From assembly GCA_017610005.1 (NCBI GenBank), contig JAFCCU010000003.1, positions 1 to 64,000 on the forward strand: a DNA stretch of 64,000 bases, in the 5' to 3' direction. This document shows, piece by piece, positions 1 through 64,000 of the stretch. The position numbers and the translations under genes are program-made. Below the pieces are notes generated by a model. The model was not told where the DNA came from. It searched no databases and worked only from the letters and a program-made list of their open reading frames with translations. Numbering within the stretch: position 1 is the stretch's first letter; each line of letters opens with the position of its first letter. This DNA comes from Candidatus Woesearchaeota archaeon. Its GTDB lineage: Archaea > Nanobdellota > Nanobdellia > Woesearchaeales > B29-G15.

Positions 1-13
1 CCCTTTTTCCCCC

Positions 14-310
14 TTCAGACTATTAGGGTTTAGGGTATAAAGTTTAAGATATAGTGTTTTTCACTTCAGACTTCTAACTTCAGACTTCTAACTTCAGACT
101 TCTGACTTCAGACTTCTGACTTCAGACTGTTATAGGGTTTAAGGTGTAAGGTTTAATTAAAGGTGTTTTTCACTTCAGACTTCTGACTTCAGACTTCTTA
201 CTTCAAACTTCAGACTTCTTACTTCAGACTTCAGACTTCAGACTTCTTACTTCAGACTTCAGACTTCTTACTTCAGACTTCAGACTTCTGACTTCTGACT
301 TCAGACTGTT
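14..310. repeat. Heptamer tandem repeat array (ACTTCAG/ACTTCTG/ACTTCTT) with GTTTAGGGT... and GTGTTTTTCACTTCAGACT modules, ending GACTGTTAA
   Basis: Directly visible period-7 repeats, two successive arrays each preceded by a 'gggttta(a/g)ggt...gtgtttttcacttcagac' module. Confidence 0.95.
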
Positions 311-353
311 AATACCAGAAAAATATATAAAGTCTGCAGGGAACAATTAAGCT

Positions 354-1076
354 ATGGAAAAAAAGGAGGAAGAAGATAAAGGTTCACCAGAAGCAACTGA
401 AATTGATGAAGTAATAAAAATCCTTAAAAATTTTTTTGGGGTTTTTTTTGGTATTAAAGATGAATATACCTACTCTGAGTTAATAGATACTGCAACAAGT
501 TCTGGTCTTGACGAACCAACCCTCAATAAAATTACTGATTATCTGAATCATGTTAAACATGTGTTATACATTAAAGAAAAAACTAGTGAAATAGACAAGG
601 AGTATATTAAAAACGGCTTAACCAATTTAATTGAGGCCCTTGTAGAAGGAAATTCTGTTGAAATAACTGAATCAGTTAAAACAAACATATTTTCTAGGAT
701 GGCTAATCATAAAAAAGATCAAGTTATTAAACCTGTTGCTTTAAAAAAGATTATAATTAAAGAAGAACCTGAAAAACCACTTCTTGAAAAAAGGCCTTCT
801 CCTAAACCCTTACTTGAGAAAAAACCACTTCTTGAAAAGAGACCAGTTAAGACAAAACCCTCATTTGAAAAAACTGTTATAAAATCTGTTGCTAAGTTAG
901 ACATCGAAGCAGAGTTAAAAAAACTTGAAAAGCAAATCTTAAAACTTGACAACCCATTTATTAAACTTGAATTAGAATCACTAAAAGGAGATATTGAGCT
1001 CTACAAAGCAGACCCTACTTCAATAAAACCAGAACTAATTAGTGAAAAATTAAATACCCTAAAAAGCAGACTTTAA
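354..1076 (+). CDS. Hypothetical protein with Lys/Pro-rich 'KPLLEKRP' repeats
   Basis: 240-aa ORF, TATA-like atatataaa upstream; low-complexity KPLLEK repeats. Confidence 0.7.
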   Translation: MEKKEEEDKGSPEATEIDEVIKILKNFFGVFFGIKDEYTYSELIDTATSSGLDEPTLNKITDYLNHVKHVLYIKEKTSEIDKEYIKNGLTNLIEALVEGNSVEITESVKTNIFSRMANHKKDQVIKPVALKKIIIKEEPEKPLLEKRPSPKPLLEKKPLLEKRPVKTKPSFEKTVIKSVAKLDIEAELKKLEKQILKLDNPFIKLELESLKGDIELYKADPTSIKPELISEKLNTLKSRL

Positions 1077-4000
1077 GTTTTCTTATACAATAAGAAAAAC
1101 CCAAACATCATAACAATTCCTAAACCAATCCCTGCCCAAGTCACAACTCCTTGTTTTTCTAATAATTCTTTAATAACATTCCCTGTGGTTTTAGGCACTT
1201 CTAAAGTTGGAACATCTTCAGAAATTAAATATCTACAATCAGATGCAACCTTATTTACTATTGTTTCAGCTTTAGCATATTGTTTTAAGGCAAGTGCTTC
1301 TGATGCAGTATTTAAAATCTCATTTAATTCTAAACACTCTGGATGACTCCCAAGTAAATCCTCTGTAAATGCAATTTTTGTGTTGATTTGAGAGGAATTA
1401 TGCTCTCCTTTTTCCCTTGAATTAACCATAATCTTAACTGAGTCATTAGTGTTAGGATCACGAACAAGACCAGATACAATAATTTCATATGTCCCTGCAA
1501 TCTTAAAAGGAGTTATTGTTAATGTTGTATTCTTAGTTTCACCCACTCGAAGTTCTGCAAAAGTTTTTCTAGAAAACGTAAAGTTCATATTATTCCCTTC
1601 ACTTGTCGCATTCATTGTAATATCCAGTAAAGTTTCATTTGTGGGATTTGTAATTTTAATTGGAACCTTAACACTTTCATTTTGGTAAACTGTAACCTCG
1701 CTTGGAGAAATTAATTTAAATTTAGCATACTCAGTTTCCTTTTCTTTCTTTACTTGTGTTTGTACTAAAACTCTTGTACTTGAAGCCCTACTCTCAGATG
1801 AAGACCCAGCCCCTGTTCCCTGCAATATCAACACATCAACATCATTTGAATAAGTTGTGGAATTTCCATCAGATACAAAAAATCTAATTGTGTCTTCTCC
1901 ATAATAATCTCCATCAGGCTCAATTCTTACATTATAATTATCCTCAATAGTTATATCCAAATAATCATAAGAATCTGCACCATAAGTTAAGTTATCAGTA
2001 GGATCAAGGTCATAAAAATAATCATTTAAAAAAAGCACACTTGAATAAATGTTATTATTGTTGAGGGTGATATTTGAAATGGAATAGTTCACACTTGCTG
2101 CCTCAAGGCAAGGAGTTAGAGAAGCATTTGAAGAAATAAATCTAGCCTTATATTGAAAGTACCTATGAGAACCAGAAGGCACTGTATCAAGAGAAGGGTC
2201 ATAAAAATCACTCCATTCAGTCCAAGTAATGTTATTCTCAGATCCCTTTGTCATAAAACTTAAACTAGTCCCAGGAGGAGTTATCGCACTATAATTTAAA
2301 TATCCAATTTCTAAAAGCATCCTAGCTTCAAGATCAATTATATCTGAAATAAAGCTCCCAGTCAAAGAATAATTTCCATTCAAATATTGTAAACATACAA
2401 TTCCAGAACTTAAAATACTCGTATTTTCAAAAGTTCCGTCAGATAATGTATCATAATCACTATCATACTTAGTTCCAAAAATAGGGGGCCTATTAATATC
2501 CTCAATAGAAATATCCCACATAAATTCGCTTCTTGCGCCTTCATCATCATATACATATAAAGTTAAATTGCTAACTCTTCTGCTACTATACCCAAAAAAA
2601 TGAGAATACGCAATACCTGACGAAATATTCACTCCATCAAGAGACCACACATAAAAAATATCATTATCTAAAGGATCAACATCATTTGAAGTATGATTAA
2701 AGACAATCCTTCTTCCTTCAGAAACATTAATTGAAGTTTTAGAACCACCATTATCTTCTAAAATTGATACATTAATCCAAGAAAAATTTGTATAAAAAGA
2801 TATTGGCTTTCCAACCGGTGTTATTGTGAGAATATATGGAGGGTCGTTTGTATCAGAAATGTTCATAAAAACTACTTCAGATACTAGATTACCAATTAAA
2901 TCATTAATTGTCAAATTAAAATAATATTCCCCAATAAGATCATCCTCTGGGGTGAAATTAATTAATAATCTGCCAGGAGTGGAATTTAAGATAGTTAAAT
3001 TAAATGGTTCTGTACATGAATTATTCTGCGTACAATTAATCCAAGAAAGTGCAAAAGTAATTGGATCATTTTCTTCATCTGTTACATTCAAATAAATTAA
3101 ATGTTGCCTCCCTTCAGATACATTCTCCCAAGAGTATGATTCATTTAATGGGGGATCAAAATAGGGAGGATCATTAGTTAGATTAATTCTTAAAGAAAAT
3201 ATTATTGAATCATTCCCCCCATCCCCATCACTTACATTTATCTTAATACTGTAAGTTGCATTTGCAACAGTAAAATTTGGAATAAAGTTAATTGCGCCTG
3301 AATCTAAGTTTATATCAAATAAAGAAGTATTATCAACAAAGGTTAATGGGTCATTATCTGGATCATATGCAACAATAGTTAAGTTAAATGGGTAATCCTC
3401 CCAGGCAGTTTGACTCCCAGGATCTATTGTAATTCGTGGAGGCCGATTATAAGTTATCTCAAAATCAACTATCTGCCAATCTCCTAATTGAGGAAATCCA
3501 TTGTCAACCACAGATATATTCACAGTATGATTCCCTCTATCTGAAAGGGTGGGAGTAAATCTAATCTCTCCAGTACTTGAATCAATATTAAAAAAACTAG
3601 CATTATCTGAAAAAGTTAGTTCTTCAGCCCCTCCATTTCCATCATCTGCTGTAACAGTAAAATTGTATTCTTTGCCAATTTTTGCAATTTGAGGATCAAT
3701 TAGGTAAATTGTGGGAGCCATATTAATGTAACTTACATTAAGCAAAAATGTGGTATAATTAGTTGCTCCATGTTCATCAGTGATATTTACTGGAATAGTA
3801 AATGTTCCATTAATAGAAGGAGTAAAATTATAAGTTGCAGAATTTCCTACTTCAGCTACCTTTAAAAAACCCGAGTAATCAATTGAAAAATTAATTGTGT
3901 CACTATCTGGATCTCCCCCAGTGATTTGTAAAGAAAAACTGCTATTCTGACTCACATTTTGAGTGGAGATCGTATTAATGTAAGGTGCATAATTCTCTTT

Positions 4001-5260
4001 TATTTCAAGTACAAAAGTAGTACTATTAAATTCACCTGCTTCATCGGTAACTGTGATATTTATTGTGTAGTTACCAGTATTGGAATTACTAGGGACAAAA
4101 TCAATTATCCCAGTGAGTAACGCAATATCAAAAAATGAGGAATCATCTGTGAAGTTCATTAAACCATGTTCGGGATCAATTGCATCAACATCATAATAAA
4201 ATTGAGTTTTTGCATATGCTGTTTGATTGGGTATTAAACTAATAATTGGTGCATCTGAAACAGGAGTAACATTTACAATAAAAGAGTTTGAAAGCACCCA
4301 TTTCCTCCCATCACTTGCATTAAAAGTAATATTTAATTCTCCAAAAAAATTCTGTTCAGGATAAAAAGAAACATAATAAGGGTAAACCTGAGAAATTTGT
4401 ACATTCATTGACCCATTACCTAAGGGGGAAAAGAACATATTGTCTGGGCGATGAGTACATTCAGTATCTAAATCAAAAAATCTAGAGGGAAAAAGTGCAA
4501 ATTCATTAACTCGCACAGTATCTTCTGGAAATTCTAGATCAGTAAATTGATTACTCAAGTTAAATGTAGGCTTTCGATTAACATTTATGATATTTGTGAT
4601 ATTCCACTGCAGTGTATCATTTAATCTCTCAATATCCTCCACAACCAATAATACTGTTTTGTTAGATGGTTCACAATACCCAGTTGTAACATTATAAGTT
4701 TGGTTTGATGACACATTTACCCCATCAAGAAAATAAGTATTTCTAAGGGTATCAAGCCCAAAGGGTAAATCAGGGTCTGATGCAGAATAATTAAAAGAAA
4801 AACCAATTGAATCATTCTCATACATTGTAAGCTCTAATGAACCGGGATCATACCAAGTGATATTTGGAGGGTCATTGATATTGGCCACATCAAAATAAAT
4901 TGTTCTAACAATCCCATCATCATCTGGTGCATCATCATCAAGCCCAATCTGAACAGTATGAACACCAATTTCAGTTTTCGTAGGTGTGAAATTAAAGACA
5001 CCCCAAGAATAGTTATAAGTATTAAACTTAACTGAAGTAAATCCCCCTAAAGGGACATTAAATAATGAGAAATTTAAAGGGTAATCATTATCGAGATCAA
5101 TTCCTTGATGATAGCTCAAAAAAAGTTCGTCTTGGGTAACTTGAAATACTTGTGATGCAACAATATCCAAAAAGTTGGGCGATGAACCAGCAACAACCAA
5201 TTCAAATGACATAAGTACAACTATTAAAACTGCCAACTTGGCAATAAAATTTCTTTTCAT
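1073..5260 (-). CDS. Large surface protein with tandem cadherin/Ig-like (dystroglycan-type) domains, N-terminal signal and C-terminal TM
   Basis: Repeated '...FDIxxxTGxIxFxPxxxxxGxYxIxIxVxD' units; many NxS/T sequons; C-terminal GLGIVMMFGFFLLYKKT. Confidence 0.85.
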   Translation of the reverse strand: MKRNFIAKLAVLIVVLMSFELVVAGSSPNFLDIVASQVFQVTQDELFLSYHQGIDLDNDYPLNFSLFNVPLGGFTSVKFNTYNYSWGVFNFTPTKTEIGVHTVQIGLDDDAPDDDGIVRTIYFDVANINDPPNITWYDPGSLELTMYENDSIGFSFNYSASDPDLPFGLDTLRNTYFLDGVNVSSNQTYNVTTGYCEPSNKTVLLVVEDIERLNDTLQWNITNIINVNRKPTFNLSNQFTDLEFPEDTVRVNEFALFPSRFFDLDTECTHRPDNMFFSPLGNGSMNVQISQVYPYYVSFYPEQNFFGELNITFNASDGRKWVLSNSFIVNVTPVSDAPIISLIPNQTAYAKTQFYYDVDAIDPEHGLMNFTDDSSFFDIALLTGIIDFVPSNSNTGNYTINITVTDEAGEFNSTTFVLEIKENYAPYINTISTQNVSQNSSFSLQITGGDPDSDTINFSIDYSGFLKVAEVGNSATYNFTPSINGTFTIPVNITDEHGATNYTTFLLNVSYINMAPTIYLIDPQIAKIGKEYNFTVTADDGNGGAEELTFSDNASFFNIDSSTGEIRFTPTLSDRGNHTVNISVVDNGFPQLGDWQIVDFEITYNRPPRITIDPGSQTAWEDYPFNLTIVAYDPDNDPLTFVDNTSLFDINLDSGAINFIPNFTVANATYSIKINVSDGDGGNDSIIFSLRINLTNDPPYFDPPLNESYSWENVSEGRQHLIYLNVTDEENDPITFALSWINCTQNNSCTEPFNLTILNSTPGRLLINFTPEDDLIGEYYFNLTINDLIGNLVSEVVFMNISDTNDPPYILTITPVGKPISFYTNFSWINVSILEDNGGSKTSINVSEGRRIVFNHTSNDVDPLDNDIFYVWSLDGVNISSGIAYSHFFGYSSRRVSNLTLYVYDDEGARSEFMWDISIEDINRPPIFGTKYDSDYDTLSDGTFENTSILSSGIVCLQYLNGNYSLTGSFISDIIDLEARMLLEIGYLNYSAITPPGTSLSFMTKGSENNITWTEWSDFYDPSLDTVPSGSHRYFQYKARFISSNASLTPCLEAASVNYSISNITLNNNNIYSSVLFLNDYFYDLDPTDNLTYGADSYDYLDITIEDNYNVRIEPDGDYYGEDTIRFFVSDGNSTTYSNDVDVLILQGTGAGSSSESRASSTRVLVQTQVKKEKETEYAKFKLISPSEVTVYQNESVKVPIKITNPTNETLLDITMNATSEGNNMNFTFSRKTFAELRVGETKNTTLTITPFKIAGTYEIIVSGLVRDPNTNDSVKIMVNSREKGEHNSSQINTKIAFTEDLLGSHPECLELNEILNTASEALALKQYAKAETIVNKVASDCRYLISEDVPTLEVPKTTGNVIKELLEKQGVVTWAGIGLGIVMMFGFFLLYKKT

Positions 5261-8200
5261 TGAACCACTGTAAACTTAAATATTCTATTCACTGTTGTTC
5301 CATCATTATCTACTACAGTAATGGTTGCAAAATTTTTTCCCAAGAGATGGTGCCCAGGGATGAACCTAATTTGGCCAGTGTCCCTTCCAATTGTGAAATA
5401 TTCTGAATCATCAAAAAATTGTAAAGGTTTACTTCCTCCAGTAGTTAATACCTTATAATAAAAAAATTCTCCTACATTCATTTCTACAGAAGGTATTGCC
5501 TGAACTTCAAGATCAATATCTAAACTAACATATCCAGTAAATGCAGGTCCAAATACTCCAAATACTCCAGTTAACGCAAGTAAAACTATTACAACTACTA
5601 ATTTAGGACTTTTTTTCGGCCTCACCTCTACCTTATCAATCTCTTTTATTTTTTTATAAATGTTTCCTTTCTCTGTCGCTGGGAACCTTAAATAAAGTTG
5701 GTAAAGTTCTTCTTTCATTGATTCTAAAAGTTCAGGTTGGGTTTTTAAAATAGTGTAAAAATGGATAACTGAAACATCAAAAAGCTCCTTTAAAGTCTGG
5801 CCTGTTGCCAAAAAGGCCTCAATAAAAGTTCCTCTTACTACTTCTTTTGAATCTTTAATAAGTGTAGGTGACCCCGTTCCCGTTAAAAATAATGAATTAA
5901 TAAGTTTCTTAGTTTTCTTCCTTAATTCCTCAGTGAATCCATTATAGGAATTAACAATTGGCGAAAGTTTAACAAAAGAATAATCTCCATAAATGAATGA
6001 AAAGAATTTTCCCATGACATTATTCAAATCCAATAATCCAATCTCTCCCTTAGGCAATGTGTTTAGCAAATCCATAAATCCAATATAGGGGTGAAGCCAT
6101 GACAGTACAAGAGAAGTTTCTGGACCCTTTTTAAAAAGACCTACAAAAAACTTAGTTACTACTCCAGCAACATCTTCAATTTTCTTTCTAACAAGAATTG
6201 TGACTCCAGTGGCAATAGCCAAAGAAATTATTAAAATTGACCAAAAAGCATTTGACATTTGAGGTCTTTCCAAAATTACTTCTTTTTCACAAGGAGAACA
6301 TTCACTTCCTCCACAATCAATTCCCTCCTCCTCCCCATTTTTAATACTATCTTCACAAGTAGGGCAAGGACTACAAGGGCCCCCGCAATCAACTTCTTCT
6401 TCTCCCCCCACAATAAATACTTCTTCAAGGTACTGCCCATCTTCAGTTTTTACTATTTCAACTAATTGCTCTCCTTGGTTTTTAATTCCATCAAAACAAG
6501 TTGGACAAGGGTAACACATTCCCCCGCAATCAATTCCTAATTCCCCTTGATTTTGTATTCCATCAAAACAAGTAGGGCAAGTGGGGCAATTTCCCCCGCA
6601 ATCAACCCCTGTCTCATTTCCATTTTTTATATGATCAAAACAAGTAGGAATGTACGTGCAATCTTTTAACATTATAGGGGTCCAAATTGCCAAATCACAT
6701 TCATTTAAATCAGTACAATCTCTAGTCATAATCCCAGTAGGTTTACATCCACTCCAATTTCCACATTGCCAATTAGGCTCACAAATCCCTTGCTCTGGTG
6801 TTCTTAATGAGGGATTCTCTTGCGGATCTTCAGGCTCTGGTACCCACAAAACCCTTAAATAAATATCATTACTGCTAGAGGCATATCCAAAGACATCAGT
6901 AGCTACAAAAATTGCCGTTCTATTACCATACCAATCCGTACTTGGGATGAATTCAGGTAAATCAGTTGTTTGATTAATTTCAATATAAATATTATCTACT
7001 TCTTCAGCTATCGAAAAATTTAACTCATCCCCATCAGGGTCTGCAAGATAAAGTCCTAAATCACGCCCAGTTAAAAATTGATTCCATTGCCATGTTTCAT
7101 TGGGGTATGTTTCAATTAAAACCGGTGCCCGATTAGTAATTTCAAAGTCTGAATATCTCCAATGAGTTTCCTCTTTTTCAACTGCAGTAGCATTACAATA
7201 CACCCCCCATTGATCATTGATCCCAAGAGGGTTAGGGGTAGAAAATTCTCTTGTAAAATAATAAAGTTTAGAGGAAGAATTATAGTTCATATAAGTAAAA
7301 GTATCATCCTCATAATAACTAATGTTAATCATACAATAAACTCCGGTTCCATGAACTGCCTCTCCATTCACTGCATCTGTTAAATTAGCATAAAATGTCA
7401 CTGGTTGATTAACAAAATATGGCGCTCCAAAATCAGTATCATCAAATAAATCTACTGTAACATAAGACCCCTCTTCTAAAGTGTATACTGCAGCCCCATT
7501 TCGTTTCATTTTAAATGAAAAAGTATCATTAGTTTGACTTATTGGGGGGCATGAAGCTGCACGGCAAGGTTTCCCTTTTCTAAGTACTTGAGGTTTAACA
7601 TAAGTCATATTATAAAATGTTAAAACTGGTTGAATTGTTGATAAAAATTCACTTACGCAAGGAATGTTTCCAATTCTAAAATAGTGTTTACCAAAAGCAA
7701 AATTTTCATCTAAGTTTGCGCCATCAAAGTTTATTGAGCCGTTATAAAAATGAATTACTCCTTGATTAATCATCCCAACAGAGGGCCCTTGGAGGGCAAA
7801 CCATGAAGAAAGTTCTGAGTAATTTGTTGTCAAATTATTTGTAAAATTACTCCAAATTGGTTCCTCATCATAATTATTTATGCTAAATAAACCAGACAGT
7901 TCATCACCAGAGGTGGTACATGAAGTGAAATTAGCATCTCCATGAATTTGATATGCACAATTTGCATCATCAAATTGTGTTGTGTCTATAATCTTTGTTA
8001 AATATCCTCCTCCCCCTGTTGTTGTATTTCCAAGAGATTCATCATTAGAACCGCGTTTCAAAATAAGATTTACATAAGAGAGAAAATTAATGGGAATTGA
8101 ATGCATCCTTATTGTAAAATTTCCTGAAATAATTTGAGAATCATAAGGGTCATCAAAAAATAATTCAGGTTTAACTGGTTCAACACAAAAACTTATCCTG

Positions 8201-8334
8201 CCCGCGTCTGTCATTGAATGACCGGTTATCTTAACATATTGGGAAGTTGTCCAAAAAGACCACACTGAAAAAACTATTAAAAGTAACGCTAGCATGGCCA
8301 GTACATTGTTACCACTATACAACCCTTTTTCCAT
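5257..8334 (-). CDS. Membrane-anchored surface protein with Cys-rich CxDxIxNxxExGxDCGGxCxxC repeats
   Basis: N-terminal TM, four DCGG Cys repeats, two further TM segments, C-terminal Ig-like domain. Confidence 0.85.
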   Translation of the reverse strand: MEKGLYSGNNVLAMLALLLIVFSVWSFWTTSQYVKITGHSMTDAGRISFCVEPVKPELFFDDPYDSQIISGNFTIRMHSIPINFLSYVNLILKRGSNDESLGNTTTGGGGYLTKIIDTTQFDDANCAYQIHGDANFTSCTTSGDELSGLFSINNYDEEPIWSNFTNNLTTNYSELSSWFALQGPSVGMINQGVIHFYNGSINFDGANLDENFAFGKHYFRIGNIPCVSEFLSTIQPVLTFYNMTYVKPQVLRKGKPCRAASCPPISQTNDTFSFKMKRNGAAVYTLEEGSYVTVDLFDDTDFGAPYFVNQPVTFYANLTDAVNGEAVHGTGVYCMINISYYEDDTFTYMNYNSSSKLYYFTREFSTPNPLGINDQWGVYCNATAVEKEETHWRYSDFEITNRAPVLIETYPNETWQWNQFLTGRDLGLYLADPDGDELNFSIAEEVDNIYIEINQTTDLPEFIPSTDWYGNRTAIFVATDVFGYASSSNDIYLRVLWVPEPEDPQENPSLRTPEQGICEPNWQCGNWSGCKPTGIMTRDCTDLNECDLAIWTPIMLKDCTYIPTCFDHIKNGNETGVDCGGNCPTCPTCFDGIQNQGELGIDCGGMCYPCPTCFDGIKNQGEQLVEIVKTEDGQYLEEVFIVGGEEEVDCGGPCSPCPTCEDSIKNGEEEGIDCGGSECSPCEKEVILERPQMSNAFWSILIISLAIATGVTILVRKKIEDVAGVVTKFFVGLFKKGPETSLVLSWLHPYIGFMDLLNTLPKGEIGLLDLNNVMGKFFSFIYGDYSFVKLSPIVNSYNGFTEELRKKTKKLINSLFLTGTGSPTLIKDSKEVVRGTFIEAFLATGQTLKELFDVSVIHFYTILKTQPELLESMKEELYQLYLRFPATEKGNIYKKIKEIDKVEVRPKKSPKLVVVIVLLALTGVFGVFGPAFTGYVSLDIDLEVQAIPSVEMNVGEFFYYKVLTTGGSKPLQFFDDSEYFTIGRDTGQIRFIPGHHLLGKNFATITVVDNDGTTVNRIFKFTVVQ

Positions 8335-8367
8335 AATTAGAATGATTAACAGAGTACTATATATATT

Positions 8368-9429
8368 TTACTCGTGGATCTTATAGAAATCAGCTGCGCA
8401 AACATCATTTGTGGGAATATCATTTTCACAATTAACTAAATATTCAAATTTACCTGCGTTCTCAAACGTGCGTTTATAAGTATAAATTTCCTCTTGGTAA
8501 CCCATTAACTGATTCCCATCGGGAAATGTAATTGTGCATCTTCCATTTGTAATAGGAATACCTTCAATTGTTGAGTAAATTGCACTAAATGGTACTTCTT
8601 CACCAACATGGTATACTTTATAATCCTCGGTAGGGTTACTGACAGTCAAACTTGCTGTTCTGCCCTCAACAAGTTCATAGTTTCCAAGTCTATATAAATC
8701 AACAACAAATGTGCCATTCTCATACTTCACCCTCCTACAACGCTTACAGTTTTGTCCATTTAACAAAAGAGAAGGCTCAACAAAATTAATACCTTGAAAA
8801 TAAACCCTCACAGAAGACCCTGGATTTCCCCAACAAGGAAAATCTTTTTCTTTTAAATTTAATTTTCCATTTGAAAAATCAACCTCAACATCAGTTCCTG
8901 GATGGACTATCCCTTTTGAGAACAATAATTTACCTATGCCCCCCACTCCAACAGTATAAGGTTCTTGAACATAATTTACCGATTCTTCATTATACACTGA
9001 AAATAGCCCAGTCACATCTGAAGAACTAAAAGTTTCATTTGAAACTCTAATATAAAGCTTATACGCACAAACTGCATCCGGTAATTGTGCTGTATCAAAT
9101 TCAATTAATGCAGTCCCATTGGGAACCCCGCTATATAATTTTATTACATTCCCGTTTCCTCTCACAAATGTTTCTAAGATCATATCATCTGGAACTAAGA
9201 TACTTAACTCATTAATCCCACTTAGAACATTTCCTGTAACTAAATTATTAAGTTCAACCCCAGGCAATAATGGCGAAACTTCCTTATCCCCTATTGGTGC
9301 AATAATCTGACCAGTAACCTTAGAATTTAGAAAAGCTGTCCAAGAAACCCAAATAGTTGAAATAATCACAAGAAGGGTTACTGTAATGATGATGTTTCTT
9401 GAAACATGCCCCATAGTAAATAGATACAT
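8368..9429 (-). CDS. Secreted/membrane-anchored surface protein, related in layout to the 1025-aa neighbour
   Basis: N-terminal TM followed by 'KVTGQI'; shared 'DAVCAYKLYIRVSN...SSDVTGLFSVYNEE' type segment with neighbour. Confidence 0.8.
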   Translation of the reverse strand: MYLFTMGHVSRNIIITVTLLVIISTIWVSWTAFLNSKVTGQIIAPIGDKEVSPLLPGVELNNLVTGNVLSGINELSILVPDDMILETFVRGNGNVIKLYSGVPNGTALIEFDTAQLPDAVCAYKLYIRVSNETFSSSDVTGLFSVYNEESVNYVQEPYTVGVGGIGKLLFSKGIVHPGTDVEVDFSNGKLNLKEKDFPCWGNPGSSVRVYFQGINFVEPSLLLNGQNCKRCRRVKYENGTFVVDLYRLGNYELVEGRTASLTVSNPTEDYKVYHVGEEVPFSAIYSTIEGIPITNGRCTITFPDGNQLMGYQEEIYTYKRTFENAGKFEYLVNCENDIPTNDVCAADFYKIHE

Positions 9430-9449
9430 AAAACACTATAAAAGCATTT

Positions 9450-9860
9450 CTATTTTCGCTTGTATATTGCTCTAAGGGTGCCTGAGTACTTTCCGTGCTT
9501 TGTATCATCTGGCACTTCGAAAAAGATATCGACATTCTTTATTTCACCAGGTTCAACTTGTACAACACGCTCAATGGAGATATAATCAGAAATGTTTCCA
9601 TAAATTTGAAAATAAACTTCCACCTCAAAAGGAAATGTATTGGTTGCGTTTAAATGCCTAATGCCTTTTCCCCCAGGGGTAATTGACCCCATCAAGATTT
9701 GAGTCCCATTAAATCCAATTCCATATTTTGTCCCAACCTTACCAACTATAGAAAACTCCTGAACATTTAACACTTGAGTTCTAGAAAAAATATATGAAGA
9801 AATACCAATTGATAGCAAAACTACAATAATAATGATTATAATAACTTGTTTTATTTTCAT
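9450..9860 (-). CDS. Membrane-anchored hypothetical protein, single N-terminal TM
   Basis: 136-aa ORF in same-strand surface-protein cluster. Confidence 0.75.
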   Translation of the reverse strand: MKIKQVIIIIIIVVLLSIGISSYIFSRTQVLNVQEFSIVGKVGTKYGIGFNGTQILMGSITPGGKGIRHLNATNTFPFEVEVYFQIYGNISDYISIERVVQVEPGEIKNVDIFFEVPDDTKHGKYSGTLRAIYKRK

Positions 9861-9864
9861 ATTC

Positions 9865-11019
9865 TCACCTATGTTTAATTACTAATATAATCAATGCAAC
9901 AATTGCTCCCACTAAAATAACCACGGAAATCCCAACCACAATTAAGATTACTCCATTAAAAGATGTTGGTTCTTCTTCAACAGGGGGTGGCTCAAGTAGC
10001 AATATTTTAGAAAACTCATTTACCTTATTTCCAAAAAAAACCTTGATTGTAACAGGGTATTCTCCTTCACCATAATTTCTTAGATCAACATACGTTTTGA
10101 AAGTTTTAATTCCAAACCTTCCAAGATTTATCGAAGGAGTAGTTCCAACTAAAGAGTCATTAACATAAATTTCCACAAAAGTCATTTCCTCTTCCCTAAA
10201 TCCTGCTTCCAAATAAATATAATAATGATTAATCTCTCCTGGAGGGAGTATCTCAGTAAATCCCTTAAGTACAACTTCTTTTGAACCAATTTTAAATACA
10301 TCTTCTAATTCAACCATATCTTCACCATATTTCAAAAGAACCCTTGCAGTATGGCGCCCTGGGAGAATATCCTTAACTTTAAAGTTTATTTTTTCAGTTC
10401 TTTTTTGTTTTGCTCCCAAAGAATTAAATGTGCCTAAATTTGAAAACACAGTCTCATTAATTTCATTTTCAACAAATAATTCCCAAGTCAAGTCATCAAT
10501 AGTTTCTTCCCCTCTAGAGGTTATATCTAAAATGGCTTCTGCTGTTTCATTATTCTCTACATCTCTAATTTTAAATGTAGCATCAACATATTTCCCAGGG
10601 TAAGGAACATTAATAGTAAAATAATGGGCCATCGAGGTCCTAACAGCAATTTCTCCATCAACAGGAGTTTCATCAGCTGCACTAACCATCATTAACCAAG
10701 GTCCTGGTCTTGGCATTTTTTCAGGCAACCTTACCTCAATAATTATTTCAAATTGACCCTTGGGTTGTTTAGTTATATTTATGACTCTAGCATATTCTTC
10801 AAGCGGACCATTCATTGAAAAACCTAATTTCTCAGCTCCCCAACAAGTATATTTTTCTTGATGAACCAGATTAGGAGAAAAATCAATCTCAACAGGATTA
10901 CTATAACATGCAACCCCTGATCCTTCAATTAAAGGAATCAAAAGAAAAAGTAATAAGAAAAATAAAAAAAGGTTTTTATTCATTTTATTTGCGAATCTTA
11001 TGCCATAGTTCCATCGCAA
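9865..11019 (-). CDS. Secreted protein with CARDB/Ig-like domains and C-terminal TM
   Basis: Signal peptide, beta-rich body, C-terminal TM 'GVILIVVGISVVILVGAIVALIILVIKHR'. Confidence 0.75.
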   Translation of the reverse strand: MRWNYGIRFANKMNKNLFLFFLLLFLLIPLIEGSGVACYSNPVEIDFSPNLVHQEKYTCWGAEKLGFSMNGPLEEYARVINITKQPKGQFEIIIEVRLPEKMPRPGPWLMMVSAADETPVDGEIAVRTSMAHYFTINVPYPGKYVDATFKIRDVENNETAEAILDITSRGEETIDDLTWELFVENEINETVFSNLGTFNSLGAKQKRTEKINFKVKDILPGRHTARVLLKYGEDMVELEDVFKIGSKEVVLKGFTEILPPGEINHYYIYLEAGFREEEMTFVEIYVNDSLVGTTPSINLGRFGIKTFKTYVDLRNYGEGEYPVTIKVFFGNKVNEFSKILLLEPPPVEEEPTSFNGVILIVVGISVVILVGAIVALIILVIKHR

Positions 11020-11822
11020 GCATCCACTGCACTCCCTTTGTCAGTTGCATTAATTCCGATAAGTATTTTCCTTTCTCCATTTTGGATTACTGAGGGATCA
11101 ATGTGGGAAGGGATTGAAATTGCAAAGCCTATTGCTAATGAATCATGCAAATCGGTAAAATTCAAACAAGGACATGCCAAGTCATTATTATCACCACTAA
11201 CCCCAAGATCTCCATCTGGAGTAACATTTAGCCAATTTCTCCAATTGGTATAATTCGCTACTCTTCCATTATCTGTAGTTGCATTACATGACTTACTCTC
11301 ATTGTCTTGGAACCACCAAGAAAACATACCACTGCCTCCCCACCCTAGAGCGTCATCCCCACAAGGCAAGATTTCTGTAGCAGTAGTATTTATATCTGCA
11401 TAAAGTCTTACATAAGTATTTCCATCATTGTACACGACAATTGGGGTAGGACCATCTCCATCAGGCCCATTTACATCTTCCCATGTAGAGTTCCATTGTC
11501 CTCCACATTCAGAAGAATTCCATTGCTGAGGATCTTCACTAGTCCCATTTACCCTCATAGTACAATTATACTCTCCTGCTCCGCCTCCTGTTTTGGTATA
11601 ACCGCTTTCAAAAGCAATGCTATCATAATTTGGATCAACTAATATTGCTGCAACAGATTGGATTGAAATGTTTGCAGTTCCAGAATCATACATTGCATAC
11701 CCCGTTATTGGGGTTATGGGGATTGTTCTAATCATATTTAATGAAAATAATGTCCCAGATAAACTTACTACAATTGCCACAACTAAAAGTGCAGCGAGAA
11801 CGCGATTATTAATTTCAGCCAT
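10998..11822 (-). CDS. Surface/pilin-like protein with N-terminal TM and PITGYAMYDSG motif
   Basis: N-terminal hydrophobic helix; acidic, sequon-rich body. Confidence 0.75.
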   Translation of the reverse strand: MAEINNRVLAALLVVAIVVSLSGTLFSLNMIRTIPITPITGYAMYDSGTANISIQSVAAILVDPNYDSIAFESGYTKTGGGAGEYNCTMRVNGTSEDPQQWNSSECGGQWNSTWEDVNGPDGDGPTPIVVYNDGNTYVRLYADINTTATEILPCGDDALGWGGSGMFSWWFQDNESKSCNATTDNGRVANYTNWRNWLNVTPDGDLGVSGDNNDLACPCLNFTDLHDSLAIGFAISIPSHIDPSVIQNGERKILIGINATDKGSAVDACDGTMA

Positions 11823-11824
11823 TT

Positions 11825-12106
11825 TTAATTACCCTCCTTTGGTTCTTCAAATCCTAATGAAACATATCCTCCTGTCCCTTTTACAGGGAGAGGATCATAT
11901 CCTTCTTCAACTGCATTTGGATCTATTGGTGTAAAACTAACTTTCCCACCTGCAACTATTGAAGGTGCAGGTTGCACATCAACTTGAATCTTAGACCCAC
12001 TTAATTGATCCATAACTGTCCAAGTGCCAAGCACTGAAACAAGCACGGTTATGACTAGGAGAACTAATATAACACTCTTTGGTATGTCTTCCATCTTTTT
12101 TCTCAC
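11825..12106 (-). CDS. Small membrane-anchored protein
   Basis: 93-aa ORF with N-terminal TM, immediately upstream of the 274-aa pilin-like gene. Confidence 0.7.
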   Translation of the reverse strand: MRKKMEDIPKSVILVLLVITVLVSVLGTWTVMDQLSGSKIQVDVQPAPSIVAGGKVSFTPIDPNAVEEGYDPLPVKGTGGYVSLGFEEPKEGN

Positions 12107-12200
12107 CCTTCAGGTGTTTAAACCCTTTTTAGACCTCTTTTTTTTATAATATTTATGTTCTACTATATAAAATCTTTGTTGAAAATCAAACTTTTTCTCT

Positions 12201-12449
12201 CTAAAGTAACTGTTTTAAAGTATAATATACTAAAAAGAATAATAATGCAAAAAGCAAAATTAATGCGCCTCCAGCACCAAATGTTAAAAACACCTTACTT
12301 TTTGCTTTTAACTGTTTTGCCACAAATTCAGCATTTTGTTTTTCTTGAGTATAAAATTCAACATCAATTTCTTTTTCAATAAAAGACTCACAAAGTTTTA
12401 TCTTATGTTCTAATTCAATCACCTTCTTCTTTGATAAAAACTCAAGCAT
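12201..12449 (-). CDS. Small coiled-coil/TM hypothetical protein
   Basis: 82-aa ORF with C-terminal TM. Confidence 0.55.
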   Translation of the reverse strand: MLEFLSKKKVIELEHKIKLCESFIEKEIDVEFYTQEKQNAEFVAKQLKAKSKVFLTFGAGGALILLFALLFFLVYYTLKQLL

Positions 12450-12495
12450 ACAACTATTAAAAATAATGCCCTATAAATAAATTGCGATTATAACA

Positions 12496-12650
12496 GTCTA
12501 AAGTTAGAAGTTTGAAGTTTGAAGTTTGAAGTTTGAAGTCTGAAGTTTGAAGTCTGAAGTTTGAAGTAAGAAGTCTGAAGTTTGAAGTCTGAAGTTTGAA
12601 GTTTGAAGTTTGAAGTTTGAAGTAAGAAGTCTGAAGTGAAAAACACTATC
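12496..12650. repeat. Heptamer repeat array, inverted orientation (AGTTTGA/AGTCTGA)n
   Basis: Direct inspection; followed by agtgaaaaacact...aaaccccaaaccct module. Confidence 0.95.
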
Positions 12651-12756
12651 AACCAAACCCCAAACCCTGGCAGTCTGAATTATATATTACTCCAGACTCC
12701 AGACTCCTGACTGTTAACCCCAAAACTTAAATATTTCATGAGGAAATATTGTCTCT

Positions 12757-14667
12757 ATGGGAGAACTAAAAAAGGTGCTTAGCTTTAGGGTTCTGCTATT
12801 AATTACAATTAATTCTATAATGGGCACCGGTGTTTTTTTCCTACCAGCAATGGGTGCTAGTATCGCAGGGCCAGCATCACTTATATCCTGGGTTTTACTT
12901 TCTTTTATTGCAATTTATACTGGAATGTGCTTTGCAGAACTTGCTTCAATGTACCCAACAGAAGGGGGAGTCTACGAATTTTGTAAACATGCATATGGCA
13001 GGTTTTGGGCATTTATCATTGGATGGGTTACAATTATTTCAGCATATATCACAATTGCAATGCTTGTTGTTGGAGCAATCCAATATCTACTTCCCGTAAA
13101 TGCTCCCATTATAAAAATAGTATTATCTTTATTTTTTATTGTTGCATTTAATTTTATAGCTTATCGCGGGATGAAAGTTTCAGCAATGCTCTTAATTGCC
13201 TTTTCAATCATTACATTTAGTACCTTATTGGCCCTTATTATTCCTGGCCTATTTACAATAAAATTATCAAACTTTACTCCTTTTTTTGTAGCCCCAGGTT
13301 CTGCAATTTTTGTTGCAATTTTTTTTATTGCAGAGACTTTTTTTGGATGGGAAACTGCTACATTCTTAGCAGGAGAAACAAAAGATGGTGCGAAAGTTTT
13401 ACCCAAAGCCTTAATTGCAGGAACAGTAATTATCGCAGCAATTTGTATTCTTTTTGTATTCACCTCAATTGGAACAATGAATTGGACCCAGTTTGGATTA
13501 TCTAGCACACCTCTTGCAGATCTGGGGGAATTACATTTTGGGATGCTTGGACGAAGCATTTTTACAATTTTAGTGTACCTATCAATTATTGGTTCTGTTG
13601 CTGGTTGGATTGTTGCAGCCCCAAGATTAATTTTAGCAATGGCTAAAGATAAATTATTCTTAAGTCAATTTTCTGCGATCCATGATGTTCACAAAACTCC
13701 TGCCAAGGCAATTTTACTTCAAACAATAACAATCTCAATAATTGTAATAGTTGGTGCAGGTTCTTATGAACTGTTGCTTCAATTATTAGTCCCATTAGTT
13801 CTGATCATGTATTCCGCAGTAATGTTAAGTTTAGTTGTTTTAAGAATACACAAACCAAATGCCAAAAGATATTTTACTGTCCCATTTGGAAAAATTGGCC
13901 CCATCATCCTAGTTATCTTTAATGCAATTCTATTAATAATGTGGTTGAACCATTCAGAAAGTGCATTTGGGATTTTAAAATTAGGATTCTCTTTTATTCT
14001 ATTAGGGATCCCATTATACTTCTTAATTGAACTTTATAATGATCCAGATATGATAGTCTCAGTTAATGATGCATTTGCAAACCTTCACTTAATGTTTGAG
14101 TCTTTTAATCTTCCAATGCATATTAGAAAAGAGATAATGCAATCCATTGGGGTAATCAAGGGTAAAAAGATTCTTGAATATGGATGTAATGTTGGCACAT
14201 TAACCCAACATTTAGCTGAAGAAGCAGGAGAAGAGGGGAAGGTTTATGCAACAAATATTTCTCAAAATGAATTGAAAATTACTGAAAAGAGACTTGCTCA
14301 GAAATTTAATGTTGTGTCAAATGTTGAATTAATTTATGATATTGAACATGCATCCAGAATCCACCCCTCATTAAGTTATGTTGATTGTGCAGTTTCTGTA
14401 GGTATGCTTTCTTATGTTATAGATCCAAACAAAGTTCTAAAGGAACTTGCTTCCCTACTGCCCAAACATGGAAAAGTTTGTTTTGTGGAATACGTTGATT
14501 ATTTCCATTTACTGCCAAATGTAGAATGGTTATCAGATATTAAAAAGATTAAGCGAATTTTCAAAGACGCAGGGCTTCTTGTGCATATTAGAAAAAAGCA
14601 TTGGCTCTTTTGGAATTATATGTTTATCTATGGGATTAAAACTAACGAAGAAGTACCATTTGTTTAA
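12757..14667 (+). CDS. APC-family amino acid permease fused to C-terminal SAM-dependent methyltransferase domain
   Basis: Multiple TMs starting 'SIMGTGVFFLPAMGASIAGPASLISW'; C-terminal 'KKILEYGCNVGTLTQHLAEEAGEEGKVYATNIS' class I MTase motif I. Confidence 0.85.
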   Translation: MGELKKVLSFRVLLLITINSIMGTGVFFLPAMGASIAGPASLISWVLLSFIAIYTGMCFAELASMYPTEGGVYEFCKHAYGRFWAFIIGWVTIISAYITIAMLVVGAIQYLLPVNAPIIKIVLSLFFIVAFNFIAYRGMKVSAMLLIAFSIITFSTLLALIIPGLFTIKLSNFTPFFVAPGSAIFVAIFFIAETFFGWETATFLAGETKDGAKVLPKALIAGTVIIAAICILFVFTSIGTMNWTQFGLSSTPLADLGELHFGMLGRSIFTILVYLSIIGSVAGWIVAAPRLILAMAKDKLFLSQFSAIHDVHKTPAKAILLQTITISIIVIVGAGSYELLLQLLVPLVLIMYSAVMLSLVVLRIHKPNAKRYFTVPFGKIGPIILVIFNAILLIMWLNHSESAFGILKLGFSFILLGIPLYFLIELYNDPDMIVSVNDAFANLHLMFESFNLPMHIRKEIMQSIGVIKGKKILEYGCNVGTLTQHLAEEAGEEGKVYATNISQNELKITEKRLAQKFNVVSNVELIYDIEHASRIHPSLSYVDCAVSVGMLSYVIDPNKVLKELASLLPKHGKVCFVEYVDYFHLLPNVEWLSDIKKIKRIFKDAGLLVHIRKKHWLFWNYMFIYGIKTNEEVPFV

Positions 14668-15263
14668 CGGCTTGCATCTGCTTGTCTCTCAACTTCCTTT
14701 TTCTTGGAAACTGCAATAGACTTTGGATTTTCTTCATATGCTGCAATAATCTCTTCAGCTAATGCTGCAGGAAGACTTTTCTTTTTATTAAAACATTTAT
14801 CAAAAGTTCCTTGAACATAATATCTTAACACAAGATCAACTCTTCTTTGTGGAGCACATTCAACAGCCTTAGGATATCTAGCACCACCATACTCTATAGA
14901 AACAACTTCTTCCCTTGTTGCTGATTTTTCAATAGATTCAACAAAAACAGCAATTGGGTTTTTATTTGTTTTTTTCTCAATAATTTCAAAAGCTTTTTCA
15001 ACAGCTGAGTAAGCATTCATTGCTTTTCCAGTGCAGTGCCCTGAGGAAATCTTATGTTTTTTACCCCTATGGCCAGGAACCATTAAGCGATTGATTAATC
15101 TTTCAACAATAAAAACATTTGATTTATGAAATCTTTGACCAGCGTATTTTGCTCCAGTTCGTGGAACTAGAGTTGCTTTTAAAGAAATGTAGTCTTTTAG
15201 TCCTGCGTCTGCAACTTTAATGTCTGCTGTAGACCATTTATTAAATGCTTTTATCTCACTCAT
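14664..15263 (-). CDS. rps7: 30S ribosomal protein S7
   Basis: 'GGARYPKAVECAPQRRVDLVLRY' and 'NRLMVPGHRGKKHKISSGHCTGKAMNAY' archaeal S7-like sequence. Confidence 0.95.
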   Translation of the reverse strand: MSEIKAFNKWSTADIKVADAGLKDYISLKATLVPRTGAKYAGQRFHKSNVFIVERLINRLMVPGHRGKKHKISSGHCTGKAMNAYSAVEKAFEIIEKKTNKNPIAVFVESIEKSATREEVVSIEYGGARYPKAVECAPQRRVDLVLRYYVQGTFDKCFNKKKSLPAALAEEIIAAYEENPKSIAVSKKKEVERQADASR

Positions 15264-15352
15264 TTAGGCTTAGAACTTAGGGCTTGTTTTTAAATGTTTT
15301 GCTTAGCTGCATTATCAAAAAAGTTAAATACTACCCAAAAAAGTGTATTTCT

Positions 15353-16009
15353 ATGAAAACCGAGTTTATTGAATGTAGGTACACTGGCAAAGCAAAACTA
15401 TCAAAAGAGCAAATTGACCGTTTACCTGGCAAATTGGCTCTTTGTTCTACTGTTCAATTTTTACACTTCTTAGAACCAATTAAGGCCCAACTTGAAAAAG
15501 CAGGGAAGAAAGCTGAATTATTAAAAGCAAATAATACTTATTACCCTGGACAAATGCTTGGCTGTTCCAAATTTAAAGTTAAAGGTATTGATGCAGTTTT
15601 ATACATTGGAGATGGTATGTTTCATCCAATTAATGTTAAACTAAACTTTGATGGCGTAGTCTTTGCATTTAATCCAAAAACAAAAAAAATGGGAGTAATT
15701 GACGAAGTAGTTGTTACCAAACATAAAGGAAGATTAAAAGGAATGTATAATACTTTTTTATCAGCCGATACAGTAGGTGTTTTGATATCAACAAAACCTG
15801 GGCAAAATTGGGCGAAATTCAAAAGACTTGAGTGGAAATATAGAAAAAAGAAGTTTTACTATTTTCTATGGGATGAAATTAACCTAATGCAACTTGACAA
15901 TTTTCCTTTTATTGATATTTTCTTAAACACTGCCTGCCCAAGAATTGGGCTAGAAGATGCAATTGTACATAGGAAGAGAATTCTAAATATTGGTGAATTA
16001 GGTTTATAA
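15353..16009 (+). CDS. dph2: Dph2-family diphthamide synthase, lacking the canonical N-terminal domain
   Basis: 'TTVQ/STVQFLHFLEPIK...YPGQMLGCS' and 'NTACPRIGLED' motifs; start moved to internal ATG MKTEFIECR. Confidence 0.75.
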   Translation: MKTEFIECRYTGKAKLSKEQIDRLPGKLALCSTVQFLHFLEPIKAQLEKAGKKAELLKANNTYYPGQMLGCSKFKVKGIDAVLYIGDGMFHPINVKLNFDGVVFAFNPKTKKMGVIDEVVVTKHKGRLKGMYNTFLSADTVGVLISTKPGQNWAKFKRLEWKYRKKKFYYFLWDEINLMQLDNFPFIDIFLNTACPRIGLEDAIVHRKRILNIGELGL

Positions 16010-16031
16010 ATTAGCATTAATTCGACTGATT

Positions 16032-16877
16032 ATGTTCTTGCCACCATTATCAAAAGCCCCTGCCTTAGAAGGGACAAGAAGGTTGATGGATATCCATAAT
16101 CATATTTCTGTGTCAACCCGAATAGAAAGACTTGTAGATCTTGCAACTTATGGAATCTTAGGAGTAACTGAACACCCAGTTCTAAAAAAAACTGTTCTTG
16201 ATTTTGATTCATTTTATGCTAGACTTATCAAACAAGCAAGAAATAGCGACCTTGAAGTTTCATTAGTAGATACTGATGTTGCAAGAGTTGTTAATGGGGA
16301 TAAAGAAGGTTATATTGTAAGAACTCAAGAAGTTTTTTCAGGAGTTTTTCACGCTGTAGTAATTGGATATGAAGAAAGCATAGAAAATGGCAAACCACCT
16401 CAAGAGTTATTAGAACTTGCAGAATCTCAGGGAGGAGGAGTTATCTTGGCCCACCCCTATTTGGTAAATACAAAGGAATGGCCTCATAATGGATTTCTAG
16501 GAGAACTTAATAGAAAAAGATATTCAAAAGGAAACACAGCAGAAAACCTTGGAACACTTGCAGCAGGTGCCATTGCAATTGAAGGTCATAATGCTCAACT
16601 GATTAGTCTCCAAATATTCAATCAATATGCAAGGGCAATGGCAAGAGAGTACCAAAAACCGATAATCTCTGTCTCAGACTCCCACCCCATGCAAAACGCT
16701 GAATTTTTAACAGGGGTTTATACTGATGTACCTGACAATGGGCCAACAATGGACTATATAATATCTACTCTTAAGCATGGTAAATTTAGCCCAGGCCCCA
16801 GCAATTACATCCCTTGGTCAAGATTCTGGGCAACTACACTTATAAATTTAGGCAACAGTTTTGTACATAAATCCTAA
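16032..16877 (+). CDS. PHP-domain metal-dependent phosphoesterase
   Basis: 'MDIHNHIS', 'GVTEHP', 'ILAHPYL', 'SDSHPM' motifs. Confidence 0.8.
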   Translation: MFLPPLSKAPALEGTRRLMDIHNHISVSTRIERLVDLATYGILGVTEHPVLKKTVLDFDSFYARLIKQARNSDLEVSLVDTDVARVVNGDKEGYIVRTQEVFSGVFHAVVIGYEESIENGKPPQELLELAESQGGGVILAHPYLVNTKEWPHNGFLGELNRKRYSKGNTAENLGTLAAGAIAIEGHNAQLISLQIFNQYARAMAREYQKPIISVSDSHPMQNAEFLTGVYTDVPDNGPTMDYIISTLKHGKFSPGPSNYIPWSRFWATTLINLGNSFVHKS

Positions 16878-16915
16878 AAGCCCCAAGAGGGCTATAGGGT
16901 TTGAGCTTTGAGAAA

Positions 16916-17247
16916 TAGTATTTTTCACTTCGGATTCCTTACTCCAGACCATTATAAGGTTTAGGGTGTAGGGTATAAGGTGGGATTAAGGTTTGATTGA
17001 TAATATTTTCCACTTCTGAATTTAGACTTCTGACTTTAGACTTCTGACTTTAGACTTCAGACTTTAGACTTCTGAATTTAGACTTCAGACTTTAGACTTC
17101 AGACTTTAGACTTCTGACTTTAGACTTTTGACTTTAGACTTTTGACTTTAGACTTCTGACTTTAGACTTCTGACTTTAGACTTCTGACTTTAGACTTCTG
17201 ACTTTAGACTTCAGACTTCAGACTTCAGACTTCAGACTTCAGACTGT
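16916..17247. repeat. Heptamer repeat array (ACTTTAG/ACTTCTG/ACTTCAG)n
   Basis: Long period-7 tract ending gactgttaa just before the pop5/exosome operon. Confidence 0.95.
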
Positions 17248-17339
17248 TAACTTTCCATAACCTTTATATATTATAGGCGTTTTCTGCAGATTCGTAAGAG
17301 AGAGGAAAATCGAGTGGGGTGAGACCTGCTTCTAGTAAC

Positions 17340-17672
17340 ATGAAACCATTGTTACCCACGTTAAAGGAAAAGAAACGTTATATTGGATTTGAAGTTATCT
17401 CTAAATCAGTGCTTCAATCTAAAGTTTTAAAAGACGCAATTTCAAATGGGGTAAAAGATTATATGGGGGAATTAGGCCTTGCAAAGGCTGGATTTTCAAT
17501 TATCTCTCTTAAACAAAATCAAGGGATAATAAGGGTGGGCAATGCATATGTTAATGATGCAAAAGCTGCTTTAGTCCTAATAAAAAATATCGAAAAAGAA
17601 AGTGTGTGCATAAGAAGTATTACAACTTCTGGCACATTAGCTAATGTTCGAAAAAAACTGAGTGGTGAATAA
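17340..17672 (+). CDS. rnp2: Ribonuclease P protein component 2 (Pop5/Rpp14 family)
   Basis: 'LKEKKRYIGFEVIS...GELGLAKAGFSIISLKQNQGIIRV' and position upstream of psmA. Confidence 0.85.
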   Translation: MKPLLPTLKEKKRYIGFEVISKSVLQSKVLKDAISNGVKDYMGELGLAKAGFSIISLKQNQGIIRVGNAYVNDAKAALVLIKNIEKESVCIRSITTSGTLANVRKKLSGE

Positions 17673-17674
17673 TC

Positions 17675-18409
17675 ATGAAAGAAGATATGCATCAAGCAAT
17701 GGGATATGATAGAGCAATAACAATGTTCTCCCCTGACGGAAGACTTCTTCAGGTCGAGTACGCAAAAAAGACAGTAAGACAAGGTTCAACTGCAATTGGA
17801 ATTGTTACTAAAGAAGGAGTTGTGCTAATAGCAGACAAGCGAATTGTTGACAAATTAGTTGTACCCGAATCAGTTGAAAAGATTTTTGAAATAGACTCAC
17901 ACATCGGAGCATCTGCTTCAGGAATAATCTCTGATGCAAGAGTATTAATCGAAGAAGCAAGAGTTAAAAGTCAACAGCACAAAATCACCTATGACACTAA
18001 CATAGATATTTTATCTGTTGTAAAAAGAATTGCAGATATTAAGCAAGTTTTTACTCAATCTGGAGGATTAAGACCATTTGGCGTATCTCTTTTAATAGGA
18101 GGGATTGACCGTGGAAAACCAATTTTATTTGAAACTGATCCAACAGGCATTTACTTTGAATATAAAGCAAGTGTTATTGGTGAAGGCGAAACAATGATAG
18201 AGGAATTCTTGCACAAAAATTACAAATCAGATATGACTCTGCAAGAAGGCTTTGTCCTAGGACTAAAAGCCCTAAAAAAGCTCTTTGAAGATACTTCTTT
18301 TAATATTGCAAGAATTGATGGCGCTTTTATCTCAGTAAAAGATGAGAAATTTACAAAGTTTTCAAGGGCAGAGATTAAAAAAGTCATGGATAAAATAATG
18401 AAAAAATGA
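17675..18409 (+). CDS. psmA: Proteasome subunit alpha
   Basis: 'GYDRAITMFSPDGRLLQVEYAKKTVRQGSTAIGI'. Confidence 0.97.
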   Translation: MKEDMHQAMGYDRAITMFSPDGRLLQVEYAKKTVRQGSTAIGIVTKEGVVLIADKRIVDKLVVPESVEKIFEIDSHIGASASGIISDARVLIEEARVKSQQHKITYDTNIDILSVVKRIADIKQVFTQSGGLRPFGVSLLIGGIDRGKPILFETDPTGIYFEYKASVIGEGETMIEEFLHKNYKSDMTLQEGFVLGLKALKKLFEDTSFNIARIDGAFISVKDEKFTKFSRAEIKKVMDKIMKK

Positions 18410-19119
18410 AAGGCGCAATAGACCAAGGAAAACTGCACATTAACAAAGCAATTTACCGCAAGGGTGAACTAATATTTGAAATCGTAGTTGATCCTGATCT
18501 TGCTGTCGAATATAGAAATGGAAATATTAAAGACATAAGAGAAGTACTAAAATCACAAGAAATTTTTTCAGATGCTCAAAAAGGAAATGTTGCATCGAGC
18601 GGATTATTAGAAGCAACATTTTCAACAAGTGAGCCATTAAAAGTTGCTGAAGAAATTCTAAAACATGGTGAAATTCAATTAACTTCTGAATATCGCCAAA
18701 AGCTTCGTGATCAAAAAAAGAATAAAATAATCGAATTAATCCATCAAAATGCAATTAATCCTCAAGCAAATGCACCTCACACAAGAGAAAGATTAGAGAG
18801 TGCAATGGATGAAGCAAAAGTAAAGGTGGATGAATGGAAAACAGCAGAGGATCAAGTAGAAACTGTGTTAAAAGCATTACAGGCGATTTTACCAATTAGG
18901 TATGAAATTAGAATAATTGAAGTTATTATTAACAGCCAATATGCACCACAAAGTTATGCTATCCTCAAAAACTATGGAACACTTGAAGAAACTCAGTGGT
19001 TAAATGACGGAGGACTCCTTGCAAGAATAAAAATGCCAGCGGGCATGCAAGAAGAGTTTATAGAAAAATTAAACAATTTAACACATGGAAGTGTTGACGT
19101 CAAAGTCATAGAAAATTAG
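18406..19119 (+). CDS. Ribosome maturation protein SBDS/SDO1
   Basis: SBDS-type sequence and conserved position between psmA and rrp4. Confidence 0.92.
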   Translation: MKGAIDQGKLHINKAIYRKGELIFEIVVDPDLAVEYRNGNIKDIREVLKSQEIFSDAQKGNVASSGLLEATFSTSEPLKVAEEILKHGEIQLTSEYRQKLRDQKKNKIIELIHQNAINPQANAPHTRERLESAMDEAKVKVDEWKTAEDQVETVLKALQAILPIRYEIRIIEVIINSQYAPQSYAILKNYGTLEETQWLNDGGLLARIKMPAGMQEEFIEKLNNLTHGSVDVKVIEN

Positions 19120-19131
19120 GAGTTGGAAAAG

Positions 19132-19818
19132 ATGAGCAAAGTATTATTCGAACCAAAACAAATCGTTGTGCCAGGAGAAACTCTGGCAGAAGGAATGGAC
19201 AATCTTCCAGGGGAAGGAACTTTCCGAGATGGAGATAAGATTGTCGCAAATGTACTAGGCCTAATGAATGTTAAAGGAAGATTAATTTCTTTAATTCCAT
19301 TATCAGGCAAATACAAACCAAAAAGAGATGATGTAATAATTGGTAGAGTTACTGATATTGCCTCAAAAGGTTGGATTGTTAACATCAATTGTGCATATCA
19401 TGCAATGATAACATTAAAAGATGCAACATCTGACTTCATCCCAAAGGATGCAAATTTGAGCAAGTATTATGATGTAGGAGACTATGTGCTTGCTAAGATC
19501 GTGAAGGTCACTTCACAAAATCTAATTGATTTGTCAATGAGAGACCCAAGGTTCAAAAAACTTGATGGTGGCAGATTAATTGAAATCAACACAACAAAGG
19601 TTCCAAGAGTAATTGGAAAGGCAGCATCAATGATCTCAATGATCAAAGAAAAAACAGGCTGCAGAATCTTTGTAGGACAAAATGGACTTGTTTGGCTAAA
19701 AGGAGAGCCAAAGGGTGAGAATGTTGCTGCAGAGGCTATCTTAAAAATTGAAAGAGAAAGCCACTTAAGCGGTCTTACTGATCAAATAGAGAAGTTCATT
19801 GTAAAGAGTTTGAAATAG
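19132..19818 (+). CDS. rrp4: Exosome complex RNA-binding protein Rrp4
   Basis: S1/KH protein 'IVVPGETLAEG...VIGKAASMISMIKEKTGCRIFVGQNGLVW'; ATG at 19132. Confidence 0.93.
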   Translation: MSKVLFEPKQIVVPGETLAEGMDNLPGEGTFRDGDKIVANVLGLMNVKGRLISLIPLSGKYKPKRDDVIIGRVTDIASKGWIVNINCAYHAMITLKDATSDFIPKDANLSKYYDVGDYVLAKIVKVTSQNLIDLSMRDPRFKKLDGGRLIEINTTKVPRVIGKAASMISMIKEKTGCRIFVGQNGLVWLKGEPKGENVAAEAILKIERESHLSGLTDQIEKFIVKSLK

Positions 19819-19826
19819 GTGTAAAA

Positions 19827-20537
19827 ATGGCGTATACGAAACGACATGATGGAAGAAAAATGGATGAAACAAGACCAGTCGAAGCAGAGGTTGGCGTTAT
19901 TAAAAACGCAGACGGATCTGCAAGATTTAAGATTGGTGATACAGAAGCTTATGCAGCTGTTTACGGTCCACGAGAACTTTACCCAAGCTTTCTTAAAAAC
20001 CCTTCACAAGGAACTTTAAGATGCTATTACAATATGTTACCTTTCTCAGGAATGGGCAACAGAGTAAGACCTGGACCAAGCAGACGCTCAAAGGAAATTT
20101 CTTTAGTTACTCACAATTGCTTTCAACCAATTGTTGACTTAAGAGCATTTCCAAATACTGTTGTAGATGTTTACATTGAATTAACAGATACAGATGCAGG
20201 CAGTAGATGTGCTGGAATCTGTGCAGCTTCAATGGCTCTTGCTCACGCAGGCGTACCAATGAAGGATTTAGTTTCTGCAGTTTCAGGGGGGAAGGTAGGA
20301 AAGTCAGTATTAGTTGATCTTGACTATAAAGAAGAGGCTTACGAAAATGAAGAAGTTTCAGACATGCCAGTTGCAGTCTTACCAAGAACTGGGGAGATTG
20401 TACTTTTACAGATGGATGGTAAAATATCAGTAGATGAAATCAAGAAGGCCTTGAAAATATTAAAAAAGCCAATTGAAAAAATCTACGAATTGCAAAAGAC
20501 AGCATTAAAAAATAGCTTTACAGGTGGCGAAAAATGA
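19827..20537 (+). CDS. rrp41: Exosome complex exonuclease Rrp41
   Basis: RNase PH fold: 'HDGRKMDETRPVEAEVGV...GSARFKIGDTEAYAAVYGPRE'. Confidence 0.95.
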   Translation: MAYTKRHDGRKMDETRPVEAEVGVIKNADGSARFKIGDTEAYAAVYGPRELYPSFLKNPSQGTLRCYYNMLPFSGMGNRVRPGPSRRSKEISLVTHNCFQPIVDLRAFPNTVVDVYIELTDTDAGSRCAGICAASMALAHAGVPMKDLVSAVSGGKVGKSVLVDLDYKEEAYENEEVSDMPVAVLPRTGEIVLLQMDGKISVDEIKKALKILKKPIEKIYELQKTALKNSFTGGEK

Positions 20538-21343
20538 CTAGAACCAATGTAAACAAAAGTTTTAGAGCACACCTGCTAAATAAACTCCAAACAGACTACA
20601 GATTTGACAACAGGAAAAAGGAAGAATACAGAGATATCAAAGTCGAATTAGGGGTTATCTCAAAAGCAGAAGGTTCATGTAGAGTTACTCTAGGCGATAC
20701 AATCGTTCTAGCAGGAACAAAGCTAGGTATTGAAAGACCATACCCAGACAGACCAGACACTGGTTCAATTACAGTTAACGCTGAGCTTTTACCAATGTCT
20801 TCACCTGACTTTGAATCTGGACCACCAGGTATTCAATCAATTGAACTGGCACGTGTTGTTGACAGATCAATTAGAGAAGGTGGCGCAATTGATTTTAAGA
20901 AACTATCAATTGAGCATGGCGAAAAAGCATGGTTTGTATTTATTGATATTGTATCGATGAATAATGACGGCAACTTAATGGATGCAGCATGCCTTGCAGC
21001 AACAGGAGCTCTCCTAAACACAAAGTATCCAAATGTTAAAGATGGAATTATTGATTACAAGAACCATGGAAAGGATCTTGAAATTGAAGCCCAGCCACTA
21101 CTGGTTACTGTTAATAAAATCGGAGATTCTTTATTTGTTGACGCTTTAAGAGCTGAAGAACCTTACATTGAAGCGCGCCTAAGCATAGGTATCTTAGATG
21201 ATAAGGGGACTATTTGTGCTCTCCAGAAAGGGGGAACTACTCCATTTACTGAAGAAGAAATTGCAAAAGCTCTTGACCTTGCTATATTAAAGAGCAAAGA
21301 ATTACGAAAAGCATTGAAAGGTGGTAAGACTGGAAAAAAGTGA
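20534..21343 (+). CDS. rrp42: Exosome complex component Rrp42
   Basis: 'RFDNRKKEEYRDIKVELGVISKAEGSCRVTLGDTIVLAGTKLGI'. Confidence 0.95.
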   Translation: MTRTNVNKSFRAHLLNKLQTDYRFDNRKKEEYRDIKVELGVISKAEGSCRVTLGDTIVLAGTKLGIERPYPDRPDTGSITVNAELLPMSSPDFESGPPGIQSIELARVVDRSIREGGAIDFKKLSIEHGEKAWFVFIDIVSMNNDGNLMDAACLAATGALLNTKYPNVKDGIIDYKNHGKDLEIEAQPLLVTVNKIGDSLFVDALRAEEPYIEARLSIGILDDKGTICALQKGGTTPFTEEEIAKALDLAILKSKELRKALKGGKTGKK

Positions 21344-21536
21344 CCATACAAAATTTGAGAAATCAAGGATGATTGGATCAAGAGCTCTCCAACTAGCAAT
21401 GGGGGCACCATTCCTTATTAAGCTTGAAAAAAAAGACTTAGAAAAGCTTCAGTATAGCGTAATCAAAATTGCTGAACTTGAGTATGAGGAAGGAGTCTTA
21501 CCAATCTCTATTAAAAGGCCTATGCCTGTAGAATAA
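21321..21536 (+). CDS. rpoK: DNA-directed RNA polymerase subunit Rpo6/RpoK, GTG start
   Basis: 'TKFEKSRMIGSRALQLAMGAPFLI...EGVLPISIKRPMP'. Confidence 0.85.
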   Translation: MVRLEKSDHTKFEKSRMIGSRALQLAMGAPFLIKLEKKDLEKLQYSVIKIAELEYEEGVLPISIKRPMPVE

Positions 21537-21568
21537 CTTTTTATATTTCTTCTTTTTTCTTTTAGTTA

Positions 21569-21813
21569 ATGGGCCCGTATGTTTTACATATTATTGCAGA
21601 TGGTGTAAATATAGAGAGGTTTTTAATAGATTAAAGGACAATCTAAGTGGAATTAACGAAATTTATGATAGAGGGATAGTTGTTCCTGATAAAGCGTTTT
21701 GTGGCTGGACAGGGTCTACTAATGAACAAATCCAAAGCTCAGTTACTGGCAGAAGACCGTGGATGGGATTTCGCTTGTTTAACAGAAACCTTTATAACTC
21801 TATGGTTATTTAA
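21569..21813 (+). other. Unexplained unit: frameshifted small gene or structured RNA
   Basis: TATA-like tttatattt (21539-21547) ~25 bp before ATG 21569; 80-codon open frame 21571-21813 (VCFTYYCRWCKYREVFNRLKDNL...) with no usable start in its frame. Confidence 0.35.
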
Positions 21814-21846
21814 TTTACCACCTAGTAAATAGAATCACCAATTAAA

Positions 21847-22419
21847 ATGGATTCAGTATTCAAAAACAACGCATTTAGGATTCTTGAGCTCTTCTTTGAA
21901 GAACCTTTAAAGAATTTCTCAGCAAGAGGTATCGCAAGAGCCTTGAAATTAAGCCATGGAACTGTACTTAAATATCTAAAAGAGATGGTTGGGCTTAAAC
22001 TAATTTTAATTAATGATACAACTCTTTACCCCACTTTTCATGCAAATAGGATGGGGAAGAAATTTATGACTTACAAGCGTAATTTAAATCTACATAAAAT
22101 CAAAGAATCTGGGCTTATTAATTATATCTGGAAAGAGACATTTGCCAACACAATTATTCTATTTGGAAGCATAGCAAAAGGAGAAGATACTAAAGAAAGC
22201 GACATTGACATATTTGTTGAAGCAAAAGACCAAGAAATAAAATTAGATAAATATGAGAGAATCTTTAACAAAGAAATAAACCTCCTTTTTGAGCCATTTA
22301 TTGAAAATCTTCCGGAAGAACTTGCCATGAATATAATAAATGGAGTTGTTTTAGATGGGAGTATAGAATGGAGACGAGCTGGGAGAAATGCCAAGAGAAA
22401 GGAATCATTAAAAAAATAG
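21847..22419 (+). CDS. wHTH-MNT type nucleotidyltransferase (MntA antitoxin-like)
   Basis: N-terminal wHTH; 'IILFGSIAKGEDTKESDIDIFVEA' GSxxxG-DxD motif. Confidence 0.85.
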   Translation: MDSVFKNNAFRILELFFEEPLKNFSARGIARALKLSHGTVLKYLKEMVGLKLILINDTTLYPTFHANRMGKKFMTYKRNLNLHKIKESGLINYIWKETFANTIILFGSIAKGEDTKESDIDIFVEAKDQEIKLDKYERIFNKEINLLFEPFIENLPEELAMNIINGVVLDGSIEWRRAGRNAKRKESLKK

Positions 22420-22778
22420 TCCCAAATCCCAAAAGGGGGGAGCGTCTTAAGCAAATGGCCCTTCTAAGACTAGAATTCTGGGATAAGAATATCCTAAACA
22501 AATTCATTCCTATGAAAGTTGAAGGATTCTATGAAATAATTAAAGAACTAATCCTTACCCTAATGCTAAAAACAGGATTTAATTCAACAAATCATTTATG
22601 TTTAATTGAATTTCTAAGAGAATATTATCCAATTTTAGATGCAGAAAGATTGAATAAGCTACGGAAAGTTAGAAATGAAATTAATTATAGGGGGGCAAAA
22701 GTGAATAATGAATACTTTCTTGAAAATGAAGAAGAATTTAAACTTATTATAAAAAAACTTATAAAAATAATTAATTAA
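22368..22778 (+). CDS. HEPN-domain protein paired with MNT nucleotidyltransferase
   Basis: All-alpha protein with 'LRKVRNEINYRG' near C-terminus; overlaps upstream MNT gene. Confidence 0.65.
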   Translation: METSWEKCQEKGIIKKIVPNPKRGERLKQMALLRLEFWDKNILNKFIPMKVEGFYEIIKELILTLMLKTGFNSTNHLCLIEFLREYYPILDAERLNKLRKVRNEINYRGAKVNNEYFLENEEEFKLIIKKLIKIIN

Positions 22779-23392
22779 TGCTTATACCTTCCGCGAGCTT
22801 CAACACTAACTAGTCTTTTTAGAACTAAATCTGCTTTTTCATAGTTTTTCCTGTAAGCTTTTTCAACTAATTTAAACGCCTTCTCCCAAAACCCATAATG
22901 CTTACTTTCCAAAGCTTGTTTTAACACGTGAAGTTCAACTGCAAAATCTTCAACTTTTTGCGAATAAAACGAAAGCCCAAAGTCAATTAAAAAAAGCTTA
23001 TCATTCCAAATCATATTGCTAGTTGTTAAATCCCCATGAATAACTCCATTTGCATGAAGCTTTGCAACAGCCTTCCCAATCTCAGTGCAAATTTTCTTCA
23101 TATTTTTCTTGTCAAGAAATGTTGCCAGTTTCTCTCCTTTAATATGCTCCATTTCAAGAATCATATTTTTATCATCTAATTTAATCAACTTTGGAACATT
23201 AATCTCCAGACTCCAGACTCCAGACTCCAGACTGGAAAGCTTTTCTAAAAGCTTTCCCTCTCTTCTAGTTCTAGTCTTTCGAAGCTCTTCATCTAATTCC
23301 TTTATTCTATAAGTTTTAGAAATCCTTTCTTTTCTCAAAGTCTTCCCATCGCTGTATATCTTTGCTTCAGCCCCTTGGGCGATTTGTTTCAT
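22775..23392 (-). CDS. bud32: KEOPS-associated protein kinase Bud32
   Basis: 'IAQGAEAKIY', 'VIHGDLTTSNMIW', 'LIDFGLSFYS', 'VEARGRYKH'. Confidence 0.93.
   Translation of the reverse strand: MKQIAQGAEAKIYSDGKTLRKERISKTYRIKELDEELRKTRTRREGKLLEKLSSLESGVWSLEINVPKLIKLDDKNMILEMEHIKGEKLATFLDKKNMKKICTEIGKAVAKLHANGVIHGDLTTSNMIWNDKLFLIDFGLSFYSQKVEDFAVELHVLKQALESKHYGFWEKAFKLVEKAYRKNYEKADLVLKRLVSVEARGRYKH
23205..23232. repeat. Four copies of heptamer CTCCAGA within bud32 coding sequence
   Basis: (CTCCAGA)x4 read directly; encodes SLESGVWSLE on minus strand. Confidence 0.97.
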
Positions 23393-23438
23393 AAAACAGG
23401 GGTTAGAGTTTTAAGTTAAATATATTTCTCTTCTCCCA

Positions 23439-24179
23439 ATGGAATTAGACAAACTAATTCACTTCACACTAGCCCCAGAGGTCAACTTAGATAACACTCC
23501 AATAAAACCCGCTGTGTCTGAGACTGAGATTGCAACATTTTGGGAGGGATATCAAAGGATAAACCCAGAATCTTTCAATGGAAAGATACTTTATTCTTCC
23601 CATAAAGAAATAGATATTTCGGGGGACAAAGCAATTATCACCCTCCATGAAGGGGATTATGCCTACTGTATGTACCTAATGGCTCATCAAATGGTGAACC
23701 TCCATTTAACTGTTGCTCCAGTCACTATACCAATAACTTCAGATGGATTCTCTGTTTATGGAAGGCAAGCTAAGCACACAGCCCATGGTGAAAAGATACT
23801 GGCGCTTGGTGGGGGACTGATAAAAGCAGACATTCAAGGCAATAGCTTAGAAGCCGGAGTTTGGAGAGAATTAAGTGAAGAATCAGGATTACAACATCCT
23901 CAGCATACAATCAATCAAGGTCTCATCGGAGCATATATTTACTCCCAAATCCCTACCTTACTAATTGTCCATTACTGTATGCTCAACCTAAAGAAAGACC
24001 AAGTTGCTGTACTATTTGAATCGCATAATGGGGCACTAAGAACAGCAGGAAAGCTTCCTGAAATAGAAGACCTACTATTTATTCACCGAAATAACCTTAA
24101 GACATTCTTTGAAGATCCTAATGTCTCTCCCTATATCCCTCCTGCTGCTAAAGAACTTCATTACAGAAAAATGAAGTAA
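23439..24179 (+). CDS. Nudix-like hydrolase
   Basis: 'ALGGGLIKADIQGNSLEAGVWRELSEESGL' resembles Nudix box. Confidence 0.65.
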   Translation: MELDKLIHFTLAPEVNLDNTPIKPAVSETEIATFWEGYQRINPESFNGKILYSSHKEIDISGDKAIITLHEGDYAYCMYLMAHQMVNLHLTVAPVTIPITSDGFSVYGRQAKHTAHGEKILALGGGLIKADIQGNSLEAGVWRELSEESGLQHPQHTINQGLIGAYIYSQIPTLLIVHYCMLNLKKDQVAVLFESHNGALRTAGKLPEIEDLLFIHRNNLKTFFEDPNVSPYIPPAAKELHYRKMK

Positions 24180-24191
24180 ATTTGTCAAAAA

Positions 24192-24458
24192 CCACCAGTG
24201 AATACACGAAAAAACACAAAGTGTTTTTTGTACCTTAGAAATTGTTACAATTTCAAAGACACTGGTGGCATGTTGAAAAGCTCGCTCGCTGTTGAGTGGT
24301 TCAACTGAAAAGCTTTGCTTCTCAGAGTGCTAAAAATCTTTGATTTTTCAGCATTTGAGCACACAGAATTCCACCTAGACCACCCTTCAATACAAATAGA
24401 AATCTCGATTTCTGTTGTCCTAGAAATGCTTTGCATTTCCATGAGAAGGGTGGAATTC
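24192..24458. other. Cluster of nested inverted repeats (two branched stem systems plus a third hairpin)
   Basis: CCACCAGTG/CACTGGTGG enclosing AAAAAACAC/GTGTTTTTT and GAAATTG/CAATTTC; GAATTCCACC/GGTGGAATTC enclosing AGAAATC/GATTTCT and GAAATGC/GCATTTC; AAAAATC/GATTTTT between. Confidence 0.9.
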
Positions 24459-24474
24459 TTTTGTTTAAAAACTT

Positions 24475-25419
24475 TTATTGAAATCTCATTAATTGAGTCA
24501 TTAATGTTGAGACAAGCGCCATTGTTGATACGCTCCCTGCAAGAAATTTTGAATATCTTCTTGATACATCAGTAAAACCTAAATGTAGATTATTCTTACT
24601 CGTAAAATCATCAAATCCTTCTTTTGCCCAAGGAACCGCAAAAAGATTTCTATTTTGCTTTTGACCTAAAGCTTCCTGCCACATATCAATTACTTGATTA
24701 ACAGTAAGATTAACTGGTACTTCATATATCACATCAAGTGCATTTGAATAAGGATTCTCTGCAATTCCAATCATCTTCATTCCATTTTCATCAACATTAT
24801 ATCTTGATGGTCCAAGCTCATTTAACATATCACATAAAATACCATTTGAGAAAACATCAAGGGTTCTATCTTTCTCAGTTGCATGCCAATACCTACTAGT
24901 ACCCCCAATGTGAGCTAAATCTCCTTCTCCAAACCCATACCCTTTTGCCCCAATAATTGTTTGATTATCAGTAGTTCTAACCATAACAACTAATCCTATT
25001 GTCTTTAGATATTGCTCGGGAGTTAAAATTATTTGGGCCTCAGTTTTACTTTCATCTGGCATAGTATAAGAAAGGGGTCTTTGAGCCAAGCTTTGGGAAC
25101 TACTAGTTACCCCTAATTGAACTTCTAACCCTTCTCCTGTAAGCTCAATGTCTTGAATGTAAAAAACAGCTTCTTGCCAGCCACCATATTGATTTTGTAA
25201 AACATCTAATGGAATGCCTGCGGAGTTGATTTGTGCAATCCTCTCTAAATCTTCCCTTAAAAAATCTCCCTCAGGCTCACTTAATCTGTCCCAAGCAATA
25301 TGAATATTTTCAGGAGAAATTCCTCTTCCAATTTCAATATTTGCTTGATCAAGGTTTTTATAAAAAATATTAGGATCCATAAGAACAAGAAGTGAAAGTA
25401 GATTTAAAAACTTAACCAT
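24475..25419 (-). CDS. Hypothetical protein
   Basis: 314-aa ORF; start could be internal MDPNIFYKN. Confidence 0.6.
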   Translation of the reverse strand: MVKFLNLLSLLVLMDPNIFYKNLDQANIEIGRGISPENIHIAWDRLSEPEGDFLREDLERIAQINSAGIPLDVLQNQYGGWQEAVFYIQDIELTGEGLEVQLGVTSSSQSLAQRPLSYTMPDESKTEAQIILTPEQYLKTIGLVVMVRTTDNQTIIGAKGYGFGEGDLAHIGGTSRYWHATEKDRTLDVFSNGILCDMLNELGPSRYNVDENGMKMIGIAENPYSNALDVIYEVPVNLTVNQVIDMWQEALGQKQNRNLFAVPWAKEGFDDFTSKNNLHLGFTDVSRRYSKFLAGSVSTMALVSTLMTQLMRFQ

Positions 25420-25456
25420 AAACCTTATAACTTATTACTTAAGAATAAAGCTTGAT

Positions 25457-25529
25457 AGCCCCATAGTGTAGCGGCCCATCATCTTCGGTTCTGGGCCGAA
25501 GGACCTCGGTTCGAATCCGGGTGGGGCTA
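25457..25529 (+). tRNA. tRNA-Gln (anticodon CUG)
   Basis: Acceptor AGCCCCA/TGGGGCT, anticodon stem TTCGG/CCGAA with loop TTCTGGG, T-arm CTCGG-TTCGAAT-CCGGG; no encoded CCA. Confidence 0.92.
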
Positions 25530-25539
25530 TTTCTTTTTT
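25526..25539. repeat. Casposon target-site duplication, left copy (GCTATTTCTTTTTT)
   Basis: Identical to 44824..44837, flush with TIR. Confidence 0.95.
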
Positions 25540-25570
25540 GGGATATATACATCTCTGAAAAAGGAAACGC
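25540..25570 (+). repeat. Casposon terminal inverted repeat, left
   Basis: gggatatatacatctctgaaaaaggaaacgc, reverse complement of 44793..44823. Confidence 0.97.
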
Positions 25571-25700
25571 TATTTATAAATCAAATAATTTATATAGAGA
25601 TTTCTATACCCCTCTTATTGTGTTAAGACAGGTTTAAAACATTATAATTATTACAAATGTTATGGAGACAAAATTTATTCCTGCTTAAAAATAGTTTATT

Positions 25701-28700
25701 TTACTCGAAACCGTTTAGAAGTTTCCAAACATCTTTGGATTGTTTTTCAGATAGCTTTGACTTACTTGACTTCCATTCTTTTTGATCAAGGTCATTCAAC
25801 CAAGATCTAATTTGTTTAAACGTCTTTAATTTTTTAATTTTATCAGGGTGTTTCACACCTAATTCTTGAGCTATTTTTCTAGGAACTCCAGCCATTCTTA
25901 AAATAGTTGCTTCTTTATTTGAAACACCATAGTATAACATTGCAGGAATATGTCCAACTGTTTCTATATCTTCCGTTTTCTTACCAAATAAAGATACTTT
26001 TTGAAGAGCACTCATCCCCCAAGACAATTGACCAACTAATGTAGAATGAATGTATTGACTTGCATTAAGTATTCTCTCATTAGGATCTTCTACATGAGAG
26101 AAATATTTAGAAGAAATTTCTTCAACATTTTTACCTAAAACCCAATCTTTTATTAATTCTGCAATAGCAGCAGTGTCAAGGTCACCTGGTCTATTTGTTC
26201 TTGTTAAATCTAACTCGGGGATTCCTGATAATAAATCAATCATATTTTTCAACGTATCTGATTTTGGATCAAATAAATTACCTTTATTCCATTTTGAAAT
26301 TTCATTAAATAACTCTCTTCTTGCAAAAAGCAGATCTACACTCATAGAACTAAAACCAGTTCCATCAATAAGTTCAACAATTTTCTTTGTTTTTGTTTTA
26401 CTTTTGATTTGATTTAAGTAAATATTTGCAATTTGTAATAATTTACGACCTGCTTCTAAATCTGTTTGATTTATTTGATAATATGCAAGACTAGATAGTA
26501 AAACATCTTCTATATCTGATTCAGTATTATTATAACCTGATACTGAGACTGTATGAAAAATATATTGTAGAAACTTGGATAATGCTGGATAATTATGAAC
26601 AAATTTTAATCCAAATTTTTCATCAAGCTCATTAATAGTATTCAATTCTTTTGATATAGAACTAATTAAATGATTAGCTTCTTTTTGTAGATAATTTTCA
26701 TATTTTTTAACTTGCTCATTTGTTGAATAACTGAATAATATTAGTCCGAGATTATCCATTAATGCCCTTCCCGCTCTTCCGGCAATATTCCAAAATTCAC
26801 TATAATCAAGATCTTCTTGTCTATTTGTTTTCATATTGTAGCGAGTAACTTTTTCTACAACTACTGTTCTGATAGGAAAATTAACACCTTGAGCTAAAGT
26901 AGTTGTTGCAAATACTAATTTGATATCTCCATCTGAAACTAATTTTTCAATTAAAAATCTAACTTCTTGAGATAATCCTGCGTGATGAAATGCAACTCCT
27001 TTTTTCAATGATTTTGTAAGAACATGATTTTCTCCTAATTCATCGGCAACATAATCAATTGTCAATTTATGCAAATCTGTTAGTGAAGGTTTATCATCAA
27101 GTATATTCAGTATTTCCATTGAATATTTAAGACATTTTTTTCTACTTGGACATAAATGAATCGCTCTTCCTTTTTCCATAAATGATAGTGCTGCAGAAAG
27201 TGCCACGTTGGATTTACTTTTAGTTTTAAAAATATATTTTGATTTAACTTTAAAATCGTGCTTATCCTTCACATCAGAACAGTGCGCGCTTGGTAGGGTT
27301 GTTAATTTTAAACCTCTGTTTGTTGTCCTTCCTTCATAAGTTACTACTGCAGTTATCCTTTCACTTGGTTTCCAATCAACTTTTATTGCATTACTATTAT
27401 CTTTTCCTAACCAGTTTCCGATTTCTTCAGCATTACTTAGAAATGGTGTTAATAACATAAATTTAGTCTCGGTTTTTTCTCGTGAAATTGATGCGAGGAA
27501 TAATTCAAGAGTGCTCCCTCTGTTCTTATTACCTATATTATGTGCTTCATCGGCAACAACTAAAGAAATTTTTTCTACGCTCGGATGTTTTGTCCTGATT
27601 AACAAGTCTAATTTTTCAGGAGTTGAAATTAAAACATCAAAGTCTTCTCTAAGATAAATATCTTCAGTTGGGCTAATTTCAAAAACAGGTACTGCACACT
27701 CCACATTATATCCTAATGGCACTAAATCTTGTCTTAGTTGCAGTGTTGTTTGATTAACAAGTGCTCTTGTAGGAACCACATAAACAACTTTATGTTCGGG
27801 GTTTAGTGCAAGTGCTTGAATTATGCTGAATTCCGCAAGGAGTGTTTTTCCTGCACTCGTAGGCATTTCCAGAACAACACATTTTTTACCAACATCAAAT
27901 AAGTTTTGTCTTATGGCATCTCTTTGCGAAGGCCATAATTCCATTATAGGTTTATTTTCCTTTGAAGTTAATTGTTTAACAAACTCTCGAATTTTCTGAC
28001 CTACTGAACTTGTAGTATACCAAATACAGTTTTCTATGTGTTTTATACAACCAAGATATAACATATCTGCTAAATGTTCTATGTGGGTATCTCTTGTTAC
28101 TCTTAATGCTGTAATTGCTCGATTATAAAATTTTTTAACTTGAATAATTGGATCTTTAGATCCTCCTTCAATAATATATGAAGATGAAATTTCGATTATT
28201 TTTGCTAAATTATAATATGCAATTAACGAACCAATTAAACTCATAGAGGTTGTGGATTTTTCATCATTTGATTTAAGATATTTTCCTTCCAATTCTTTTT
28301 GTAATTCTCTTAAGTCATGGATGATGTTGGTCGCATTTTCAATATCTGTCCAGCCATTACTTTTTCTAGTTAATAATATAAACGCTGTAAGTATTGATTG
28401 ATAAACTTTCTTTGACCAGTCAAGTTCATCGATTTTTATTTCAAAATCTCGAAGTAAAAGTCTTATTTCTGAATTTCTCTCTGCAAGAATTCCTGAAACT
28501 GATAAATAAAAATAATTCTCTAAAGATTTATTTTTATTGACTTTTAACTCATCTCTTCTAAGAATAAAAGATCTTTGAAAATAATTTTTATAAGAAGATA
28601 TATTATTTAACAAGAATTCAGAACCTATACTTTCAATAGTCTTTGAAATTAAATGTTTATCTTCCTTAGTAACGAATTTTTTTGTTTCATCTACATCAAC

Positions 28701-28826
28701 AAGTTCATTTTCTATGAATTCTAAATGAGAAACATCAATTGTTTTATTTATACCTAAATCTGTTATTAGAGCTTCAACATACTCGTCATATTCATTCAAA
28801 TTTGTCATGTTTTGATGCCTCTTCAT
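25701..28826 (-). CDS. Ski2-like SF2 helicase, HamB-like (Hachiman-type defence)
   Basis: 'LEMPTSAGKTLLAEF' Walker A, 'VVADEAHNIG', 'NIAGRAGRAL'; overlaps HamA-like gene. Confidence 0.75.
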   Translation of the reverse strand: MKRHQNMTNLNEYDEYVEALITDLGINKTIDVSHLEFIENELVDVDETKKFVTKEDKHLISKTIESIGSEFLLNNISSYKNYFQRSFILRRDELKVNKNKSLENYFYLSVSGILAERNSEIRLLLRDFEIKIDELDWSKKVYQSILTAFILLTRKSNGWTDIENATNIIHDLRELQKELEGKYLKSNDEKSTTSMSLIGSLIAYYNLAKIIEISSSYIIEGGSKDPIIQVKKFYNRAITALRVTRDTHIEHLADMLYLGCIKHIENCIWYTTSSVGQKIREFVKQLTSKENKPIMELWPSQRDAIRQNLFDVGKKCVVLEMPTSAGKTLLAEFSIIQALALNPEHKVVYVVPTRALVNQTTLQLRQDLVPLGYNVECAVPVFEISPTEDIYLREDFDVLISTPEKLDLLIRTKHPSVEKISLVVADEAHNIGNKNRGSTLELFLASISREKTETKFMLLTPFLSNAEEIGNWLGKDNSNAIKVDWKPSERITAVVTYEGRTTNRGLKLTTLPSAHCSDVKDKHDFKVKSKYIFKTKSKSNVALSAALSFMEKGRAIHLCPSRKKCLKYSMEILNILDDKPSLTDLHKLTIDYVADELGENHVLTKSLKKGVAFHHAGLSQEVRFLIEKLVSDGDIKLVFATTTLAQGVNFPIRTVVVEKVTRYNMKTNRQEDLDYSEFWNIAGRAGRALMDNLGLILFSYSTNEQVKKYENYLQKEANHLISSISKELNTINELDEKFGLKFVHNYPALSKFLQYIFHTVSVSGYNNTESDIEDVLLSSLAYYQINQTDLEAGRKLLQIANIYLNQIKSKTKTKKIVELIDGTGFSSMSVDLLFARRELFNEISKWNKGNLFDPKSDTLKNMIDLLSGIPELDLTRTNRPGDLDTAAIAELIKDWVLGKNVEEISSKYFSHVEDPNERILNASQYIHSTLVGQLSWGMSALQKVSLFGKKTEDIETVGHIPAMLYYGVSNKEATILRMAGVPRKIAQELGVKHPDKIKKLKTFKQIRSWLNDLDQKEWKSSKSKLSEKQSKDVWKLLNGFE

Positions 28827-29667
28827 AACATTTTTGACTTAATTTATTAATACTTCCGTGTAAACACAGAATTAGATATCTTATTTTGCCAGGATTAAAA
28901 TCAGATGGTTTTTGTCTAAAGCTCCCAAAGTCTTTAACATCGTATTTATCTTTCTCTCTTATTAAAACAGGACATAAAACAACGTTTAATTGACTATGAT
29001 CTTGTTTACCCCATAACATAGATATTTTAGTCATAATCTTTTTATTTTCTAAATCCATGCATTTTTTTCTTAAAGTATTTATTCGATCCAATGTTTTATT
29101 TTTATCAGAAATATATGTTATTAGTTGATTTCTCAAACAGTCTTTTCCTGAATCGACAACTCCAGGAGGATTATTTTTATCGCTACTTGCTTTTACTTCA
29201 CATATTATTAAGGAAAGATTGCTACCATCAGTTTCATATCCTAAGATATCTATTCCTCTTGAAGATCTATCAGACAATTCTTTATATTTTATATTAGAAA
29301 CAGGCATTGTAGTTTTGAATAATTCTTCAAGACAAATACTTGCCAAGATTTCTGCAAATTCGGATCTTTGAACTGAGAAATTATTAACATCAGAAACATT
29401 GTTTTCAACAGGAATACTAACTTTTAGAAGATTTTTAATATGCTTCTCAATATCTTTTTCACTAAAACCTGTTTCATCTAATTGTTTTTTTAAATTTGAA
29501 TAATCTAAGTATAATTCTCTAATTACAGGTTTAAGGAGATTTATTAGTTTTTCTTCCCAACCATCTTTATTAGCCCATTCAAATGCTTGATATAAATGAT
29601 CTAGTTTAGTTTGATTGTGTAATTCTTTTAACTCATCTTTTATATTTACATTTATCACACAAGACAC
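28792..29667 (-). CDS. HamA-like (DUF1837-type) PD-(D/E)XK protein
   Basis: 'RSEFAEILASICLEELF...YKELSDRSSRGIDILGYE...LIICEVKAS' layout; partner of adjacent helicase. Confidence 0.6.
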   Translation of the reverse strand: MSCVINVNIKDELKELHNQTKLDHLYQAFEWANKDGWEEKLINLLKPVIRELYLDYSNLKKQLDETGFSEKDIEKHIKNLLKVSIPVENNVSDVNNFSVQRSEFAEILASICLEELFKTTMPVSNIKYKELSDRSSRGIDILGYETDGSNLSLIICEVKASSDKNNPPGVVDSGKDCLRNQLITYISDKNKTLDRINTLRKKCMDLENKKIMTKISMLWGKQDHSQLNVVLCPVLIREKDKYDVKDFGSFRQKPSDFNPGKIRYLILCLHGSINKLSQKCYEEASKHDKFE

Positions 29668-31179
29668 CTACACATTATTTTTCTCACAATTATTATTTAA
29701 ATCCTTTGGCTGAGAATGACCAGTGACTAACTGATTTAATTTCCTTAATATCTCTACTTCTGCGAATGTATCAAGTTCGCAGTAAATTTCTAAGTCTTTT
29801 CTTATTTTGGCAACTTCTTCCGAGGGAACATCTTCTAAGCAAATTTTTTCGTAAGATGTTGAAGCGTCTCCTCCATTAGCAATATCTAACTCATCATATG
29901 ATAAATCTGTTAGTGCTGGTAAAACCTTTTTTAATGATGCTGAGCCATCTTGGATAGGATCATAATAGTAGAAGCTTCTGAATGGGATTATTAGGTCGTT
30001 AAATCGTCCTAATATTACTAACCCCCATTTTTGATATTCTGGGCAGTATTCAATGAGTTCTTTTATTACTCCTATTTCAAATCCTTGATTCCAAGCAAGT
30101 ATAGTTCCTTTATTTCCTAAATGTTCTTTCATAGATTCCAGAATCGGTTTTCTTGGGTCTGCTTTCTCGTCTGCTAAGAAAGATATGTGCTTTAGCCCTC
30201 CATCTGGCTCTTCTTGAATATGGAGGGAATATTGGAAGGCTATTCTCTTGTATGGAGTCATTCCATCATATATAGGGATGCACGGGTTAATTGTTTCAAA
30301 ATCAAAGTAGTATATGGGGTAATTTAATGTACCTAAGAACTGTTTTATCGCTTCTGTATGGATAAAATTTTTGCCTGATACTTCACAATCTCTTTGTATT
30401 TGTTGTTTGTCAGAGAGCTTAGAATCGCTAGGAATGTCCTTGATAGTGAGAATGTTGTTTTTATACAATTCCCAAGATCTCTTTCCTCCTCTTGTTAGAG
30501 AGAAAACACTGTTTTTTGGAAGAAAACCCCAGCAATTACTTATCAAAGCACAATCATAAGGTTTCGAACAATTTTCATGAATATCAACTGAAGGTTTCTC
30601 ACCATCAAGTATTTTCTTCATGTCAGCAATCCTATCTTCAATGCCTACTAAAAACTCCTCAACTTGAACAGTAATATCTTCTTTCTTGAATAATATATCT
30701 GCTTCAATATCACCTTGTTTAACATATTCATTATTAATGAACATTAAAAAACAATTCTTGATTTTAAGACCTGATTTCTCATAAACCAATTTTTGGAATG
30801 AGACATCGTGAATATTAACATCCTTAACTTCTGTAGAAGATTTAACTTCAATTATATCCCAAGATCCATCCTTATTTGGAACAAGGATGTCACCACGACT
30901 AAACAAACCATCAATCATGAAACCAGGTTCGAATAAAGGTTTGTTTTCTTTGAGTAGTTTCTTAGTAGCGTTAATGTTTACCATAAACCCCTCTTCAGAA
31001 ACATTAATACCCTCAGGAAACAAAGAAGTCGCTAAAACACCAATCGCTGTTCCAGTATCAAAAATCTTCTGCTGAGAAGCATCAACTTCAGGAATCTTAC
31101 TCTTATCATTGACCAAAGTCCAAAGAAGTTTAGAACATTGAAGACCTGCAAGATATTTGGATTTGGTTAAGAGTACCAT
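29668..31179 (-). CDS. DUF2779-type protein: Cas4-like PD-(D/E)XK N-terminus fused to DnaQ/RNase H-like domain
   Basis: 'SKYLAGLQCSKLLW...GTAIG...RGDILV...WDIIEVKSST' and 'YYFDFETINPCIP' ... 'ILAWNQGFE'. Confidence 0.7.
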   Translation of the reverse strand: MVLLTKSKYLAGLQCSKLLWTLVNDKSKIPEVDASQQKIFDTGTAIGVLATSLFPEGINVSEEGFMVNINATKKLLKENKPLFEPGFMIDGLFSRGDILVPNKDGSWDIIEVKSSTEVKDVNIHDVSFQKLVYEKSGLKIKNCFLMFINNEYVKQGDIEADILFKKEDITVQVEEFLVGIEDRIADMKKILDGEKPSVDIHENCSKPYDCALISNCWGFLPKNSVFSLTRGGKRSWELYKNNILTIKDIPSDSKLSDKQQIQRDCEVSGKNFIHTEAIKQFLGTLNYPIYYFDFETINPCIPIYDGMTPYKRIAFQYSLHIQEEPDGGLKHISFLADEKADPRKPILESMKEHLGNKGTILAWNQGFEIGVIKELIEYCPEYQKWGLVILGRFNDLIIPFRSFYYYDPIQDGSASLKKVLPALTDLSYDELDIANGGDASTSYEKICLEDVPSEEVAKIRKDLEIYCELDTFAEVEILRKLNQLVTGHSQPKDLNNNCEKNNV

Positions 31180-31856
31180 TATTGAACCTTCCTCACAATT
31201 TCTTTAAAATCTGTAATAACATTTTCTTGATAGAAACTAAATATTTCTTTATCAGAATAGTTAATCTTATTGCTAGCATCTTCTTTTTTATGAATAAAGA
31301 AAGGTGACGCATTTTTTTCAAATAAAGGCAGTATGAATTTAGTAATTTCTGATTTCCCCCCTTCTTTAAAATAAGAAGCAAATTCTTTGTTAACATTTCT
31401 GGAAGATTCAAAGATATAAAATATTCTTTTGAGAGGCACATCAAACTCTGAACTAAGATTTTTCAATCGTTCTTTATAATTATCATTTTTAACTAAATCC
31501 CTATTCCAACCAATAGTTGTCTTGACTTCTATAATCGCCCAATTCACATTATTCTTTTTTACTAAGATATCAGGTCTTAATTTATTTTGTTTATATTCCA
31601 ATAAGATTTTATAGTTTGAAGAAAGAGACGCTCTCAAATATCTAGCAATTAAATCTTGAAATATATCTGATAATGCGTAATCAATGTTTCTGTTTGCATT
31701 CTTCTTATATTCAAATTGAGCAACCCGGATTTTAAATAAGTCATAAAATATTTGATATGTTAAATCAGAATTACAAGAACTTAATTGACCCTCTCCTAAT
31801 GCTTTAAGAAAATTACCAAAATGTTTTGATACGGTTAAATCGCATTTTTTTTTCAT
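31179..31856 (-). CDS. Predicted PD-(D/E)XK nuclease
   Basis: 'RPDILVKKNNVNWAIIEVKT' D-ExK signature. Confidence 0.6.
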   Translation of the reverse strand: MKKKCDLTVSKHFGNFLKALGEGQLSSCNSDLTYQIFYDLFKIRVAQFEYKKNANRNIDYALSDIFQDLIARYLRASLSSNYKILLEYKQNKLRPDILVKKNNVNWAIIEVKTTIGWNRDLVKNDNYKERLKNLSSEFDVPLKRIFYIFESSRNVNKEFASYFKEGGKSEITKFILPLFEKNASPFFIHKKEDASNKINYSDKEIFSFYQENVITDFKEIVRKVQ

Positions 31857-32155
31857 TCCCTGTTCCTCAGTTGTTTTGAAAAAGGATCCAATCCATCAAG
31901 AAAATATAAAATTTCTTCAAAAATATTATGTGTTGATTTATCAATAGATTCTTGAATTTTATCAAACTTGCTTAGTTGTCCTCTTAAAAATTTCCCAAAT
32001 ATGAAATGTCCTTTGACATATATTTTTAAAGCATCTAAAAATGCACTTTTACCACTATTATTCTTCCCAATTAAAACTAATGCGTTCTGATTGTTTTCAA
32101 CTGTTTCATTCTTAATTGCTCGAAAATTTCCAATAGTGACTTTCTCAATTCTCAT
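31853..32155 (-). CDS. Truncated AAA/ABC ATPase (N-terminal Walker A portion only)
   Basis: 'MRIEKVTIGNFRAIKNETVENNQNALVLIGKNNSGKSAFLDAL'; only 100 aa. Confidence 0.65.
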   Translation of the reverse strand: MRIEKVTIGNFRAIKNETVENNQNALVLIGKNNSGKSAFLDALKIYVKGHFIFGKFLRGQLSKFDKIQESIDKSTHNIFEEILYFLDGLDPFSKQLRNRE

Positions 32156-32991
32156 TTTTCTTTCTTCCTGATAACTTCATCAATAGTTTTTTTATCTTTA
32201 TTTTTCCACTCTATCCAACCATTTGCTCTTCTTCCAAGAATGACTGCAGCAGCTGCACTTGGAGAGTTAAATAAATGGTCTTCAGTAAATTCTAAAATAT
32301 TCTCTTTTGGAACTAATATTTTTTCCCCTTTTAGTTCTTGACGCATACCAATAACCCAACTTCTTGCAGAAGCTGATTCTTTAATATTGCAAGTTGAGCC
32401 TTTATGAACTAGTAATCCATCTTCGATCATAACACCTTTAGCAGATGCATCCTTACCCTTACAAAATATTAAATCTTTTTGAGTTGTTTTTAATTCATCA
32501 AATATTGGAAAGCCAAGAGTTGCAATTATTATTTTTAAATCATCAAAAAAAGTAAGCGTCAAATCTTTATCTGAATTAGATAAGGTAGGAGAAGAAGTTC
32601 CTTTTTCATTATATATTATACATCTATTTATTTTCAACGCTAAAGTATAAGAATAATCTTCTAAAAATCTAGCATGAACTTTATTTAGTTCCTTATCAAT
32701 AGCAGAACAAAAACAGATTGCTAATTTCCAATCTTTTTTCTGATGTTGTTTTATTCTTGTTCGCAAGTCTTCTGTTTCACCAATATAAATCTCCGGTTTT
32801 GTTACAAAATCTTGTTCAGAGTTAATAAGAAAGTATATGCCAGGTCTTTTTAATTCATCTATATCCTTCAACCTATCCATCTTATTTCTTGGAATAACAT
32901 AAGCTTTTGTCATAGAACTGTTAATAGTACACTCCTTAATCCCTTTGGGATCTCCATCAGTCAAATAAATTTTAATTGTTCTTCCTCTCAT
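32152..32991 (-). CDS. GIY-YIG nuclease with C-terminal DUF4357
   Basis: 'GIYFLINSE...EIYIGETEDLRTRIKQH' and 'SPSAAAAVILGRRANGWIEWKNKD'. Confidence 0.8.
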   Translation of the reverse strand: MRGRTIKIYLTDGDPKGIKECTINSSMTKAYVIPRNKMDRLKDIDELKRPGIYFLINSEQDFVTKPEIYIGETEDLRTRIKQHQKKDWKLAICFCSAIDKELNKVHARFLEDYSYTLALKINRCIIYNEKGTSSPTLSNSDKDLTLTFFDDLKIIIATLGFPIFDELKTTQKDLIFCKGKDASAKGVMIEDGLLVHKGSTCNIKESASARSWVIGMRQELKGEKILVPKENILEFTEDHLFNSPSAAAAVILGRRANGWIEWKNKDKKTIDEVIRKKEK

Positions 32992-33012
32992 CTTAGCACC
33001 TAATCAACCATT

Positions 33013-34614
33013 TCATTTTCTCCGATTAATTCTTCTATTTTTTAATTTATTCCAAATTTTACGAATTTCTTTAACCTCTTTATTGCTAAGTTCTAAATTA
33101 TCTTCTAAAAGAATTTTGTCATTAATATCCAAAACCATTTCTATCTCTTTTGATCGGATGTGTTTATCAATTCTTTTTGGATCTAATAAATCCATTCCTT
33201 TAGTGGGCAAAGGTAACATCTCGCATTCTGATGGTTCAAATGTGAGTACACCACCACCATAACTCCTACCCATCAACTCAGCATACACCAATGTGAGGCT
33301 GTTTAGAAAAGCAGCTATTACTTTGTCTTTATTAGGATGTAATATTTTAACCCGATGTATTGTATCAGTGGAAGTTGCTCCATTTAAATTTTGAATCAGT
33401 TTAGGGTATTCATGAACTTGTCGAAGCATAAATGCATCGGGTACATGAACGCTTGGAACTATAAACCATTTTTTTCTGATTCTACATTTATATCCTTTAT
33501 GAGCTAAGTTTTTCTCTCCATAATCAATATAACTTCTTTCATTCACATTTAATTTTTCATATTCTTTATCTTCAGGATAGAACATATATGAAGGCAAATT
33601 GTCATTTATATTTATTTCCCAATCATTTTTACTAAATAATATTCCTTTAAGATGATTGCTTCTGGTAACAATATTTAGTGTAGACTTTGATAATTTCCTA
33701 TCAAAAATTTCGTTTGGTTTTAAAATAAAAAAATTATTTCTTCCAGTAACTACACCTACATCAACATCAATGTATTTACTAGCCAAATCACATTTAGTTT
33801 TCTCTCGAATACCATGCAAGAAATTTATTTCATTTTTTTCTAAAAAATAATAAGTCCACTTATCTTTTGAATGAAGTAAGTCTTTTGCTTCAAGATTGGC
33901 CAATTTTTTTGAAGTCACTGATTCTAGTTCAGTTTCATCTGTTAACTCTAAAGTCCTTATCTGTGATGTTTTTTTACCATCTTTTTCCGCTAAAATAAGA
34001 ACTACTTCCTGTTGAACTTTAGAAAATAATAATTTTTGGAATGTAATAATAGTTATCTCACAAAACTCATCAGACAAGAATTTTCTAGTGTCTGCAGCAT
34101 AATTCACTTGAAATAATTCAGCAGGAATTACCATGCCTAAACGACCATCTTTTTTGAGTAATTTAGAGCATATAACTAAAAATGGCACCCATATATTTGT
34201 CAATCTATTAGGATATAAACCAAATGAATTCATTAGTTTAAATGCAGTTTCTCTATATTCTTCAACAAAATTTTGATATCTTATGAATGGAGGATTTCCT
34301 AAAACCCCATCAAACATAATTCCATTTTCTATAAATTTTTTTGCTTGAGTAAAAAAGTCACCATCAATATGCGTTCCAGTGAAATTATTTTGCTTATATA
34401 TCTTTTTGATTTTATTCCCTTCTTTAGGATCCAATTCAATCGAAGTAACATTTACATTTTTTCCCAATTCAACAATTGACTTTACAAATGATCCATCACC
34501 AGCACTAGGCTCAAGAACATCATTTGAAACTTCTAATACCCATTTTGATAAGAATTGTGAAACTAGTTCAGGAGTATAATAACCACCTCTTAATTTGTCG
34601 TAATTAACTTTCAT
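33013..34614 (-). CDS. N6-adenine DNA methyltransferase (Eco57I-like)
   Basis: 'VLEPSAGDGSFVKSI', 'GVLGNPPFIRYQNF'. Confidence 0.88.
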   Translation of the reverse strand: MKVNYDKLRGGYYTPELVSQFLSKWVLEVSNDVLEPSAGDGSFVKSIVELGKNVNVTSIELDPKEGNKIKKIYKQNNFTGTHIDGDFFTQAKKFIENGIMFDGVLGNPPFIRYQNFVEEYRETAFKLMNSFGLYPNRLTNIWVPFLVICSKLLKKDGRLGMVIPAELFQVNYAADTRKFLSDEFCEITIITFQKLLFSKVQQEVVLILAEKDGKKTSQIRTLELTDETELESVTSKKLANLEAKDLLHSKDKWTYYFLEKNEINFLHGIREKTKCDLASKYIDVDVGVVTGRNNFFILKPNEIFDRKLSKSTLNIVTRSNHLKGILFSKNDWEININDNLPSYMFYPEDKEYEKLNVNERSYIDYGEKNLAHKGYKCRIRKKWFIVPSVHVPDAFMLRQVHEYPKLIQNLNGATSTDTIHRVKILHPNKDKVIAAFLNSLTLVYAELMGRSYGGGVLTFEPSECEMLPLPTKGMDLLDPKRIDKHIRSKEIEMVLDINDKILLEDNLELSNKEVKEIRKIWNKLKNRRINRRK

Positions 34615-37600
34615 TATTCGATACCATTTCTAGTTCTGTATATTCTTCAAAGTGTTTTTTCTCTTCTTTTGTGAAGTAGTAAATTTTATCAATTTCAGAA
34701 AATAACTTATTATTTAATGCATTATATTTACGCAATAACAGAGTTTTATCTTTACCAGACTTACATTTCTGAATTTTGAGTCTTAATTCTATTATCTCTT
34801 TTGTTGTTTTAGGAATAGATTCATACTTAGATTCAAATTTAGGGAAAGGTATTTTTGAAATAAATTGTTTACCATGAGAACCGTAACCCCCTCTAAATAT
34901 ACTAGCTCTACTCCGAACAAATGTTTCTATTATTGGATGAGATAAGATTCCAAAAATAAATAATAAGGGAGTATCTAAAGATTTGGATCTTAATGCATAA
35001 TATGGTCCATTACCTCCTCCGGTTATTGTAATATTATTACTATCTATATTATATCGTGGTTCTAAAGACAATACTGGCCAAATCATTTTTGGAGTATCAT
35101 TAAATTTTATTAAACTTTGAGATCTTCCAAATTGATACCAAGTTGTTTTATTTTGTATGCTCCTCTTCTCAAGATCCTTTTTAAAACTTAGAAGATATTC
35201 ATATGCAAGAGGATATTTTTTTTCCATAACTTTTTCTTCGATTAATTCGGCAGTTTTCTTATTTACATTATAAGGGAAAATCATATAACTATTTGCCTTT
35301 GGTATGCCAAACGGCTCCAAGATTACGTCATATAAACAAGGTCTGAGAATTAATTTTTCAATTTTGTGTTCTTTTCCATTTTTATCATCAAAAATAACAT
35401 AATCTTTTGATTCTTTCTTTGGTTTAATTATGTAAATTTTATCAGCACTTGTTTGCAAACCTACAAATATATCTGCGTAAGTATCTAATGTTGATAGATT
35501 CTCATCAGCATTCATTCTATCAAAAACATGTGATATTTCTTTAGGAACAAATACCCATGGATCTTCAGTTAGCTTATCTGCAGATAATTCACTTAGCACT
35601 TGATCTTCTTTCAATGCCCATTCATTAATCTTATTTACGAATTCGTAATTAATTTTACCTTTAGATTTATCTTTGTTCAAAATAAGAATACAAGTATATG
35701 TGGCAGTTTTTGATTTGAATACTTGGGTGATCCCAAAATGAGTAAGTAAATCAATGTTTGACTTATCAATAATTAATTTTCTCAAAGATTTACCTGCTTT
35801 AATAACAAAAAATTTGTGCGGAACTATATATCCCAAGATTCCTTGTGAATTTAAAAAACTTAATGACCGTTCTATAAAAAGGAAATACTTGTCATAATTA
35901 TTACTTTTTGAAGTTAAGTAGTTTGATTTATCGCTTTGATAGAACTCTACTTCCTTTGGAGAGTATTTCACCATGTTTTGTATCCTGATATAAGGTGGAT
36001 TGCCAACAATTATGTCAAATCCTCCCTCGTAAAAGATATCTTTAAATGACGTTTTTAAATCAAATGGATTAATAGATATTAGTTGTTTATCATCAATAAC
36101 ATCATCAGAAAAATCAAAGAAGGTTTCATCAATCAAACTATTTCCCCAATGAATATTTGAATCAAGTTTGGGTAATACTGGTTTTTTGAAAGTTGAAATA
36201 TAATGTTCTATCTCATCTTCAGTAACATCTTCTAAAAGTTTTACTAATAAACTGAATTTAGCTACTTGAACTGCTTGGTAATCAATGTCAACACCAAATA
36301 GGTTGTTTTCTAAAATGTCTCTTTTTTCTTTAAGAGTTAATTTCCATTCACCATCACTTGTTTTAAACACTGATGATTTATGTTTAGTAGGATTATTTTC
36401 TACATAATATTTTAATTTTCGGCTCATTAAGGCTTTAAATGCAGATAATAAGAATACACCTGATCCACAAGCAATATCTGCCAATTTAATTTTGATTAGT
36501 TTATCAATATCATTAGATTCATTAAATGAAGATATTGATCTATCAACAATTTTATCAACAATATAATCAGGAGTTGTAATCGCACCTTGTTGGTGAACAA
36601 TTTCCTCTTTAACACAAACTTCAATTTTTTTATTAATAAGCCTAATTTCTTTAGATAAGAATAGCTCATAAATATCACCAAGCATTGAAGGTTCAACAAT
36701 GGAGAATGCAAATGGGCTCAGCGGATAATATAAACTTTTAAAAATATCAATTAAGATTTTATCATCAAGTTTCATTTCAAAAGAAAGCTTATCTTCTATG
36801 AAATCAAACAAACCAGAATCGTATTTTTTATCAGCTTCAACAAATATTTTTTTCAATTCCCCATAATTTTTTACTTCTTTAAGCTTTTCATAATTTTCAA
36901 ATTCACGATCTTCACATATTCTTAGAAAAATGATTCTATTTATTGTTTGTTGAACTAAAAAATTAATTTGATCAATTGGTAATTTAGTATTATTTTTAAC
37001 TATATTTTTAGCAATATTTACTCTCCATTCTTCAATCTGATTCAAAAAATATTGATCAAATAATTCAATTCCTTTTACAGGTTTATTTTTAGGAAAAAGA
37101 TTCAGCAGAGATCCATTGATAATTTCTTCTTTCGAAATTAGAGATTTTATTTCATCAAATTTATCCACATATTCATCATATGAATATATTACATAACGAG
37201 CATTTTTTTCGGAATCATCTGCTTTTGGTCTAAATCTAGTATCATACACAACTAAATTTTCAAAATTAAAGAGGATAGATATAGATAAATTAGCGTTCCA
37301 ACCATAACGTCTTACTTGAAAAGCTGATGGTTTTGATGTAGTAATATTAACAAATGGTTTTTTAGCTTCTACAAAAAGTACTCTAGAAGCGTTCAGTCTT
37401 AAAGTATAATCTGGTTTCTTCTTGTGTTTTTCTTCATCTATCTCTATGGATTCTTCTTGTACCACATCACGGAAAAAATGAAGCTGCCTTTCTTTATTTG
37501 AAACATCCCAACCCATTATTTCCAAGAATGAATTAATAAAATCAGTTCTAACTTGTGTTTCATTATATGTTTTTTTAAGATATTCTTCCCTATTTGATTC

Positions 37601-37651
37601 ATAGAGATCCACAAGCTTTTTCATACCTTCTTTATCATGAGTTATCTCCAT
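34604..37651 (-). CDS. Type IIG restriction-modification enzyme (Eco57I-like, nuclease-methylase fusion)
   Basis: N-terminal 'KPDYTLRLNASRVLFVEAKKP'; 'LADIACGSGVFLLSAF'; 'IVGNPPYIRIQN'. Confidence 0.9.
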   Translation of the reverse strand: MEITHDKEGMKKLVDLYESNREEYLKKTYNETQVRTDFINSFLEIMGWDVSNKERQLHFFRDVVQEESIEIDEEKHKKKPDYTLRLNASRVLFVEAKKPFVNITTSKPSAFQVRRYGWNANLSISILFNFENLVVYDTRFRPKADDSEKNARYVIYSYDEYVDKFDEIKSLISKEEIINGSLLNLFPKNKPVKGIELFDQYFLNQIEEWRVNIAKNIVKNNTKLPIDQINFLVQQTINRIIFLRICEDREFENYEKLKEVKNYGELKKIFVEADKKYDSGLFDFIEDKLSFEMKLDDKILIDIFKSLYYPLSPFAFSIVEPSMLGDIYELFLSKEIRLINKKIEVCVKEEIVHQQGAITTPDYIVDKIVDRSISSFNESNDIDKLIKIKLADIACGSGVFLLSAFKALMSRKLKYYVENNPTKHKSSVFKTSDGEWKLTLKEKRDILENNLFGVDIDYQAVQVAKFSLLVKLLEDVTEDEIEHYISTFKKPVLPKLDSNIHWGNSLIDETFFDFSDDVIDDKQLISINPFDLKTSFKDIFYEGGFDIIVGNPPYIRIQNMVKYSPKEVEFYQSDKSNYLTSKSNNYDKYFLFIERSLSFLNSQGILGYIVPHKFFVIKAGKSLRKLIIDKSNIDLLTHFGITQVFKSKTATYTCILILNKDKSKGKINYEFVNKINEWALKEDQVLSELSADKLTEDPWVFVPKEISHVFDRMNADENLSTLDTYADIFVGLQTSADKIYIIKPKKESKDYVIFDDKNGKEHKIEKLILRPCLYDVILEPFGIPKANSYMIFPYNVNKKTAELIEEKVMEKKYPLAYEYLLSFKKDLEKRSIQNKTTWYQFGRSQSLIKFNDTPKMIWPVLSLEPRYNIDSNNITITGGGNGPYYALRSKSLDTPLLFIFGILSHPIIETFVRSRASIFRGGYGSHGKQFISKIPFPKFESKYESIPKTTKEIIELRLKIQKCKSGKDKTLLLRKYNALNNKLFSEIDKIYYFTKEEKKHFEEYTELEMVSNNES

Positions 37652-37797
37652 TATTGGTCTCCCCCATCTTCCGATATTTGTTTTTCCATTAGAATTTCAA
37701 ATTGTCGTGACACAATCCAACCTTTATTTTTACAGAATTCTTTGTATTTATCATAAAGTTCTTCATTAACTCGAAGAGTCACGTTTTTTGTTGCCAT
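37651..37797 (-). CDS. Small ribbon-helix-helix-like regulator (48 aa; not in supplied ORF track)
   Basis: Manual translation MATKNVTLRVNEELYDKYKEFCKNKGWIVSRQFEILMEKQISEDGGDQ; stop overlaps the next gene's ATG (TAATG). Confidence 0.75.
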   Translation of the reverse strand: MATKNVTLRVNEELYDKYKEFCKNKGWIVSRQFEILMEKQISEDGGDQ

Positions 37798-37846
37798 TTT
37801 TAGCCCCCTCTGGATGTGTTGATTAGTATAGTTATTACAATTGATT

Positions 37847-37864
37847 ACATTTGTATATAAATGT
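37847..37864. promoter_or_regulatory. Putative promoter/operator of defence operon (ACATTTGTATATAAATGT)
   Basis: Inverted repeat arms ACATTT/AAATGT over an AT-rich TATA-like core, ~50 bp upstream of the RHH gene. Confidence 0.4.
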
Positions 37865-37951
37865 TGTGATGTGAGTGATATTTAAGAGAAATCAGGAACG
37901 TTTTTACTGACAAGTCAATTTGATTTAATCCTTAATCCCATTCTTTAATCC

Positions 37952-39142
37952 CTAAAAAGTGCTTATTAATCTCTCAAGAACATGTTTATTTAGGCTAAAT
38001 GGCTTATTATTGCGTGCATTTTTCTTCATGTAATGCAGTGTTCCTCTAGAAAACCCTAGTTTCCCCCATTGTGTATAACTTACGTCAAGGATTTTTTTAC
38101 GAATTTCTGCGGTATCAATACGAATTAAAGGTTCATGAGGTGTTGTAAAGTCAAGTTTCTTGCGTTTTCCAATCAGATAATAAGCTAATTCTCTTGCTTT
38201 AATCAATATCATATAACTCCAAGTTCTATTTCCCCCTGTATACTTAATCTTTGTATTAATCTGATTATTAATCTCTTCAACAAGCTTTTTAGCACCGTTT
38301 GGTCTTAATCTTAAATTGTAGTTTTCTGTTCGAACAAAATCACTTTTTTGCATTTCATTTCTTTCTATAAGCGATATTACGGCAAGATCTACTAAAAATC
38401 TAAATGGCTCTTGTAAATCATATGCTAAGCTATGTTTTCCTATGGTCATTTGATGTAAAAATCCTACATGGACATCTAATCCAGCACTATTGATGGCTTT
38501 TCTGCATTCAGCTTCAAGTAATGCAAATCCATAATTGAGCATTGTATTAATTTGGTCGCTTGCTCCTTTTGGATGTTCTATTGTTTTTCTTCCTTGAAAT
38601 TCATATTTGTCAGGCATTATTTTTTTGAATTCTTTCCAGTAATGAGATGCGATTCTACCTTCGACCATCATTAATTCATTGATTGTCTTTGCTTTCTTGA
38701 ATAGTTTAAGTTCTTTTGAGAAGTCAGTATTGACTGATTCGTATCGTTCATTTAACCAGTCTAGGACTGCTTGTGTTCGTAAGAATTTTGCATCAAGTAA
38801 TTTCCTTGCAATAATAATTCGTTTATTCATATCTCTATAAGACTCGTATTGTGCAAATTTTGTCTTTACTTGTACACTTTCTGGAGGGAGCATTGTAGTA
38901 AGTAATTTGCCATTCCAGTTAAGAATACTAACTTGTACACTATGTTTAATCAACCATCGAATAGAATCAATACTAATATTTCCATTCTGACCATAAATAA
39001 TTATATGGTCATATTCAATTCTTTTTGGTGCGAACACATATTCTTCTGGCTTTTCATCATTGAATTTTCCATCCTTTACATGAAGCTTGGCACTGTCTAC
39101 TCGAAGATTTATGCCATGACCATTTAATAGAAGCATTTTCAT
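37952..39142 (-). CDS. cas1: Cas1 family casposase
   Basis: 'MLLLNGHGINLRVDSAKL', 'MVEGRIASHYWKEF', 'LHQMTIGKHSLAYDLQEPFRFLVD' (E/H/E catalytic residues) and C-terminal HTH-like extension; start at 39142 overlaps upstream stop (ATGA). Confidence 0.93.
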   Translation of the reverse strand: MKMLLLNGHGINLRVDSAKLHVKDGKFNDEKPEEYVFAPKRIEYDHIIIYGQNGNISIDSIRWLIKHSVQVSILNWNGKLLTTMLPPESVQVKTKFAQYESYRDMNKRIIIARKLLDAKFLRTQAVLDWLNERYESVNTDFSKELKLFKKAKTINELMMVEGRIASHYWKEFKKIMPDKYEFQGRKTIEHPKGASDQINTMLNYGFALLEAECRKAINSAGLDVHVGFLHQMTIGKHSLAYDLQEPFRFLVDLAVISLIERNEMQKSDFVRTENYNLRLRPNGAKKLVEEINNQINTKIKYTGGNRTWSYMILIKARELAYYLIGKRKKLDFTTPHEPLIRIDTAEIRKKILDVSYTQWGKLGFSRGTLHYMKKNARNNKPFSLNKHVLERLISTF

Positions 39143-39819
39143 TCTAATTCCCCCCATTTGAGATAATTATCAATTACTGATGAAAACGAAATTTTAGTGT
39201 TTGGATATATCAAATACAAATAATAATTTAGAAAGTTTTCAAATTTCAAATCTAAAAAAAGATATTCTACTATTTCCATTTGCTTATTTGTTCTTTTTTT
39301 AATCTGTTCAATTGTTTTATTTCTATATATGCGAATGTCTTTTTCTCTTACCCAAATATTCATTTTATTTTTCTCTCGATATGTACTGATTTTCAGGAAG
39401 TCAGTCAGGTTTTCGAGTATAGCTATTTCATCTTTTTGAGCTTTTTCTAATTTTTGTAAGATATACTTTTTTGATATAATCGCTAGTTTTGTTTTCTTAA
39501 GTTCATATATTTTTTTTCTATGTTCCCATTTTGACTTAACTAGCTTGAGGATTTCTAATTGTTGAAGATTCTTTGATATTTGTTGTTCTGTTTTATCTAT
39601 ATATTCAGTGTAATTTTTACCATATGTTGTAATACTACACATTATGATTAATAACTCTCCCAGAGATTTACTTGAAAATATCATTAAGTTATTTACTTTT
39701 ACAGTGCCTTTTTTTATGTTGTAATTTGACCAATTCTTACATCTACAACTAGGGCAAGAACTTGGTGTATTAGTTCTTGGTTTCCATTTATGTCCGCATT
39801 TTTTACAAGTATATTCCAT
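39139..39819 (-). CDS. Zn-ribbon + winged-HTH-like protein, upstream of and coupled to cas1
   Basis: 'CKKCGHKWKPRTNTPSSCPSCRCKNW' plus HTH-like region. Confidence 0.65.
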   Translation of the reverse strand: MEYTCKKCGHKWKPRTNTPSSCPSCRCKNWSNYNIKKGTVKVNNLMIFSSKSLGELLIIMCSITTYGKNYTEYIDKTEQQISKNLQQLEILKLVKSKWEHRKKIYELKKTKLAIISKKYILQKLEKAQKDEIAILENLTDFLKISTYREKNKMNIWVREKDIRIYRNKTIEQIKKRTNKQMEIVEYLFLDLKFENFLNYYLYLIYPNTKISFSSVIDNYLKWGELE

Positions 39820-39833
39820 CTGCTACAATCAAT

Positions 39834-39875
39834 TTATGTAATGTGTATTTCTTTATATGCTTTTCGCTTACATAA
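39834..39875. promoter_or_regulatory. Divergent promoter region with inverted repeat TTATGTAA-N26-TTACATAA around TATA-like tttatatg
   Basis: Read directly; lies between Zn-ribbon/cas1 operon (-) and RHH/polB operon (+). Confidence 0.4.
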
Positions 39876-39882
39876 TAGTACA

Positions 39883-40020
39883 ATGGAAACAATAACAATT
39901 AGAATTGATAAAAAGTTGAAAAAGCAACTCTTAGCCTATTGCAAAAAGAATGAACGAACAGCATCAAACACTATCAGATATGCACTAATTCAGTTTATGA
40001 GATCAGAAAAAGGTAATTGA
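39883..40020 (+). CDS. Ribbon-helix-helix protein (45 aa)
   Basis: METITIRIDKKLKKQLLAYCKKNERTASNTIRYALIQFMRSEKGN; ATG 39883. Confidence 0.75.
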   Translation: METITIRIDKKLKKQLLAYCKKNERTASNTIRYALIQFMRSEKGN

Positions 40021-40021
40021 T

Positions 40022-40651
40022 ATGAGATTCTCACGTACTTTTTCTTCATTTGCAGAATGGTTAAACCAAGATCAGCGTACTTCAAGATATGCTAAAGAAA
40101 TCATAAAAAAGCATATTCTCTATCCAAGACTTACACTTAATGAGCTTCGCAACATAAGAATATCAAGTTATGATCTCTCAAGAAAGCCGTTTATATTATT
40201 ATCAAACAGAGAAATAACACTCAGACAAAAGGCATTACAAATTATTAATAGAATGAGGAATGGTGAATCTTTCAAAAATAGTATGAATGGAGTTGATATT
40301 TCTATAAGGGATGTAAAAAGACATCTTGGCAAAGCATTATTCAAAAAAAGAGGAAGAGTTCTAGCCAGACTATCTGATAATATTCAAAGACCATTACATT
40401 TCTATGAAAAAGGAGAACTTACAGAAATAATTACGAGAAACTTTCGAGATGCTTCAAAAGTTGCTCGATATATGAATGCTGTAAAAAATGCATTAACTGG
40501 AAATGAATCTAATCTGCAAGAATTCAAAGGGAAATTCATTATTGATGCCAAAGGTAAAAAAAGATATTTTGAGACTGATTTGAATAAGCTTCAAAAAATA
40601 TCTGAACAAATTGAAGATCCTGAATACTTCGAATTGTATTCATGGGAATGA
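40022..40651 (+). CDS. Casposon hypothetical protein
   Basis: 209-aa ORF in RHH-HNH-polB operon. Confidence 0.7.
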   Translation: MRFSRTFSSFAEWLNQDQRTSRYAKEIIKKHILYPRLTLNELRNIRISSYDLSRKPFILLSNREITLRQKALQIINRMRNGESFKNSMNGVDISIRDVKRHLGKALFKKRGRVLARLSDNIQRPLHFYEKGELTEIITRNFRDASKVARYMNAVKNALTGNESNLQEFKGKFIIDAKGKKRYFETDLNKLQKISEQIEDPEYFELYSWE

Positions 40652-40712
40652 CTGATTAAAACTGAACAAAATGAAATAATAACATAGCGATAGCTATGAG
40701 AGGAAAATAAAA

Positions 40713-41024
40713 ATGAACAAAATAAATACAAAAAAACAGGGTAATTGCTTCTATTGTAATTATCCAGCTTCAAGAAAAGTTCCACTAGAAGGACATCATG
40801 TATTCGGTAATGGTAATTCAGAATTCATGATCTGGATATGTAATAACTGCCATCGAAACATAACAATAGGACAACAAAAAGGACTTCCTAAAGTTTGTAG
40901 AGAAAAACAAAAAGGTGTAAACACAGAGTTTGCATCACTTTCTCTAGTTCTTCATTTGGAAACATTAGGTAAAGAATATTCCAGAATACTCAAAGAAAAA
41001 ATGATTGAAGAGAATAAAAAATGA
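40713..41024 (+). CDS. HNH endonuclease
   Basis: 'CFYCNY...EGHHVFG...IWICNNCHRNI'. Confidence 0.85.
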   Translation: MNKINTKKQGNCFYCNYPASRKVPLEGHHVFGNGNSEFMIWICNNCHRNITIGQQKGLPKVCREKQKGVNTEFASLSLVLHLETLGKEYSRILKEKMIEENKK

Positions 41025-43678
41025 ATGCTGCTTATGTAAGAGGGTATTTTAAAAAAGTTAAAGAACCAATACAGAGAAAATATAACTTTGCAAAGAGAAT
41101 TAAAAAAGACTCATCATTAATTTTTGTATTTGATACAGAAACTACAATTGACACATTGCAAAATCTCAAAGTTGGATATTATACTGTACTGGATAAAACC
41201 AATAACACAATCATAGAAGTAGGATTTTTTTATGATGAAAATTATTGTTCAAAAACAGAAATTGAACACATTTTCAATTATTGTAAAAATAAAAGAGTAA
41301 ATATTTTTGAAAAATCTAAGTTTATGTTAGAAGTATTCTATAATTATATTTTGAGAAAAGGTGCTTTATGTGTGGGTTTTAATTTGCCATTTGATTTTAG
41401 CAGAATTTCCATTGATGCAACAACAACAAAAGGAAAGAAGTTTCATAATGGATTCTCATTCAAACTCACAGAAAATAAAGCATTTCCTCGACTAAAAATA
41501 AAATCTAATGGAAATGCATTTTCATTAATTCAATTTGGTAGTTCAATAATAAACAAAGGAAGGTACTATTATGGCGGAAGGTTTCTTGATCTACACACAT
41601 TAACAAAAGTCCTGACTGGAAAACATTTATCGCTAAAAAATGCCTGTGAAAAATTAAATGTTGATGGTTTTAAACAAGAAACAGAACATGGAAATATAAC
41701 TCAAAAATATCTTAAATATCTTGAAAATGATGTTCTTATAACATTAAAACTCTATCAAGCACTCGTTAAAGAATATGAATTATACTGTTGTCCAAAACCA
41801 CCCGAACAATTATTCACCCAAGCAACAATGGGTAAATCGGTTCTTGATCAAATGAACATAAAAAAATTCAGTAAACTAAATCCTGAATTTCCTGAAGAAA
41901 TACTTGGACTTCTAATGAATGCATATTATGGTGGAAGAAGTGAAGTAAAATGCAGAGAAGATCCTATAAAAATATCTCTTCTAGATTTTACCAGTATGTA
42001 TCCTACAGTCAACATTTTATGTGATATGCAAAAATACCTCTTAGCAAAGAAAATCAAAGTAATTGAATGCACAGAAGAAATAAAGAATATGTTATCATCA
42101 ATCACTATTCAAGACTTACAAAAACCCGCTATTTGGAAACAAATGAACGCTATATGCATACTAAAACCTCAAGATGATATTTTCCCATTAAGAACAACTT
42201 TTAACAAAGACGAACAAGGGAAAAACATAGGGATATGCTCTATAGATTCTCAAAAAAGAATGTCATACTCACTTGCCGATGTGATTGGCTCAAAAATATT
42301 ATCTGGAAAAATTCCCCAAATAATAAAAGCATACAAATTCATTCCTGAAGGAAAACAAGTAAATTTGAAAGCAGTAAATCTACTAGGATCACTCATAAAT
42401 CCAAAAAAAGACGATATTTTCAAAACAATAGTTCTTGAAAGACAACGAGCAAAAAAAGAAATGGCTAATCTAGAAAGGAACACAGACCAATTTAGATTAT
42501 TAAATAGTAAACAACTAGTCTTAAAATTTATTAGCAACAGTACTTGTTACGGTATATTTGTTGAATCACACCCTGAATTTGAAAGATCAAATGTTGAAGT
42601 ATATGGACTTGACGAGTTTATTGCAGACGGAGTTTTTGAAGATCAAGGAATTTATTTTAATCCAATAATGGCTGTAACCATTACAAGTACATCAAGATTA
42701 TTATTATCAATTATTGAAGTCCTACTAAGAGAACAAAATGAACAATATGCCTTTTGTGATACAGATAGCATGGCAGTCCCTATAGACACAGTCAATATGC
42801 TACAAGAATACTTTAAACCACTAAACCCTTACGGAGAAGAAATAGAACTATTAAAAGAAGAAAGGCACAATGTCTGGTTCTATGGAATAAGTGCGAAAAG
42901 ATATTGTTTATTTGAAAAAGAAGGAAACAACATCAAAATATTAAAACCCTCATTGCATGGACTAGGGCATTTACTAAATCCATTTAGTGAAAAAACCCAA
43001 TCATGGCACAAAACAATATGGGAAACAATTCTCAAACTACATTACAATATAATGAGTAAAGAATCATTCACACAAAGCTACGGATCACTCTTCGCAGTTA
43101 CACAAATGAAAATAAGCAATCAAGAAATAATGAAACGAGTAAAAACAATAAACAAAGGAAAACCATACGACCAAAGAATAAAACCATACGGTTTCGTATC
43201 AGTAGGAACAGGAACAAAAAAAGAAAACGGAAAACACATAAAACCAATAACGCCATTTAACAGAAATACACAAATAACAGCAAGAGAAGAATTCATGGAC
43301 TCACAAACAGGAAAGAAACTGAAAGGAACACAATACTGGAAAACACTCAACAGAGTAATTGAAGATTACATAGAACACCCAGAATCAAAACTAGAAGGAG
43401 AAAAAGGATATCTAAAAAGAAGACACATAAAAATAGATTCAATAACAATAATAGGAAAAGAAGCAAAGAAAGTATACATGGAACCACTAGGAATAACACC
43501 TGCAACAGAATTCCATAATAAAGAAGAGCTTTTCAAAAAAATACTAGAAATAACAAATAAAGAAGCAAAAAAGAAAGGAGTAACAAGACCAACACTCTGG
43601 AAAATAAAAGAAAAAATCAGAACAGGAAAAAATATTAATCTAAAAACAAGTGCAGTAAGAAAACTACTTGGATCTTAA
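41021..43678 (+). CDS. Family B DNA polymerase (casposon)
   Basis: Exo motifs FDTET / NLPFDF / YLENDV; pol motifs DFTSMYP, KFISNSTCYG, YAFCDTDS. Confidence 0.93.
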   Translation: MNAAYVRGYFKKVKEPIQRKYNFAKRIKKDSSLIFVFDTETTIDTLQNLKVGYYTVLDKTNNTIIEVGFFYDENYCSKTEIEHIFNYCKNKRVNIFEKSKFMLEVFYNYILRKGALCVGFNLPFDFSRISIDATTTKGKKFHNGFSFKLTENKAFPRLKIKSNGNAFSLIQFGSSIINKGRYYYGGRFLDLHTLTKVLTGKHLSLKNACEKLNVDGFKQETEHGNITQKYLKYLENDVLITLKLYQALVKEYELYCCPKPPEQLFTQATMGKSVLDQMNIKKFSKLNPEFPEEILGLLMNAYYGGRSEVKCREDPIKISLLDFTSMYPTVNILCDMQKYLLAKKIKVIECTEEIKNMLSSITIQDLQKPAIWKQMNAICILKPQDDIFPLRTTFNKDEQGKNIGICSIDSQKRMSYSLADVIGSKILSGKIPQIIKAYKFIPEGKQVNLKAVNLLGSLINPKKDDIFKTIVLERQRAKKEMANLERNTDQFRLLNSKQLVLKFISNSTCYGIFVESHPEFERSNVEVYGLDEFIADGVFEDQGIYFNPIMAVTITSTSRLLLSIIEVLLREQNEQYAFCDTDSMAVPIDTVNMLQEYFKPLNPYGEEIELLKEERHNVWFYGISAKRYCLFEKEGNNIKILKPSLHGLGHLLNPFSEKTQSWHKTIWETILKLHYNIMSKESFTQSYGSLFAVTQMKISNQEIMKRVKTINKGKPYDQRIKPYGFVSVGTGTKKENGKHIKPITPFNRNTQITAREEFMDSQTGKKLKGTQYWKTLNRVIEDYIEHPESKLEGEKGYLKRRHIKIDSITIIGKEAKKVYMEPLGITPATEFHNKEELFKKILEITNKEAKKKGVTRPTLWKIKEKIRTGKNINLKTSAVRKLLGS

Positions 43679-44718
43679 CTATTATTATTGAGAGTATCTG
43701 CTGGATGAAATAAATTCTTTTGAAATAAGGGATAAGCTAATGAAAATGTATTAGTTTCTGCTAAAACATCATTAATTAACTCTTCATGAAATGTATTCAT
43801 CCCTTGGAATTTAGCAATTAAATATGATTCAATATCGACTGAAAAATATTCTAACACATTTAACATTAATCCCATGATACGATCAGATTTTTCATAATGA
43901 TTAAATTCCATGCCTTGACTGATACCATATAATGAAAACAAGGAATCACGATAATTTACTTTTCCTCTTAATCTATATAAACAATGCAAAAAGTTTGATT
44001 CTTTTAACTGTTGATAGTGATTTTCTCGAATAGCTTTAGATGCAGTTGTTCTAAAATTATCTTTATCCAAGTCTCGTTTAACTTCCTTAATTGCATTTTG
44101 TAACTGAACTGAATTTTCCCAATACCATCTATTAGTTCCCTTCAAATAAGAAAAAATAGCACTTTTAGAATCAATTTCTGTAAGCGAGGGGATAATTAAT
44201 GGACGAGAAAGAGGTGTTACATCAGTATATTCATCAGCACCTTTAATAATTTGAAACTCACTATCATTTGAACTATCAGTATATTTTCCTGTTAAATTAA
44301 ATGGGAATGCTAATTCTTCACAATAAAGAGTGTAGTTATGACAGGTTTTAGAATGTGTTTTCAAAATATTTTTATTATGAGCATAAGTAAAACAGTTAGC
44401 TAAAGAGTAGATCGCATAATAAAAAGATATTCCAGCAACTTGAATAAGAGGTATTCGTTCAGTAGAAGGTAAATTAGACATCCTTTTTAAATTATTCATT
44501 AGCTTATAAGAAAAAAATAGCTGTTCAAATATGAATTGTTTATTCTCATTTGTTAAGGGAGTGGTACGAGAGATATTTCCTCGATATTCAGCGAGTCTTG
44601 TCTCTTTAAATTCTTCAATGCTTTGTTCACGTAATGCAGAAAGTACACCATATAAGTAATTATACATACTTGGTAAAGCAAATGATTTGTAATCCCCACC
44701 AATTTCTGTATATAACAT
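43675..44718 (-). CDS. Hypothetical protein, possibly YaaC/HEPN-like
   Basis: 347-aa alpha-rich ORF with 'LYRLRGKVNYRDSL'; last gene before right TIR. Confidence 0.55.
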   Translation of the reverse strand: MLYTEIGGDYKSFALPSMYNYLYGVLSALREQSIEEFKETRLAEYRGNISRTTPLTNENKQFIFEQLFFSYKLMNNLKRMSNLPSTERIPLIQVAGISFYYAIYSLANCFTYAHNKNILKTHSKTCHNYTLYCEELAFPFNLTGKYTDSSNDSEFQIIKGADEYTDVTPLSRPLIIPSLTEIDSKSAIFSYLKGTNRWYWENSVQLQNAIKEVKRDLDKDNFRTTASKAIRENHYQQLKESNFLHCLYRLRGKVNYRDSLFSLYGISQGMEFNHYEKSDRIMGLMLNVLEYFSVDIESYLIAKFQGMNTFHEELINDVLAETNTFSLAYPLFQKNLFHPADTLNNNS

Positions 44719-44792
44719 AATATATAGATATGTTCAACAATTCATAAAATTATCTATTTATAAACCAAGTTTCTCAAAAACCACTTATAAAG

Positions 44793-44823
44793 GCGTTTCC
44801 TTTTTCAGAGATGTATATATCCC
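44793..44823 (-). repeat. Casposon terminal inverted repeat, right
   Basis: gcgtttcctttttcagagatgtatatatccc. Confidence 0.97.
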
Positions 44824-44837
44824 GCTATTTCTTTTTT
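44824..44837. repeat. Casposon target-site duplication, right copy
   Basis: GCTATTTCTTTTTT identical to 25526..25539. Confidence 0.95.
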
Positions 44838-44893
44838 AAATTAAATGGAATTATTTTCCCACAGGGAAAGGGTGCCACGCACCCACCTTTTTA

Positions 44894-44916
44894 CTAGATT
44901 TTTTGGAAAAATCTAG
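44894..44916. repeat. Perfect hairpin CTAGATTTTT-TGG-AAAAATCTAG
   Basis: Direct inspection. Confidence 0.9.
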
Positions 44917-44922
44917 TTTGTT

Positions 44923-44941
44923 AATCCGGGTGGGGCTATTT
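44923..44941 (+). repeat. Second partial copy of tRNA-Gln 3' end (AATCCGGGTGGGGCTATTT)
   Basis: 19 nt identical to 25514..25532. Confidence 0.95.
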
Positions 44942-44943
44942 TT

Positions 44944-45015
44944 TAGTCTGGAGAGCTCAAAACAGTCTGAAGTGAAAAACACATTCTACCAAACCACTAT
45001 ACCCTCTACCTCAAA
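44944..45015. repeat. Dispersed repeat module (agtctgaagtgaaaaacac...aaaccactataccct)
   Basis: Same module as at 12630, 46905 and 56884. Confidence 0.8.
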
Positions 45016-45075
45016 GCTCACAAAGTGTGGTGTATAATCGAAACATTTAAATAAGTGTAGTGTATAACCTTCTTT

Positions 45076-45972
45076 ATGGTCTTTATCAGAAAGATAAATA
45101 ATTACTATGTTTTAGCCCATTCTATTAGAGATAACTCCAAAGTTATTCAAAAAACCAAGTATCTTGGAAAAACTCTCCCCCCTAAGGCAAGATTAGAGCA
45201 AATAAAAAAAGAATTCTTAGAAGAACTCTCTAAAAAACGTTATCAATATTTATCTGAAAAAGATGTTAAAAATATTATCAAAAAACGAAAGGAGTATAAT
45301 TCTGAGCTGGCAAAATTAAGTACGCTTGAAAAAAAGAAGCAATTCCAAGAGTTTATGATCCGCTATACTTATGACAGCAGCAAATTATCTGGAGTAGATG
45401 TGACCCTAAGACAAACTTATCTAATCTTAAAAGATGGGATTATACCAAAAGATTTTAAGAATCTAAAAACCATTAAAGAAATTGAGAATCACGAGAAAGG
45501 AGTTGTTGCCATAACCACCCATTCAGGAAAATTGGATTTGAATTTTTTAAAAAAAATTCATAAAACATTATTTTCTGGTGTTGATGACTCCATTGTAGGT
45601 AAACTCCGAAGTGAATTAAAACGAAATGTTCGAATTGGTGGCACAACTTTCGTACCTCCAAAATGGGATCAAGTAGACAAAGAACTAAATTTATTTTTCA
45701 ATTGGTATTCTTCAGTAAACAGAAAACTTCATGTTATTGAATTAGCTGCATTAATTCATTTAAAAATAATCTCAATACAACCTTTTTCAGATGGCAATAG
45801 TCGTTTATCAAGACTAATTATGAATTGGGTATTGTGGAAAAGGAAATATCCATTAATAGATATAAAAATAGAAGACTTAGAAACTTACTATAATGTACTA
45901 GATAAATATCAAATTGAACACAATGAAAAGCCTTTTGTGGCGTATATTAAAGAAAAGTTTATTGAAACATAA
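45076..45972 (+). CDS. Fic/DOC-family protein with non-canonical motif QPFSDGNSRLSR
   Basis: 'ISIQPFSDGNSRLSRLIMNW' at Fic core; N-terminal region typical of Fic_N. Confidence 0.85.
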   Translation: MVFIRKINNYYVLAHSIRDNSKVIQKTKYLGKTLPPKARLEQIKKEFLEELSKKRYQYLSEKDVKNIIKKRKEYNSELAKLSTLEKKKQFQEFMIRYTYDSSKLSGVDVTLRQTYLILKDGIIPKDFKNLKTIKEIENHEKGVVAITTHSGKLDLNFLKKIHKTLFSGVDDSIVGKLRSELKRNVRIGGTTFVPPKWDQVDKELNLFFNWYSSVNRKLHVIELAALIHLKIISIQPFSDGNSRLSRLIMNWVLWKRKYPLIDIKIEDLETYYNVLDKYQIEHNEKPFVAYIKEKFIET

Positions 45973-46112
45973 TTCTGTTTTTTGCTACTCTGCTAAAGCG
46001 CAATGCTATTTTTTAGTTTAGAGAACTAATCCTTATACCATAAACTTTACACCTTAAAACTCACGAAGTGTAGTGTATAATTCCAAAAAATTACTGAAAC
46101 TTAACTGTAAAT

Positions 46113-46841
46113 TTAAAACTCTAATGCTATTTGCAACTTCTTGTCTATCCTTGGGCCCCTATAAGAATCAAATTTTTCCCGTAGCGAATCAATTGTTCCG
46201 CGTAGCACTATTTTAACTTCTTCAATCTCTGACGCTTCAAGATCATTCATAAACGGAGAATACCCGCGTGCATCAAATAACATTTGATCTGTCCGCATAT
46301 AAATGCGCTGGTTAGTGTTTTTTATTGGAGTTTGAACAGCTATCCCCCCATAATCATCAGATTCTCTTCCGCTTTTCCTTGCCTGAATTAAGGCCCTCTT
46401 TAAATTAATAAACAAAAGATCTGGATCTGGGTTTTCTTCAATTCTTGAAATTTCTACATTTACAAGAAAAGTTGCATCAATGGAACCCCCTTCATAAGTA
46501 TGATCTCTCCATCCTGGTTGAGGCAATTTCTCAACCAGTCTAAATTCAGATTCAATATAATCAATAGATTTTCTAAAACCTTCTTTATTCTCTCTTAAAA
46601 AAGCCATTGTTTCAGGAGCCCCCCAAACCATCCTATATAAAAACCCTTCCTTAAGCAAAAACACAAGCCCTGGTAACACTTGAAAATTCCTAAAAATTTG
46701 AACCCTGCCTGCTTTAAGTTGAAATTCAGAATATTTTACCTTATGCCCAAACTTTGTTGCTGCTTCAAAAAACCCCTTCTTATCAGAAGCAATTTCTTCA
46801 AGCCCCCCAAGAGGTATACAGAGTAAATTTTCAGCAACCAT
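46113..46841 (-). CDS. Hypothetical protein
   Basis: ORF with internal start MVAENLLC; upstream part of the ORF is repeat-derived. Confidence 0.6.
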   Translation of the reverse strand: MVAENLLCIPLGGLEEIASDKKGFFEAATKFGHKVKYSEFQLKAGRVQIFRNFQVLPGLVFLLKEGFLYRMVWGAPETMAFLRENKEGFRKSIDYIESEFRLVEKLPQPGWRDHTYEGGSIDATFLVNVEISRIEENPDPDLLFINLKRALIQARKSGRESDDYGGIAVQTPIKNTNQRIYMRTDQMLFDARGYSPFMNDLEASEIEEVKIVLRGTIDSLREKFDSYRGPRIDKKLQIALEF

Positions 46842-46904
46842 AAAAATAGAGAATACAATTGGGTTTTTATAGTTTACAGTGCTCAAAGAACCTTGTAGCA
46901 ACAG

Positions 46905-46965
46905 TCTGGAGTGAAAAGTATTTTCTATCAAACCCCATACCTTATACCCCAAAACCTTCCTCACC
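46905..46965. repeat. Dispersed repeat module (agtctggagtgaaaagtattt...aaaccccataccttatacccc)
   Basis: Same family as other arrays. Confidence 0.75.
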
Positions 46966-47286
46966 AAGAGACTTCAATAATATTTTGATTTCATTTATTG
47001 TTTTCTGCTGGTCTTTTTTTCCTGACATCTTTACAAACTTAATAATTAATTCATCAATTTCTTTTGTGAAAAAAAGTTTTAACTTAACTCCATCAGTAAT
47101 AAAAAAGAATCTAAACTTTTTATACTTAATCTCACCAATAGCAAGCTTTCCCACACTTGAAAGGATTTTTCCTTTTTTGGGATTTTCTTCTAATGAGTAC
47201 ATTAAAGAAAATATTGAAACAGATTCACCTTTAAATTTATTATTAACCTTAGATTCAAGTGATTTAGATATTATTACTACGACCAT
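46942..47286 (-). CDS. RelE/ParE-like toxin candidate
   Basis: 'SLMYSLEENPKKGKILSSVGKLAIGEIKYKKFRFFFITDG'; overlaps small upstream antitoxin-like gene. Confidence 0.55.
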   Translation of the reverse strand: MVVVIISKSLESKVNNKFKGESVSIFSLMYSLEENPKKGKILSSVGKLAIGEIKYKKFRFFFITDGVKLKLFFTKEIDELIIKFVKMSGKKDQQKTINEIKILLKSLGEEGFGV

Positions 47287-47477
47287 CTAATTTTTGCTCT
47301 CTTTAAGGCATCTTTAACTGGGACACAATCTGTATCATCATATAAGAAATCATGCAACATTCGCTCTTTTGCACTTTTTAAGAGTCTCCTAATTATATCG
47401 CCGTAAGTATCGCCTTTATTACCAAACTCTTTAAGATTATCTCGAAGTTCATTTGGAATTGAAATTGTGGTGTTCAT
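47277..47477 (-). CDS. VapB/RHH-like antitoxin candidate
   Basis: 'MNTTISIPNELRDNLKEFGNKGDTYGDIIRRLLKSAKE'. Confidence 0.65.
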   Translation of the reverse strand: MNTTISIPNELRDNLKEFGNKGDTYGDIIRRLLKSAKERMLHDFLYDDTDCVPVKDALKRAKIRWS

Positions 47478-47571
47478 TATAATTACCTATAACAATTATA
47501 ATTATACATAATATTTAAAGGTTTTCATAATAAACAACCTAAGGATGTTTTTCCATCCACAATCTAATTAT

Positions 47572-48213
47572 TTATGGAAATCTCTTTGATCTATTTCTAT
47601 ATCTCCACAAAGGATGATAAACTAGTAACCCCAAGGGACGGCCCATCATATCAAGCCAAAAACCACCTTCTGTTTTTTCCCCTGGATTAACAACTGCTGT
47701 TTTTATCTCTCCTTGATGATTCATTACTTCATAAAATATGGGGGTTTTCTGACTGCCCTCATCATCTGGAGTGCCGCTTCTCCAACCTTCAGGAGAAGGA
47801 AAGTCTCTCCTTATTTTCTCAAGTTTCTTCCTTGGACTTCTTAACTGAATGATATTGTATTGTTTTATTGTATTATAAATTTTATTAAAAGGAGTTCTCT
47901 TTTCCCAATCCAGAAATAAAGGAGTTTCTGATTGTTGCCTATCTCCTTTCTTAACAAGAGATAAAACTGATTCAGCTATGGCAAGCCCCACGGCATATTG
48001 TAAAAGATATCTTTCAAGTTTATGGCCCCTCTCTTCCTTTAAAGGATCAAATCCTAAGGCTTCTTCTAACTTCTTATATGCTGAAATTGACTCTTCTGCT
48101 ATTCTTGTTGTACTCCTTATAGCATGTTCATCTCTTGGATATTCTGAAAAAGAAAATCTATCTAATTGGGCAAAAGCATATGATGCCAAATGCTCAAGAG
48201 TCTCATGTTGCAT
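47572..48213 (-). CDS. Hypothetical protein
   Basis: 213-aa ORF. Confidence 0.6.
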   Translation of the reverse strand: MQHETLEHLASYAFAQLDRFSFSEYPRDEHAIRSTTRIAEESISAYKKLEEALGFDPLKEERGHKLERYLLQYAVGLAIAESVLSLVKKGDRQQSETPLFLDWEKRTPFNKIYNTIKQYNIIQLRSPRKKLEKIRRDFPSPEGWRSGTPDDEGSQKTPIFYEVMNHQGEIKTAVVNPGEKTEGGFWLDMMGRPLGLLVYHPLWRYRNRSKRFP

Positions 48214-48244
48214 AACTTTTAAGAATTAGTTTAAATTTATAAAC

Positions 48245-49027
48245 CTAAGGTAAAATAACTCCTTTCTGCCAATCTTTCAAAATCGCTTTTGCCATTCTTT
48301 GAATATCTGGAACACCACCCTTTCTTAACATGTGGTGGTTTAATGCAATTTTTTCTAAAGTTTCTTCGTGATCTTTTTGTGGTTCGACACAATAATGTTT
48401 CTCAAGCATTCCAGGATACTCATCCATGATATCATAAACTGGATATTCTGGCTCTTTAACATCCTTAAAGGTAATTGATCCAATTAAAATATGTTTAAAT
48501 GTTTTTTTTTCGAGGTAAGGGAGCACACCTGGTGTATCTAAAAAAGAAATTTTCTTTCCAGATTTAACTCTTTGAATACTTTTTGTGCAACCGCTTTGAA
48601 CACTAGTTTTAGCTACTTTTGCACCACGCATTGCATTAATTAAAGAAGATTTGCCCACATTAGGATAACCTAATACTCCCACTTTTATTGGTATTTTATC
48701 AATGTTTGCCCTTTTTGATTCAATGATTATCCTTTGCCTTAAGGTTCTTAGGCCAAAATGCTGTGTTGCAGAAACAAATACAATTGGTTTTAAATTTTTA
48801 ACTTTATCTCGCATATCTGCTAAATCACTTTTTGTAACAACATAAATTAATGGTTTTCCCTTAGCTTTATCCTCTATTTCCTGATTTCTTGTTTCATCTA
48901 CAAGCCTTGCATCTAAAACTAATAGAAGTATATCTGCTTTCTCAATAACTTCATTAACTGACTCCCAAAAGCGCTTCTTCATAAGAATATTATTTTCCTT
49001 GCATATTAAATGCTTTTGGGTAATCAC
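48245..49027 (-). CDS. Circularly permuted GTPase (YlqF/Nog-like)
   Basis: 'VTKSDL' precedes 'GYPNVGKSSLINAM' and 'DTPGVLP'. Confidence 0.85.
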   Translation of the reverse strand: MITQKHLICKENNILMKKRFWESVNEVIEKADILLLVLDARLVDETRNQEIEDKAKGKPLIYVVTKSDLADMRDKVKNLKPIVFVSATQHFGLRTLRQRIIIESKRANIDKIPIKVGVLGYPNVGKSSLINAMRGAKVAKTSVQSGCTKSIQRVKSGKKISFLDTPGVLPYLEKKTFKHILIGSITFKDVKEPEYPVYDIMDEYPGMLEKHYCVEPQKDHEETLEKIALNHHMLRKGGVPDIQRMAKAILKDWQKGVILP

Positions 49028-49061
49028 AAGAAATTTAAATGAGCCTTCTTAACTTTTCTAA

Positions 49062-50261
49062 ATGCAAATCGGAGTTGTTGGAAAACCTAATGTTGGAAAG
49101 TCTACTTTATTTAAGGCTTTAACACTAGCCGAAGTTGATATTGCTAATTACCCGTTTGTTACAATTAAACCTAATTCTGGAGTGGGATTTGTGCAAGTTG
49201 AGTGCGCTGAAGTCCATTTTAATGTAAAATGCAATCCTCGAGTTGGCTTTTGTAAAAATGGGAAGAGATTTGTACCAATAGAGCTTATTGATGTTGCAGG
49301 GCTTGTTCCAGGAGCGCATGAAGGCAAAGGCATGGGCAACCAGTTCTTAGATGACTTAAATCAAGCTGACGCTTTAATCCATGTGATTGATGGTTCTGGA
49401 GGCACTAATGAAGAAGGGAAACCAGTTGACAAAGGCACTTACGATCCTGCAAATGACATTAAATTCTTAGAAAAAGAACTTGACTTTTGGTACTTACGAA
49501 TCTTAAAAAAAGGATGGGATAAATTTTCACATGAAGTCCAACATTCACATATAAAGATTCAAGTAGCACTTTCCAAACAACTTTCAGGATTAGGAGTAAA
49601 AGGAACTCAAGTTGATGAAGCTGTTAAAAAGCTTGGCTTAGACCCAGAAAATGTTACTGCCTGGACACCTGAAGAACTTTATAATCTTGCAGCAGAACTC
49701 CGAAAATTAACAAAACCCATGGTAATTGCATTTAATAAAATTGATGTTCCTGGAGCTATTGAAAATTTAGAAAGACTACAAAAAGAATTTCCAGATTATG
49801 CAATTGTTGGCTGTTCAGCTGAAGCAGAACTTGCACTAAAAGAAGCAGATAAACATGAACTTATTGAATATATCCCAGGAGAAGGTGATTTCACAATAAC
49901 CAATGATGAAAAACTATCTGATGGGCAAAAAAAAGCACTTGGTTTTCTAAAAGAAAATGTATTAGTTAAATTTGGTTCAACTGGTGCACAAAAAGTAATT
50001 GATGCAGCTGTCTTTGACATTCTAAAACTAATGCCTATTTTTCCAGGCGGAATTAACAAGCTAGCTGATCAAGATGGAAACATATTACCTGATTGTTTCT
50101 TATTAAAAGAAGGCTCAACTGCTCTTGACTTTGCATATAAAATCCATTCTGATCTCGGAGATAACTTTATTCGCGCAATTGATGCAAAATCTAAAAGAAC
50201 TATTGGAAAAGAACATGTCTTACAACCAGGAGATGTGTTAGAGATAATTGCTGATAAATAA
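49062..50261 (+). CDS. OBG-family GTPase (YchF/Ygr210-like) with TGS domain
   Basis: 'GVVGKPNVGKSTLFKALT', 'DVAGLVPGAHEGKGMGNQFLDDL', C-terminal TGS-like region. Confidence 0.9.
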   Translation: MQIGVVGKPNVGKSTLFKALTLAEVDIANYPFVTIKPNSGVGFVQVECAEVHFNVKCNPRVGFCKNGKRFVPIELIDVAGLVPGAHEGKGMGNQFLDDLNQADALIHVIDGSGGTNEEGKPVDKGTYDPANDIKFLEKELDFWYLRILKKGWDKFSHEVQHSHIKIQVALSKQLSGLGVKGTQVDEAVKKLGLDPENVTAWTPEELYNLAAELRKLTKPMVIAFNKIDVPGAIENLERLQKEFPDYAIVGCSAEAELALKEADKHELIEYIPGEGDFTITNDEKLSDGQKKALGFLKENVLVKFGSTGAQKVIDAAVFDILKLMPIFPGGINKLADQDGNILPDCFLLKEGSTALDFAYKIHSDLGDNFIRAIDAKSKRTIGKEHVLQPGDVLEIIADK

Positions 50262-50277
50262 GTTTAAAGAATGTATC

Positions 50278-50372
50278 CACTCCAGACTGTTAAAGGTTTG
50301 AGGTGTGAGTTTTGGGGTTTGAAGCCATATTTTTCACTTCAGACTGCAGACTCCGTACTTCAGACTATAAAT
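50278..50372. repeat. Dispersed repeat module with cttcagactgcagactccgtacttcagac
   Basis: Same family as other arrays. Confidence 0.8.
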
Positions 50373-50426
50373 CCTCCTGTTTTGCAACAACAATCTTAAT
50401 AAAAGAAATTAAATCCAATCTTCTTT

Positions 50427-52481
50427 ATGGAAGAGACAGATTACTTGCAGGTTTTAAAAGCCTTAACAGAGATTCCATTTGGGATTGGTAAAAAACTTCT
50501 CACTGACTTTATGCAAGGAAATGAACTTAATCCTTCTGTAGTTAAAAATAAACTTTTTAATAAACCCTCATTTGGCACTCTCGCTTATGATGATGACGAA
50601 CTTGCTGATTTAATTGAGAGTTTAATTCTAAACAATTTAATAAGAACAACAAGTGTTCCCGGTAATAAATTCTGGAAGGTGCTTGAATTAACTGAAAAAG
50701 GAATTGCAGAATTAAAAAATCCTGAATTTTACAAAAGAAAAGTAGCTCATGGTTTTAGTGAAGTAAAAACAAGAATTACTGAAGAAGATAAACTTGAATT
50801 TGAAAAACATCATGACTTTCTAGAAAAGTATAACGAAGAACAAAAAAAAGCAATAATTTGTAACAAGAAAAACATCCTTTGCATTGCTGGAGCAGGATCA
50901 GGTAAAACAACTGTTCTAACAAAAAGGATTGAATTTCTAGTAAAAAAAGGAGTTAATCCAAAAGATATACTAGCAATTACTTTTACTAGAAAAGCTAGAA
51001 CAGAGATGCAATCTAGGATCAATATTCCAGTAATGATTGAGACATTCAACTCCTTTTGTGAAAAGGTGTTAAGGTTAAATAACTCCTTAATATATGATAA
51101 GACTTACAGAGTTTTAACCTACAGGGATAAACTAATTGCAATTTCAAGAGCATTAAGCTCAATGAATATGGATATGAAAAGGGCAATTGACATTTATTTT
51201 ACATTTGCTCAAAAAAAATCAAAACCTCAAGAACAATTAGCTGCAATATTTCTAAATGATTGTTTCTTTGTAAGAGATTATTTTAAATTTAAAAATCGAA
51301 CTGTTAATAGGGAAGAAATAACAAACCTTGAACATAAAGATGCCGCTGACTTAATCTTTGGAATTGTTAACTACCTTGAAGCTTATATGAAAAAGAATGG
51401 GTTAAGAGATTTTGCAGATCAATTAATTGATACAATTAGGTTATATGAAGCAAATCCTGAACTGATTCCAACTTTTTCCCATGTGCTTATAGATGAATAC
51501 CAAGATGTAAACTCAACCCAAATAAAATTTATTGATCTCTTAAGACCAGAAAACCTATTCTGCGTTGGAGACCCAAGGCAAAGTATCTTTGGCTGGCGTG
51601 GGTCAGATATAAAATACATTTTAAATTTTCAAGAAAAATATGAAGGAAGTGAAATAATTACTTTAACAAATAACTACAGATCCACAGGACCAATTGTAGA
51701 ACTCATTAATGCAGCAATTGCAAAAATGCAACTCCCTGATTTAGAATCAAAGAAAGCAGGCGATCAGGATATTAGATTACTTTCATTTGATACTGAAGAA
51801 GCAGAACATGAGTTTATTATTCAAACAATTCTAGCAAGTCAAATCAAAAGAGAAGAAATATTTGTATTGGCAAGAACTAACAAACAATTAAATGAATTAA
51901 GTGGAAGACTTAACAGCAGAGAGATTTCTCACGTTATGCGTAATGATGAAAAGAAAGTTGTTGCAGGGCAAGGTCAAGTAACACTTGCAACAGTTCATGC
52001 AATTAAAGGAATGGAAGCAACGTTAGTTTTCTTAATCGGAGCAACAAGTCAAAACTTTCCCTGCAAAGGTTCAGAGCATCCTGTTGTTGAAATGATTAAA
52101 GTTGATGAATATGATAAAGAAGAGGAAGAGCGAAGACTGTTTTACGTTGCATTAAGTCGAGCAAAAGACTCCTTATACATTTCTTACACGAGTAAAAAAC
52201 CATCTTATTATATGACTAAAAAGATGATTGAATTAATTGAAGGGAAACAAGAGAAGTTCTCATTGCATAAAGCAAACAGTGTTGTAACAAGACTCAAAGA
52301 ATGGCGAACTAACAAAGCAAAAGAGTTAGGAATGCCAGCTTATATTGTATTTAATGATACTACCTTAACAGACCTTGCAGTTAAAATGCCAATGACTTTG
52401 GCTGAGCTTGAAACAGTGCATGGATTTGGGCCTGTGAAGGTGATGAAGTATGGAGAGCAATTACTAAACCTAATTCACTAA
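50427..52481 (+). CDS. UvrD/Rep-family SF1 helicase with C-terminal HRDC-like domain
   Basis: 'CIAGAGSGKTTVLTKRIEFL', 'LIDEYQDVNSTQ', 'GDPRQSIFGWRGS', 'FYVALSRAKDSLYISYT'. Confidence 0.92.
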   Translation: MEETDYLQVLKALTEIPFGIGKKLLTDFMQGNELNPSVVKNKLFNKPSFGTLAYDDDELADLIESLILNNLIRTTSVPGNKFWKVLELTEKGIAELKNPEFYKRKVAHGFSEVKTRITEEDKLEFEKHHDFLEKYNEEQKKAIICNKKNILCIAGAGSGKTTVLTKRIEFLVKKGVNPKDILAITFTRKARTEMQSRINIPVMIETFNSFCEKVLRLNNSLIYDKTYRVLTYRDKLIAISRALSSMNMDMKRAIDIYFTFAQKKSKPQEQLAAIFLNDCFFVRDYFKFKNRTVNREEITNLEHKDAADLIFGIVNYLEAYMKKNGLRDFADQLIDTIRLYEANPELIPTFSHVLIDEYQDVNSTQIKFIDLLRPENLFCVGDPRQSIFGWRGSDIKYILNFQEKYEGSEIITLTNNYRSTGPIVELINAAIAKMQLPDLESKKAGDQDIRLLSFDTEEAEHEFIIQTILASQIKREEIFVLARTNKQLNELSGRLNSREISHVMRNDEKKVVAGQGQVTLATVHAIKGMEATLVFLIGATSQNFPCKGSEHPVVEMIKVDEYDKEEEERRLFYVALSRAKDSLYISYTSKKPSYYMTKKMIELIEGKQEKFSLHKANSVVTRLKEWRTNKAKELGMPAYIVFNDTTLTDLAVKMPMTLAELETVHGFGPVKVMKYGEQLLNLIH

Positions 52482-52894
52482 AGATCTAAGTTCTCTAATC
52501 CCTCTGCCTTTCTTAGCTCTTCAATCTGCATTAAATAATCAGTAAATTGCGCTTGAGCTTTTTCTACAATTGGATCTCCTACTGGATCATTTGGCCTATA
52601 TCTTTGAGTTACTCCATCTACAGTGATCTCAACATATTCAATTTTTAAATCATCTCTTACACTATCCACATACTTAATCTGTGTCCCATCAGGCTTCTCT
52701 ACAACCAAAATGTTATCATCTGCGAACATGGCAAAGTTTTCTTCAGTAAAACTGACATCCTCCTCTCCAATCTTCCCATCGTACTGCAAATATGAATGGC
52801 CAACTGAACAGCCTGCAATGGCTGCCAAAGTTCCTGCAACAAGAACTATCTTTCCAAACTGTTTGATTCTCTCCACTAAAGTCATTTTAATCAC
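52478..52894 (-). CDS. Small lipoprotein-like secreted protein
   Basis: Signal peptide with lipobox-like 'AAIAGC'. Confidence 0.65.
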   Translation of the reverse strand: MIKMTLVERIKQFGKIVLVAGTLAAIAGCSVGHSYLQYDGKIGEEDVSFTEENFAMFADDNILVVEKPDGTQIKYVDSVRDDLKIEYVEITVDGVTQRYRPNDPVGDPIVEKAQAQFTDYLMQIEELRKAEGLENLDL

Positions 52895-53115
52895 CCTAAG
52901 AAATAATCATGAAATTGCTCTTAATAATGTAATCAAGGAAAAATTAGCTTTCAGCCTATAAACAATTAAAAATATAGGCATACGCTAAACTCTCAGACTA
53001 GACGAAGGGAATAAAACAGCCTATGGAAAAAATAGAGCAAAAGCTGCTAAAGAATTTGTCTTTAATTAGTAGCCCCATATCTTTATAAGTTTCTTCCAAG
53101 TAATTTCTCAAGTTA

Positions 53116-54702
53116 ATGGAAATTTTTGCAACAGGTAGATCTGGAGATTTCTTTAAAGAAGGAAATAAGGTATTCAGAGTTTTTAGGGGAGGAAAAGGCC
53201 TTGCTAGACTAATTAACACTATTTTTTATGGTGCACCAGATCTCTATTCTAATAATGAACATGCAGGAAAAATTGCCGAAGCCAGAAATGAAATTGCTGC
53301 CACTATTGTTGATCTAAACTTCAGGGATGAACTTAGAGTTGCCCGATCAAATTTTATCGGATGGAATAGTGATTTAGAAGGAATGGTTATGAAGCGCGAA
53401 TATGTTGACGGGCACCATATAAAACTCCAAAGCCCTTGGAATGGGCATGAAGAATATACTGGATTACTTGCTCTATTCAAAAGACTAAGACCTGAACTTA
53501 AAAAAGCTGGAATGCCTGAATTAATCTGGCATACAAGACACAATAAAGGAATAACTGATTTTTTAGTTGAAAATGGCAAGTATGTTTGGCTTGATACTGA
53601 AGCAGGAAGACCTTCAGTATTTGGAAAAACTAAAGTTAGGAAGTTACTTGCCTATATTAAAGCGCATGAAACAGAAATTGACGCAAAATTAGGTAATGGA
53701 AAAACAAATAAACTAGAAGATCGTGTTGCTGAAATTGTTTACCACCAAAGGGAACTTTGGAAAACCTCTAGGACTAAAAGAGGAATTGAACATTTCAGGC
53801 TTCATAGAGAACTTACAGATGAACAAGCAGGATATTATCAAGATCACCCTATTGAATGGTATAGACAATTTGCTGGGCAGGCTATTAAAAATGGAATTAA
53901 AAGAGTAAAGACGAGACTCCCAGCATACCTTGGTAGCAAAGTTGGAAAGACTGTAGGAGATATTAGAAATAGAATAAAAAATGAAGAAAAAAGAAAACTT
54001 GTTGCAAGATATTCAGATGCGTTAATTAATAAAAGAGAGCATAGGCTCCAAATTTCTGAAGAACAAGCAAACTCCCTTAGAGAAGAAGTAACCCTTTTAG
54101 GGTCTAGCAAATACACTAGAGACTTTGCATTGCAGCTTTCTTTAAACATAGCTGAAAAATTACTCTTGCAACCTTTCCTTATAGGCCTAAAAGCAGCAAA
54201 TCAAATTGATTGGACAGCATGGTTTATGCTTACAAATTTCGGAGGAGTAATTGTTAGAACTAGTTTTACACTTGCAATGATGATACCACAAATGTTAAAT
54301 CTTAAAAAAATAGCCAAAGCACCAAAGCAATTTGCAAACGTTGTTTTAGATGTCTACCAAGAAGCAAGAACCTATGGGCCAGAGTATGCTACTTTTATGG
54401 CCCTCGGTAAATTTGCAAACATTAATAGGGGTATTGCTCTGCCAATAGGTATGTTACCTCACTTGGGTCCAATTGCATACCCTTCTCAAGCAACTTACGA
54501 TTTTGCTGCTGAAGAACGTCGTTCCGGAGAATTTATAGTAGACTCAACAATTACAAGGATTGGAAGAACATTAGGAGGAGAAAATTCTAGAATCGAACAT
54601 CTCTTTAACAAAGGGGCTTATGCATTAATTGATACCTTAAAAGAATTACATGCAGCTGGACAGACAAAGTATAAAAGGAAGTATTCATTCATGAATACTT
54701 AA
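53116..54702 (+). CDS. Hypothetical protein with kinase-like N-terminal region and hydrophobic C-terminal half
   Basis: 528-aa ORF; 'EGNKVFRVFRGGKG', 'MVMKREYVDG', 'WLDTEAGR'. Confidence 0.6.
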   Translation: MEIFATGRSGDFFKEGNKVFRVFRGGKGLARLINTIFYGAPDLYSNNEHAGKIAEARNEIAATIVDLNFRDELRVARSNFIGWNSDLEGMVMKREYVDGHHIKLQSPWNGHEEYTGLLALFKRLRPELKKAGMPELIWHTRHNKGITDFLVENGKYVWLDTEAGRPSVFGKTKVRKLLAYIKAHETEIDAKLGNGKTNKLEDRVAEIVYHQRELWKTSRTKRGIEHFRLHRELTDEQAGYYQDHPIEWYRQFAGQAIKNGIKRVKTRLPAYLGSKVGKTVGDIRNRIKNEEKRKLVARYSDALINKREHRLQISEEQANSLREEVTLLGSSKYTRDFALQLSLNIAEKLLLQPFLIGLKAANQIDWTAWFMLTNFGGVIVRTSFTLAMMIPQMLNLKKIAKAPKQFANVVLDVYQEARTYGPEYATFMALGKFANINRGIALPIGMLPHLGPIAYPSQATYDFAAEERRSGEFIVDSTITRIGRTLGGENSRIEHLFNKGAYALIDTLKELHAAGQTKYKRKYSFMNT

Positions 54703-54791
54703 AACTCTCATATTTATAGTAATTATTAAATTTCTTTTTTCATGCGGATAGTGTTTACAGCAGACCAATGAAAAATCCCTGTTGCAAGGTT

Positions 54792-56234
54792 CTAAATCTT
54801 ATCAGTGAAGCAAAGCCCGCATCGATTATCACTTGCTTTTGATTCAGAATCATAAAACATCCTGACAATTCCATCATCTCCTCTTTCTAATGAAACTCCT
54901 GGAATTGCTTTTGTAACACAAAATCTCTGATTTCCCCGGTTATTGCCTACAGCTTCTCTAAAATCAGGGTGTACAGCCATAGCAGCAAGCCGGTTATTAG
55001 CTGTTAATCTCCACCGTCCACCAGGAACTTCGATTCTACCATCATCCTCACTAAACTTCCTCTTCTGTTTTAATTCATCCCAAGATCTCCCGGTGATTTC
55101 ATCTGCCAACCACTTCTTCTCAATTCTATAATCAAGCCACATTAAGTGTAAGATATCTTGATGTTCCTGCCAAAATTCATATGCAATTTGCGCATCTGCG
55201 TGTAAACCAGGAAATCCTTCTGTGAGATTAGTTGCTACAAATAAATGGGTTGGAATTCCTTGTTCTGCAATTTTAAGTCCTAATTCAAGTCTTCTTTGAA
55301 GACCATATCCCCATTCTTCTGCTCCTCTTTCATGTTCTTTATTTAATGTTGAAATTTGAAGTACTACATTTGCAGCCTTCATTAACTCAATCATTTCACC
55401 ATCAAAATCAGGGAATTTTGTTGGTAAGACCACCCTAATATCTCGTTCTTCTGCAAGTTCTACAAGAAACTCCAAGGCAGTCTTAAGCCCATAGGGGGCC
55501 CCATATAATTCTCTAAATTCCCTAGGAATATTGGCCTCTGATCTCTGCCCGAGCCTGATAATTAGGGGCCCATTAGCTGGAACAGTCATTTCTTCTAATT
55601 GACCCAAGAATTTCTCTCTTAATGATTCTTTTGTGAACTTATATATTGTATCTGCGCAAGGTTTAGCTGATTCTCCAGAATAACAATCCGGACAGCACCA
55701 TTCAGGATGATAAAAGCCATCTCTTGAAGCATTTGTCACACATCCTGTTGCTACATCAATACCTGCAACTAATCTGCAAATTAGATATTTCTGTCCTTTA
55801 CCAAGCAACCCCACTTGGAATCCTGCTGGTTCACATAAATTTACTTTTCTTGTAGGGGCAAGAGATTCCACAATTGTAGCTTCAACATTTAATTCTCCTT
55901 CTCCATTCTCCATTAAAAACATTAATGTTTCTGGATCATTGAATCCCCAAAAGTAAATTTTTTTGCTTTTTGTACAGTGCGCAACAATATCTCTTATATT
56001 TTCTTCAACAAGTCTTCTTAAAGGACCATCATAATCAAGTATATCAATTGAAATGTTAATATCATGTCTAAATCCACTAATTCTATACTCTGCTCTTGTA
56101 TCAATAAAAACTCCGTCAAAATGTTCTTGTTCGCAAATTGCTTCTAATTCTTCTCTTGAACCTAAAACCGCATAAGAAGTTATCCAATTTTTAAGATTCC
56201 CTCCTCCATTAAAGTATGTTCTTGCAACAGGCAT
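54792..56234 (-). CDS. Hypothetical protein, possibly radical SAM/TIM-barrel like
   Basis: 'CVTNASRDGFYHPEWCCPDCYSG' Cys cluster followed by TIM-barrel-like alternation. Confidence 0.45.
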   Translation of the reverse strand: MPVARTYFNGGGNLKNWITSYAVLGSREELEAICEQEHFDGVFIDTRAEYRISGFRHDINISIDILDYDGPLRRLVEENIRDIVAHCTKSKKIYFWGFNDPETLMFLMENGEGELNVEATIVESLAPTRKVNLCEPAGFQVGLLGKGQKYLICRLVAGIDVATGCVTNASRDGFYHPEWCCPDCYSGESAKPCADTIYKFTKESLREKFLGQLEEMTVPANGPLIIRLGQRSEANIPREFRELYGAPYGLKTALEFLVELAEERDIRVVLPTKFPDFDGEMIELMKAANVVLQISTLNKEHERGAEEWGYGLQRRLELGLKIAEQGIPTHLFVATNLTEGFPGLHADAQIAYEFWQEHQDILHLMWLDYRIEKKWLADEITGRSWDELKQKRKFSEDDGRIEVPGGRWRLTANNRLAAMAVHPDFREAVGNNRGNQRFCVTKAIPGVSLERGDDGIVRMFYDSESKASDNRCGLCFTDKI

Positions 56235-56444
56235 AGAAACTCCATTTTCATATGTTAATGCAGAAGTAAAAGGCGTCGGAAGGCCCCTAAAAGTTTCAGA
56301 CTGATTATAACCTTGAAATAACCAAGAAAAATCATCTAACTTGAAAAATTTCCAGGCCCTATGATCACTTGTTGCCTTTTTTGCGTGAACAGTATAACTA
56401 ATTCTCCCCCACCTAAAACAAATAATCTTAGAATACTTAAAAAC

Positions 56445-56843
56445 CTAAGTATTGTAGTGTTTGTTAAATCTTGGAATTTGAAGAATAATTAAGATGAATA
56501 ATGCTGCAATCACTCCAAGCAGAATTTCTCCAACCCCTATTGTTAACCCAATTATGGCAACAGCCCAAATACTTGTTGCTGTTGTGAGCCCAGATACATC
56601 CTTTCCAGTTGAAATAATTGATCCTGCTCCTAAAAACCCAATACCAGTTATTACTCCTGCAAGCATTCGTGCTGCCTGATCTCCAAAATTCTTCGTAGCT
56701 ACAACTGCTGCAAGGCACGCACCAATTGCAACAAGAGCCATTGTCCTTTGCCCCACTGGTTTAGCTGCCTTATGACGCTCCCATCCAACCAAAAGGCCAA
56801 CTATCATAGCTACAATAATTCTTAAAATTTCATTTGCAAGCAT
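56445..56843 (-). CDS. MgtC/SapB family membrane protein
   Basis: 'GLLVGWERHKAAKPVGQRTMALVAIGA...GVITGIGFLGAGSII'. Confidence 0.9.
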   Translation of the reverse strand: MLANEILRIIVAMIVGLLVGWERHKAAKPVGQRTMALVAIGACLAAVVATKNFGDQAARMLAGVITGIGFLGAGSIISTGKDVSGLTTATSIWAVAIIGLTIGVGEILLGVIAALFILIILQIPRFNKHYNT

Positions 56844-56883
56844 GTAATGGAAATTTTTTATCTACTATAAAAAATTTGCCATT

Positions 56884-56985
56884 TCAGTCTGAAGTACGAA
56901 GTGAAAAACACTATCCCTACAGCTCAAACCCCAAACCTCACAGCTCAAACCCCTATACCCTACTCCCTAAATCTTAATATAATAT
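56884..56985. repeat. Dispersed repeat module, inverted orientation
   Basis: agtctgaagtacgaagtgaaaaacactatcc...aaaccccaaacct. Confidence 0.85.
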
Positions 56986-57003
56986 AATCCATTCTTTTTC
57001 CCA

Positions 57004-58608
57004 ATGGGGCAGGTTGAGGATTTTATGAAGGCTGCAGTTCCCGGCCAAATTGAACGTTTTCTAATTCCATGGTTAAAAGTTCAATCTGTTACAGAAAATG
57101 AAGAAGCCTGCCGGCAAGCTGCTGAAATGTTAAAAGTTGAACTTCAAGGTATTGAATTTGAATCAAGGTTAATTGAGCTTGATTCAAAAAATCCTCTTGT
57201 CTACGCTGATATGGATGCTGGAGCAGACATTACAGTTTTATTATATGGCCATTATGATGTTGGGCCCATTACTCATCCTGAACAGTGGGTTATTGATGAT
57301 GTAATGATCGATGGTTTTGACCCAAGAATCCATAATGATGCAATTGTCGGAAGAGGAAATAGCAAAGCTCAAGCATTTATGCACATTATGGCTTTTCGCT
57401 ATTTCCAACAGTTTGGATGGCCTGCTAATGTGAAGTTATTAATCGAAGGAAATGGAGAAGGAGAGGACCCCAATATTGATGACTGGGTAAAAGAAAATCG
57501 AGATTTGCTTAATGCTGATCTTGTCATGATCTCTGATTCTGGTCTTTTAAGGCCAGGAGTTCCTGCAATTATTGAAAGATCTAGAGGGTTTTATGCTGCA
57601 ACTTTAACAACAAAAATCCCGCATGATCTAGTGAAAATAATTCACCAATCTCATAGTTTAAAAGATTCAAAAACTACTATTGATGGATTTGATAAAGATG
57701 CAAAGATTGTAAAAGCAACAAAAGCAGTAATTGCAACTCCACCTGAACCAAGAATGGGAATAATCAGGCCCGAAAAAGGATGTTCCCAATTAGCGGCGCG
57801 CTGGTATAGACCATCAAATGATCCCTTAGGGATTATCTATGCAAATTTAAATATTACAAATGGAGGCTACACTGTCAAGATAACTTCCTGCGGCCCAAAA
57901 GAAGGACTGGATTCTGGCTCTTATGGCGGCCCTACTCAAAATGCTGGGATGAATTTAATGCACCTATTAGGATTTCTTTCAACAACCCTGGGAGATTATG
58001 AAATTGATTATATTAAATATGGAGATGGCACAACAAAACTAGCAAAAGAAGCTTATGCCCAAGTAACTTTCAAAGGGGATGTTAAAGGTATGCTTACTGC
58101 ATTTATGATGAGGCAACAATCTGCTTATCCTTTCTTAAAATTTGATATGGTTGCTGTTGAAAATAGAACTGCTTTTGTGGCCGAGTGGAATCCAGATGCA
58201 ACAGAGCCTACTGCATTATTAAGCTATAGGCTTGCGCTTGGGCAAAATCCAAAAGCAATAGGAGACTTATTATCTTCATTTGCCCATAATATCGCCCCTT
58301 CTGCTGTTATTAGAGACAATCGCTCAAATATGCCTTATGTACTTGATCCCGGCAATCCATTCTTAAAAGCTGTTCAAGAAGGACTTATGCAAGGATATAA
58401 TACTAGAGAAGTGGATATGGTTGGGAAAGGGGGAAGCATCCCCAATGCAATTTTATTATCAAAAATTTTAAATGCTCCTTGTATCTTGTGGGGAATTTCA
58501 TATCCTGATGACAATTTGGAGAAGGTTGAAATTGATGGAGGAATAATGCCTGGCGCAAGATCATCAGTCTATATTTATACTAATGCAAGTTTAGTCAACT
58601 TATCTTGA
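57004..58608 (+). CDS. M20-family metallopeptidase/deacylase
   Basis: 'VLLYGHYDVGP', 'IVGRGNSKAQ', 'GNGEGEDPN'. Confidence 0.85.
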   Translation: MGQVEDFMKAAVPGQIERFLIPWLKVQSVTENEEACRQAAEMLKVELQGIEFESRLIELDSKNPLVYADMDAGADITVLLYGHYDVGPITHPEQWVIDDVMIDGFDPRIHNDAIVGRGNSKAQAFMHIMAFRYFQQFGWPANVKLLIEGNGEGEDPNIDDWVKENRDLLNADLVMISDSGLLRPGVPAIIERSRGFYAATLTTKIPHDLVKIIHQSHSLKDSKTTIDGFDKDAKIVKATKAVIATPPEPRMGIIRPEKGCSQLAARWYRPSNDPLGIIYANLNITNGGYTVKITSCGPKEGLDSGSYGGPTQNAGMNLMHLLGFLSTTLGDYEIDYIKYGDGTTKLAKEAYAQVTFKGDVKGMLTAFMMRQQSAYPFLKFDMVAVENRTAFVAEWNPDATEPTALLSYRLALGQNPKAIGDLLSSFAHNIAPSAVIRDNRSNMPYVLDPGNPFLKAVQEGLMQGYNTREVDMVGKGGSIPNAILLSKILNAPCILWGISYPDDNLEKVEIDGGIMPGARSSVYIYTNASLVNLS

Positions 58609-58645
58609 GGAATTCTTTTTAAAGGATAAATTATTTCTTTTTACC

Positions 58646-59350
58646 ATGAATGAAACTCAACGTGAAATCATATTAAAACTAATTCACACTCTAAAAGCCA
58701 CATTTACAGAGCTTTCACAAGGCGCAAAAGATTCTAACAGATTTGCATATCATATTAAAACACTTGTTGATCAAGGATTAATTAATCATGAAGGAGAGTA
58801 TTACAATTTATCTCTTAAGGGGCATCAATTATCTTCATTTATTGAAGGTGCAACTGGAGATATAGCAAAATTCCCTACTTTTTCAAATGGATTAATTGTT
58901 GAAAAAGATGGAAAATTTTTATTTCAAAAAAGACTCAAGAAGCCATTTTATGGTATCTGGGGATTAATCTCAGGTAAAATAAACTTTGGTTGGAATGTAG
59001 TTGAATGTGCCCTTCGTGATCTTGAAGAAGAAACTGGGCTTATTGCTAAAACAGGAAAAGAGATCGGTTTTTACCAAGCCAAAACTTTTGAAAATGGAAA
59101 ACTTGCATTTCACCATATGTTCTTCTTAATCCGGTTAAGTGGAATTTCTGGTGAACTGATTGAGAAAACTCATAAAGCAGAAAATGCCTGGCTAACTCTT
59201 GAAGAATTTTTTTCAAAAGACACATTCCCCTGTGAGTGGCTCCGTGATGTTGTAAATGTCAAAGATAGGTTTATTTTTTTAGAAGCAGAAAGGTTCTCTG
59301 TTAATGATAAATTTACTGAGTTTAAATTAACTAGGAATGAACTAATTTAA
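58646..59350 (+). CDS. wHTH-Nudix hydrolase fusion
   Basis: N-terminal HTH; 'GLISGKINFGWNVVECALRDLEEETGL' Nudix box. Confidence 0.85.
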   Translation: MNETQREIILKLIHTLKATFTELSQGAKDSNRFAYHIKTLVDQGLINHEGEYYNLSLKGHQLSSFIEGATGDIAKFPTFSNGLIVEKDGKFLFQKRLKKPFYGIWGLISGKINFGWNVVECALRDLEEETGLIAKTGKEIGFYQAKTFENGKLAFHHMFFLIRLSGISGELIEKTHKAENAWLTLEEFFSKDTFPCEWLRDVVNVKDRFIFLEAERFSVNDKFTEFKLTRNELI

Positions 59351-60994
59351 TTCCTGATATCTCCTATTAAAACCATCAATTGCACAACCAACTAAATCAG
59401 TTACACCTGTTGCTTCATTTATTCGCTGAGCCATTGGCTTCTCATTTCCAACTATTATCTTTCCTATCATCATCTCTCCTAAATGATGAGAATAAAGATC
59501 TTCACCCAAGGCCCCCTGAAGGGCCCGCACATAAAGGTTTCCAAGTAAGTATCCAAGCATTATTCCTTGTGTTGTATAAAATTGTGAAGATTCGAGAAAT
59601 CCTGAGGGGTGCAGTTGTACTGGATCTTCCCCCACATTCTTAGTTAATTCGGCCATCCTTAAGAAAGTTTCACCTGCTACATCTGGCCCTTGTGAATGCA
59701 AAGAATATTCGACTAGCGCCCCAGAAATATCCTTACAAAAATATAAAATATCTTCAAATAATCCGATTTTATCTGTAAGTTTGTTGCCAACACCATACTT
59801 CATTTTTAAGAAATGAGAACTTGTTGCAAGTTGTTCTTGCATTTTACTTACTACCTCTGATGCCGAATAAGGGGAATCAAAAAACTCAATGTTTTCTCCT
59901 ACTGCTTCCCTTTTTAGATATGCATCTGCAACATGCCCAGCCTCATGGGCAATTCCCTTTCTTAAAGGTTGTGCCCTAAAGCCTCCTGGATTTGCAAATA
60001 ACATAGTTAAATCATGAGCTAAAGCTGAGAGTTGGAATGTAGCAATACCTGCTTTCTTTCCTTTCCTTGCTTCAATGTCAATAAATACTCCTGGCCTTTT
60101 TGTATCTAACATATGAACAAGTAATTTTCTATCATACCCAAGCCAAGAAAAAAGATCAATTGTATCCTCAAGAATCACCCATGGGTCCTCAGAAAGGTTA
60201 AAGCTTGAGAATGGATTACAATCATCCACAATTGCATAATAATCAACTGCTTTGAATTTTCTTCTTCCGGTAATTTCCAAAAAGAGGGCATCCCTCATAG
60301 GTATTAAAACTGCCAGTAATCTATCAGCAACCTGTTCAAGATCAAGGCCTTCTGGGGCTTCATTGTAAACCCAACTTAAGTGATTGAAATCTTTAAAACC
60401 CGCTTTTCTTGATAATCCCTTCAAATTTTCAGTCTGAGGTTCTATTGCTTTTCTTATTTCTTCACATTGACAAGAAGCCTTCAAAATTCGAGTTCTTTCC
60501 CCAGAATCCCTTGAAGAATTAAAAGTATCTTTTGCCTCAATATAAGTTGGCCTTCCTGGAAGATCTAACCTCCTATTTTTATAAATATCCCCAGTAACAT
60601 TTCTTAACCGTCTTTGTTCAGGATCGGCTTTAACCCCATTCATTACAAGATCTAAAAATTGCACTTCTGCAAGCCTTAAGTCTCTTTTACTTGAAGCTCT
60701 TACATGAAACTCTTTAATAAGTTGGTTTAATATGCTATCTGGCTCAGAAAGTTCTGCTCTTCTTTTTTCTGCCCTTTTTGCTTGTTCTGACCTTGGAGAT
60801 TCAAGTCCACAATACCCTTCCAAATACCAAGGCAAATCTAATTCATCCTCAATTAAAGAACTTTCAATAAAAAGGCTTCTTAAACTTCCTCTTATTTCTG
60901 ATACAGAAAGCTGGTCAATTGGCTTTGGTAAAACTTCTAATGATTCAATAACATTATCAGTACCCCACCTAATACCTTCAAGTGAATATCTCAA
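59342..60994 (-). CDS. M3-like zinc metallopeptidase
   Basis: 'RKGIAHEAGHVADAYL' HExxH motif and downstream Glu-rich helix. Confidence 0.65.
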   Translation of the reverse strand: MRYSLEGIRWGTDNVIESLEVLPKPIDQLSVSEIRGSLRSLFIESSLIEDELDLPWYLEGYCGLESPRSEQAKRAEKRRAELSEPDSILNQLIKEFHVRASSKRDLRLAEVQFLDLVMNGVKADPEQRRLRNVTGDIYKNRRLDLPGRPTYIEAKDTFNSSRDSGERTRILKASCQCEEIRKAIEPQTENLKGLSRKAGFKDFNHLSWVYNEAPEGLDLEQVADRLLAVLIPMRDALFLEITGRRKFKAVDYYAIVDDCNPFSSFNLSEDPWVILEDTIDLFSWLGYDRKLLVHMLDTKRPGVFIDIEARKGKKAGIATFQLSALAHDLTMLFANPGGFRAQPLRKGIAHEAGHVADAYLKREAVGENIEFFDSPYSASEVVSKMQEQLATSSHFLKMKYGVGNKLTDKIGLFEDILYFCKDISGALVEYSLHSQGPDVAGETFLRMAELTKNVGEDPVQLHPSGFLESSQFYTTQGIMLGYLLGNLYVRALQGALGEDLYSHHLGEMMIGKIIVGNEKPMAQRINEATGVTDLVGCAIDGFNRRYQELN

Positions 60995-61035
60995 CCTAAA
61001 AATTAGAATTTATTCTGGATTAAAAACCTTTGCCC

Positions 61036-61371
61036 TCACAGGAAAAACTCAACATCCTTATCAGTTACTGTTACTTCTCTTGGCTTATTATCAAGGGGTC
61101 TTGATTCTGCTCTTTTTTCAAGCTTGCCCTGGTTTATTTCCATCCCTTTACTCCAAGAAACATTACCACAACGCATACAATGAAAATAAGGGCCCCATTT
61201 GCCAAATTTTACATCAAGCCACTCACCACAAATACATTTAAAACCATCTAAAGATTCGTTTTTATGTTCAAGACAAGTTGGAATTCCCTGTTCATTTTGA
61301 GTTATTGACTGCTTACCACAAAAAGGACAGTCTTGATTTCTTGATTCACCGTAACGTTTTGGGATGTGCAT
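61036..61371 (-). CDS. Zn-ribbon protein with two Cys pairs (topoisomerase-tail-like)
   Basis: CPFCGK...CLEH...CICGEW...CMRCGN. Confidence 0.65.
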   Translation of the reverse strand: MHIPKRYGESRNQDCPFCGKQSITQNEQGIPTCLEHKNESLDGFKCICGEWLDVKFGKWGPYFHCMRCGNVSWSKGMEINQGKLEKRAESRPLDNKPREVTVTDKDVEFFL

Positions 61372-61417
61372 ACTTTTCAGATTTACTGGTTGCTTATATG
61401 CTTTTTGGAGTTTTTAA

Positions 61418-61933
61418 TTACCAATGAATCTTCATTTTCTCTTGCTTTTCGAGGATTAGTCTATTTTGTAGTTGCAAATTTTCACCCATATTCCCCTCTA
61501 AAGATACAACTGCCTTTAATCTATATGGTTTACTTTTTACTCTTAAAACCCTTACCTTGAAACCATACTCTTCTAGAAGTTTTAAACATTTGAATTGATG
61601 CGCTTTTACTTGTTCATGTTCAAGTTTTATCTCAGCAAAAAAGGAGTCTTTGAGTTTGTAAACAAAAAAATCAGGGATCCCCCCTTTAAGTTCAGCCCTT
61701 AAATCATAAAGCTTCATTTTTAATTTTTTAAATAAAATTGCCTCTAGCCGATCATACTTCTTTTTTACATTTTCATAAAGGCCATAATTAACGCTCCATT
61801 CTTTGCCAAGAATCATTGTACCGCGAAAAACTTCAAAGCCTCTTTTTTGAAAATGATTTTTAGCTATTGTTTCAGATAATCCTTTTCTTGATTTGTAAGG
61901 ATAATTTCTTAATTTCAATTCTTCAATAATCAT
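61418..61933 (-). CDS. VRR-NUC-like PD-(D/E)XK nuclease
   Basis: 'GGIPDFFVYKLKDSFFAEIKLEHEQVKAHQFKCLKLLEEYGFKVRVLRV'. Confidence 0.7.
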   Translation of the reverse strand: MIIEELKLRNYPYKSRKGLSETIAKNHFQKRGFEVFRGTMILGKEWSVNYGLYENVKKKYDRLEAILFKKLKMKLYDLRAELKGGIPDFFVYKLKDSFFAEIKLEHEQVKAHQFKCLKLLEEYGFKVRVLRVKSKPYRLKAVVSLEGNMGENLQLQNRLILEKQEKMKIHW

Positions 61934-63975
61934 GACATTACCTCAATTGCCTGTTTTGATTTTCTAATAGCTTCATAAATTGTTAATTGCGCTTTACTTG
62001 GCACAAACATATTTTTGTAAAGTTTTCTTGCAAGAATAGCGTATTCTAATTTATCATAAGAGAAATTTGCTTGACCTTTTAATTTATACCTATTGCCAGG
62101 AATTTCACTTGCCTTATTGGTAATGATATATCTTGCATAGTCTCCTGGCTTAGGATTAAAACCGGCGCTCTTTAACTTTTTCATTACAACTGCTTGTGGA
62201 CTTTGAGATTTATATTCAATCTTTGTAAGCCCTCTTGTAATAATTAAATCATCCTCAACAACATTGCCTGAACTAATTCTTTGAATAACATCTTTTACAA
62301 AAGAATTACTCTTTAAAACATTAATTTCAAATTCATCTTTATCTTTTGACTTTGAAAGTTCATTTACAATTCTCAGTTGTAATTTTTTTAAAATTTCAGG
62401 TGTATCGTGTTTTCTTATATCAATCCCCCTACATTTTAATTCTCCATTTTCAAAAACCCCATAGTATCTAGTTGGCACAGGTACATCTTTATGATTAACA
62501 GATGGCCAGAACATAATCCATTTGTAAACTCCTTCTAATTTTGCTTCATAACCAAGCTCTTCTTTAATTGTTTTAATTAACTGCATAACACTTTCTTTTG
62601 TAATTCCTTTTTTCTTAACCCACAAAGAATCAACCACCCCATGCAAAACCTCAAACCCTGCGTCTTCTGCAATTTTAATTGTCTTTAGAAGTATTTCTCT
62701 AGCATATGCTTGGATTGCTTGGTGCGCTTCAATTCTTGCGAATTTACTTTTCCTAAACCCCATATAACCAAATGAAGTTACAAGTAATCCCTTAAGCGCC
62801 TGTTCTCTTTCTCTTAATCCTTGCCTTTTGTAATACTGCCTCTGTTTGATTATTGGAGCTAACACATCTGCCATAATCCCTCTTTCTTTAGTGCAAGTAT
62901 TCATATTTAACCCAGGGACTTTATTGTGATTGCAACACTTGCAATAAAGGGTCTCAGTAGAAATATTTTCATTAACCATAATACTTGGAAATAAGGATAT
63001 AAAATCAATTTCAGCGCAATTATCATGATAACCAATTACTGGCTCTAAAATTAATGAACCACGATCTGCATTAAATAGCTCAAGCCCTGATTTCCAGCGT
63101 TCAACACATCCAGAGTTTCTTGGAATTAAAAAACCATGCTTATGTGCGATGTAAAGTTGGCGGTTACTGCAGCAATAACCAATTGATCTTGCATTCGCCC
63201 CTTGGAGAGTTACAGAGCATATTCTTGCAAGTTCAAATGGATAATTAATTGTCCAAGAACCATAAAGAGTTCCCTTATGCCTAAAATGCAATCTGCCTTT
63301 TAATTTAACAGCATTGTGTTTGTAAATTGTTCTCCCATAAGTAAAATAAGATTGCCCTCTTGTTTGCAATTTATCATAGCCAAATCTTGAAAAAGAAAAT
63401 TGAGAGTTATATTTTCTTATTCTTTCAAGTAAAAAAGGCAGTTCTACCTCTCCATCTTCAGTAATGATTATGTCTGGATCTTCTTCTAAGAAATATTTCA
63501 CAAACTTCCTCAAGATTACTTCTTCAGGCAAGTTTTCAAAAATTAGATTATTATATTGAAGTTTTTTAATTCTACCAAGTGTAGATCTCCTCAAGGGCAC
63601 ACTAGTTTCTAGCTTCAAATAACACTTCTTTAATTTTGGAATATTATAAGCTTCAAAAGGATCTTCTTTAGTTGAGATTTTTCCTTCTTTTATTTTCACC
63701 TTTGCTGTAGGAAACAAGTCATTCTCAAACATGAAAAGTTCAGGTAATGGAACATCTGAATTAAATATCTCACATGAATAACCACACCACCTAATTATCT
63801 GTCCAATTAAATAACGTGTTTTAATATCTAATTTTACTTCTAAAACCCTCCTTCTTCCATTTAATGTTTTTTTAATTACAATCTTAGAACTAATTCCTTT
63901 TTCATACAAACAGTCTTTAACATATAACAATAGTTCAGCTTTTGCAAGTACATATACATTAAAACTAAATTCCAT
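61930..63975 (-). CDS. Divergent family B DNA polymerase (PolB2-like) with degenerate catalytic motifs
   Basis: Motif A 'EIDFISLFPSIMV', motif B 'REQALKGLLVTSFGYMG', motif C 'HGVVDSLWV'. Confidence 0.75.
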   Translation of the reverse strand: MEFSFNVYVLAKAELLLYVKDCLYEKGISSKIVIKKTLNGRRRVLEVKLDIKTRYLIGQIIRWCGYSCEIFNSDVPLPELFMFENDLFPTAKVKIKEGKISTKEDPFEAYNIPKLKKCYLKLETSVPLRRSTLGRIKKLQYNNLIFENLPEEVILRKFVKYFLEEDPDIIITEDGEVELPFLLERIRKYNSQFSFSRFGYDKLQTRGQSYFTYGRTIYKHNAVKLKGRLHFRHKGTLYGSWTINYPFELARICSVTLQGANARSIGYCCSNRQLYIAHKHGFLIPRNSGCVERWKSGLELFNADRGSLILEPVIGYHDNCAEIDFISLFPSIMVNENISTETLYCKCCNHNKVPGLNMNTCTKERGIMADVLAPIIKQRQYYKRQGLREREQALKGLLVTSFGYMGFRKSKFARIEAHQAIQAYAREILLKTIKIAEDAGFEVLHGVVDSLWVKKKGITKESVMQLIKTIKEELGYEAKLEGVYKWIMFWPSVNHKDVPVPTRYYGVFENGELKCRGIDIRKHDTPEILKKLQLRIVNELSKSKDKDEFEINVLKSNSFVKDVIQRISSGNVVEDDLIITRGLTKIEYKSQSPQAVVMKKLKSAGFNPKPGDYARYIITNKASEIPGNRYKLKGQANFSYDKLEYAILARKLYKNMFVPSKAQLTIYEAIRKSKQAIEVMS

Positions 63976-64000
63976 AGCAACAAACTTATTCTTGCCTTTG

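Follow-up and report, generated by a model that had tools for sequence, protein, structure and literature searches.

A complete casposon with Hachiman-like and restriction cargo behind tRNA-Gln(CTG) in a Candidatus Woesearchaeota archaeon

Introduction

Casposons are mobile elements that insert by means of Cas1, a relative of the enzyme that stores memories in CRISPR, and it is from casposons that the CRISPR adaptation enzyme is proposed to derive. In the literature consulted, methanogens, Thaumarchaeota, and a small number of bacteria account for most described casposons. In a stretch of 64,000 nucleotides from a Candidatus Woesearchaeota archaeon (the window), a cas1 gene lies between inverted repeats beside a tRNA gene, and a complete casposon had been proposed there from the sequence alone. 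Here, we ask whether this locus is indeed a casposon, to which elements it is related, and what it carries. Sequence comparison established its anatomy, relationships, insertion geometry, and gene identities. We conclude, with a probability of roughly 95%, that this archaeon's lineage acquired a complete family-2 casposon by insertion behind tRNA-Gln(CTG) and that the slot between its cas1 gene and its left end holds some 12 kb of mostly restriction-modification (RM) and Hachiman-like cargo.

Results

The element spans 19,284 bp, from position 25540 to 44823 (Table 1). The original prediction had described perfect terminal inverted repeats (TIRs) of 31 bp and a perfect 14-bp target-site duplication (TSD) overlapping the last bases of tRNA-Gln, and both descriptions held: the TIRs match at 31 of 31 positions, with similarity stopping abruptly on the inner side, and the TSD copies agree at 14 of 14 bp, the left one covering the final 4 nt of the tRNA gene. 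In an inverted-repeat search of the region from 25.4 to 45.1 kb, the TIRs were the sole 100% inverted pair, the remaining pairs being 71 to 90% alike with no flanking duplication noted, and the whole assembly contains only two TIR copies. ARAGORN placed the tRNA gene at 25456 to 25530; pairing of the acceptor stem (AGCCCCA/TGGGGCT plus discriminator A) gives the ends listed in Table 1. The T-loop motif TCGAATC lies 8 nt upstream of the TSD. Beyond the casposon, the 3' end of tRNA-Gln recurs as a 22-nt copy at 44923 to 44944, which had previously been overlooked.

Table 1. Features of the casposon and its target site, in window coordinates
Feature	Coordinates	Strand	Evidence or remarks
Left TSD, GCTATTTCTTTTTT	25526..25539	+	First 4 nt within tRNA gene
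Right TSD, GCTATTTCTTTTTT	44824..44837	+	Exact copy of left
Left TIR, 31 bp, perfect, GGGATATATACATCTCTGAAAAAGGAAACGC	25540..25570	+	
Right TIR, 31 bp, perfect	44793..44823	-	Exact reverse complement of GGGATATATACATCTCTGAAAAAGGAAACGC
tRNA-Gln(CTG), insertion target, left intact	25457..25529	+	ARAGORN; ends by acceptor-stem pairing
HamB-like SF2 helicase, 1041 aa (PDC-M23B/HamB)	25701..28826	-	PADLOC 4.8e-232 (PDC-M23B), 2e-92 (HamB)
HamA-like nuclease, 291 aa (DUF1837)	28792..29667	-	Pfam HamA 32.5 bits (cutoff 25); PADLOC
DUF2779 protein, 503 aa	29668..31179	-	Pfam 6.6e-36; weak Cas4-like match (PADLOC Cas4 6e-4)
PD-(D/E)XK-like protein, 225 aa (RPD...EVK)	31179..31856	-	Pfam PDDEXK_9 0.0019, below cutoff
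AAA_15 fragment, 100 aa, Walker A part only	31853..32155	-	Pfam 1e-13, covers 1-75 of 374
GIY-YIG + DUF4357 protein, candidate defense gene PDC-S14	32152..32991	-	PADLOC 9.4e-90; Pfam
M.Eco57I-like adenine methyltransferase, 533 aa	33013..34614	-	Pfam 1.6e-37; PADLOC 1.8e-182
Type IIG RM enzyme, 1015 aa	34604..37651	-	PADLOC E=0 over 3-999
Cas1 casposase, 396 aa, C-terminal HTH region	37952..39142	-	Pfam 8.3e-64; PDB 6opm 2.8e-163
Zn-ribbon protein, 226 aa, gene upstream of cas1, HTH suspected	39139..39819	-	Weak Pfam 0.0017
Ribbon-helix-helix (RHH; Arc-like) regulator	39790..40020	+	PHROGs 1.2e-5
209-aa protein conserved in family-2 casposons	40022..40651	+	35-41% identity, at least 13 relatives
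HNH endonuclease, 103 aa	40713..41024	+	PHROGs HNH 4.6e-5; 31-49% identity to relatives, same position
Family-B DNA polymerase (PolB), CDTDS type, 885 aa	41021..43678	+	38-44% identity to casposon PolBs
347-aa protein	43675..44718	-	No hit in any of four libraries

With 62 contigs, 92% completeness, and an estimated contamination of 4.2%, the assembly is a draft; nevertheless, both flanks of the casposon are syntenic with congeners. An empty target site had been suggested as a check, and in both congeneric genomes compared (G001 and G002) tRNA-Gln(CTG) is indeed unoccupied, with one flank syntenic in each: the left in G002 and the right in G001. In neither genome do both flanks meet at a single empty site; beside tRNA-Gln in G001, some 11 kb of the right flank (45.0 to 56.4 kb) is missing.

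While the Cas1 domain of the putative casposase also matches CRISPR models, as a gene from a CRISPR-Cas locus or a host-domesticated solo Cas1 between coincidental repeats might, the protein scores 547 bits against the Methanosarcina mazei casposase structure (6opm; 60% identity over the full length) and at best 151 bits against a CRISPR Cas1 of the PDB. The alignment to 6opm reaches residue 392 of 396, so that the C-terminal HTH extension of family 2 is present, and the catalytic residues E161, H230, and D242/E245 are kept, including the E/H/E set (E161/H230/E245) that had been noted before. The phylogeny proposed earlier as a check likewise set this protein apart from CRISPR-type Cas1: it fell inside the casposases, separated (98/98) from the other Cas1 proteins of the phylum and grouped with two Aenigmatarchaeota casposases (96/84), and no second Cas1 was found in the 92%-complete assembly. 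Nor did we find a cas gene besides cas1 among the scanned proteins between the TIRs. The Cas1 tree and the ends of the element, with perfect TIRs and TSD around a conserved PolB/HNH neighborhood, thus refute a CRISPR-associated or host-domesticated Cas1 among chance repeats, to which we assign a negligible probability. Other genomes of the phylum contain other Cas1 proteins or casposase fragments and no further intact casposon. Profile scans recognized no transposase or recombinase between the TIRs, leaving Cas1 as the only recognizable integrase; a tyrosine-recombinase island was rejected because no recombinase was found inside.

The other core genes named in the original prediction (a PolB with exo and pol motifs, HNH, Zn-ribbon, and RHH) are all present; the HNH match is weak. 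Cas1, HNH, PolB, and the 209-aa protein follow the order of family-2 casposons. The identity of PolB to casposon PolBs is mostly full-length, and its CDTDS motif at position 579, together with the homology to methanogen casposon PolBs, identifies it as the RNA-primed CDTDS type (PMC7544198) and not the protein-primed one. The PolB tree separates DPANN from methanogen sequences (99/99), in agreement with the Cas1 tree. As for the two HTH proteins of family 2, the 209-aa protein is shared and the second HTH gene is not recognizable; a Zn-ribbon gene precedes cas1, and a profile comparison detected no homology between its product and the protein at the same place in methanogen relatives. The predicted structure of the 347-aa protein (pLDDT 34) was too low in confidence for use.

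The same search applied to relatives argues that the TIRs and TSD did not arise by chance, since eight of nine TIR-bounded elements gave 14-bp TSDs together with termini reading GGG(A/T)TATA or GGGTAATA. The start of the TIR, the TSD length, and the position relative to the tRNA T-arm are common to the casposon and these relatives. The TIR sequence, the TSD length, and the site of insertion also agree with those of casposons investigated by experiment. The earlier remark that 19.3 kb is large was justified, as this exceeds both the 6 to 16 kb of family 2 (PMC4046053) and the 8.2 to 15.2 kb of the nine relatives, all of which are smaller. MetMaz-C1 from M. mazei Go1, which is active in vivo, resembles the element in its casposase (60% identical), its 31-bp TIR (23/31 bases identical), its 14-bp TSD, and its tRNA-type targets, tRNA-Leu-like sites (PMC10359463). 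It differs in its size of about 10 kb with 8 genes, whereas the casposon described here has 19.3 kb, a tRNA-Gln target, defense cargo, and another host lineage. AciBoo-C1 from Aciduliprofundum boonei shares the 14-bp duplication, the 3' end of a tRNA gene as target, a T-loop motif upstream of the TSD (TCAAATC, here TCGAATC), a CDTDS-type PolB, and a noted N6 methyltransferase, but targets tRNA-Pro and has no Hachiman-like genes reported in the literature consulted (PMC6614799; PMC4046053). Grouped with our element in both trees are casposons from two Aenigmatarchaeota metagenome-assembled genomes (L052 and L053; Cas1, 51 to 52%; PolB, 43 to 44%), which show no defense cargo in the available stretch; their ends were sought and not found, the contigs being too short for both. 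Casposase scans of IMG/VR yielded a single 39-residue match, located at the edge of a contig (L029), and nothing further. It is plausible that the host is DPANN-like, given phylum genomes of 0.5 to 2.1 Mb and the closest casposases in Aenigmatarchaeota. The ends, the casposase match, the gene order, the TSDs of relatives, and the unoccupied sites therefore identify a family-2 casposon.

Two thirds of this casposon, about 12 kb between cas1 and the left TIR, are packed with predicted antivirus genes on one strand. The original prediction had passed over the identity of this cargo. Next to the left TIR, HamA-like and HamB-like genes adjoin and overlap; the helicase matches HamB in the PDB (8vx9; 1.4e-42) and has GKT, DEAH, and GRAGR motifs, and the nuclease conserves D139/E156-x-K158 (numbered from the second residue). 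The pair is like Hachiman (HamAB) in its adjacent helicase and DUF1837 nuclease genes and conserved motifs, but is divergent, its best profiles being those of the Hachiman-like candidate PDC-M23A/B. The phylum holds one clear HamB relative (G370; 32%), which has a HamA-like neighbor; other HamB matches (about 26 to 32% over part of the length) were taken as generic SF2 helicases. The type IIG enzyme carries PD..EAK, DIACGSG, and GNPPY motifs. A type IIG enzyme (36% identical) sits in the same slot and orientation, directly behind cas1, in the Methanococcoides seepicolus casposon (L046), which also has a 14-bp TSD but is 11.4 kb long with only one RM gene. The AAA_15 fragment is probably a remnant.

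Is this cargo rather a separate defense island or element that a smaller casposon acquired by insertion or recombination? Its single-strand arrangement, the absence of most of its genes from the relatives seen, the truncated AAA_15 gene, and a total size above that of every relative measured would fit such an origin, which we nevertheless consider improbable: searches inside the casposon turned up no internal TIR, no tRNA, and no integrase, the GC content of the cargo (29.2%) equals that of the core (29.7%) against 34% in the flanks, and relatives hold other defense systems within their own TIRs. Four of the nine related methanogen casposons contain type I RM, type IIG RM, CBASS, or Avs2, and two more contain candidate conflict genes, a defense-gene load above that predicted from the average archaeal density.

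Discussion

We infer mobility, expression, and antiviral action for the casposon and its cargo. By analogy with MetMaz-C1 and AciBoo-C1, Cas1 would bind the GGGATATA ends, recognize the tRNA T-arm, and attach the 3' ends at target positions separated by 14 bp, yielding the 14-bp duplication and an intact tRNA. PolB would copy or repair the element, and the RHH, Zn-ribbon, HNH, and 209-aa proteins may assist or regulate. The cargo probably shields the host cell, and with it the casposon, against viruses and other elements that compete with it. Alternatively, the casposon may be dead, its mobility lost and its cargo retained by the host. That it is present in a single copy, with no miniature derivatives (MITEs) or second copy in the assembly, and that cas1 survives as three fragmentary genes elsewhere in the phylum, attesting to the decay of such elements, lends this some weight; the perfect TIRs and TSD and the intact Cas1 and PolB motifs speak against it, and we hold it to be rather unlikely. 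The same motifs are compatible with a casposon that may be active.

The element type is already known; judged by its genes, the cargo is a combination of Hachiman-like and restriction systems, with other antivirus systems in several methanogen relatives. The load of the casposon and its relatives suggests that casposons act as vehicles of defense islands. We lean slightly towards the broader view that innate antiviral systems are a general cargo of family-2 casposons. On this view, Hachiman-like systems, type I and IIG restriction, CBASS, Avs2, and candidate conflict genes would be swapped in slots beside a conserved cas1-polB core and spread among archaea, including a DPANN-like lineage where CRISPR is rare. 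In the literature searched, we found no published account of casposons in this role, and an archaeal defense survey (PMC12988326) does not mention them as defense-island vehicles. With its two ends and two duplications preserved, its target clear, and the corresponding sites of sister species unoccupied, the casposon is directly testable. If the broader view is true, the ancestors of adaptive immunity would be tied to the spread of innate immunity, and elements of the type from which CRISPR is proposed to have taken its integrase would also spread other immune systems.

Ends, target site and flanks of the casposon

The window element, found in a DPANN-like archaeon, is a genuine and complete family-2 casposon of unusually large size. 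The original prediction of a complete casposon with terminal inverted repeats (TIRs), target-site duplication, Cas1, PolB and HNH is borne out by its ends, target, duplication, Cas1 relatedness and core gene order, and its anatomy proved right to the base: the TIRs are complementary at 31/31 positions, and the exact 14-bp direct repeat GCTATTTCTTTTTT, which overlaps the tRNA, lies outside both. The TIR pair is the sole perfect inverted repeat in 25.4-45.1 kb, the remaining pairs being 71-90% alike. Since acceptor-stem pairing sets the tRNA ends, the duplication opens with the three terminal acceptor bases and the discriminator, leaving the tRNA whole; for euryarchaeal casposons, Krupovic et al. 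give overlaps of 4-7 nt (PMC4046053).

Nine relatives are delimited by both TIRs (L041, L042, L043, L046, L047, L048, L049, L050 and L059); they span 8.2-15.2 kb, in keeping with the large size originally remarked on. Their termini start GGG(A/T)TATA or GGGTAATA, and eight of the nine carry perfect 14-bp duplications (that of L050 was read from its end sequences). In the window and most of these relatives, the T-arm motif TTC(A/G)AATC of the tRNA precedes the duplication by 8 nt, the corresponding position at which the A. boonei casposase requires TCAAATC (PMC6614799). The start of the duplication resembles the tRNA's last bases (CGCA in the relatives, GCTA in the window). Like that of the window, the TIR of MetMaz-C1, the Methanosarcina mazei casposon for which in vivo movement has been demonstrated (PMC10359463), is 31 bp long, with 23/31 bases identical. 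Because an apparent further TIR end adjoins the 14-bp duplication at the right ends of L041, L043, L046 and L047, these elements seem to be arranged in tandem arrays.

The source assembly holds a single Cas1, and no additional TIR copies were found in that genome. Two congeneric genomes, G001 and G002, have a casposon-free tRNA-Gln(CTG) and share the target GCTATTT plus T tract with the window. The G002 tRNA closes a block that shares synteny with window 1.1-23.4 kb; downstream of the G001 tRNA come orthologues of the window genes at 56.4, 61.4 and 65.7-70.7 kb, orientation kept. The empty site sought in related genomes was found in part, both flanks never being joined in one congener. As each congener matches one flank and window 45.0-56.4 kb does not adjoin the tRNA in G001, these sites support insertion but fall short of a strain-level empty allele. 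The 45.0-56.4 kb segment may be another insertion.

Immediately right of the casposon, a hairpin-bearing repeat of about 80 bp separates the duplication from a second tRNA-Gln 3'-end copy. Of its four copies in the genome, three sit directly beside a tRNA gene or tRNA-like end and one (C25) close to tRNA-like sequence; the repeat could represent either an older insertion's scar or a small element that targets tRNAs. The other tRNA-Gln (C14) is likewise followed by tRNA 3'-end copies. Elsewhere in the window, two oppositely oriented arrays of a 7-bp unit, separated by 12 kb, form a long inverted pair.

Features of the casposon, its surroundings and its relatives
Feature	Location	Coordinates	Score or remark
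tRNA-Gln(ctg)	window	25456-25530	ARAGORN; ends 25457 and 25529 by pairing
14-bp direct repeat	window	25526-25539; 44824-44837
TIRs	window	25540-25570; 44793-44823
Cargo	window	25.7-37.7 kb	eight genes, one strand, behind cas1
Type IIG RM enzyme	cargo		PADLOC E=0
M.Eco57I-like methyltransferase	cargo		1.8e-182
GIY-YIG/DUF4357 protein	cargo		candidate PDC-S14, 9.4e-90
AAA_15 fragment	cargo		100 aa
PD-(D/E)XK-like gene	cargo
DUF2779 gene	cargo
HamA	cargo		Pfam 32.5 bits, cut-off 25
HamB	cargo		PDC-M23B 4.8e-232; HamB 2e-92
cas1	window	37952-39142
~80-bp repeat	source genome (G000)	window 44838-44916; C14:12452-12547; C21:12216-12294; C25:57934-57997
tRNA-Gln 3'-end copy	window	44923-44944	21/22 bases
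Fic/DOC family protein gene	window	45076-45972	directly right of casposon
AAGTTTG/AAGTCTG arrays	window	10-321; 12473-12668
Casposase-like Cas1 fragments	three other genomes of the phylum	L030:13504-14208; L031:13443-14117; L032:502-1023
Type I RM set HsdS/M/R, NERD nuclease gene	L043 (Methanolobus)		within TIRs
Type IIG enzyme	L046 (Methanococcoides)		within TIRs, directly behind cas1
CBASS cyclase, 2TM effector	L047 (Methanococcoides)		within TIRs
Avs2	L059 (Methanogenium)		within TIRs, split over two ORFs
PDC-S31	L042		within TIRs
TPR-GreABC-PIN protein	L041		within TIRs

Cas1 and the other core genes

Residues 1-392 of Cas1 align with the M. mazei casposase structure 6opm (E=2.8e-163, 60% identity), whereas the best CRISPR Cas1 in PDB falls far behind at 4.4e-43. 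The catalytic residues are present (E161, H230, D242/E245), as are the exo and pol motifs of PolB. Motif C of the latter reads CDTDS, and the A. boonei casposon PolB has been placed in the CDTDS group (PMC7544198). A tree of 33 Cas1 proteins, the phylogeny named as a check of the original prediction, places the window protein within the casposases, which split from other Cas1 of the phylum with support 98/98; it groups with two Aenigmatarchaeota casposases (96/84), adjoined by that of Methanogenium (93/95). The PolB tree, which has no outgroup and a long window branch, repeats the split, setting the three DPANN-type proteins apart from the 14 of methanogens (99/99). The PolB, HNH and 209-aa genes are divergent from cas1, in an order identical to that of methanogen elements; relatives carry a gene at the place of the Zn-ribbon gene upstream of cas1, but homology between the two is undetectable.

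The source phylum comprises hundreds of genera with genomes of 0.5-2.1 Mb; given these sizes and the position of the Aenigmatarchaeota casposases as closest in the trees, the host is probably a DPANN archaeon. Three of its other genomes hold casposase-like N- or C-terminal Cas1 halves (35-56% identity), with no PolB beside them in the available stretch; these are likely casposon remnants. Methanogen loci L079-L112 (several in Methanococcoides vulcani, for example) match only the casposase C-terminal 40-120 residues (HTH region) and would be casposon remnants or stand-alone HTH genes.

Defence genes in the window casposon and its relatives

The GC content of the cargo (29.2%) is close to that of the core (29.7%), flanks being at 34%, and no internal element ends or integrase were recognised within it. 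HamB matches the solved HamB 8vx9 (1.4e-42) and has one clear relative among 371 genomes of the phylum (in G370); HamA keeps the motif D139/E156-x-K158, found also in the HamA-like neighbour of that relative.

Defence genes also lie within the TIRs of related casposons, with no system recognised among the proteins scanned from L048, L049 and L050. Archaea average 6.1 defence systems per 1.8 Mb (PMC12988326). At this density 0.16 systems would be expected in the nine relatives' 45.8 kb of accessory DNA, and five PADLOC systems were observed (Poisson 7e-7, or 1e-3 at five-fold higher background). The estimate is rough: the sample of nine elements is small, the background is an archaeal average in place of length-matched same-genome segments, and systems were counted by single best hit, not by full system call. 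Individual cargo genes of this kind were already known in casposons, namely methyltransferases and a restriction enzyme (PMC4046053) and, in thaumarchaeal casposons, OLD, HEPN and Cas4 nucleases (PMC6563490). Among the open-licence papers searched for casposons together with Hachiman, DPANN or defence cargo, none was found to describe casposons as carriers of such systems.

Proposed mechanism and implications

Ends, target, duplication, enzymes and relatedness are established at the level of sequence. By analogy with MetMaz-C1 and AciBoo-C1 (the A. boonei casposon), Cas1 would catalyse strand transfer at positions 14 bp from each other, past the T-arm, excision would leave a single target copy, and copying of the casposon would depend on PolB. 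In Hachiman, HamB senses abnormal DNA and HamA carries out cleavage; judging from their protein families, the window HamB and HamA would act in the same fashion, and the type IIG enzyme and methylase would restrict unmodified foreign DNA. Such a cargo would benefit the host, in whose assembly no CRISPR Cas1 is seen, and the unusual load of the window casposon points to a broader, testable pattern.
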